DNA of 33,568 nt. Origin: an uncultured Lachnospiraceae bacterium. GTDB taxonomy: Bacteria > Bacillota > Clostridia > Lachnospirales > Lachnospiraceae. The notes under the pieces are model-generated. The model saw only the letters and a program-made list of their open reading frames with translations. It made no database searches and was not told the DNA's origin. This document shows, one piece after another, positions 1 through 33,568 of the stretch. The position numbers were made by a program, and so were the translations under genes. Each line of letters opens with the position of its first letter. Within the stretch, counting starts at the first letter, position 1. The stretch spans positions 1 to 33,568 of the forward strand of contig CACZTL010000068.1 of the NCBI GenBank assembly GCA_902784165.1. Reading direction: 5' to 3'.

Positions 1-82
1 AGTCCCTTTGTGTCAAAAATTAAGGCTTTATAAAGAAGTATTATCCCCGTTGACACAAAGGGACTGTCCCCGTTTGACACAC
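1..82. repeat. Composite copy of the GTGTGTCA palindromic repeat (left end of window)
   Basis: The window opens inside a repeat arm (1-15). About 28 nt of AT-rich DNA follow, then an overlapping arm ending in TTTGACACAC at 82. The core GGGACTGTCCCC lies at 61-72. This copy is rearranged compared with the clean 68-bp form at 12630. It lies downstream of rpmB, beyond that gene's terminator. Confidence 0.85.
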
Positions 83-109
83 TATTGACTGGTCGCTAAA
101 TAGTAACAA
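83..109 (-). repeat. Outer flank shared by several repeat copies
   Basis: Read on the minus strand, this segment (core TATTTAGCGACC, then GTCAATAG next to GTGTG) matches the sequence before the repeat at 24620 at about 29 of 32 positions. It matches the sequence before the repeat at 25310 at about 25 of 30. The mobile or duplicated unit may therefore be longer than the palindrome. Confidence 0.7.
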
Positions 110-128
110 AAAAACTGCCTTGCGGCAG
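108..128 (-). terminator. Intrinsic terminator of rpmB
   Basis: On the minus strand the stem CTGCC/GGCAG with a GCAA tetraloop is followed directly by seven T residues. It lies 20 nt after the rpmB stop codon. This is the classic Rho-independent form and differs from the neighbouring repeat, which has no T tract. Confidence 0.85.
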
Positions 129-147
129 CTTCTGTCAAATTATATAA

Positions 148-333
148 TTACGCTCTCTCTACTTTACCTGAGCGAAGGCAGGAAGTACATACATACATCT
201 TCTTTGTCTGTCCGTTCTGCTTTACGCGAACAGACTTGATATTCGGCTTCCAGACCTTGTTGGATCTTCTGTGGGAATGACTTACGGCAATACCGAAATG
301 AACACTCTTATCACAAACCTCACACTTTGCCAC
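148..333 (-). CDS. rpmB: 50S ribosomal protein L28
   Basis: This is ribosomal protein L28 of the large subunit, 61 aa, the usual size in Firmicutes. It starts MAKCEVCDK and keeps the L28 SHS..RRSNKVWKPN core. Four cysteines in two CxxC pairs (C4/C7 and C49/C52) mark the zinc-binding form. The start codon is GTG (331-333), supported by a strong AAGGAGGT ribosome site 9 nt upstream. The gene has its own near-consensus promoter (388-416) and its own terminator (108-128), so it is probably a single-gene unit even though ktrA lies upstream on the same strand. Identification is secure. Confidence 0.97.
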   Translation of the reverse strand: MAKCEVCDKSVHFGIAVSHSHRRSNKVWKPNIKSVRVKQNGQTKKMYVCTSCLRSGKVERA

Positions 334-387
334 TTCTAACGCACCTCCTTCTTTTGTAACTTAATCCGCGCAAAACACGTAAAAACG

Positions 388-416
388 ATTATAACAGACC
401 TATATACATTTGACAA
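388..416 (-). promoter_or_regulatory. Sigma-A promoter of rpmB
   Basis: The -35 TTGTCA (411-416) and -10 TATAAT (388-393), read on the minus strand, are separated by exactly 17 nt. It lies 55 nt upstream of the rpmB start codon, in the gap after ktrA. Confidence 0.85.
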
Positions 417-424
417 GTACTTTT

Positions 425-1090
425 TTACATACCCTTGTCAAGCATCTTAAACAATCTGTCAGAAGCTTCTTTGTCGGAAAGTATCTTCATATGATCTCCC
501 TCTCTGAACTTGTAATCAACAGGAGGCATTATATTCATTTCTTCATTTACAGAGGCCACGCCGATGATATTTATATCATAATTGGCATGGATATCAAGCT
601 CTTTTATGCTCTTTCCTATCCAGGAATTCAGTATAGGCACCTCATATATAGAGTAATCCTCATCCAACTCTATATAATCAAACACATGATTAGCGGAACA
701 GCGGGCAGCCAGATTAAAAGCAACATCCCTTTCGGGATATACGACCTCATCCGCTCCGTTCTTAAGCAGAAACTTTGACTGTATATCACGGCTTGCAAGA
801 CTTATGACATAATTTGCTCCGTACTCCTTTACGAGATTTGTGACCTCCAAGGAATTCTGGAAATTTTCTTTTATGGCAACGATCACGATATCAAAATTAT
901 TAAGACCAAGCGCCTGGAGCACATCCGGATTCGTACAGTCTCCGATGCGGGCACTTGTAACATCCGTAAAGAAATCCCTTATCTGTTCCTCATACTGGTC
1001 TATGATCATAATCTCATTATCCAGCTCCAAAAGCTTTCTGCAAAGATGCTGTCCGAACTTGCCCATTCCTATTATAAGTATAGACTTCAT
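425..1090 (-). CDS. ktrA: KtrA/TrkA-family potassium uptake regulatory subunit
   Basis: Cytoplasmic RCK subunit that gates the membrane channel KtrB and binds nucleotide. At 221 aa it matches single-RCK KtrA/KtrC rather than the double-length TrkA. The N-terminal Rossmann domain has the glycine motif GMGKFG (residues 8-13) and the acidic end of strand 2 (IIDQYEEQ). The C-terminal part (about 140-221) is the RCK-C domain (SWIGKSIKELDI ... FREGDHMKIL). The ATG has an AGGAG site. The gene follows ktrB by 26 nt on the same strand, so the two should be co-transcribed as a complete K+ uptake system. The assignment to KtrA rather than KtrC is by neighbourhood only. Confidence 0.92.
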   Translation of the reverse strand: MKSILIIGMGKFGQHLCRKLLELDNEIMIIDQYEEQIRDFFTDVTSARIGDCTNPDVLQALGLNNFDIVIVAIKENFQNSLEVTNLVKEYGANYVISLASRDIQSKFLLKNGADEVVYPERDVAFNLAARCSANHVFDYIELDEDYSIYEVPILNSWIGKSIKELDIHANYDINIIGVASVNEEMNIMPPVDYKFREGDHMKILSDKEASDRLFKMLDKGM

Positions 1091-1116
1091 GGCTTTTTCT
1101 CCTAAAAATTTAAAAA

Positions 1117-2463
1117 CTATCCGACATTTATCTTTTCTTCAGGATACTTGATATAGGGTTGCCGCCTGTTTCCTCTGAATGATACTGCAAATGTAACGGT
1201 TCCGACTCGTCCTGCAAACATAAGAAGCATAAGAACTATCCTTGATGCCGGAAGCAGCGACCGGGTAACACCTGCAGAAAGTCCTACCGTACCCATAGCG
1301 GAAAACACCTCGAGCAACAGATTATCCATCGGAAGCTTCTGCAATCCCGAGATAACAATAAGCGCTGCGATAATCATAGTTATATTCAGGCCAAATACCA
1401 TGGAGGCCATTTTTATATTTTCATCACCGATACGGCGCTTAAGGATGTGTACCCCCGTCGATCCGGTAAGATTTGACAATATATAGGCTCCCATAACTAT
1501 AACCGTTGTGGTCTTTATACCGCCCGCGGTAGATCCTGAATTTCCGCCGATGAACATAAGAAGGCAGGTCAAAAGCTTTCCGGCCTGAGTCATACTGTCA
1601 AGATCAACGGTATTAAACCCGGCAGTTCGCGGTGTAACCGCCGCAAACAGCGCTGACATAAATGCCTGCCCCGGCGACATATCGGCAAATAGATTATTAT
1701 GCTCAAATATAAGAAACAAAAGTGTTCCCACGCCTGTTAGTATCCCAAGCATGATAAGCACAACCTTGGAATGAAGAGTATATCTTTTAATCTTAAACTT
1801 GTACTTTAATATGTCATCCCATACAACAAAACCGAGTCCGCCAATTATGATAAGCCCCATGATCGTAAAATTAATCAACGGGTCATTATAAACATGGGTC
1901 AGAGATGAATAATGCTCATATCGACCCATCAGATCAAACCCCGCGTTACAAAATGCAGATATCGAATGAAAGACTCCGTACCATATTCCTCGCCCCACGC
2001 CCATCATGGGAATAAAACGGATAGACAAAAGAACCGCTCCTATCCCTTCGATAATAAATGTCCGTCGGAATATGCGCTGAAGCGACTTTACTATGCCGCC
2101 CAGCTCGAAAGCATATGTACTCTCCTGGATCATGTTCCGCATATTCAGACCGATTCGCTGCCCGAAAATCCTGTATACAAGGGCCGATATAGTGATAACA
2201 CCGAGTCCTCCGACCTGTATCATGCACAAAATAACTATCTGCCCGAACAGTGTCCAGTGGGAAAATGTATCCGCCACAACAAGTCCTGTCACGCACCCCG
2301 CGCTTACTGCGGTAAATAAAGCATCCATAAAGTGTGTGACCTGTCCTGTCTTGCTTGCAAAAGGAAGCATAAGAAGAAGAGCGCCTGACATTATTACTAT
2401 TATGAAGCCCATCGCCATGATCTGCGCGTGGGACAGACCTTTTTTTCTCCTGCTTACTGCCAT
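1117..2463 (-). CDS. ktrB: KtrB/TrkH-family potassium channel subunit
   Basis: Membrane ion-conducting subunit of the Ktr potassium uptake system, 448 aa, the normal KtrB size. The four pore-loop repeats of this superfamily are visible, each with its filter glycine: SAGCVTGL (about 54-61), SAFCNAGFDLMG, AAVTPRTAGFN and AMGTVGLSAG. Between them lie long hydrophobic helices. The N-terminus is basic (AVSRRKKGLSHAQ), as expected for a cytoplasmic end. The start ATG is at 2461-2463 with only a weak ribosome site. It lies directly upstream of ktrA, its partner. A decayed repeat half (2516-2534) lies between it and the preceding HAD gene. Confidence 0.93.
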   Translation of the reverse strand: MAVSRRKKGLSHAQIMAMGFIIVIMSGALLLMLPFASKTGQVTHFMDALFTAVSAGCVTGLVVADTFSHWTLFGQIVILCMIQVGGLGVITISALVYRIFGQRIGLNMRNMIQESTYAFELGGIVKSLQRIFRRTFIIEGIGAVLLSIRFIPMMGVGRGIWYGVFHSISAFCNAGFDLMGRYEHYSSLTHVYNDPLINFTIMGLIIIGGLGFVVWDDILKYKFKIKRYTLHSKVVLIMLGILTGVGTLLFLIFEHNNLFADMSPGQAFMSALFAAVTPRTAGFNTVDLDSMTQAGKLLTCLLMFIGGNSGSTAGGIKTTTVIVMGAYILSNLTGSTGVHILKRRIGDENIKMASMVFGLNITMIIAALIVISGLQKLPMDNLLLEVFSAMGTVGLSAGVTRSLLPASRIVLMLLMFAGRVGTVTFAVSFRGNRRQPYIKYPEEKINVG

Positions 2464-2515
2464 AGTTTATCCTGTATAATATACATTAGGGTTAATATTC
2501 AGCACTCACCCGGCT

Positions 2516-2534
2516 GTGTGTCAGATGGGGACAG
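2516..2534. repeat. Half copy of the palindromic repeat
   Basis: Nineteen bases identical to the left half-arm of the long copies (GTGTGTCAGATGGGGACAG), without the complementary arm. It begins 8 nt after the stop codon of the HAD gene. Confidence 0.75.
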
Positions 2535-2542
2535 CCTAACCA

Positions 2543-3385
2543 TCACCCCACCGCAGCAAGTATCTGATGCGGGTTATCTACCACCGGCACTCCGCCGCCG
2601 GCAACGAGTTCTTCTCTGTTTCTGAACCCCCAACTGACCAAAACACAATCCGTACCTGCTAACGCACAAAACTCACGGTCGACCTCACTGTCGCCCACAT
2701 ACAATATCCTTTTGATATCAGTATCCGTCTTGGAAGCAACAAAATGCATCATAGCGGGATCGGGCTTTCGGCTTAAAAAATCCGTTCTGCCCAGCGTGAA
2801 GTCCACCAACCCGGAAAAATAGTCATTCACTAAAAGCTTTGCGATATCATCGTTTTTGTTAGTTATAACCGCCGTCTTAAAGCCCGAGCTTTTAAGTCTC
2901 TCAAGAAGAGGCTTCATACCCTCGTACGCATATGTTTTATTGGCGGCATGCTCTTTATAAAATAACTTAAATTCATCATAACAGACTTCAAAATCACTTT
3001 CGGAAATATCCTCAGGTAAAAATGTATGCAACAGATTAATTACTCCGTTGCCGAGAACAGGAATAACCTGCTCCTCTGAAACCGATACCATTCCCTTTTT
3101 TTCCAAAACGTGATTAACCGCATCGGTAAGATCGCCTGCCGTATTAAGAAGCGTACCGTCCAAGTCAAAAAACACTGCATCGTATTTAGGTCTGAAGGTA
3201 GCAAGATCGTCATATTTGTTCCGGTCAACCGCTTGTGATGCAGGGCATGACGTATCAGAACAACCGGCGCAGCCGCCCTCCTGCTTTGAACAGCTACCGC
3301 CCACTTTTCTGTTTCCGCTGCGCGTCCACATAAACGCAGCGACAACTGCGGCCAGTATTATTATCGTTACTATTATCGTTCCCAT
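2543..3385 (-). CDS. HAD phosphatase (Gph-like) fused to a FeoB-associated-type Cys-rich membrane anchor
   Basis: Residues 70-280 form a complete HAD hydrolase of the phosphoglycolate-phosphatase type. Motif I DLDGT is at 74-78, motif II TNK at 175-177, the motif III lysine is in RKPDP (about 207), and motif IV YVGDS is at 229-233. The cap resembles Gph (VIPVLGNGVINLL). Residues 1-22 form one hydrophobic helix followed by basic SGNRK. A short segment follows with cysteines at 32, 39, 42 and 47 (GGCAGCSDTSC). This N-terminal part looks like the small FeoB-associated Cys-rich membrane proteins, normally separate 50-60 aa products. The enzyme is therefore probably tethered to the inner face of the membrane. 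The substrate is unknown. The start lies just after the gpmI repeat, and the ribosome site is weak. Confidence 0.8.
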   Translation of the reverse strand: MGTIIVTIIILAAVVAAFMWTRSGNRKVGGSCSKQEGGCAGCSDTSCPASQAVDRNKYDDLATFRPKYDAVFFDLDGTLLNTAGDLTDAVNHVLEKKGMVSVSEEQVIPVLGNGVINLLHTFLPEDISESDFEVCYDEFKLFYKEHAANKTYAYEGMKPLLERLKSSGFKTAVITNKNDDIAKLLVNDYFSGLVDFTLGRTDFLSRKPDPAMMHFVASKTDTDIKRILYVGDSEVDREFCALAGTDCVLVSWGFRNREELVAGGGVPVVDNPHQILAAVG

Positions 3386-3415
3386 GACAAAACCTGTAAA
3401 TCAATTAAGAGGAAA

Positions 3416-3450
3416 GTGTGTCAACAGGGGACTGTCCCCGATTGACACAC
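3416..3450. repeat. Short palindromic repeat abutting the gpmI stop
   Basis: Collapsed 35-bp form: GTGTGTCAA, core GGGGACTGTCCCC, TTGACACAC. It ends at the base next to the gpmI stop codon (3451-3453), with no spacer. There is no T tract, so it is not a classic terminator. Confidence 0.92.
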
Positions 3451-4998
3451 TTACATCTTCTTAACAAGCAGCGACCTTCCGGTCATCTCCTCCGGCTGAT
3501 CAAGCTCCATAATCTCCATAAGCGTAGGGATTATGTCACACAAGCCGCCCTTTCTGTCAGCAAGAGTATATTCCTCATCGTAATTAACAAGAATAAACGG
3601 AACGGGATTTGTGGTATGAGCAGTCATCGGTTCTCCGTTCTTTTCATTTATCATACACTCTGAGTTTCCGTGGTCGGCGCAAATAAACCAAGCTACATCC
3701 GAACCCTTAACCTCTTCATAAATCCTTCCGAGGCATACATCTATCTCCTCAATAGCAGCCTTTGCGGCTTCAAATACCCCCGTATGACCAACCATATCGG
3801 GATTTGCAAAATTTACTATGATCGCATCGTATTTTTTGCTCTTCAAAGCCTCTACCAGCTTATCGCATACCGTATCAGCGCTCATTTCAGGCTGAAGATC
3901 GTAAGTGGCAACTTTAGGAGACGGGACCAGTATACGATCCTCTCCTATATTCGGCTCCTCTACGCCACCGTTAAAGAAAAATGTTACATGAGCATATTTC
4001 TCTGTCTCGGCAAGTCTAAGCTGCTTAAGACCGTGCGTTGCAAGCACTTCCCCAAAGGTATTTGTCAGTGCTTCTTTTTTAAATGCAACAAGCTTATTAG
4101 GTATAAGAGGGTCATAATCGGTCATGCAGACAAATGTGATCTTTTTTCTCTCACCTCTGTCAAATCCGTCGAAATCATCGACGCAAAAAGCTCTTGTAAG
4201 CTCCCTGGCTCTGTCGGGTCTGAAATTATTAAAGATAAGAGAATCACCTTCCTCTACAACCGCAACCGGCTTTCCGTCTTCGCAGATAGCAGTAGGAAGA
4301 ATAAACTCATCAGTCACGCCCGCATCGTAAGACGCCCTAATTACCTCAAGAGGATCCTCACCCCTTTCGCCTTCTCCGAATGCCATAACCCTGTAAGCCT
4401 TCTCAACGCGATCCCATCTGTTATCTCTGTCCATGGAGTAATAACGTCCCGTGATGCTTGCAATCTTACCGACGCCTATGCTCTCCATCTCTTTAATAAG
4501 CTCACTCACATAACGGTCGGCTGACTCGGGATCGGTGTCACGTCCGTCGGCAAATACGTGAACAAAAACCTTTTTAAGTCCCTCCTGCTTCGCAAGCTTA
4601 AGTATCGCATAAAGCTGCTTGTTATAGCTGTGTACGCCCCCGTCAGAAACCAGCCCGCATATATGGAAAGCGGAATCATTTTCCTTACAGTTTTTTACAG
4701 CTGCAAGAAGCGCCTCATTTTCAAAAAAAGCGCCATCCTTTATAGCCTTGGATATCCTTGTCAGATCCTGATAAACTATACGACCTGCACCCATATTTAG
4801 ATGCCCGACCTCAGAATTTCCCATCTGCCCGTCGGGAAGCCCTACGGCCTCACCGCTGGCGTAACCGTACACAAAGGGATACTTTTCCTTAAGACTGTCA
4901 AAATTCGGCTTGTGCGCAGCCTCTATAGCATTGCCGGGACCTGCCGGCGCCATTCCGAAGCCGTCAAGTATGGTAAGCAGAACCGGTCTCTTGCTCAT
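3451..4998 (-). CDS. gpmI: 2,3-bisphosphoglycerate-independent phosphoglycerate mutase
   Basis: Interconverts 3- and 2-phosphoglycerate in glycolysis; Mn-dependent, cytosolic. At 515 aa it has the family's usual length. The metal-binding TILDGFG motif (D12) and the catalytic serine S62 in MGNSEVGHLNMGAG are present. So are the FADGRDTDP segment and the C-terminal metal-site motifs NFANPDMVGHTG and ICADHGNSE. The ATG is preceded by GGAGGA. It lies 21 nt after tpiA and completes the pgk-tpiA-gpmI unit. A short palindromic repeat follows the stop immediately. Confidence 0.97.
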   Translation of the reverse strand: MSKRPVLLTILDGFGMAPAGPGNAIEAAHKPNFDSLKEKYPFVYGYASGEAVGLPDGQMGNSEVGHLNMGAGRIVYQDLTRISKAIKDGAFFENEALLAAVKNCKENDSAFHICGLVSDGGVHSYNKQLYAILKLAKQEGLKKVFVHVFADGRDTDPESADRYVSELIKEMESIGVGKIASITGRYYSMDRDNRWDRVEKAYRVMAFGEGERGEDPLEVIRASYDAGVTDEFILPTAICEDGKPVAVVEEGDSLIFNNFRPDRARELTRAFCVDDFDGFDRGERKKITFVCMTDYDPLIPNKLVAFKKEALTNTFGEVLATHGLKQLRLAETEKYAHVTFFFNGGVEEPNIGEDRILVPSPKVATYDLQPEMSADTVCDKLVEALKSKKYDAIIVNFANPDMVGHTGVFEAAKAAIEEIDVCLGRIYEEVKGSDVAWFICADHGNSECMINEKNGEPMTAHTTNPVPFILVNYDEEYTLADRKGGLCDIIPTLMEIMELDQPEEMTGRSLLVKKM

Positions 4999-5019
4999 AT
5001 CATTCCTCCGTTTTTTGAA

Positions 5020-5763
5020 TTACACATTTACAATATCCGCAAATTCTTCCTTAAGGGAAGCGCTTCCGATAAGTCCGCCGTCTATATCCTCACAAGCTAC
5101 AAGCTCTGCAGCATTACCTGCATTCATACTGCCGCCGTAAAGCACCGGTATAACATCGGAAACAGACCCGCCGTATATGCTTTTTAATGTCTCCCTTACG
5201 CAGGCGCAAATCTCCTGTGCCTGATCGCTTGTAGCTGTTTTTCCCGTACCTATAGCCCAGATAGGCTCGTAAGCAACAATGCACTTAGCTGCATCTTTGG
5301 CAGAAATACCGTCAAACGCGCTCTTTATCTGTCTTTCTATGTGAGCTGCCGCTGTACCGGCTTCTCTTATCTCAAGAGACTCTCCGCAGCAAAGGATAGG
5401 TATAAGACCCTTCTCCACCGCCTTCTTAAGCTTAAGATTTATCAACTCATCACTCTCGCCGAATATATCGCGACGCTCGGAATGACCTATGATTACCGCT
5501 TTTGCACCTGCACAGATAAGCATATCAGCTGATACCTCTCCGGTAAATGCACCCTTTTCTTCGTAGTAAAAATTCTGGGCGCCTACGCAAACATCGGTGT
5601 CTTTAAGAACTTCCACGGCCTCCGGTATACATATGAGCGGAGGGAACACAAACACTCTTGCATCTGCCCGGCTTATTCTTTCCTTTACGGACTCCAGAAA
5701 CTCCCTCGTTTCCGCCGGAGTCTTATTCATCTTCCAGTTTCCTGCAATAACCCTGCTTCTCAT
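5020..5763 (-). CDS. tpiA: Triosephosphate isomerase
   Basis: Interconverts dihydroxyacetone phosphate and glyceraldehyde 3-phosphate. It is 247 aa, the standard TIM-barrel length. The catalytic set is complete: N9 and K11 in AGNWKMN, H94 in IIGHSERR, E166 in [16 protein letters not shown]. The phosphate-binding YGGSMNAGN (209-217) and GGLIGSASL (229-237) are also present. Its ATG overlaps the pgk stop by four bases (ATGA), so translation is coupled to pgk. gpmI follows 21 nt downstream. Confidence 0.97.
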
Positions 5764-6962
5764 TCTTCCTCCTTATCGTCAGCTGCCTCAATAGCCGGAA
5801 GCGGCTCCCCTTCCATCATGACAAGCGAAGCGCCGCCGCCTGTAGAAACGTGTGTATATTCATTGGTAAGTCCGAAAAGATTTACTGCTGCCGCGGAATC
5901 GCCGCCGCCGATTATAGTCACTGCATTCTTGGAATCAGCCATCTTCTGCGCTACCGCCTTTGTGCCTTCGGCAAACTTAGGGAACTCAAAAACGCCCATG
6001 GGACCGTTCCAGACTATAGTCTTGGCACCCTCAAGCGCCTCACAGTAAAGCTTTGCCGTTTCCGGTCCTATATCAAGCCCCATGCAATCATCCGGGATTT
6101 CGTCCGCTTTTACCACGATTGCGTCCGCATCCTTGTCAAATTCCTTAGCGGCAAGAATATCTACGGGAAGCAACAGCTTTGTTCCCTTTTCTTCAGCCTT
6201 TTTAACCATCTTCTTTGCGTAGTCAAGGTAATCGTCCTCAACCAAAGACTTACCGACACTTCCGCCCATAGCCTTTATAAATGTAAATGTCATTCCGCCG
6301 CCGATTATAAGCGTATCCACCTTATCAAGCAAATTATCGATAACACCTATCTTTGAAGATACCTTAGAACCGCCGAGTATAGAAACAAAGGGTCTGTCGG
6401 GATGCTCAATCACGTTGCAGAGGAAATTAACCTCGCGCTCCATAAGGTAGCCGATAGCGCATACATCAACAAACTTTGTTACTCCTACGGTCGAGCAATG
6501 CGCGCGGTGAGCGGTTCCGAAAGCATCATTTACATAGACCTCACAAAGATCCGCAAGCTCCTTTGAAAACTTGTCGTCATTTTTCTTTTCCTCTTCACGG
6601 AATCGTGTGTTCTGAAGGAGCATAACCTCACCGTCCATCATACGGATTATACGATTTTTAGTGAAGTCACTTGCCACATAATCATCATCGGCAAATATAA
6701 CCTCCTGTCCTAACAGCTCACTGAGCCTCTTAGCTACAGGCTCAAGTGAAAACGCGGGATCAACGCCCTTTGGCTTTCCGAAGTGAGAGCAAAGGATTAC
6801 CTTACCGCCGTTTTTTATGAGCTTTTTTATAGTAGGAAGAGAGTCGACAAGACGCTTGTCATCAGTAATCCTTCCGTCCTCCATAGGCACATTAAAATCG
6901 CATCTGCAAAGGACTCTTAAGCCTTGAACATCTATATCATCAACAGTCTTCTTTCGTAACAT
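5760..6962 (-). CDS. pgk: Phosphoglycerate kinase
   Basis: Makes ATP from 1,3-bisphosphoglycerate in glycolysis; cytosolic. The 400 aa include the N-domain substrate motif RCDFNVPM, the SHFGKPKG loop, [21 protein letters not shown] and the nucleotide-side [11 protein letters not shown] and STGGGASL. The ATG at 6960-6962 has a strong AGGAGG site 7 nt upstream. It is the first gene after the gapA terminator-like hairpin, and no convincing promoter was found in the 96-nt gap. Expression may partly come from read-through of gapA. Its stop overlaps the tpiA start. Confidence 0.97.
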
Positions 6963-6980
6963 ATGCTAACCTCCTAACAC

Positions 6981-7025
6981 AAAAGGCTGCCACAGCACGC
7001 TTTTTCAAGCGAGATTGCGGCAGAC
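6981..7025 (-). terminator. Hairpin after gapA, possible terminator or attenuator
   Basis: On the minus strand a long imperfect stem (GTCTGCCGCA... paired with ...TGTGGCAGCC, closed by CGCTT/AAGCG) is followed by only four T residues. It lies between gapA and pgk. The short T tract suggests partial termination, which would fit higher gapA than pgk expression, or an mRNA-processing hairpin. Confidence 0.5.
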
Positions 7026-7058
7026 CTGTGTTTTCGTAAAATATATTATTGTTTTTAA

Positions 7059-8084
7059 TTATAATGATGCAAGGTACTTTATGGTTCTTACCATCTGTGC
7101 GGTATATGAGTTCTCGTTATCATACCAGGCAGCTACCTCTACATGTGTCCTTCCGTCACCTGAAGGAATACACATAGTGAGCGTAGCATCAAAGAGTGAA
7201 CCATAGCTCATGCCGATGATATCACTTGATACTATCTGCTCCTCTGTATATCCGAAGGATTCGGTAACTCTTTCCTTCATTCCTGCATTAATCTCTTCAG
7301 CAGTAATCTTTCCGTCAACTATGGCAAAGAGGTTTGTAATGGAGCCTGTAGGCGTAGGCACACGAAGCGCTGAGCCGTTAAGCTTGCCGTTTAACTCAGG
7401 TATTACAAGACCTATAGCCTTTGCTGCACCTGAAGATGAAGGAATGATATTAAGAGCAGCTGCTCTTGAACGTCTTAAGTTACCTTTTCTTTGTGAGCTG
7501 TCAAGAAGCTGCTGGTCACCTGTATAAGCATGAATCGTCTTCATGATACCGGACTCGATGGGTGCCATCTCATTTAACGCCTTAGCCATAGGCGCAAGAC
7601 AGTTTGTTGTGCATGAAGCAGCTGAGATAACTACATCCTCGGGAGTAAGTGTCTCATGGTTTACGTTATACACGATGGTCTTAAGATCATCACCTGCCGG
7701 TGCTGAGATAACAACCTTCTTTGCGCCTGCCTGTATATGAGCCATGGACTTTTCTTTAGAAGTATAGAATCCTGTGCACTCAAGCACTACATCTACTTCG
7801 TCTGCGCCCCAGGGAATATCCGCAGCATCTCTCTCGCCGTGAATCTTGATGGTCTTACCGCGAACAGTGAGTGTATTTGCCTCATCATCTGCGGTTACCT
7901 CATCCTCCTTTCCGAGTTCAACAAATCTTGCCTGTGTTGAATCGTACTTTAAAAGATAAGCGAGCATGCTCGGCTTCGAAAGATCATTGATCGCTACGAT
8001 CTCAAAACCCTCTGCATCAAACATCTGCTTAAACGCGAGCCTGCCGATACGACCAAAGCCGTTAATTGCTACTTTTACTGACAT
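7059..8084 (-). CDS. gapA: Type I glyceraldehyde-3-phosphate dehydrogenase
   Basis: NAD-dependent oxidation and phosphorylation of glyceraldehyde 3-phosphate. The open frame extends upstream to 8126, but the start was set at 8084 ([14 protein letters not shown]). There the Rossmann motif sits at its usual place and GGAGG lies 8 nt upstream. The result is 341 aa. NGFGRIGR is at 8-15, D34 favours NAD, the catalytic C158 is in [12 protein letters not shown] and the base H185 is in HAYTGDQ. It has its own promoter (8131-8159) and leads the glycolytic cluster gapA-pgk-tpiA-gpmI. Confidence 0.97.
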
Positions 8085-8130
8085 TAGAAAAACCTCCGTT
8101 ATTAAACACGTTACTATTTCAAACATTCAC

Positions 8131-8159
8131 ATTGTATACAATTCGGTAAAAAAAGACAA
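8131..8159 (-). promoter_or_regulatory. Sigma-A promoter of gapA
   Basis: -35 TTGTCT (8154-8159) and -10 TACAAT (8131-8136), minus strand, with a 17-nt spacer. It lies about 47 nt upstream of the chosen gapA start, in the divergent gap before the PHP gene. No CggR-like operator was recognised. Confidence 0.75.
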
Positions 8160-8312
8160 GAGTTATTTTTTATGCTTAATTTATGGATTTTTTTTGCGAA
8201 ATGAATTAGTATATGTAATAAATGTGTTGGTTTATTTAATTAAATTAAGTTGCAGCGGATATGCATTGTTTAAGTCAAGCTTTCCGTAAGTTTTTTAAAT
8301 GATTAAAGGAAC

Positions 8313-9155
8313 ATGGATATGAAGCCTATGATAGATAATTTACCGAAATTTTATGATACACATTTACACAGCTGCTTTTCCTTCGACTCCGAAGCCGATC
8401 CCGAGGATGAAATCAGGAAGGCAAAGGCTATCGGTCTTACGGGTATGTGCTTCACGGATCACAATGATTTCGATTACAAACAGCCCGACGACAGCGCTGC
8501 ATTTGCCTTGGATTTTGATAAATATATCAATGCTTTAACAGATATTCGCAAAAATCACGCCGGCGACTTTGAGATTCTTATCGGGCTTGAACAGGGGCTT
8601 ACCATGCCGGCTGCCGGGCGTATAGATAATTACGATCCAGAAAAAAAGCTTGATTTTATCATCGGTTCTACTCATGTGGTAGACTCGCTTGACCCGTATT
8701 ACCCGGAATTCTGGGAAGATCATGACGCATATTCGGGAGTCAGAAGATACTATGAAAATATATATGATTGTGTAAATGCAATTAAAAATTTTGACGTTTA
8801 CGGTCATCTTGATTACATAACACGATATCTTCCAAAGCAATACAAAGATTTAAGTCATGATGAGCTGACACCGCTTGATTTGGTATGCGAGATACTTAAA
8901 AAACTGATATATGACGGCAAGGGTATCGAGATAAATACTGCCGGTTGGAGAAAAGGCAATCACTCCAATCCGTCTGTGCTTATACTCAGGGAATATAAAA
9001 GACTCGGCGGTGAGATCATCACGACAGGATCCGATGCGCACTGCTGCGCGCATATCGGAGACCAAATTAAAAAAGCGCACTCTGTGCTCTCAGAGTGCGG
9101 TTTTAAGTATGCCTGCGTATTTAAAAAACGCAAACCTGAGTTTTATAATCTGTAG
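8313..9155 (+). CDS. PHP-domain phosphatase, histidinol-phosphatase (HisJ/HisK) family
   Basis: One of only two plus-strand protein genes. It is a 280-aa PHP-fold metal-dependent phosphoesterase. The metal-binding motifs appear in order: DTHLHSCFS, FTDHNDF, GLEQGL, IGSTHVVD, YGHLDYITRY, IEINTAGW and GSDAHCCAHIG. It resembles HisJ-type histidinol phosphatases, but no other histidine gene is adjacent (hisB lies 24 kb away), so the substrate is not certain. AAAGGA lies only 2 nt before the first ATG. The second ATG at 8319 (MKPMIDNLPK) has an 8-nt spacing and may be the true start. The stop TAG overlaps the next repeat by one base. Confidence 0.88.
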   Translation: MDMKPMIDNLPKFYDTHLHSCFSFDSEADPEDEIRKAKAIGLTGMCFTDHNDFDYKQPDDSAAFALDFDKYINALTDIRKNHAGDFEILIGLEQGLTMPAAGRIDNYDPEKKLDFIIGSTHVVDSLDPYYPEFWEDHDAYSGVRRYYENIYDCVNAIKNFDVYGHLDYITRYLPKQYKDLSHDELTPLDLVCEILKKLIYDGKGIEINTAGWRKGNHSNPSVLILREYKRLGGEIITTGSDAHCCAHIGDQIKKAHSVLSECGFKYACVFKKRKPEFYNL

Positions 9156-9213
9156 TGTGTCGGTGGCAGGGGGGATGGTTCCGTGTTAATGGTGACAGTC
9201 CCCGTTGATACAT
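9155..9213. repeat. Decayed palindromic repeat between convergent genes
   Basis: Recognisable ends GTGTGTC and GTTGATACAT, with a GACAGTCCCCG core half, but many substitutions. It fills the gap between the stop of the PHP gene and the stop of the 104-aa gene and touches both. Confidence 0.65.
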
Positions 9214-9527
9214 TATATGTAATTCAACAATGACATCGGTTGCGAAAATTCTTCTTCTCTTTTCGAATAAATATCTTCCAGCCACTCTGCAGTTTTTTTT
9301 ATGCCTTCGTCCGAAAGAGAAAAACTCTCGCTTATTTTGAGTTCATCACCCGTCTTCCCAAATATGAAGGGTCCCGGCCATGCATACACTGAAAGCCTTT
9401 CGTCTTCATCAAGGGCTTCTTTTTTTACCATGTAACGCATGGAATTAATATTTCCCGTAAATACACCCCCCGCTTTAAAAAATGAGAGAGGCATCAGATT
9501 TATCTTTAATTCTTCTTTCTTTTCCAT
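9213..9527 (-). CDS. Unknown protein, 104 aa
   Basis: Not recognised. The product is soluble and charged, with no signal peptide or membrane segment. A middle part rich in strand-like residues (SVYAWPGPFIFGKTGD) is followed by a likely helix (SDEGIKKTAEWLEDIYSKREEEF). The start ATG has a modest AAGGAT site. It lies downstream of metY on the same strand, separated by a decayed repeat, and faces the PHP gene tail to tail. Its frame is closed by normal start and stop signals and has coding-like composition, so it is probably real. Confidence 0.7.
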   Translation of the reverse strand: MEKKEELKINLMPLSFFKAGGVFTGNINSMRYMVKKEALDEDERLSVYAWPGPFIFGKTGDELKISESFSLSDEGIKKTAEWLEDIYSKREEEFSQPMSLLNYI

Positions 9528-9548
9528 TTGTATTCAATCCTTACTAAA

Positions 9549-9571
9549 GTGGTCAACGGGGCCGTTCACAC
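9549..9571. repeat. Shortened, decayed palindromic repeat after metY
   Basis: Resembles the short form with internal deletions (GGTCAACGGGG, CCGTTCACAC). It begins 9 nt after the metY stop codon. Assigned by position and partial identity only. Confidence 0.45.
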
Positions 9572-9580
9572 AGTTGTTAT

Positions 9581-10882
9581 CTACGCTACTACCCTAAAAG
9601 CTTCGTCCAGATCATAAATAATATCGTCAACATTTTCAATACCGATCGAGAGTCGTATGGTGTTCGGATGAAGTCCCTGCTGCAAAAGCTCTTCCTCATT
9701 CAGCTCAGAGTGCGTGGTAGAGGCAGGATGTATCACAAGAGATTTGGCATCGGCCACATTGGCAAGAAGTGAGAAAAGCTGCAGATTATCTATAAAATCC
9801 TTTGCTTTCTGCTCATCTCCCTTTATCTCAAATGTAAAGATCGATCCGCCTCCGTTCGGAAAGTACTTTTTATAAAGCTCCTGCTGCACGGGATCTTCCG
9901 TTACGGACGGGTGATGAACCGCCTCCACCTGCGGGTGTTCATTTAAATATTTTACCACTTTAAGCGCATTTTCCGTATGACGCTCAACCCTTAAAGAAAG
10001 CGTCTCTAAGCTCTGTAAGAATATAAATGCGCTCACGGGAGATATAGCAGCTCCCGTGTCGCGAAGGAGTATCGCGCGTATCCGCGTCACAAATGCCTCA
10101 GCGCCCACCGCATCGTAAAACGATACCCCGTGATAGCTCTCATCAGGCTCGGAAAGCTGAGGGAATTTACCGGAGGCCTTCCAGTCAAACTTACCGCCCT
10201 CAATTATGACACCGCCTATCGTAGTTCCGTGCCCTCCGATAAACTTAGTTGCCGAATGAACAACTATATCGGCGCCGTACTCTATCGGTCTTACAAGGTA
10301 AGGCGTTGCAAATGTTGAATCAACCACCAGCGGTATGTGATGCGCATGAGCGATTTTTGCTACAGACTCTATATCCGTCACATCTGAGTGCGGATTTCCG
10401 AGGGTTTCGACAAAAATCGCCTTTGTATTTTCCTTTATTGCTGCGTCAAAATCTGCGGGATTTCCGGGATCGACAAATGTGGTCTCTATTCCGTATGACA
10501 CAAGCGTATGAGCCAGCAGATTATATGTTCCTCCGTAAATGTTTCGCGCCGCCACTATATGATCCCCGGCAAATGCCAGATTCTGGATAGTGTAGCTTAT
10601 GGCCGCCGCTCCCGACGCTACCGCAAGCGCTGCCGAACCGCCCTCTAAGGCTGCGATCCTCTCCTCAAATACCGCCTGCGTGGGATTTGTAAGCCTGCCG
10701 TAGATATAGCCGGCATCTTTAAGAGCAAATCTGTCCGCTGCATGCTGCGCATTATTAAAGACATATGATGACGTCTGATATATCGGTACGGCTCTTGCCC
10801 CTGTTACGGGATCAGCCGCCTCCTGACCTACATGTATCTGCCTTGTTTCAAAATGTAATTTTCTTTCTTTAAGTGTAGACAT
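9581..10882 (-). CDS. metY: O-acetylhomoserine sulfhydrylase (Cys/Met-metabolism PLP enzyme)
   Basis: Forms homocysteine from O-acetylhomoserine and sulfide (direct sulfhydrylation). At 433 aa it has the length of MetY/Cys3-type enzymes, longer than MetB or MetC (about 380-400). The PLP lysine is K213 in VVHSATKFIGGHGT. YGRLTNPTQ, the VVDST aspartate loop and GNPHSDV are also present. The ATG has GGGAGG 8 nt upstream. That ribosome site can pair with a complementary stretch in the leader (see 10891-10953). It pairs functionally with metA, one gene further upstream in the direction of transcription. Confidence 0.94.
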   Translation of the reverse strand: MSTLKERKLHFETRQIHVGQEAADPVTGARAVPIYQTSSYVFNNAQHAADRFALKDAGYIYGRLTNPTQAVFEERIAALEGGSAALAVASGAAAISYTIQNLAFAGDHIVAARNIYGGTYNLLAHTLVSYGIETTFVDPGNPADFDAAIKENTKAIFVETLGNPHSDVTDIESVAKIAHAHHIPLVVDSTFATPYLVRPIEYGADIVVHSATKFIGGHGTTIGGVIIEGGKFDWKASGKFPQLSEPDESYHGVSFYDAVGAEAFVTRIRAILLRDTGAAISPVSAFIFLQSLETLSLRVERHTENALKVVKYLNEHPQVEAVHHPSVTEDPVQQELYKKYFPNGGGSIFTFEIKGDEQKAKDFIDNLQLFSLLANVADAKSLVIHPASTTHSELNEEELLQQGLHPNTIRLSIGIENVDDIIYDLDEAFRVVA

Positions 10883-10890
10883 AATAAAAA

Positions 10891-10953
10891 CCTCCCTGTC
10901 TGTGCTGTATATGTTATCGTGTTCGATGGGATAACTTTAACACATCAGGGAGG
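10891..10953 (-). promoter_or_regulatory. Leader hairpin that can hide the metY ribosome site
   Basis: In the metY mRNA the sequence CCTCCCTG (10946-10953) is a perfect 8-bp complement of CAGGGAGG (10891-10898), which contains the ribosome site. After a small internal loop, four further pairs (TGTG/CACA) extend the stem. Folding would sequester the Shine-Dalgarno. No S-box or T-box consensus was seen, so the controlling signal, if any, is unknown. Confidence 0.45.
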
Positions 10954-10989
10954 ATAGCGATAATTCTTATAATCTATTTTTCGTCATAA

Positions 10990-11003
10990 GGTATAACTAT
11001 ACC
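10990..11003. promoter_or_regulatory. Palindrome upstream of metY, candidate operator
   Basis: GGTATAACTATACC is a 6-bp inverted repeat with a 2-bp centre. It covers the place where the -35 box would be for a TATAAG -10 at 10966-10971; no TTGACA-like -35 is visible there. This fits a regulator-dependent promoter but is only inference. Confidence 0.35.
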
Positions 11004-11018
11004 CTGACTCATGCACGC

Positions 11019-11034
11019 GACATATATGTATGTC
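11019..11034. promoter_or_regulatory. Second palindrome upstream of metY
   Basis: GACATATATGTATGTC has 6-bp complementary arms around TATG. It lies 15 bp beyond the first palindrome and could be part of the same control region. Confidence 0.25.
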
Positions 11035-11049
11035 ATATGGTGTCAAAGG

Positions 11050-11081
11050 GTGTGTCAGTAGAACCGTCCCCTCTGACACAC
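11050..11081. repeat. Palindromic repeat, GGTTCT core type
   Basis: The ends GTGTGTCA and TGACACAC enclose the second core type (minus strand GGGACGGTTCTACTGACAC). It begins 6 nt after the stop of the 185-aa gene. A further fragment, GGTGTCAAAGGG, precedes it at 11039-11050. Confidence 0.85.
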
Positions 11082-11087
11082 TATATA

Positions 11088-11645
11088 TCATTCATTAGGA
11101 TGTATCTTACCTTCTACAGTCTGAAAACGTCCCATGTACTCATTAAGATTATCGTATGTTATATCCTCCAACTTATAAGGCGTACCGTCGCTAAGCTTCA
11201 GATACTCGCTTGTTCCGTCCAAAAGATCATTTAAGAACTTATCATACGCCTCAAGCTGCTCGTTTGTCTCTGCAAACTCGATCCAGTCAACAGCGTGGAA
11301 AAGCTCACCCTCTGTGACGTCGATCTCCACATATATCTTACCGCCCTCAAGGATCATCATCCTTCCCATAAGGGGTGAAACGTCATTAAGTGCCACCTTA
11401 AAAAGCGGATAATCGCTTACGATGGATATCTTAGGAATCTTAGTGGTATCCTTAGCTGCCCTTCTGTAAATGGTATTAAGTGTCTTCATAAGAGAACCGA
11501 GCACGATTATCTCACCGGGGTTAAGTGTCTTTTTGGTGAGATTCTCAACCAGCTCATAAGCCGTACCCTCGGGCCAGCCGTTAGTAATGAAGAAATTTAC
11601 TGCTTTCATTTTTTCGTTGTCGTAACCTAAAGGATTCATTGCCAT
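11088..11645 (-). CDS. Unknown protein, 185 aa, downstream of metA
   Basis: Not recognised. A soluble, acidic protein without signal peptide or membrane helix. It opens MAMNPLGYDNEKMKAVNFF and contains a probable helix with GEIIVLGSLMKTLNTIYRRA. A beta-rich middle follows (KIPKISIVSDYPLFKVAL ... GGKIYVEIDVTEGELF), then an acidic C-terminal part. AGAGGT lies 8 nt before the ATG. The gap to metA upstream is 48 nt with no promoter or terminator seen, so it is probably co-transcribed with metA. No link to methionine metabolism can be shown from the sequence. Confidence 0.75.
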   Translation of the reverse strand: MAMNPLGYDNEKMKAVNFFITNGWPEGTAYELVENLTKKTLNPGEIIVLGSLMKTLNTIYRRAAKDTTKIPKISIVSDYPLFKVALNDVSPLMGRMMILEGGKIYVEIDVTEGELFHAVDWIEFAETNEQLEAYDKFLNDLLDGTSEYLKLSDGTPYKLEDITYDNLNEYMGRFQTVEGKIHPNE

Positions 11646-11693
11646 TTTTATCTACCTCTCTTTTCTATGATTTTTCTATGATAATTGTGTTCT

Positions 11694-12599
11694 TTACAAA
11701 ACATAAGGTGTCACCTGGTATACGTAATAATTTAACCAATTGGTATACAAGGCGTTTGCATGAGACCTCCACTGCATACGCGGACGTTTTGACGGATCAT
11801 TGTTAGGATAATAGTGAACCGGTATATCCGGATTTATACCCTTTGCAATATCTCTCTTGTATTCGGAATCCAGCGTATATCTGTCATACTCAGGATGTCC
11901 CATGACAAATACATTTTTCCCGTTCTCGGCACTGACTATATAAATGCCGGCTTCCTTGGAATCAGCAAGTATCTTAAACTTATCATTTGTTATTATGTCG
12001 CGCCTGCACGCCTCTGAATATCTGGAGTGCGGAGCATAAAACATATCATCAAAACCTCTTACCAGCGGATCCTTGCGGTGTATCACATGATGAAGATATA
12101 CGCCTGAGAGCTTTTCCTCAAGAAAAACCTTCCTTACTCCGTAATGATAATACATCCCTGCCTGCGCAGCCCAGCAAATATAAAGAGTACTTGTCACATG
12201 CTCCTTCGCCCAGTCCATGACCTTCGTAAGCTCTTCCCAGTAAGTCACATCCTCAAATGCTATCTTTTCAAGCGGCGCACCCGTAATGATCATGCCGTCA
12301 AACTTTTTGTCTTTAATATCCGGATACTTGACGTAAAACTTCTCAAGATGTGAAGCCGAAGTATTTTTAGAAACATGTGTCTCCATCTGCAGAAATGAAA
12401 CATTAATCTGCAGGGGGGTGTTTGAAAGGGAGCGCAGCAGGTCAAGCTCTGTCAGCTCCTTGAGGGGCATGAGGTTCACGATAACGATCTCAAGAGGCCG
12501 CACATCCTGGGAAAGCGCACGCTTCTCGTCCATGACGAAGATATTTTCTGATTCTAATTTTGAATAAGCCGGAAGCTCTCGCTGTATCTTTATCGGCAT
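11694..12599 (-). CDS. metAA: Homoserine O-acetyltransferase, MetA family
   Basis: Activates homoserine for methionine synthesis. The 301 aa align without gaps to the key positions of MetA. These are the acyl-enzyme cysteine C142 (YICWAAQAGM) and the H235/E237 pair in VMGHPEYD. Residue 111 is Glu (TGAPLEKIAFEDV). In this family Glu111 is associated with acetyl-CoA use and Gly with succinyl-CoA. The product is therefore predicted to be O-acetylhomoserine, the substrate of the nearby MetY. AGGAGG precedes the ATG. The gap upstream to ligA contains a full-length palindromic repeat. Confidence 0.94.
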   Translation of the reverse strand: MPIKIQRELPAYSKLESENIFVMDEKRALSQDVRPLEIVIVNLMPLKELTELDLLRSLSNTPLQINVSFLQMETHVSKNTSASHLEKFYVKYPDIKDKKFDGMIITGAPLEKIAFEDVTYWEELTKVMDWAKEHVTSTLYICWAAQAGMYYHYGVRKVFLEEKLSGVYLHHVIHRKDPLVRGFDDMFYAPHSRYSEACRRDIITNDKFKILADSKEAGIYIVSAENGKNVFVMGHPEYDRYTLDSEYKRDIAKGINPDIPVHYYPNNDPSKRPRMQWRSHANALYTNWLNYYVYQVTPYVL

Positions 12600-12629
12600 A
12601 ACCTTTGCCCCTCCTTATTATTTTGCCCG

Positions 12630-12697
12630 GTGTGTCAGATGGGGACAGTCCCTTTGTGTCAGTCCTGACACAAAGGGACTGTCCCCATCTGACACAC
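12630..12697. repeat. Full-length palindromic repeat, perfect 32-bp arms
   Basis: Arms at 12630-12661 and 12666-12697 are exact reverse complements around the loop GTCC. Each arm contains a smaller palindrome, GGGACAGTCCC, so the structure is nested. It begins 9 nt after the ligA stop. This is the reference copy for the long form. Confidence 0.95.
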
Positions 12698-12706
12698 TTT
12701 GCTATT

Positions 12707-14674
12707 TTACATCAATTCGGCCCTTATTACAAGCTTACTAAACTCATCTTCCGTGATAATTTCCACGCCAAGCTCCTTAGCTTTCTTATTTTTCGATGAT
12801 GTACTTTGCGCATCATTATTTATAAGATAAGAAGTATTCTTTGAGACAGAACCGCTGACCTTCCCGCCGAGACTCTCAATATACTCCTTAAGCACGCTTC
12901 TGCTCTCATACCCGTTTAACGAACCAGTAATAACAAATACTTTGCCCGACAGCAAGCCGTCTTTCGTTATGACTGACTTTTCTATATCAAGGATTTCAAC
13001 AAGCTTTAAAAACTCATCCCTGTTTACGGGATCGTCAAAATAAGCAACAAAATCGCGCGCCAGCACCTCTCCCACGCCGTCAATCTCAAGCAGCTCCTCT
13101 ACACTGGCAGAAAGGATCTTTTCGGGAGTGTCAAATACATCGGCTGCCAGCTTGCAATTTGCTAAGCCAAATCCCGGAATCCCGAGTCCGTATAGCAGCC
13201 TGTGCAGCTGCGTGTGGCGCGAGGTCTCTATCGCTCGCATAAGATTATCGCAGGATTTTTTACCGAAGCCCTCCATCTGCGATATCTCATCCTTAAACTC
13301 TACGAGAGAGTAAAGATCATGCAAATGCTGCAAAAATCTTTTGTTTATAAATTTTTCCAAAGTCGCCTCCGAAAGACCTTCTATGTTTAGCGCATCTCTC
13401 GATACAAAATGCACAAAGCTTTTTATGTGCTTTGCCGGACACGTCTTGCTTATGCAGTAAAGTGTTTCGACATCATTATCGTTTTTAAGCAAAAGCTCTC
13501 CGCCGCAAACCGGACATACCGAAGGAAGTAAGAAGCTGCCCGATTTCGTATGATTTTCGGCTATCTGCGGTATGATCATATTTGCCTTAAAAACTGAAAT
13601 CTTATCGCCCGGACCGAGTTTAAGATCCTTTATATAGCTCACATTATGCAGGCTTGCGCGGCTTACCTCAGTACCTTCAAGCTCTACCGTATCAAACACG
13701 GCTATCGGATTTATAAGCCCCGTGCGCGACGCACTCCACTCAATACTCTTAAGCGTAGTCTCTGCCGTTTCATCCTTCCACTTAAAGGCTATGGCGCTTC
13801 GCGGAAACTTCGCGGTTCGTCCCAGAGACTCTCCGTATTTTATATCATCATATTCAAGGACAAGACCGTCCGAAGGGAAGTCATTTTCGCGTACCTTCTC
13901 CTCGAGCATACCAACTGTCTCAACAACATCCCCTGCCGTAACCTCGAAAAATTCCACGATATCAAAACCGAGGCTCTTTAGCCAGAGCTGTTCGTTTTTT
14001 CGTGAATTATCAAAATCCTTATCAGGAGCGCTTACCACTCCGAAGGCATAAAAACGAACACTCCGTTCCTTAGTTATACGGCTGTCTAACTGCCTTACCG
14101 AACCCGAGCAAAGATTCCTGGGGTTTTTATATTTTGCGTCAAACTCGGGGATTGCTTCATTTATCCGCTCAAAATCAGAATAGCGTATGACGGCTTCTCC
14201 TCTTATCGTAAGATCCCCTGAAAATGTAATCGACAGCGGTATGTTTTTAAAAACCCGGGCATTTTGCGTGACGATCTCTCCGATCTCTCCGTTGCCGCGT
14301 GTTACCGCTTTAAATAGACTGCCGTCCTTATATGTAAGGACTATGGTGAGTCCGTCCATTTTCCAGGAAAGAAGCCCCTTCTTATCACCCAGGAAATCTG
14401 CCAGCTCACCGCGCTCCTTGGTTTTTGAAAGCGAAAGCATAGGACTTTCATGTCGCTCTTTGGGCAGCTCGCTCAGTACCTCATAGCCGACGCTTGCCGT
14501 AGGACTGTATGACATATGTATGCCGGTCTCATCTTCAAGAGCTTCAAGCTCGTCATAAAGCGCGTCGTATTCGTAATTCGACATGATCTCGGCACCGTCG
14601 ACGTAATAGGCCTTCGCGGCAGCGTTAAGGGTTTTTATAAGTTCTTGTATTCTTTTAAGCTTTTCTTCAGACAT
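12707..14674 (-). CDS. ligA: NAD-dependent DNA ligase
   Basis: Seals nicks in DNA using NAD+. At 655 aa it has the usual domain order. An N-terminal Ia region comes first, then the adenylation domain with K105 in SWKMDG, then the OB fold. The zinc finger has C387, C390, C407 and C412 (CPVCGG ... CISKTCP). Helix-hairpin-helix repeats follow (GIPGFG, IDGVGEVLA), and the C-terminal BRCT domain runs from about 575 to 655 (SGKVFVITGSLNGYESR). Some motifs differ from the common form, for example SPMLSLSKTKE instead of HPMLSLDN. It may belong to a divergent LigA branch, and a second ligase elsewhere is possible. The start has AAGGAG about 6 nt upstream. Confidence 0.93.
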   Translation of the reverse strand: MSEEKLKRIQELIKTLNAAAKAYYVDGAEIMSNYEYDALYDELEALEDETGIHMSYSPTASVGYEVLSELPKERHESPMLSLSKTKERGELADFLGDKKGLLSWKMDGLTIVLTYKDGSLFKAVTRGNGEIGEIVTQNARVFKNIPLSITFSGDLTIRGEAVIRYSDFERINEAIPEFDAKYKNPRNLCSGSVRQLDSRITKERSVRFYAFGVVSAPDKDFDNSRKNEQLWLKSLGFDIVEFFEVTAGDVVETVGMLEEKVRENDFPSDGLVLEYDDIKYGESLGRTAKFPRSAIAFKWKDETAETTLKSIEWSASRTGLINPIAVFDTVELEGTEVSRASLHNVSYIKDLKLGPGDKISVFKANMIIPQIAENHTKSGSFLLPSVCPVCGGELLLKNDNDVETLYCISKTCPAKHIKSFVHFVSRDALNIEGLSEATLEKFINKRFLQHLHDLYSLVEFKDEISQMEGFGKKSCDNLMRAIETSRHTQLHRLLYGLGIPGFGLANCKLAADVFDTPEKILSASVEELLEIDGVGEVLARDFVAYFDDPVNRDEFLKLVEILDIEKSVITKDGLLSGKVFVITGSLNGYESRSVLKEYIESLGGKVSGSVSKNTSYLINNDAQSTSSKNKKAKELGVEIITEDEFSKLVIRAELM

Positions 14675-14704
14675 ATCATCTCCTTGATGCTTTGTAATAA
14701 ATAA

Positions 14705-14723
14705 GTGTGTCAGGTGGGGACAG
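14705..14723. repeat. Half copy of the palindromic repeat after rluF
   Basis: GTGTGTCAGGTGGGGACAG without its complementary arm. It ends 2 nt from the stop codon of the pseudouridine synthase gene. Confidence 0.75.
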
Positions 14724-14725
14724 AC

Positions 14726-15487
14726 TTATTTATCACCAAGTCTTCGTTTCAACTCACCGTACTCCTCTCCATCTATATATCTGTACTTCCCCTCAGGAAG
14801 ACTCCCAAGCAGCACATTCATGATCCGAACACGTTTCAGCGAAACGACCCTTGCGCCGCAAGCCTCGCACATCCGCCTTATCTGGCGGTTCAGCCCCTGG
14901 ATAAGGATTATACGAAAAACCCTCGTATCATAGCTTCCGTCCTTGGTCGGATTAAGCTTTTTTTTAGTATCCTTTTCATCACAAGCCCACACCTTACAGA
15001 CAGCGGTAGTCCTGTCAAGCTCTTCAAGGTATAAGCCCCCTCTCATGCGCCTCAGGAACTCTTCCGTAACAGGCTTATTAATCTTAACCACATATTCCTT
15101 TTCATGCCTGCCCGAAGCCTTGGTAAGCTCATTCATAAGCGCGCCTTCATTTGTCAGAAATATCAGCCCTGTTGAGTCCTTATCAAGACGACCGACCGGG
15201 TATATACGTTTATCCAGCCCAACAGCGCTGACGATATCATTCTTACCGTATCTGTCAGTCGTCGTGCATACTATACCTGCCGGCTTATTATACGCGATAA
15301 GGATTTTTTGAGTCTCTCTTTTTACAGGTCTTCCGTCTATGCAAATGTCGGCATTCTCATCGACCTTCTGACCGGTTGCCACCGCATGACCTCCGACGCT
15401 AACCCGTCCCGCATCAGTCATCCTGTCTGCCTCCCTTCTGGAGCAGATACCCATAGAGCTTAATAATTTATTTATCCTTATTTCCAT
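14726..15487 (-). CDS. rluF: rRNA/tRNA pseudouridine synthase, RluF-like
   Basis: Converts specific uridines in RNA to pseudouridine. The 253 aa begin with an S4 RNA-binding domain (INKLLSSMGICSRREAD ... GRVSVGG, 1-45). The RsuA/RluB/E/F catalytic domain follows, with the nucleophile D102 in GRLDKDSTGLIFLTN. The pattern DKDS, HEKEYVVKI and QGLNRQIRRMCEACG is closest to RluF, which modifies U2604 of 23S rRNA in E. coli. The exact target here is not proven. A lysine-rich insertion (DEKDTKKKLNPTKDG) is slightly unusual. It precedes ligA in the direction of transcription. Confidence 0.88.
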   Translation of the reverse strand: MEIRINKLLSSMGICSRREADRMTDAGRVSVGGHAVATGQKVDENADICIDGRPVKRETQKILIAYNKPAGIVCTTTDRYGKNDIVSAVGLDKRIYPVGRLDKDSTGLIFLTNEGALMNELTKASGRHEKEYVVKINKPVTEEFLRRMRGGLYLEELDRTTAVCKVWACDEKDTKKKLNPTKDGSYDTRVFRIILIQGLNRQIRRMCEACGARVVSLKRVRIMNVLLGSLPEGKYRYIDGEEYGELKRRLGDK

Positions 15488-15506
15488 AAGCTACCTTTTT
15501 ATCATA

Positions 15507-15530
15507 TCACTATTTAGCGTTCAAACATAA
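15507..15530 (+). repeat. Partial outer flank before the repeat at 15531
   Basis: Contains CTATTTAGCG, then a diverged stretch directly joined to GTGTGTCA. It is a weaker match to the flank at 24593-24619, identical mainly in TATTTAGCG. Confidence 0.45.
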
Positions 15531-15598
15531 GTGTGTCAGATGGGGGCAGTCCCTTTGTGTCAAGACTGACACAAAGGGACTGTCCCCATCTGACACAC
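15531..15598. repeat. Full-length palindromic repeat before tRNA-Arg
   Basis: Arms 15531-15562 and 15567-15598 with loop AGAC; one mismatch (GGGGGCAG against GGGGACAG). It lies between the divergent starts of rluF and the tRNA, so it is one of the few copies not next to a stop codon. Confidence 0.93.
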
Positions 15599-15667
15599 TT
15601 AAATAATATCATACGACACGCCCGGATAAATTGTACTTGCGTTATCATTCGTTTTAATGTAACATAC

Positions 15668-15700
15668 AAAAATGAGCTGTGCAACCAATCACAGCTCATT
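15668..15700 (-). terminator. Probable terminator of the rho transcript
   Basis: An 11-bp perfect stem (AATGAGCTGTG / CACAGCTCATT, 8-nt loop) is followed on the minus strand by five T residues. It lies 95 nt past the rho stop, beyond the antisense of the tRNA. It might instead act in the tRNA promoter region on the plus strand. Confidence 0.65.
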
Positions 15701-15711
15701 CATACATCTGT

Positions 15712-15784
15712 GTGCATGTGGCTCAGTGGATAGAGCGTTCGCCTCCGGAGCGAAAGGTCGTGGGTTCGACTCCCACCATGCACG
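15712..15784 (+). tRNA. tRNA-Arg, anticodon CCG
   Basis: The cloverleaf is complete. The acceptor stem is GTGCATG/CATGCAC, and the D arm is GCTC..GAGC (15721-15736). The anticodon stem TTCGC/GCGAA holds the loop CTCCGGA, so the anticodon is CCG and reads CGG. The T arm is GTGGG/CCCAC with loop TTCGACT, and the discriminator base is G. CCA is not encoded. A run of seven T residues follows directly and may end transcription. The gene points toward rho (tail to tail) and has a full-length repeat upstream. Confidence 0.96.
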
Positions 15785-15794
15785 TTTTTTTATG

Positions 15795-17345
15795 TCATAC
15801 AAAATTCTTTTTACAAATAATCTCAGACAGCTCCTGATTGCTTTTCGTTTTATAAAACAGATCTATGATTCTTTCGGCCACCTCGTCATTTCTCATGCTC
15901 CCGAGCGCCTTGTGCATAATATCCATGGCCTTTAGTTCCTTAGGATTAAGCAAAAGATCATCTCTTCTCGTACCGGACTTAGCAAGATCGATAGCAGGGA
16001 ATATCCTCTTTTCGGAAAGCTTTCTGTCAAGGATCAGCTCCATGTTACCGGTTCCCTTAAACTCCTCGAAAACAACATCATCCATCTTACTTCCCGTATC
16101 CACAAGAGCCGTAGCGAGGATAGTAAGACTTCCGCCCTCGCGCATGTTTCTTGCAGCTCCGAAAAATCTCTTCGGCATATAAAGCGCTGCCGGATCAAGA
16201 CCACCCGAAAGTGTTCTTCCGCTTGGCTGTATGATGAGATTATATGCTCTTGCAAGCCTTGTTATACTGTCGAGAAGAATAATCACATCCTGTCCCATCT
16301 CGACGCGGCGCTTTGCGTGTTCCACAACCATCTCGGAAACCTTTTTGTGATGCTCGGGCTGCTCGTCAAATGTGGAATAAATAACATCCACATTATCGCC
16401 GATAATGGATTCCTTGATATCGGTAACCTCCTCAGGACGCTCATCAATAAGAAGGATGATGATATGCATCTTAGGATAATTTAACGTAATGGCATTGGCC
16501 ACAGACTTAAGAAGTGTAGTCTTTCCGGCCTTAGGCTGGGAAACGATCATACCTCGCTGACCCTTACCTATAGGGGAAACCATATCCACTATCCTGTTTG
16601 CGAGAGGGCCTCCGTCTCTTTCAAGACGAATCCTCTCGTCGGGATAAACGGGAGTAAGATTCTCAAACTTCGGTCTGTCGAGCGCCTCGGACGGATCCCT
16701 GCCATTTACCCTGACAAGATATATAAGCGCCATGAACTTATCCTCAGGGCGGTTCCTCTTCTTAAGGCCCTCTATAACGTCTCCGTTTCTTAAGTTATAC
16801 TTTTTTATAAAAACATTCTGAACATATACGTCCTCTTCACCCGTGAGGAAATTATCACTACGGATAAATCCGAACCCGTCAGGCATAACCTCCATTATAC
16901 CCTTTGCATAGTTTTCGGTATCAGTAGGATCTATCTTCGGATTACTTCTTGCGATCTCTTCAATACGGGCCTCTGCCGCTGCATTCTCCGCCTCACGACG
17001 CTCACGCCTTAAAGCCTCCTTTTCTTCTTTAGTCAGCTCTCTTTCCGGCTCGGTCGCAAAAGTAAAGGACTCTTCTTGTTTTTTATCCTGTGCATTATCC
17101 TGTGCATTTTCCTTTACAGGCTCCTCTTCCTTTTCTTCAGATGAAGAATTTGTTTTCTTCCTGCTTTCCGGCTTATACTTCTTTGCCTCCTGCTCCTTTG
17201 CCTTTTCAGCCTGCTGCTGAGCCTGCGCCTGCTGCACTATAAATGCTATCAGCTCGTCCTTTTTTAATCCCGTAAAGCCCTTCAGACCATTTTCCTTGGC
17301 AAATGCCTGAAGCTCTTTAACCGACATCTTTGTAAAATCAGTCAT
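15795..17345 (-). CDS. rho: Transcription termination factor Rho
   Basis: Hexameric RNA-dependent ATPase that ends transcription. The 516 aa start with the Rho-N domain ([20 protein letters not shown], 7-40). A charged, low-complexity insertion follows (about 45-130, rich in K, E, Q and N, with repeated AQDNAQDK). Next come the cold-shock RNA-binding domain ([17 protein letters not shown]) and the ATPase core, with Walker [12 protein letters not shown], Walker [12 protein letters not shown] and Q-loop/R-loop [16 protein letters not shown]. coli Rho is 419 aa; the extra length is the insertion, as in several Firmicutes and Actinobacteria. AGGAG precedes the ATG. The promoter at 17576-17604 gives a leader of over 200 nt. 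Confidence 0.97.
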
Positions 17346-17420
17346 CGTTTACTCCTGTTTATATTAAAATACTATCTGATCAAATATTTCCTATGGCATT
17401 CAAAACATTTTTATATATCC

Positions 17421-17457
17421 GGCTCCCGAGGGCATCAGCTGCAGCGTCGGGAGCTTG
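17421..17457 (-). other. GC-rich hairpin in the rho leader
   Basis: The stem GCTCCCGA/TCGGGAGC (8 bp, 17-nt loop) lies in the middle of the roughly 220-nt untranslated leader of rho. No T tract follows, so it is not an intrinsic terminator. Rho in other bacteria is known to control its own leader; whether this hairpin takes part is inference. Confidence 0.5.
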
Positions 17458-17575
17458 GCACTTACTTAAGAGCTTATTTGTAGTTACATTAAGCAACACC
17501 AAAATATGTCATAAATATTCTTTCTTAACAACATGGAAATATAATCAGCGAAACTCTTAGATAAATATACACATG

Positions 17576-17604
17576 GTTATACTAAAAACAGGACAACTTG
17601 TCAA
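17576..17604 (-). promoter_or_regulatory. Sigma-A promoter of rho
   Basis: -35 TTGACA (17599-17604) and -10 TATAAC (17576-17581), minus strand, 17-nt spacer. It lies directly after the stop of the SPFH gene, so rho can be transcribed on its own. Read-through from the SPFH gene is also possible, as no terminator lies between them. Confidence 0.85.
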
Positions 17605-17620
17605 GTTATATAAAGATGTG

Positions 17621-18922
17621 TCAGGGTCTCGGCTTGCCGCAGTTACTGCAAAAGTTACCTGAGTTCTCCTGCCCGCACTCGCAATTCCATACACCGACAG
17701 GCGCGGGCTTGGGCTTTCCGCAATTACTGCAGAAATTCCCGGAATTTTCCTGACCGCACTCACAGCTCCACGTACCGGCGCCGCCTGAAGGTGCTGCTGC
17801 TCCGGATCCCGTCGCCGCCGCTCCTGTAGTTGCAGCACCTGCCGCAGCCTGATTTGCCTGCATCTGCGCGTTGGTCGCATCTATATCAGTCTGCTTTCCT
17901 GATCCCGTAACTCCTGCCTGCTGGAACAGATTAGAGGCTTGTGCCGCACCCATATTCTGGGCCATATTCATACCGGCAAAGCCCATAAAAGCGCCTGCGC
18001 CGCCCTCATTGTTGGCTGCATCCTGCATAGCCTGGGCCTGTGCGCCGACAAGTGTAGCGGCAGCCATACTCGGATCTCTGTTGATGGCATTTCGCTGCGC
18101 TTCCTTGATAATCAGCTCATCCTCTTCACGAAGAGTCACGGATGACACGCCGAAGGTCTCTATCTCGAGTCCCCTGTGCTCCTTCCACTCTTCCGTAAGA
18201 AGATCATCAAGCTCCTTTGCTATCTCTGTCGTATGCGCCGGAAGCTCGCTGTAACGGATGCCCATCGCCGATATCTTTGCAAATGCGGGCTGCAGCTTTG
18301 TCAGAAGCTCAGTACGCAGCTGTGAATCGATCATATCGCGCGTATACATATCCGACACATTGCCTACCACATTGGTATAAAAAAGAATCGGATCGACTAT
18401 ACGGTAAGAGTACTCACCGAAGCACTTAAGTCCTGCATCCAGGTCGAGATTAATATTTCTGTCCACTACCCTGAAAGGAACAGGATTTGCGGTACCGTAT
18501 TTGTTGCCGATTATCTCTTTGGTATTTACATAATAGATTCTCTGGTCATGCGCAGTATCGCCGCCAAATGTAAATCGTCTGCCGATTGCCTTAAAGGTTT
18601 CCTTTATACCCTTTCCGAGATTTCCGCAAAAGATCGACGGCTCGGTAGAGGCATCATACACAAACTGACCGGGTTCGGCACAGATCTCCGCTACCTTTCC
18701 CTGATCCACGATGATCATGCACTGCCCGTCATTTACAACTATAACAGATCCTGTTGTTATGATGTTTGGCTCACCTCTCGTGTTTGAAGAGCGCCTTGAT
18801 GTGCGCTTTTCGCCCTTGGCAACCAAAACATCCGCACTAAGCGACTCACAATTAAAGAAATCCTTCCATTGATCCGCAAGCACGCCGCCTGCAGCACCTA
18901 CTATTGCTTTAATTAATCCCAT
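17621..18922 (-). CDS. YdjI-like SPFH protein with two C-terminal zinc ribbons
   Basis: The 433 aa form an N-terminal SPFH/band-7-like region of the 'virion core protein' YdjI family. It includes GSVIVVNDGQCMIIVDQGKV, FGEYSYRIVDP and the coiled region around EEDELIIKEAQRNAINRD. An Ala/Gln/Gly-rich linker follows (about 290-380). Two nearly identical short zinc ribbons come last, with C387/C389/C398/C401 and C414/C416/C425/C428 (CECGQENSGNFCSNCGKP twice). YdjI homologues act with PspA-type membrane stress proteins in Bacillus; no PspA gene is visible here. The start has AAAGGA. The stop lies 17 nt before the rho -35 box. Confidence 0.85.
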   Translation of the reverse strand: MGLIKAIVGAAGGVLADQWKDFFNCESLSADVLVAKGEKRTSRRSSNTRGEPNIITTGSVIVVNDGQCMIIVDQGKVAEICAEPGQFVYDASTEPSIFCGNLGKGIKETFKAIGRRFTFGGDTAHDQRIYYVNTKEIIGNKYGTANPVPFRVVDRNINLDLDAGLKCFGEYSYRIVDPILFYTNVVGNVSDMYTRDMIDSQLRTELLTKLQPAFAKISAMGIRYSELPAHTTEIAKELDDLLTEEWKEHRGLEIETFGVSSVTLREEDELIIKEAQRNAINRDPSMAAATLVGAQAQAMQDAANNEGGAGAFMGFAGMNMAQNMGAAQASNLFQQAGVTGSGKQTDIDATNAQMQANQAAAGAATTGAAATGSGAAAPSGGAGTWSCECGQENSGNFCSNCGKPKPAPVGVWNCECGQENSGNFCSNCGKPRP

Positions 18923-18969
18923 AGTTTTATCCTTTCTCCAGGCATGCCGGAATATGCTTTTTCAAGTTT

Positions 18970-19011
18970 GTGTGTCAATGGGGACGGTTCTGCTGACACA
19001 CTTTGACACAC
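18970..19011. repeat. Palindromic repeat, GGTTCT core type, with an extra end
   Basis: GTGTGTCA, core GGGGACGGTTCTGC, TGACACAC (18970-19001), directly followed by a second TTTGACACAC end (19002-19011). It suggests overlap of two copies. It lies between the terminator of the secreted protein gene and the SPFH gene. Confidence 0.85.
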
Positions 19012-19040
19012 ATCTTAATATATTTTATAACATGCAAATA

Positions 19041-19065
19041 AAAAAATAAACCCCGTAGGGTTTAT
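19041..19065 (-). terminator. Intrinsic terminator of the secreted DPBB protein gene
   Basis: On the minus strand the stem ATAAACCC/GGGTTTAT with loop TACG is followed by six or more T residues. It starts 5 nt after the stop codon at 19071. Confidence 0.85.
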
Positions 19066-19070
19066 CTTCA

Positions 19071-20198
19071 TCAAAGAATTTTATACGACACAGTCCTAAG
19101 TCCCCAGCCGTTGCAGCTGTCTGCGCCAAATGCGCGGAACACACCGGGCTGAAGATCAAGAGAGCGGCTTCCGTTACCCATGCCGCCGAGGTCATTTATA
19201 ACTGCGGTAACTGTCTTTCCGCCGTATGAAATAAGAACGGTGTGACCGAGAAGATCTCTTCTGTTCCATGAAAGAGGTATCGCAACACCCATAGAACTCT
19301 CTGATACAGTAGAACCGTTTGCTGTGATCGTTCCGCATCCGGGATCTGTAGCTCCACCGTAAGCAGAAGCAACACCTGTCGACCAGCCGGTTGTATCCAC
19401 GTCATAGCTTACCTGAGACTCCGCCGCTTTCGCTGCCTCGGCAGCTGCCGCTTCCTCTGCGGCTTTTCGTGCAGCCTCTTCTTCGGCCTTCTTCTTTGTC
19501 TCTTCCTCAGCCTTCTTTCTGGCTTCCTCTTCAGCCTTCTTTCTTGCCTCTTCCTCAATCTGGGCAGTCGTTTTTCCCAGATCAAGGCCTGCATTTACAT
19601 CCACCTCGGAATGCTTGATATATGACTTTTCTTTATTCTCATTCTCTACGATGACATGTTCATCATCGCTTCCTACTACACTAAGTGTCTGACCTGCCGC
19701 ATAGGTGCCGGATACCTCACCTGCGCTGCCGTCAGTAAAGCTCTTTGTATCATCATTCTTTACAGTAGCCTTTACATTTCCGTTTATAAGGGCAACAGCT
19801 TCAGCCTCGTCACCAAAGCAAAGATCCCGGCTCTTTACATAACCTTTAAGCTCCCCTGACTCGATCTGCGCCCAGCCGTTTTCGTTCGAAATAACCTTTG
19901 CTATGTTCTTAGCTGCAAGCTTTCCTGCAACTGCCGCCTCTTCGGAAGCTGCTTCCTTAACCTCAAGCTCCCCTATAGAAACTGCCTTATCTGCAAATGA
20001 ATCCTTCTGACCCTCTGTCTTTTCTTCAGCCGCAGGTGTTTCAGAATAATTCGTATCTATCTCTACTACGGAGTCTGCAACCTGAAGCTGTGATCCTACC
20101 GAGCCGAGTCCGTCCGCAATTACCGGAGTCGCTCCCATAAATATCCCCGCACTGACTATCGCTGATACGATCGCAAGCTTCTTACCTTTAAACTTCAT
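19071..20198 (-). CDS. Secreted cell-wall protein with SH3-like region, coiled coil and DPBB (3D/RlpA-like) domain
   Basis: Exported 375-aa protein. Residues 1-29 form a signal peptide (basic MKFKGKK, hydrophobic core, ATPVIADG). SH3-like segments follow at about 92-125 (NENGWAQIESGELKGYVKS) and 140-198. A highly charged coiled coil of EEARKKA-type repeats spans 213-260. The C-terminal double-psi beta-barrel (about 273-373) shows DPGCGTITANG, VTAVINDLGG and SLDLQPGVFRAFG. Such domains occur in lytic transglycosylases and resuscitation or 3D proteins that remodel peptidoglycan. Activity is inferred from the fold. The DPBB aspartates D336 and D348 are present. A consensus promoter lies at 20278-20306 and a terminator at 19041-19065, so this is a single-gene unit. 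Confidence 0.85.
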   Translation of the reverse strand: MKFKGKKLAIVSAIVSAGIFMGATPVIADGLGSVGSQLQVADSVVEIDTNYSETPAAEEKTEGQKDSFADKAVSIGELEVKEAASEEAAVAGKLAAKNIAKVISNENGWAQIESGELKGYVKSRDLCFGDEAEAVALINGNVKATVKNDDTKSFTDGSAGEVSGTYAAGQTLSVVGSDDEHVIVENENKEKSYIKHSEVDVNAGLDLGKTTAQIEEEARKKAEEEARKKAEEETKKKAEEEAARKAAEEAAAAEAAKAAESQVSYDVDTTGWSTGVASAYGGATDPGCGTITANGSTVSESSMGVAIPLSWNRRDLLGHTVLISYGGKTVTAVINDLGGMGNGSRSLDLQPGVFRAFGADSCNGWGLRTVSYKIL

Positions 20199-20277
20199 AA
20201 TAAAAACAATCCTTTCGCATTAAGCATAAAACCGTAAAGTTAGTTGTTACAAAAATATTACATTAAATTACGAAAGG

Positions 20278-20306
20278 ATTATAAATGAATTAAAGTGTTG
20301 TGTCAA
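20278..20306 (-). promoter_or_regulatory. Consensus sigma-A promoter of the secreted DPBB protein gene
   Basis: Perfect -35 TTGACA (20301-20306) and perfect -10 TATAAT (20278-20283), minus strand, 17-nt spacer. This is the strongest promoter in the window. The expected transcript starts near 20271, about 70 nt before the start codon. Confidence 0.9.
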
Positions 20307-20434
20307 TTATTTTTAGGATATATAACAGCGAGAGCTGAACTTCATGTCCCACCAAAGCCGCCTGACATCAAGGCTGAGGGGTGATTTTAAACATTTTGTG
20401 AAGCATTGTTATTAAATTATCTTTATTTATACAT
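20307..20434. other. Non-coding stretch with a possible structured element
   Basis: The 317-base gap between the secreted protein gene and sdhB holds the promoter (20278-20306), this segment and a long repeat (20435-20510). Within it, 20328-20396 is unusually GC-rich and can fold: CAGC/GCTG around GAGA, and an imperfect stem joining CCCCTCAGCC with GGCTTTGGTGGG on the minus strand. No known riboswitch was recognised. It lies upstream of the mapped promoter, so it would not be in that mRNA. Confidence 0.3.
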
Positions 20435-20510
20435 AAAGTGTGTCAAGATGGGGACAGTCCCTTTGTGTCAGTCCTGACACAAAGGGACTGTCCCCATCTT
20501 GACACACTTT
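20435..20510. repeat. Longest palindromic repeat, perfect 36-bp arms
   Basis: Arms 20435-20470 and 20475-20510 are exact complements around GTCC, extended at both ends by AAA/TTT. It begins 5 nt after the stop codon of sdhB. Confidence 0.95.
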
Positions 20511-20515
20511 ATCCC

Positions 20516-21202
20516 TCACACGCGCCGCCCCCACACAAGTGCTGCATTCGACCGTGAAATCAGATCCTCCACCGGTATCCCCGCCGGGCATATGTCGTGA
20601 CACGCAAGAGAAATGCCGCACCCCTCATAGTAGTGTTTAGCATATGCCTTTCTCATTTCCTTTAGCTGTGCCTTTCCGTCTGCAGCAGCAGCAATACGAT
20701 ATCCGTTCACGGCTGCCACGGCACCTGTGTAATTCTGCCCGGAATTGAAATTGGGACATACCTCAAGGCAGCAGCCGCAGTTTAAGCAGCTCGCCGACTC
20801 AAAGCGCGACTCAAGATTTTTCTCATCCTGATGAACCGGTCCGGCATGATATACATTTACCCTTTTAAGCGCTTCAAATACAGCGCTCCTGTCCGTGATA
20901 AGATCCTTAACATGCGGGAACTTGCTTAACGGTTCAAGTATTATCTTGCCCTCCTCATACTCATAAAGAAAGGAAGAGCAGGCCAGACGCGGAACGCCGT
21001 TTATCCTCATAGCGCAGGCTCCGCATTTATTTATCATGCAGCCGCACTCCCAGGCTATCTGTTCATCCCCGCGGGATAAGGCCTCTTCATTATAGTAACG
21101 CAAAAGCTTTGCCACGGAATCATCGGGTTCGCCTTCGTACTCGAAGGTGAGATAATGCGACGGAGATATTTGTTTTTTTAATACGTTTACTTTCACCTTC
21201 AT
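20516..21202 (-). CDS. sdhB: Fumarate reductase/succinate dehydrogenase iron-sulfur subunit
   Basis: Carries electrons between the membrane subunit and the flavoprotein. The 228 aa hold a plant-type 2Fe-2S domain with C55, C60, C63 and C75 (CMINKCGACAM ... LAC). A bacterial ferredoxin-type domain follows, with C139, C142, C145 and C149 (CLNCGCCLEVCP) and C195, C201 and C205 (CGISLACHDICP). Length and order match SdhB/FrdB. It is the last gene of the five-gene operon, 42 nt after the flavoprotein gene, with a repeat in between. An AGGAAG site precedes the ATG. Direction (fumarate reduction or succinate oxidation) cannot be read from this subunit. Confidence 0.93.
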   Translation of the reverse strand: MKVKVNVLKKQISPSHYLTFEYEGEPDDSVAKLLRYYNEEALSRGDEQIAWECGCMINKCGACAMRINGVPRLACSSFLYEYEEGKIILEPLSKFPHVKDLITDRSAVFEALKRVNVYHAGPVHQDEKNLESRFESASCLNCGCCLEVCPNFNSGQNYTGAVAAVNGYRIAAAADGKAQLKEMRKAYAKHYYEGCGISLACHDICPAGIPVEDLISRSNAALVWGRRV

Positions 21203-21239
21203 AATTACTTCCTCAATATACCGGATGGCGGAACTCAGG

Positions 21240-21270
21240 GTGTGTCAAAAGGGATGGTCTACTGACACAC
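21240..21270. repeat. Palindromic repeat overlapping the end of the flavoprotein gene
   Basis: GTGTGTCA and TGACACAC ends with a mutated GGTTCT-type core. The stop codon of the flavoprotein (21245-21247) and its last codons lie inside this repeat. Confidence 0.88.
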
Positions 21271-22843
21271 CTTGCACTACTTTGGCAATGCTCCTGCGTC
21301 TGTATTCGTCCCTCTCCTCCGGGAAATCCTCTCTGAAGTGCGCCCCACGGCTCTCTTCCCTGAAAAGCGCGCACTGTAGGAAGGCTCGTGCAAAATCAGC
21401 CTCTTTAGACGACAAGCTTTCAAGTTCCTGCAAAGCTGCACGCATAGCCTCACCGTTTCTTACAACCCCAAGCACATCCGAGAGTATACGCCTGACCGCC
21501 GTAATCTCACCGGCGGGGCTGACGGGCGGTTCCTCATAATAAGCATAAGGCGTACATTTTACATTTGCATAACGCAAGGCCGACAACGCCGCTTTTTTCC
21601 CCCCGTATACCGCGCCTAAAAGGGAATTCCCGCCCAGACGGTTAGCCCCGTGATAAAGCGCGCAGCACTCACCAGCCGCAAAAAGCCCCTTTATTTCTGT
21701 TTCATGATCGGCACCCGTATATATCCCGCCCATAAAATAATGAATTCCCGGCGCGACCTCAACCGGCTCCTTTTTTATATCCTTTTTAAGATACTTTGCG
21801 CAATCCCTTGCAAGCCCGGCAAGCTTTTTATCTATTATCTCTTCGGGCAAATCTGACATATCAAGATACACGGGATATTTTTTGCGCATAAAAAATATCT
21901 CTCGTGAGGTTACGTCTCTGGGCATGAGATTCCCAAGCTCCGGATATTTTTCTTCCATAAAGTATATACGGTCTTTGCCGGTATCCGCAAAAAGGCGTCC
22001 GCCCTCACCGCGCGCAGCCTCACTGATGAGCATGCGCTTGCCTCCGCTGCTTACGGTCGTGGGATGGTACTGTATAAATTCAAGATCTGCAAACGTCACG
22101 CCCAGCCTGAAAAGCTCAGCTGCCGCCTCTCCCGTATCGGTAAGTGAACCCGTTGTATTTTCAAACAGCCCGTGAAGGCCTCCTACAGCCATAATCACGG
22201 CACTTCCGATAAGCTTTATAGTCTCTCCGGTATAGCGATTTCTTACCAGTGCACCTGTGCAGCGTCGTTTATCTCTGTCAGATATTTCATCGGCATTATC
22301 AGCTGCGCTCGAAACGAGTTGTTTATCGCCGTCCGAAAAAAGCAGAGTCACAAAATCGTGACTGCTCAGCCTCTCAACCTTGCCTTCGACCTCAAGCCTT
22401 CTTACCTCATCGATAAGCGCCGTCATGATCTGCTTCCCGCTGTCACTTTTGGCAAATGCGGTTCGCTTGTATTTCTGACCGCCGAAATTTCTCAGATCTA
22501 TATTCCCGTTTTCATCTCTGTTAAAGCACACGCCGTGGCTTTCAAGCTCTTTTACTACATCCGGAGCTGCGGCAGTCATTTCTCTTACAGCCTTCTCATC
22601 TGCAATAAAACGCCCTGCTTTAAAAGTTTCCTCAAAGTGCTTTTCGGAACTGTCACCCTCTCCCTTTGTGTTGAGCGCTGCATTTATCCCACCCTCTGCC
22701 ATTACCGACTGGGCGCGCTCTGAAGGATGTGAGGATATAAGGACAGAATCAACTCCTTCTTTTGCAAGGGTGATCGCAGCCGAAAGACCGGCAAGACCGG
22801 CGCCGATTATTATTATTTTGTTGTCTGCGGAAATAATGTCCAT
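21245..22843 (-). CDS. frdA: Fumarate reductase/succinate dehydrogenase flavoprotein subunit
   Basis: Catalytic FAD subunit, 532 aa, cytoplasmic (no signal peptide). The Rossmann motif IIIGAGLAGLSAA is at 11-23. The substrate-site residues of the family are all present: H260 (IQYHPTT), R278 (SEAARGEGG), H368 (IHYFMGG) and R402 (HGANRLGGNS). The histidine that binds FAD covalently in SdhA/FrdA is replaced by Gln45 (ERAQSVMAEGG), so FAD is probably non-covalent and fumarate reduction more likely than succinate oxidation. The protein is short at the C-terminus: after ESRGAHFREDFPEE it ends in VQGVSVDHPF, encoded by a palindromic repeat. Adjacent sdhB argues against L-aspartate oxidase. AAAGGA precedes the ATG. 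Confidence 0.9.
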   Translation of the reverse strand: MDIISADNKIIIIGAGLAGLSAAITLAKEGVDSVLISSHPSERAQSVMAEGGINAALNTKGEGDSSEKHFEETFKAGRFIADEKAVREMTAAAPDVVKELESHGVCFNRDENGNIDLRNFGGQKYKRTAFAKSDSGKQIMTALIDEVRRLEVEGKVERLSSHDFVTLLFSDGDKQLVSSAADNADEISDRDKRRCTGALVRNRYTGETIKLIGSAVIMAVGGLHGLFENTTGSLTDTGEAAAELFRLGVTFADLEFIQYHPTTVSSGGKRMLISEAARGEGGRLFADTGKDRIYFMEEKYPELGNLMPRDVTSREIFFMRKKYPVYLDMSDLPEEIIDKKLAGLARDCAKYLKKDIKKEPVEVAPGIHYFMGGIYTGADHETEIKGLFAAGECCALYHGANRLGGNSLLGAVYGGKKAALSALRYANVKCTPYAYYEEPPVSPAGEITAVRRILSDVLGVVRNGEAMRAALQELESLSSKEADFARAFLQCALFREESRGAHFREDFPEERDEYRRRSIAKVVQGVSVDHPF

Positions 22844-22862
22844 ATCAATTATCCTTTTTCGG

Positions 22863-22894
22863 GTGTGTCAAAGGGAACGGTTCTACTGACACAC
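22863..22894. repeat. Palindromic repeat, GGTTCT core type, abutting the cytochrome gene stop
   Basis: GTGTGTCA, core GGGAACGGTTCTAC, TGACACAC. It touches the stop codon at 22895-22897 with no spacer and lies inside the operon, upstream of the flavoprotein start. Confidence 0.9.
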
Positions 22895-23434
22895 CTATAC
22901 GACCTGCCAGCTTGTATAATAGAAGATAACCGCTCCTGCAAAAAGCAGGAGCAACACAGAAAGAATCAGGAATATATCCACCCGGCGTTCTTTCCCTTTT
23001 ATGACTCCCTTTGCTACAAGCAGGGGTCTTACATTTACAAAGATATGCACAAAAAGGGCGGCAATAAGGAGTAAATGCGCGATAAGCTTTAAGATTGTAA
23101 ATTCGTGAAGCATGTAATTACCGTTATTCATATATCCGAAGGCGCCTATATGAAAAAACAATAGCACCAAAATGGCGAGACCGCTTGCACGGCGGGTCCA
23201 AAACAGAGAATTTTGCTTAAGATATTTTTCTCCGTTATTTTTGGAAGCTCTAAAGGTCTGTATCGTCAAAATAACGCCGAACACCACATGCGCGCCAAGC
23301 GCCCCCATGCCTATCCAAGCAAGGAGCTTGCCCGCAATGGGGATGACGCCCAGAAGCCTCAGACTGCCGAGTATCCCGTGCAGTAAAAATATCACAAGAA
23401 TAATTACGGAAAGTATTGTATTTATCCTTCTCAT
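22895..23434 (-). CDS. Membrane cytochrome b-like subunit of the fumarate reductase-like complex
   Basis: The 179 aa form about five transmembrane helices: near 6-28, 38-60, 84-102, 112-138 and 153-173. Histidines within or next to helices (H19, H49, H95, H120, H130) could bind heme b. By position between the flavin-protein genes and frdA-sdhB it should be the membrane anchor that passes electrons to the Fe-S subunit. Sequence similarity to SdhC/FrdC is only structural by eye, so the family name is inferred. The start overlaps the previous gene by four bases (ATGA). A repeat abuts the stop codon. Confidence 0.75.
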   Translation of the reverse strand: MRRINTILSVIILVIFLLHGILGSLRLLGVIPIAGKLLAWIGMGALGAHVVFGVILTIQTFRASKNNGEKYLKQNSLFWTRRASGLAILVLLFFHIGAFGYMNNGNYMLHEFTILKLIAHLLLIAALFVHIFVNVRPLLVAKGVIKGKERRVDIFLILSVLLLLFAGAVIFYYTSWQVV

Positions 23435-23949
23435 CGCCCCTCCATCTCCTCTGCTTTAAGCATGATATAATCCGAATTTTTTACGGCCTCGGCATCCGTA
23501 AAGCCCCTGCTTGCGATAAATGCGTCATACTTTCCTGCCGGTATTCTTGAACGCAGCATAACCTTTTCATATTCCTGCAATCTAACATCCGCGCCCGAGT
23601 CTCTTAAAACCTCACATAGTTTTTTTGCGTACTGCTCAAGAGCAGGGTCGCTTTTTGACACTGCAAGAGAAAAAGAAGGCACCAAAGAAAGATCCTCTCC
23701 GGCGCCGTTTGCCTCTACAGCCGCTTTTATCTTTTTTACATGATCAGCCTCTGCAAATGCAGCGCTTCCCCTATTCATTACAAATATATACTCTCCTTCT
23801 AAAACCGGAGTCTGCGCAGCATCCACCCTGATCGTAGCTCCGGTTATAGCGTCCGCTGCAGGGTTCGGCACGTTAAAAAAGGCAGCTATCCCAACTATAG
23901 CTGCCGCTGTTGCCGCCGGTATTATTATGTAGCGTATTTTTTTTGCCAT
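23431..23949 (-). CDS. Membrane-anchored extracytoplasmic protein with a flavinylation-like motif
   Basis: No standard family was recognised for this 172-aa protein. Residues 4-25 form a signal or membrane anchor (KKIRYIIIPAATAAAIVG). Right after it lies DAITGATI (33-40), which matches the DA.[ST]GAT motif of FMN-binding domains where Thr receives FMN; the rest of such a domain is not visible. Residues 100-150 (DPALEQYAKKLCEVLRDSGADVRLQEYE ... GKYDAFIAS) resemble the end of a peptide-type solute-binding protein (SBP_bac_5). The frame extends upstream to a TTG in the repeat, but ATG at 23949 with AAGGA is preferred. It lies between the FMN lipoprotein and the cytochrome, overlapping the latter by 4 nt. 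Confidence 0.7.
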   Translation of the reverse strand: MAKKIRYIIIPAATAAAIVGIAAFFNVPNPAADAITGATIRVDAAQTPVLEGEYIFVMNRGSAAFAEADHVKKIKAAVEANGAGEDLSLVPSFSLAVSKSDPALEQYAKKLCEVLRDSGADVRLQEYEKVMLRSRIPAGKYDAFIASRGFTDAEAVKNSDYIMLKAEEMEGR

Positions 23950-23973
23950 ATTTAAGGATTCCTTGTTTAGCAA

Positions 23974-24007
23974 GTGTGTCAACGGGGACAGTCCCCGGTT
24001 GACACAC
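23974..24007. repeat. Short palindromic repeat after the FMN lipoprotein gene
   Basis: GTGTGTCAAC, core GGGGACAGTCCCC, GTTGACACAC. It ends one base from the stop codon at 24009-24011 and lies between the first two genes of the operon. Confidence 0.93.
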
Positions 24008-24008
24008 T

Positions 24009-24473
24009 TTACTCTGCTGCCTTCTGCAGTGCGATGCTTACAGCCTCTTTAAACTGGTTATAAGATATAGTTGCTCCGGATATAGCATCTATCTGATCAA
24101 GACTCTTCGTCTCCATATACTGAGCAGCATAAGTCTCGCAAGCTTTGACCGCCGCCTGCGCTTTATCATAAAAATCCTGATTGGATATCTGCCCGTTTAT
24201 CATACCGTAGCTGCTTGTATGCTTGGACTGACCGTTCTTTTCAAAGGTTTCAAACTCAACATTCTCGATCTGAGAGTTATCCCCTACAGTAAGCTTTACA
24301 ACCGCATATCCGCCGCCGTCATCGTCATCGCTTTCAGAACTCTGCCCCGTATAAGTTCCGGGCTTTAAAACAGCGTCATTACTCACACCGGTTCCTCCTG
24401 AACCCGCGCACCCCGCAAGCACCGCAGAACCTGTTATTCCTGCAAGTATAAGACCTATAATTCTTTTTTTCAT
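24009..24473 (-). CDS. FMN-binding domain lipoprotein
   Basis: Exported lipoprotein of 154 aa. The signal peptide MKKRIIGLILAGITGSAV ends in the lipobox LAGC (lipidated C22). The FMN-binding domain spans about 38-150: KPGTYTGQS at its start, VVKLTVGDNSQIENV, and the flavinylation motif DAISGATIS with T135 as the probable FMN attachment site. Such domains are loaded by ApbE, which is not encoded in this window. The start ATG at 24473 uses GGAGG 5 nt upstream; an earlier ATG at 24485 overlaps that ribosome site and was rejected. It is the first gene of the operon, with a promoter at 24546-24575. Confidence 0.9.
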   Translation of the reverse strand: MKKRIIGLILAGITGSAVLAGCAGSGGTGVSNDAVLKPGTYTGQSSESDDDDGGGYAVVKLTVGDNSQIENVEFETFEKNGQSKHTSSYGMINGQISNQDFYDKAQAAVKACETYAAQYMETKSLDQIDAISGATISYNQFKEAVSIALQKAAE

Positions 24474-24545
24474 GTCTGCCTCCATGTATTGTCCGCATTA
24501 TTTTCGATGCACTTGTCAAATATGGTTACCTTTAACTTACCGCTT

Positions 24546-24575
24546 AGTATATCACAGTTAGTGCCTTAATCGCAA
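24546..24575 (-). promoter_or_regulatory. Promoter of the flavin/fumarate reductase-like operon
   Basis: -35 TTGCGA (24570-24575) and -10 TATACT (24546-24551), minus strand, 18-nt spacer, about 70 nt before the lipoprotein start. Of the 327-base gap up to 24800, the rest holds the outer flank, a full-length repeat and the upstream region of the DUF4190-like gene. Confidence 0.65.
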
Positions 24576-24592
24576 GAAGTTGGTTCATCTTT

Positions 24593-24619
24593 TGGTTATT
24601 ATTTAGCGACCGGTCAATA
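24593..24619 (+). repeat. Outer flank of the repeat at 24620
   Basis: Contains TTATTTAGCGACCGGTCAATA joined directly to GTGTGTCA. It is nearly identical to the inverted flank at 83-109 and partly to 25286-25309. Confidence 0.7.
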
Positions 24620-24687
24620 GTGTGTCAAATGGGGACAGTCCCTTTGTGTCAGTCCTGACACAAAGGGACTGTCCCCATTTGACACAC
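24620..24687. repeat. Full-length palindromic repeat, perfect 32-bp arms
   Basis: Arms 24620-24651 and 24656-24687 around GTCC. It lies in the divergent gap between the operon promoter and the DUF4190-like gene. Its right end contains TTGACA (24679-24684), a perfect -35 hexamer pointing toward the DUF4190-like gene, with a weak TACAAA 16 nt downstream. Confidence 0.95.
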
Positions 24688-24800
24688 TTAATAAAACATT
24701 TACAAAAATCAATAAATGTTATAAAATTAACGTGTAACTGATTTTACTTTATTCAAGCAGCAAGTACATTTACGGTTATCTTCTAAAAGGGGTGAAAAAT

Positions 24801-25184
24801 ATGGATAACTACGGAAACAGATATGACGATGATTATGATAACAGATATGATGGGAGTACCGTCGTAAGATCCTCGGGCAGGGGTCATTCCGTTGCAAGCC
24901 TGACCCTCGGTATACTCGGGCTTTTGTTTTTGCTCACCGGAATGCCTTTTATTTCACTTGTTCTCGGTATTATCGGCGTGATTCTTGCCTCAGGAGCCAA
25001 GAGAAAGGGCTGTAACGGCAGCATGACTACTACCGGAGCAGTGCTTTCATGGATAAGCATCGTCATGGGTATCATCATAACCATACTCTTCTTTCTTATG
25101 ATAGCGGGGATCCTGATGTTCGGAGGTCTCTTCTTTAGGGGCGCGGTGCAGAGTATACCTGCAACGACGGCAGCTGTTGTGTAA
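24801..25184 (+). CDS. DUF4190-like small membrane protein
   Basis: The 127-aa membrane protein has an unusual acidic and tyrosine-rich N-terminus (NYGNRYDDDYDNRYDG) and two transmembrane parts. The first is a hairpin (about 29-64, LTLGILGLLFLLTGMPFISLVLGIIGVILA) and the second a helix (about 77-105). This fits the DUF4190 family of small membrane proteins of unknown function. The start was set at ATG 24801, where AAAGGGG lies at the right distance; a GTG three codons earlier overlaps that site. It is a single-gene unit ended by a bidirectional terminator at 25242-25271. Confidence 0.75.
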   Translation: MDNYGNRYDDDYDNRYDGSTVVRSSGRGHSVASLTLGILGLLFLLTGMPFISLVLGIIGVILASGAKRKGCNGSMTTTGAVLSWISIVMGIIITILFFLMIAGILMFGGLFFRGAVQSIPATTAAVV

Positions 25185-25198
25185 TTTTATATAGAAGA

Positions 25199-25233
25199 GT
25201 GTGTCTGATGGGGACAGTCCCCGTCTGACACAC
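25199..25233. repeat. Short palindromic repeat after the DUF4190-like gene
   Basis: GTGTGTCTGA, core GGGGACAGTCCCC, TCTGACACAC. It lies 14 nt after the stop codon and just before the real terminator. Confidence 0.9.
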
Positions 25234-25241
25234 TTTAACGC

Positions 25242-25271
25242 AAAAAATCCGGCAAAATGCCGGATTTTTTT
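25242..25271. terminator. Bidirectional intrinsic terminator
   Basis: The stem AATCCGGC/GCCGGATT with a 5-nt loop is flanked by six A residues on one side and a run of T residues on the other. It works for the plus-strand DUF4190-like gene and for the minus-strand XRE gene. Confidence 0.9.
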
Positions 25272-25285
25272 AAGCTTATCTTATG

Positions 25286-25309
25286 TTACTGTTTTTCAAT
25301 CAGTCAATA
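25286..25309 (+). repeat. Outer flank of the repeat at 25310
   Basis: GTTACTGTTTTTCAATCAGTCAATA joined to GTGTGTCAAG, about 25 of 30 positions like the inverted flank at 83-109. Confidence 0.55.
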
Positions 25310-25344
25310 GTGTGTCAAGCGGGGACTGTCCCCATTTGACACAC
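25310..25344. repeat. Short palindromic repeat abutting the XRE gene stop
   Basis: GTGTGTCAAG, core GGGGACTGTCCCC, TTTGACACAC. One base separates it from the stop codon at 25346-25348. Confidence 0.92.
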
Positions 25345-25345
25345 T

Positions 25346-25696
25346 TTATTTCTTCTTTGCGCCCTTGCTCTTTCCCTTATTATCGGGAAGCCAGAGCCTT
25401 AAGGTTCCGATAAGCTTTTCCTTTTGTGCATTATCCATACGGGAAACGAGCTGCATGATCTCATTATCCAATGCAGTTTTCTGATATGCCGCATCGACGT
25501 TTCCTGCCAGATAATCAAGAGATACATCCGTAAGCTCTGCATAATAAGCAAGCATACGAAGTGTCATGAGATTTCGACCGTTCTCAACGTTACTTATGTA
25601 ACCCGGGGTCACGTCCAGTGCTTTAGCCACTTCTTCCTGGGTAAGTCCGTTTTCGATACGGAGTTTCTTTACCTTTGCTCCTAAATTTTCATCCAT
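25346..25696 (-). CDS. XRE-family helix-turn-helix regulator
   Basis: DNA-binding protein of 116 aa. The HTH domain covers about 6-62 (LGAKVKKLRIENGLTQEEVAKALDVTPGYISNVENGRN), a typical Cro/CI-type fold. A helical tail follows (ALDNEIMQLVSRMDNAQKEKLIGTL), and the C-terminus is very basic (KGKSKGAKKK). The start was placed at MDENLGAKV because GGGAGA lies at the right distance; the frame runs 22 codons further upstream without a ribosome site. An extended -10 (TGTTATAAT) lies about 55 nt upstream. Its target is unknown. It lies between typA and the DUF4190-like gene. Confidence 0.85.
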   Translation of the reverse strand: MDENLGAKVKKLRIENGLTQEEVAKALDVTPGYISNVENGRNLMTLRMLAYYAELTDVSLDYLAGNVDAAYQKTALDNEIMQLVSRMDNAQKEKLIGTLRLWLPDNKGKSKGAKKK

Positions 25697-25750
25697 AAAC
25701 AATCTCCCTTCCTGCTTTTGCAGATCAGTTTTAAACAATCGAATGAAATT

Positions 25751-25759
25751 ATTATAACA
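25751..25759 (-). promoter_or_regulatory. Extended -10 promoter of the XRE gene
   Basis: TGTTATAAT on the minus strand (TG, one base, perfect TATAAT). No good -35 is visible, which is usual for extended -10 promoters. Confidence 0.5.
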
Positions 25760-25813
25760 CAACTTTTGGCAATTGAGTATAGCTATTATAAATAAAACTT
25801 ATAAAAGTAGTAA

Positions 25814-27634
25814 TTATTTTTTATTTGCCCTATAACGAGCAGTTGAATCAAGTATTTTTTTCCGCAAACGAAGGCTTTCCGGAGTTATCTCAAGAAGCTC
25901 GTCGGTATCTATATAGTCAAGCGCCTGCTCAAGGCTGAGTATCCTGGGCGGCACGAGCTTAAGCGCATCGTCAGCTCCTGACGCTCTGGTATTGGTAAGG
26001 TGCTTCGTTTTACACACATTTACCTCTATATCCTCAGTCCTGGGATTCTCGCCGATAATCATGCCGGCGTAGACCTCTTCTCCGGGTGATATAAAGAGCG
26101 TTCCGCGATCCTGCGCATTAAAAAGTCCGTATGCAACTGCAGTACCCCGTTCAAAGGCAATAAGCGAGCCGTTTTTCCTGTAGGAAATATCACCTTTATA
26201 CTCTTCATACCCTGCAAATGAAGTGTTTAGTATACCGTTCCCTCTCGTATCGGTCATAAACTGACCTCGGTAGCCGATAAGCCCTCTTGCGGGGATTGAA
26301 AACTCAAGTCTTGTATAACCGCCGTTTATAGGATTCATCCCCTTAAGCTCTCCCTTTCTTTCCGACAAAGACTGAATTACGGCTCCCGAAAACTCATCCG
26401 GGACGTCTATAACTGCCGATTCCATAGGCTCCATGCGCTTACCGTTTTCTTCATGATAAAGAACCTCTGCCTTGCTTACCGCAAACTCATAGCCCTCGCG
26501 TCTCATATTTTCAATAAGCACGGAAAGGTGAAGCTCGCCTCTTCCGGACACCTTAAATGAATTCTCAACCCCCGGAGTTTCTTCAACGCGAAGGCTGACA
26601 TCAGTGTTAAGCTCCTTAAAAAGTCTGTCACGGATATGCCTTGATGTAACGAACTTACCCTCGCGGCCTGCAAGCGGCGAATCATTTACCATGAAATCCA
26701 TAGAGATCGTAGGCTCTGAAATCTTCTGGAACGGTATGGCCTCGGGAGACGATAAATCACAGATAGTGTCTCCTATCTTAAGATCCGAAATACCTGATAC
26801 GGCAACTATATCTCCGCACCCTGCAACGTCGCAATCCACCTTTTTTAATCCTTCAAATGTATAAAGCTTTGTTATCCTGACTCTCTTGGGCGGAGTATCA
26901 TCATGATGGTTTACTATGTTTACCTCGCCGTTTACCTTTAAAGAACCATTATCTATCTTACCGATACCCACCCTTCCGGTAAACTCATTATAGTCTATGG
27001 TAGAAATAAGCATCTGCGCAGGTGCCGAAAAATCTCCTTCCGGCGCCGGAATATTGTTAACGATGCACTCAAAAAGAGGCGTCAGATCCTTCTTTTCATC
27101 ACCGAGATTTTCCAATGCATAACCGGACTTCGCACTTGCATATATAAACGGACAGTCGAGCTGGTGCTCATCAGCATCCAGATCCATAAGAAGCTCCAAG
27201 GTCTCATCAACTATCTCCTCAGGTCTGGCATCAGGTCTGTCGATCTTATTTATGCAGACTATAACATCCAGATCCATATCAAGCGCTTTTTGAAGCACAA
27301 ACTTCGTCTGCGGCATAACACCCTCAAAGGCATCAACAACTAATACAACACCGCTTACCATCTTAAGTACGCGCTCCACCTCGCCTCCGAAGTCCGCATG
27401 CCCGGGGGTATCGATGATATTTATCTTAACGCCCTTATACTCAACGGCCGTGTTCTTAGCCAGTATGGTTATTCCTCTCTCACGCTCTATATCATTGGAA
27501 TCCATGACTCTTTCTGCCACATCCTGGTTTTCGCGAAATGTTCCGCTTTGCTTTAAGAGCTCATCCACAAGTGTTGTTTTTCCGTGATCGACATGAGCGA
27601 TTATTGCTATGTTTCTTATATTTTCCTGTTGCAT
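25814..27634 (-). CDS. typA: Ribosome-associated GTPase TypA/BipA
   Basis: Translational GTPase related to EF-G, involved in 50S assembly and stress growth. The 606 aa have the family's normal length. G1 is AHVDHGKTT (14-22), the switch I region [11 protein letters not shown]3 DTPGHADF and G4 NKIDRPDA. Domain II, EF-G-like domains and the TypA-specific C-terminal region ([30 protein letters not shown]) follow. GAGG precedes the ATG. It lies downstream of the ABC exporter operon, with a decayed repeat in between, and may have its own or shared transcription. Confidence 0.97.
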
Positions 27635-27666
27635 ATCTTTTCCTCATTTTATATTAATTTTCATCA

Positions 27667-27697
27667 TGTCAGACGGGTATAGTCCCTAATGACACAC
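27667..27697. repeat. Decayed palindromic repeat abutting the permease gene stop
   Basis: TGTCAGACGGG, then AGTCCC, then TGACACAC. One base separates it from the stop codon at 27699-27701. Confidence 0.7.
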
Positions 27698-27698
27698 T

Positions 27699-28946
27699 TT
27701 ACTCTCTGTTAAGCGCCTCTATAGGATTTAGCTTGGACGCCTTAATCGCCGGCATCAAACCGAAAACAATACCTATCAGCGTTGAGAACACCACCGATAT
27801 GATACAAGCCGGCACGCTTATGGCTGTCGGCATATCCATAACCGCCGATAAAAGAGCCGCAAGCCCTATACCTGCCGCTACGCCAAGCGCACCGCCGATG
27901 CCGCAAAGCACGGCGGCCTCCGTCAGGAACTGCCTGAGTATCGTGCCGCGTCTTGCGCCTATAGCTTTTTTAAGACCAATCTCCTTGGTGCGCTCCGTTA
28001 CCGACACCATCATAATATTCATAACGCCGATACCGCCCACAAGCAGCGATATCCCCGCTATCCAGATAAGCTGGTTTCTTGCGGAATTTGCTATAGTCTG
28101 CATATTGGCGGCCTGCTCAAGAAGATCCTGAGCCTCGTATTTCACTTTAGAATCGGACGAAATGCCTGCATTTAAAATGTCTGCCGTATCCTTGCCGACC
28201 GTTGTCATATTGTCAGCCGAGCTGGCGCGTACCGCAACCGACTCCGGCTCGTCATATGTATATACTATCTGCCAGCATGACTTGGGTATAAATATCTCAC
28301 CGGAGGATGAGCCGGCATACATATCGTATTCATACAAGGAATTTATGGCAGGCTCCTTTTTGCTCTGCTTTTCTACAAGCCCTACCACTGCAAAGGGCTC
28401 ACCCTTTATTTCAATCGTCTTTCCTATGGGATTATCTCCCGTAAAAAGCGTAAGCGCTGTATCCGCATCTACTAAAGCTACCTTTTTAAAGCTGCTTTGA
28501 TCATGTGCGGTCAGCCCGCGTCCCGCAATAACCCTGTAATCGCATACATCAAGATACGAATCATCTATGCCGTAGATGGCTCCCGAAAACAGGTTATTCT
28601 TATAATAAATGCCGTCGGAATAAGTGCGCGCGTGATAAAGTGACACGCCTTCTACTCCCCTGACGCCTTCTATCTGCGACCGTAAATCATCACTTACTGT
28701 GCTGACGCCTTCAGGATTTCCCTCGTAATCAAATTCATAATCAGCGCCGCTGTGAGTGAGCCGGATATTTACAACATTATTTCCGGCGCCTACTATATTT
28801 TCCTTGATCTGCTCGTTAGTTCCCCTTATCGTAGACACTATAGTTATTATCGAAGCAATACCTATTATGATACCAAGCATGGTAAGAAGGGATCTGAGCT
28901 TATGCGACCAGATGCTTGAAAATGAAACTGCTATATTTTCCAACAT
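27699..28946 (-). CDS. MacB/FtsX-type ABC transporter permease
   Basis: Permease of a MacB-like exporter, 415 aa. An N-terminal transmembrane helix (about 16-40, LRSLLTMLGIIIGIASIITIVSTI) precedes a large extracytoplasmic MacB core domain (about 45-280). Three C-terminal helices with the FtsX signature follow (GGIGVMNIMMVSVTERTKEIGLKKAIGARR). It ends in PAIKASKLNPIEALNRE, typical of this family. It is the fourth gene of the operon, 17 nt after the long adaptor gene. The substrate is unknown; relatives export peptides or antibiotics. Confidence 0.92.
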   Translation of the reverse strand: MLENIAVSFSSIWSHKLRSLLTMLGIIIGIASIITIVSTIRGTNEQIKENIVGAGNNVVNIRLTHSGADYEFDYEGNPEGVSTVSDDLRSQIEGVRGVEGVSLYHARTYSDGIYYKNNLFSGAIYGIDDSYLDVCDYRVIAGRGLTAHDQSSFKKVALVDADTALTLFTGDNPIGKTIEIKGEPFAVVGLVEKQSKKEPAINSLYEYDMYAGSSSGEIFIPKSCWQIVYTYDEPESVAVRASSADNMTTVGKDTADILNAGISSDSKVKYEAQDLLEQAANMQTIANSARNQLIWIAGISLLVGGIGVMNIMMVSVTERTKEIGLKKAIGARRGTILRQFLTEAAVLCGIGGALGVAAGIGLAALLSAVMDMPTAISVPACIISVVFSTLIGIVFGLMPAIKASKLNPIEALNRE

Positions 28947-28963
28947 ATATCTCTCCCCCTTTC

Positions 28964-30622
28964 TTAATATACCGGCATATCGCCGTAAAGATCCTCAGCC
29001 GAGCCTTCTTTTGTCTTTGCTCCGGACTTCACATCGTTTCCGTAGGGAAATGCAAGCATATCATCTGCCTCAAGACCGCTCTTTATCTGCGTATATGATC
29101 CCCAAAGAGACTTGCCGATTTTAACGCTTCGCCTCTCAAGCAGACCATTTTCTCCCTTTACATACACATAAGAATCCGCGCCGTCTCTTCTTATAAAAGC
29201 ATTCATGATGTATACGCCACCGTCCGACTCCGATTCCGGCTGATAAGATATCTCCATATACGAATCATCCTTAAGGCTTACATCACCTGATAATTTCACC
29301 TTAAAAGGATAATAAGTTACATTGGTATTGCCGTCGCCGTATGAAAAGTAAGAGTTGGCATCTTCGCCTGTTGCGGGCTTGTCGGATATCTCAACAATCT
29401 CGCCCTCGTAGCTGCCGCCGCCCGAGTCAGTCATGCTGTAGGAATCAACGTATACGATATCACCAACATGCACATTTTCAAGGTCAAACTCATTTATGGT
29501 ACCGGTAACAAAGTAAGCGCCGCCGGCGCTAAGCTCTACCACTGCCTCACCCGAATTTCCCGCCTCCTGGGCGGTTCTTACCTTTGTGACTACGCCGTCT
29601 ATGGATGCGCGCACCACGCTGTCGTCAGTTTCAAGCTTTTTTTGCTCATACTCATTACGCGCAAGCGCTATACTTCGTCTGAGCTCACTTATTTCCGCCG
29701 ACTTCTCGGCTCTCATCTTCACGAGCTCCTCCTGCGTATACTCGGAGCCGGTCGACTCCTCATAGCTTTCCGGCTGCTCCTCATAGCTTTCTATATCCTC
29801 CGGAATATACGGCTCAAAAAGACCTATTCCGGTGATTTCAGAGCCTGCCACATCTATGCGAAGCCCATGGCTTGCCGTAATTGGTGCATTAAGCGCATTT
29901 TCTTCACGGTTTATGACCACAACATATACGCTTCCGTCCTCGTAGTCCGAAAGATCAGCCTCTTCCTCTGTTTGTGCCTCCTCTTCAACGGTCTCGCTGT
30001 CAGCCTCTGCGTCTTCACTGCCGTCCTGCGCCTCTGATGCCTTTGCTTTAGAGAGCAGCTCCTTAAGAAGTGAGCCGTTTATGCTGTCAAACTCATCAAA
30101 CATGTAAATATAAGGATCATCTGTCGTTCCGCTTCCTCTGATAAGCCTCGGTGTTTCCGCAGGCTTATACTCTACAGTGTAAGATGGCTCAACCACATAC
30201 GTCGAATGAGGCGCCATATTATTAAGGTCGGCAAGCTCCTTCTCGGCCTGACTTAAATCCAGCTCGAGTCTTCCCACCTTCACGCGCGCCCTTTCAACCT
30301 CTACCTCGGTAAGTGTCGTATCATAAGAAAGAAGAACATCTCCCTTTTTAACCTCCTGCCCCTCCGTCACGTCTACCGAGCTTACAGTCTGCGTTCCCGA
30401 AAGAAATATTTTCTGAAGACCTTCAGCCGACAGATTTCCCGAAGTAACTGACATATCGCTTCCCGTATCGGTCATCGCAAGTGCCTCAAGAGGGTAAACG
30501 ACTACGGGCTTTGCGCTCGCATTTCTGTAGATGAAAAGACCGCCGATTACGGCTCCTGCTATGGCCGCCGGAATCGTGATACCAAGCGCTATTTTTTTTG
30601 CATTTTTATTCACGGGTATCAC
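28964..30622 (-). CDS. HlyD/MacA-type adaptor with a large acidic insertion
   Basis: Membrane-anchored adaptor subunit of 552 aa, long for this family (usually 370-450). A basic N-terminus and one transmembrane helix (10-31) come first. The first lipoyl half follows (SSVDVTEGQEVKKGDVLLSYD), then a coiled-coil strand (VERARVKVGRLELDLSQAEKELADL). An insertion of about 160 residues (about 135-300) replaces the tip of the coiled coil. It holds GSGTTDDPYIY and long Asp/Glu runs. The second coiled-coil strand (EKSAEISELRRSIALARNEYEQK) and the barrel domains follow. The gene overlaps the ATPase gene by 17 nt. In Gram-positive cells there is no TolC for the tip to contact, so the insertion may have another partner. 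Confidence 0.85.
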   Translation of the reverse strand: MIPVNKNAKKIALGITIPAAIAGAVIGGLFIYRNASAKPVVVYPLEALAMTDTGSDMSVTSGNLSAEGLQKIFLSGTQTVSSVDVTEGQEVKKGDVLLSYDTTLTEVEVERARVKVGRLELDLSQAEKELADLNNMAPHSTYVVEPSYTVEYKPAETPRLIRGSGTTDDPYIYMFDEFDSINGSLLKELLSKAKASEAQDGSEDAEADSETVEEEAQTEEEADLSDYEDGSVYVVVINREENALNAPITASHGLRIDVAGSEITGIGLFEPYIPEDIESYEEQPESYEESTGSEYTQEELVKMRAEKSAEISELRRSIALARNEYEQKKLETDDSVVRASIDGVVTKVRTAQEAGNSGEAVVELSAGGAYFVTGTINEFDLENVHVGDIVYVDSYSMTDSGGGSYEGEIVEISDKPATGEDANSYFSYGDGNTNVTYYPFKVKLSGDVSLKDDSYMEISYQPESESDGGVYIMNAFIRRDGADSYVYVKGENGLLERRSVKIGKSLWGSYTQIKSGLEADDMLAFPYGNDVKSGAKTKEGSAEDLYGDMPVY

Positions 30623-31286
30623 CTCCCGTAAGAACTCCGTCGCGGATATACATTATCTTGCCTGCATGCTTTGCAACCTCCAAGTCGTGAGTAATCATGA
30701 TTATGGTCGAGCCCGCGTCATGAAGCTTCCTAAATATCTCAAGCACCACCTTGCCTGACTCGGAATCAAGAGCTCCCGTGGGCTCATCGGCAAGAAGGAG
30801 CTTAGGCTCTCCGACAATCGCTCTTGCTATAGCAACTCTCTGGCACTGACCACCCGAAAGCTGATCGGGTCTGTGATCTAAACGATCCTCAAGCCCAACC
30901 TTTTTTAATGCCTCGGCCGCCATTTCTCTTCTTTTTTGCTTGGGAATACCTCCGTACATAAGAGGCAGCGCAGTGTTATCAAGGGCAGTCAGCTTGGGCA
31001 TAAGATGAAAGGACTGGAATATAAAGCCTATATCCTTGTTTCTCACGTCCGCAAGCTTATTGTCGCTGCTGTTTTTCATATCGTTTCCGTCAAATATATA
31101 ATCACCCGAGGTAGGCACATCAAGAAAACCCAGTAAATTCATAAGCGTCGACTTACCCGACCCGGAAGGTCCCATAACCGCCAGGTATTCGCCTTCATTT
31201 ACACGCAGGTTCACATTTTTTAAAATGTGAACAACAGACTTACCCATAGTGAAGTCCTTGCACACATCCTTCATCTCAACTATCAA
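30606..31286 (-). CDS. MacB/LolD-type ABC transporter ATPase
   Basis: Cytoplasmic ATPase of 226 aa. Walker A is GPSGSGKST (39-47), the signature LSGGQ is at 143-147, Walker B is LLLADE (163-168) and the H-loop is in MITHD. The start is TTG at 31284-31286, with GGAGGTG 9 nt upstream. It overlaps the stop of the preceding adaptor gene by four bases (TTGA), so translation is coupled. A later ATG at 31274 would lose this spacing. Its 3' end overlaps the next adaptor gene by 17 nt. It works with the MacB-type permease two genes downstream. Confidence 0.93.
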   Translation of the reverse strand: MIVEMKDVCKDFTMGKSVVHILKNVNLRVNEGEYLAVMGPSGSGKSTLMNLLGFLDVPTSGDYIFDGNDMKNSSDNKLADVRNKDIGFIFQSFHLMPKLTALDNTALPLMYGGIPKQKRREMAAEALKKVGLEDRLDHRPDQLSGGQCQRVAIARAIVGEPKLLLADEPTGALDSESGKVVLEIFRKLHDAGSTIIMITHDLEVAKHAGKIMYIRDGVLTGGDTRE

Positions 31287-32638
31287 TTCGTTTGCACCTC
31301 CCCCGTTTCAGAAGAAGTATCAGCTCCGCTCACATCCGGTGATACAAACATCGGATTCATCATCCCGGGAGAATATCCGCCTGTGCTCCCCCCTGCGGGC
31401 ATAACGCTTCCTCCGTCATCAATTCCCGCATCGGGACTTCCTGCATTTGTTTCTTCAAATGTGATATCAGAGGGAGCATCAGTTGAGAAATCAAACTCAA
31501 CACACTTCATTCCGGCTTTAAGCGAATCATCGGGCGTCGCTATAAAATCCTCAGCGCTGAGTCCTTCTTTCACCTCATATGCATCCATTTCGGAATCATA
31601 TGTACCGAGTGTAACAGCCCTCTTTTCGAGCCTTTCATTGGCATCACGGGCCCATACCCATGCAGAGGTTTGGGCGTCATTTATATAATACGAAGGCAGC
31701 ATCATCGTATTTTCGTCTGAATCTCCCTGACCGTAGTCGGGTTCTATATACACATGCTGACCTATGATAAATCCTTCAGTGTTATCAAGCTCGGCATAAA
31801 AAGGATACTTACTTGACGAGGTCGTATCATCTTCCGACATGCCGTACATATCGCTGCTGCCGGACGATGACACAGGGTTTTTGAAGTCTATCGTCTTTAT
31901 GCTTGCTCTTTTTAACGTATCATCTATACGCGAGCGGATTATAACCTCCATGCCCTCATAGAGACTTGTCCTGTTAGTTTCATTTACATAGCCCTTAGCG
32001 CGAAAAGCGCTTGTTTTTCTTAAAACTATGAATGCTGCTTCCTCTGTATTTCCTGAGTTATCGGCATTCTCGTCGTTGTTTATCGACAGGACGGTTCCTT
32101 CATCCGGTGACTTTACCTCAAGGTTATTTAGTGTATTTTGAAGACTTTCGAGCTCTGCCTGCTTGGACTTCACGGACAGATTGGTTTCGGTTATGTCCGC
32201 ATTTAACTCCTGGATCTGAAGGGTGTAGCTTGTCCTCGTATCTGCATCAAGCTGCCCCCCGTTTATCTCGCCCTGAAGCGTGGCTATCTCAGACTGCTTG
32301 GATGATACCGATGCCTGAAGTTGTTCTATCTCGATCTGTGTTTTTTCGATATTTAACTCGGTCTGCTCCTTGTCATATCGGAAAAGAACCTGATCCTTGT
32401 TTACGGTATCCCCCACCTTGACAAGCACCTCTGCTACCTTCTTTTCCTGATCCTTTTCGACCTTTGTCTCGCTTCCCGATTCTATTACTCCGGCGTATCT
32501 TTCTACATTGGTCATAGAGCCGATCCCGCAAATGTACGCCACTGATTCAACCGTAGCTGTTTTTGAGTTATCCCCTCCGCAGCCGGCTATCGCTGCCGCG
32601 CCTATCGCAGAGGAAAGCAGGATTATTATTTTCTTCAT
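31283..32638 (-). CDS. HlyD/MacA-type adaptor lipoprotein
   Basis: First gene of the exporter operon, 451 aa. The signal peptide ends in the lipobox IAGC (C20), so it is lipid-anchored, unlike the second adaptor. A lipoyl half (VAEVLVKVGDTVNKDQVLFRYD) comes next, then a long two-stranded coiled coil (about 90-175, rich in Q, S and E). The second lipoyl half (LEVKSPDEGTVLSI) and barrel domains follow. The C-terminus is Gly/Ser/Pro-rich and probably disordered. The GGAGG site is well placed. A promoter lies at 32721-32749, and a palindromic repeat lies in its untranslated leader. Confidence 0.87.
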   Translation of the reverse strand: MKKIIILLSSAIGAAAIAGCGGDNSKTATVESVAYICGIGSMTNVERYAGVIESGSETKVEKDQEKKVAEVLVKVGDTVNKDQVLFRYDKEQTELNIEKTQIEIEQLQASVSSKQSEIATLQGEINGGQLDADTRTSYTLQIQELNADITETNLSVKSKQAELESLQNTLNNLEVKSPDEGTVLSINNDENADNSGNTEEAAFIVLRKTSAFRAKGYVNETNRTSLYEGMEVIIRSRIDDTLKRASIKTIDFKNPVSSSGSSDMYGMSEDDTTSSSKYPFYAELDNTEGFIIGQHVYIEPDYGQGDSDENTMMLPSYYINDAQTSAWVWARDANERLEKRAVTLGTYDSEMDAYEVKEGLSAEDFIATPDDSLKAGMKCVEFDFSTDAPSDITFEETNAGSPDAGIDDGGSVMPAGGSTGGYSPGMMNPMFVSPDVSGADTSSETGEVQTN

Positions 32639-32664
32639 ATCATAGCCTCCGTTTTTATAAATAT

Positions 32665-32695
32665 ATGTGTCACAAGGACGATTCTACTGACACAC
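32665..32695. repeat. Palindromic repeat, GGTTCT core type, in the exporter operon leader
   Basis: ATGTGTCA, core AAGGACGATTCTAC, TGACACAC; slightly diverged. It lies between the predicted promoter and the start codon, so it would be transcribed in the 5' leader. This is unusual for the family here. Confidence 0.8.
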
Positions 32696-32720
32696 TGTCG
32701 CTATACTCAATCAATCTTAC

Positions 32721-32749
32721 ATTCTAATATAAAATAAGTGTATATACAA
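32721..32749 (-). promoter_or_regulatory. Promoter of the ABC exporter operon
   Basis: -35 TTGTAT (32744-32749) and -10 TAGAAT (32721-32726), minus strand, 17-nt spacer, about 83 nt upstream of the adaptor lipoprotein start. Confidence 0.6.
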
Positions 32750-32780
32750 CTTTTTACATAAAAAAATCACACACCCGTCT

Positions 32781-32840
32781 ATATAAAAATACCCCACCGG
32801 CGTTTTTTATCGCAAAACATCGGCAGGGTATTTATTTTTT
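32781..32840 (-). terminator. Intrinsic terminator of hisB
   Basis: On the minus strand AAATACCC pairs with GGGTATTT, and inner TGCCG pairs with CGGTG. A run of T residues (TTTTTATA) follows. A-rich sequence on the other side would make it work in both directions. Confidence 0.75.
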
Positions 32841-32859
32841 ATACTTTTTATTGTTAAAA

Positions 32860-32880
32860 GGGAACGGTTCAATTCTGCAC
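32860..32880. repeat. Decayed fragment of a GGTTCT-type repeat after hisB
   Basis: GGGAACGGTTC followed by a degraded TTCTGCAC end. It lies 3 nt from the hisB stop. It is recognised mainly by the GGGAACGGTTC core, which the copy at 22863 also has. Confidence 0.55.
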
Positions 32881-32883
32881 TAA

Positions 32884-33477
32884 TCAGATCTTACCCTTGG
32901 TACTGAGTACATCCTCGATCCTTGCATTGACCGAAACAGCCCCCATGAGCGCCTTGGCAAATGCCTTATAGCAGGCTTCGCAAATGTGATGATCGTTTTC
33001 ACCGCTAAGCTGTCTTAAGTGCAGGTTCATCTCTGCCGAATATGACACAGCATAGAAAAACTCCTTTACCATCTGTGTATCGTAATCTCCCATCGTCGGC
33101 GTCTTAAATGTCACATCCATAACAAGATACGGTCTTCCGGAAAGATCCACGGCGGATAAAACAAGAGCCTCATCCATCGGCAGGATAAAATAACCGTACC
33201 GGTTGATTCCCTTCTTATCACCAACAGCCTCCTTTATCGCCTGCCCAAGGACTATCCCCGTATCTTCTATGAGATGATGCGAGTCAACATGCAGATCTCC
33301 GGTCGCTTTTACCTTAAGGTCGAACAATCCGTGCCTTGCAAAGCTGTCAAGCATATGATCAAGGAAGCCGACTCCCGTGCTTATATCTGCTTTACCGGTA
33401 CCGTCAAGGTTTATTTCTATAGTTATGTCCGTTTCTTTTGTTTTTCTGCTTATCTTTGAGATCCTGTTTTCTGACAT
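32884..33477 (-). CDS. hisB: Imidazoleglycerol-phosphate dehydratase
   Basis: Sixth step of histidine synthesis, removing water from imidazole glycerol phosphate. The 197 aa form the single-domain IGPD, without the phosphatase half found in enteric HisB. Metal-binding signatures are present: GVGFLDHMLDSFARHG, DLHVDSHHLIEDTGI, and the C-terminal ENDHHICEACYKAFAKAL. AGGAG precedes the ATG. No other histidine gene is next to it within the window; upstream genes may lie beyond the right edge. A terminator follows at 32781-32840. Confidence 0.97.
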   Translation of the reverse strand: MSENRISKISRKTKETDITIEINLDGTGKADISTGVGFLDHMLDSFARHGLFDLKVKATGDLHVDSHHLIEDTGIVLGQAIKEAVGDKKGINRYGYFILPMDEALVLSAVDLSGRPYLVMDVTFKTPTMGDYDTQMVKEFFYAVSYSAEMNLHLRQLSGENDHHICEACYKAFAKALMGAVSVNARIEDVLSTKGKI

Positions 33478-33513
33478 GAATTATCTCCTATTTACTATTT
33501 CCCTTGGTTAAAA

Positions 33514-33568
33514 GTGTGTCAGGCGGGGACGGACCAAATGTGTCAGATGGGGACAGTCCCTTTGTGTC
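33514..33568. repeat. Tandem repeat fragments at the right end of the window
   Basis: A partial GGTTCT-type left half (GTGTGTCAGGCGGGGACGG) is followed directly by a left arm of the long form that runs off the window at its centre. It lies upstream of hisB. The last bases match the first 15 bases of the window apart from a one-base offset. Confidence 0.85.

Follow-up and report, generated by a model that had tools for sequence, protein, structure and literature searches.

Palindromic elements in the window

The window, i.e., the whole stretch of 33,568 nucleotides analysed here, is contig CACZTL010000068.1 of an uncultured Lachnospiraceae bacterium (assembly GCA_902784165.1), and its intergenic gaps are populated by variants of one palindrome. 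An earlier note made from the letters alone had listed 21 copies. When every coordinate was read, 19 of these were recognisable, but those at 9549 and 32860 proved weak. The same note had placed the palindrome in nearly half of the intergenic gaps, which agrees with our count of 12 of the 24 gaps of at least 20 nt (greedy ORF call). The copies, assigned to forms by eye, are listed below without strand.

1-83, two-core element with an asymmetric centre, truncated where the contig begins
2516-2534, half copy: tag and start of core
3415-3451, short one-core palindrome (also folded)
9155-9205, degenerate copy
9549-9575, doubtful, weak copy
11050-11081, GGGGACGGTTCT-type copy flanked by GTGTGTCA and TGACACAC
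12630-12697, long two-core palindrome, perfect 33-nt arms (also folded)
14705-14725, half copy
15528-15601, two-core palindrome, 35-nt arms at 97% identity
18970-19011, GGGGACGGTTCT-type copy with an additional TGACACAC (also folded)
20433-20512, two-core palindrome, perfect 39-nt arms
21240-21270, GGTTCT-type copy, degenerate
22863-22894, GGTTCT-type copy, degenerate
23973-24008, one-core palindrome (also folded)
24619-24688, two-core palindrome, perfect 34-nt arms
25198-25234, one-core palindrome
25309-25345, one-core palindrome
27667-27697, degenerate copy
32665-32695, GGTTCT-type copy, degenerate
32860-32875, doubtful, weak remnant
33514-33568, tandem half copy, then a two-core copy truncated by the contig end

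Three forms can be recognised among them: four long palindromes with two cores (12630, 15528, 20433 and 24619), four short ones with a single core (3416, 23974, 25199 and 25310) and a third form in which a GGGGACGGTTCT-type core lies between GTGTGTCA and TGACACAC ends (11050 and 18970, with degenerate versions at 21240, 22863 and 32665). The others (1, 2516, 9155, 14705, 27667 and 33514) are half copies, degenerate ones or copies truncated at a contig end, and both ends of the window fall within a cut element. Perfect arms of 32 to 36 bp had been claimed for the long copies; the arms are indeed perfect in three of the four, but those at 15528 match at only 97% and those at 20433 are longer, at 39 nt. 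The palindromes of the window matched no Rfam family at gathering scores. A tRNA at 15712-15784 was the sole Rfam match in the window at these scores.

Anatomy, folding and co-variation of the arms

All three forms share the ends AGTGTGTCA and TGACACACT. The short form is a single unit, made of the tag TGTGTCA, a spacer of 2-5 nt and the core GGGGACWGTCCC followed by the complement, so that it reads tag, spacer, GGGGACWGTCCCC, spacer, tag. Two such units with their cores facing each other around a TTTGTGTCA-loop-TGACACAAA centre constitute the long form. In the third form, of which the stretches sampled below contain 10 strict copies, the same tags enclose GGGGACGGTTCT. This form may be the older one, because it is similar to the repeats found beside many related enzymes. 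Face-to-face (inverted) pairs of two tag-core units account for 52 of the 140 sampled clusters, and nested copies, with a short element mid-way inside a long one, were seen at L112:8312-8427 and L114:4875-4977. Folded as DNA, the long form yields a single hairpin of -41.6 kcal/mol (z -13.2), and the four other elements folded gave z-scores of -4.0 to -9.9, four of the five lying in the window.

The two arms of a long copy vary together. Of 49 long copies that fit the strict pattern, 39 have left and right spacers that are reverse complements of each other, against a mean of 6.4 and a maximum of 14 in 2000 shuffles. The effect is weak in one-core copies, where spacers matched in 5 of 26 against 1.9 expected, since 151 of 5000 shuffles reached this number. 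Complementarity extends to the 2 bases outside the tag, which pair above shuffled expectation (42 versus 26.6 and 34 versus 20.6, of 62). Where spacers do not match, they resemble by eye the spacers of other copies and not point mutants, which makes it likely that copies exchange sequence. The near-identity of the long copies suggests a recent spread, a sign that is partly selected for because the search patterns exclude decayed copies.

Abundance in the genome

The assembly comprises 1,604,347 bases (1.60 Mb) in 101 contigs and is 88.95% complete. The exact core GGGACWGTCCC occurs 434 times in it, against once for the reversed pattern, and TGTGTCA-N(8-28)-TGACACA occurs 366 times, against none for the reversed control, one long element being able to contribute several overlapping matches to the latter count. 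These numbers, together with the fold z-scores, argue that the palindromes are not due to chance. In 31 stretches totalling 440,711 bases, window included, we delineated 140 element clusters and 181 exact cores. As these stretches were picked partly for listed hits and have a core density 1.5 times that of the genome, the figure of one element per 3.1 kb was rejected as a genome density; scaling the 140 clusters by their core density (181 per 440,711 versus 434 per 1,604,347 bases) gives roughly 340 elements instead. By comparison, 69 to 235 REPINs per genome were reported in a study of 300 E. coli (PMC8049555). Some copies may be absent from our count, since the assembly is incomplete and contig ends often fall within elements: 9 of 35 ends examined were scored so, versus 127 of 4000 random windows, and the window's own end, also in an element, fell outside the script's rule. 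The repeats thus seem to break assemblies.

The elements are mostly extragenic, 136 of the 140 being outside complete called ORFs or reaching into one by at most 60 nt, and they occupy gaps of every orientation (72 of 196 tandem, 14 of 26 convergent and 9 of 22 divergent gaps).

A single Y1 transposase gene between two palindromes

One Y1_Tnp gene is present in this 88.95% complete assembly, at positions 7088-7831 (minus strand) of contig C37, and encodes an intact protein of 247 aa. Palindromes stand on either side of it, at about 7008-7080 and 7909-7957, and in a BLAST search with the whole locus the gene was matched once and its palindromes at dozens of places. The Pfam Y1_Tnp model scored 49.6 bits against a cut-off of 23, and the NCBI model for REP-associated transposases, NF047646, scored 61.1 bits, under its cut-off of 80, a threshold passed by matches in 2 of the 61 genomes searched. 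The protein holds the HUH motif and the Y---NP motif within a Y1 fold, H60, H62, Y119 and N123 being invariant and P124 nearly so in an alignment of 39 sequences. Its AlphaFold2 model (pLDDT 91.9, pTM 0.75) has a helical C-terminus and finds as best PDB match 4er8, the E. coli RAYT with a REP hairpin (E 1.9e-7); a sequence search at E 0.001 retrieved no solved structure. Among helix-turn-helix domains, the protein itself hit only MarR_2 (0.014, below cut-off), and HTH_23 and HTH_28 were detected in 15 and 6, respectively, of the 39 family members (E up to 0.1).

The earlier note had looked ahead to hundreds of copies with a linked Y1 gene, and both exist in this genome; with 434 exact cores genome-wide, the arm is not confined to the window, the outcome it had named as contrary. 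Its proposal of a RAYT-like enzyme acting in trans from elsewhere is likewise supported by this lone, palindrome-flanked gene and its fold, with the qualifications that the repeats have no GTAG/CGTC foot, that the NF047646 cut-off is missed and that the core fits the TIRYT consensus.

Restriction to one lineage

The palindromes are almost absent from the congeners. Core counts are 229/232 there and 0-1 in each of 10 congeners, and tag pairs number 366 there versus 0 or 1 in the congeners. Any match to GGGGACWGTCCC was found in 10 of 60 relatives, with a highest count of 7/6 in a member of the family (G025), and exact cores and tag pairs are both missing from all 30 congener loci (L139-L168). 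The enzyme follows a similar pattern: the REP-transposase model detected nothing in 8 of the 10 congeners and matched weakly, over part of its length, in the other two (33 and 27 bits), and none of the ten has a full-length match. Among the best 80 relatives listed, from a scanned set that possibly did not hold the own genome, the closest are those of Clostridia RGIG6928 (53%), Butyrivibrio and other Lachnospiraceae. The gene was therefore probably acquired horizontally. A collection of plasmids contained 13 records with relatives of the enzyme, each below 60% identity. By a coarse comparison with records of this collection, the TypA protein of the genome is nearest to those of Acetoanaerobium, Subdoligranulum and Monoglobus (60-64%), which would fit a host in Clostridia.

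Nineteen window elements were compared with congener loci; for 11 of them no flank pair was present in one locus, leaving 8 comparable. Orthologous gaps were shorter by 89 nt (G002) and 88 nt (G003) at 15528, by 46 nt (G002) and 41 nt (G001) at 22863 and by 41 nt (G002) and 39 nt (G001) at 23974, and at 21240 both G002 and G001 had a stretch between aligned flanks that was shorter by 24-25 nt. Lengths were less consistent elsewhere. At 12630, the gap of G002 was shorter by 59 nt, and that of G003 held unrelated sequence and was longer by 75 nt; at 14705, the result was mixed, with a gap shorter by 76 nt in G002 and longer by 5 nt in G003; at 9155, it was just 10 nt shorter in G003, which is uninformative or contrary; and at 27667, the G003 gap was 30 nt longer, again contrary in length. 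At these four places too, the relatives are without the element. Insertion boundaries drawn from these congeners are approximate. The swarm probably arose after the split from the congeners.

Enzyme-repeat pairs in other hosts

Of 80 fetched enzyme loci, 54 were examined for flanking repeats. An inverted repeat (score of at least 13) spanned the gene in 42 and, by a pattern wider than GGGGWSAS, had a GGGG core in 32 of these 42; no clear flanking inverted repeat was found in the other 12. The motif GGGGWCNGWCCC was then counted in 21 hosts, which were the nearest ones or those where the core had already been seen. Six had 150/152, 82/84, 82/81, 63/65, 41/37 and 11/12 matches per strand, and the other 15 had 0-9, against 0-6 for the reversed control. 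Adding the tag (TGWGTCA-N(1-4)-GGGGAC) gave 270/275 matches in the own genome, 93/102 in the host of locus L035, 33/39 in that of L032, 2/3 and 1/0 in two more hosts and none in 7 of 12. The arm sequence found no support as a marker of enzyme clades, as the tree required 3 changes and all 500 shuffles were as low. Such natural enzyme-repeat pairs in several genera may be used to test how Y1 enzymes read arms and core.

Relation to known systems

Several features recall TIRtrons, in which Y1 genes lie between inverted repeats with GGGGWSAS and whose families are moderately abundant (Di Nocera 2013, PMC3733652). Here, GGGGACAG is present, on one or the other strand, in the elements on both sides of the gene, the repeats are single and dimeric, and some relatives of the enzyme may bear a C-terminal HTH_23/HTH_28-like domain. 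Unlike in the TIRtrons described, however, hundreds of copies are packed in 1.6 Mb, some of them nested and with co-varying arms. TIRYTs were considered perhaps less productive than RAYTs (PMC3733652), and 20 of 26 TIRYTs were placed in subclass 2.1 of TnpAY1, with HTH_23, HTH_28 or Bac_DnaA_C domains, a subclass for which REP-like sequences were not found (PMC6006769).

REPs and REPINs with RAYTs of groups 2 and 3 offer a second comparison, their cutting chemistry and the definition of REPIN being given in PMC8266576 and PMC8049555. Both systems have a Y1 gene that occurs once and stands between members of its repeat family, more than 100 palindromic and mostly extragenic copies, inverted pairs and an enzyme fold, here nearest to 4er8. 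On the contrary, the present elements are near-perfect long palindromes without a GTAG/CGTC foot (GTAG once, CGTC once and GTGG never in 124 flanks of 6 nt from 62 elements, i.e., background), and the enzyme has a C-terminal extension. IS200/IS605 elements share the HUH-Y catalytic fold and hairpin-forming DNA adjoining the gene, whereas here the palindromes alone are repeated and not a gene with its ends.

This is a dense TIRtron-type, REPIN-like family with its own Y1 enzyme, confined to one lineage. We found no description of it in the literature searched, PMC6912079 included, which left out most subscription journals, and text matches to the core motif were, from titles and abstract openings, not about repeats. 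To judge from sequence, the TIRYT branch, described as less productive or as devoid of REP-like repeats, appears to be productive in this host. If true, a branch called less productive (PMC3733652) or REP-less (PMC6006769) would join the active repeat makers.

Proposed mode of spread

Elements that can fold as single-strand hairpins, that are absent from congeners and that have one intact Y1/HUH gene between two of their copies are, with high probability, TIRtron-type mobile elements that resemble REPs and REPINs, are non-autonomous and are served by their own Y1 enzyme. The enzyme would bind the hairpin on single-stranded DNA, probably the lagging-strand template, and its tyrosine would cut at or near the hairpin foot; a copy would then be pasted elsewhere without target duplication, the transposase gene itself staying in place. 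Hairpin intermediates might be re-matched, or several matched source variants amplified, as suggested by arms that match within copies and differ between copies. Either route, matched sources or re-matched hairpins, explains the co-variation. The earlier note had read the perfect arms as recent spread or continuous correction, and the data are compatible with both recent spread and arm re-matching. The co-variation provides a lead, from sequence only, on passage through a repaired hairpin.

If the elements were MITEs that depend on a conventional DDE transposase with the same inverted repeats, they would also be numerous, short, mostly non-coding and bounded by inverted repeats, as MITEs generally are. 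The transposase located between the repeats is a Y1 enzyme, however, and no target duplication is seen, since the ends of 62 elements carry direct repeats of 2-8 nt no more often than shuffled ones, which makes this origin scarcely credible. Host motifs such as terminators, attenuators, uptake sites or chromosome-organising sites, multiplied by selection without any transposase, would account for the strong hairpins and the mostly intergenic location. Their absence from ten congeners, the lack of Rfam matches in the window at gathering scores other than the tRNA, the occurrence in tandem, convergent and divergent gaps alike and four copies in frame within genes speak against such motifs, and we regard them as highly improbable.

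Host replication or recombination alone, with template switching in palindromes and an adjacent Y1 gene that is incidental or now inactive, would produce arms that co-vary within copies and the complementarity 2 bases past the tag. It leaves unexplained, however, the dispersal to hundreds of sites, the restriction to one of 11 congeneric genomes, the one with the full-length enzyme, and the enzyme-repeat pairs in other hosts; we hold it to be very unlikely. Mobility through the Y1 enzyme remains our preferred reading, and it can be extended, tentatively and further than we would ourselves lean, to a separate REP class that has been overlooked in Bacillota and Actinomycetota. Such a class would combine a conserved GGGGAC core with host-specific arms, and TIRYT enzymes that bear an HTH and were thought unproductive would multiply it on the scale of REPs. 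The two arms of its hairpin intermediates would be matched anew with every transposition, which would keep the palindromes perfect while their sequence changed.

Copies inside genes

Four of the sampled elements are in frame within identifiable genes:

L112:8316-8422, in-frame copy in a FAD-dependent protein
L116:663-735, in-frame copy in a U32 peptidase
L169:4936-4975, in-frame copy in a RACo-like activator
L176:5140-5199, in-frame copy in DnaX

The 4 of 140 given by the greedy ORF call consist of three of these identified genes and a doubtful ORF of 98 aa; the U32 peptidase is not among them, as its frame continues past the end of the stretch. Intragenic REPs and the palindromic elements of Rickettsia are similarly palindromes within ORFs that are read as protein residues (PMC3733652), a likeness by description; here, few of the 140 sampled copies are concerned. 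In the FAD-dependent protein, the element is translated as about 36 residues within a variable linker and is missing from the orthologues of nine of the ten congeners, which were aligned, the tenth not having been picked up by the script. It was rejected as an example of clean insertion, the two nearest congeners having a longer, unrelated linker. The elements thus seem to have become part of some proteins.

Palindromes and related transposase genes in other genomes

Genes related to the Y1 transposase gene are flanked, in other Clostridia and Coriobacteriia, by palindromes of the host's own (fetched stretches L038, L040, L051, L056, L104 and L107), which differ in their arms and carry cores of the GGGAC type or GGGGTC. 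The palindrome beside the Oribacterium gene (L038) is long (62 nt), and those at L104 are arranged in tandem. G048, a 2.0-Mb genome of the same order as the host, holds nine matches to the REP-transposase model (e.g., in L007 and L027), and despite these the count of GGGGACWGTCCC there is just 1/1.

Two palindromes are read in frame within apparent linkers, one in DnaX (L176:5140-5199) and one in an FAD-dependent protein (L112:8316-8422, on contig C37 of the host genome). A run of ACA trinucleotide repeats opens contig C37 (L112:1-60). The sole Rfam match within the window is:

15712-15784, tRNA gene
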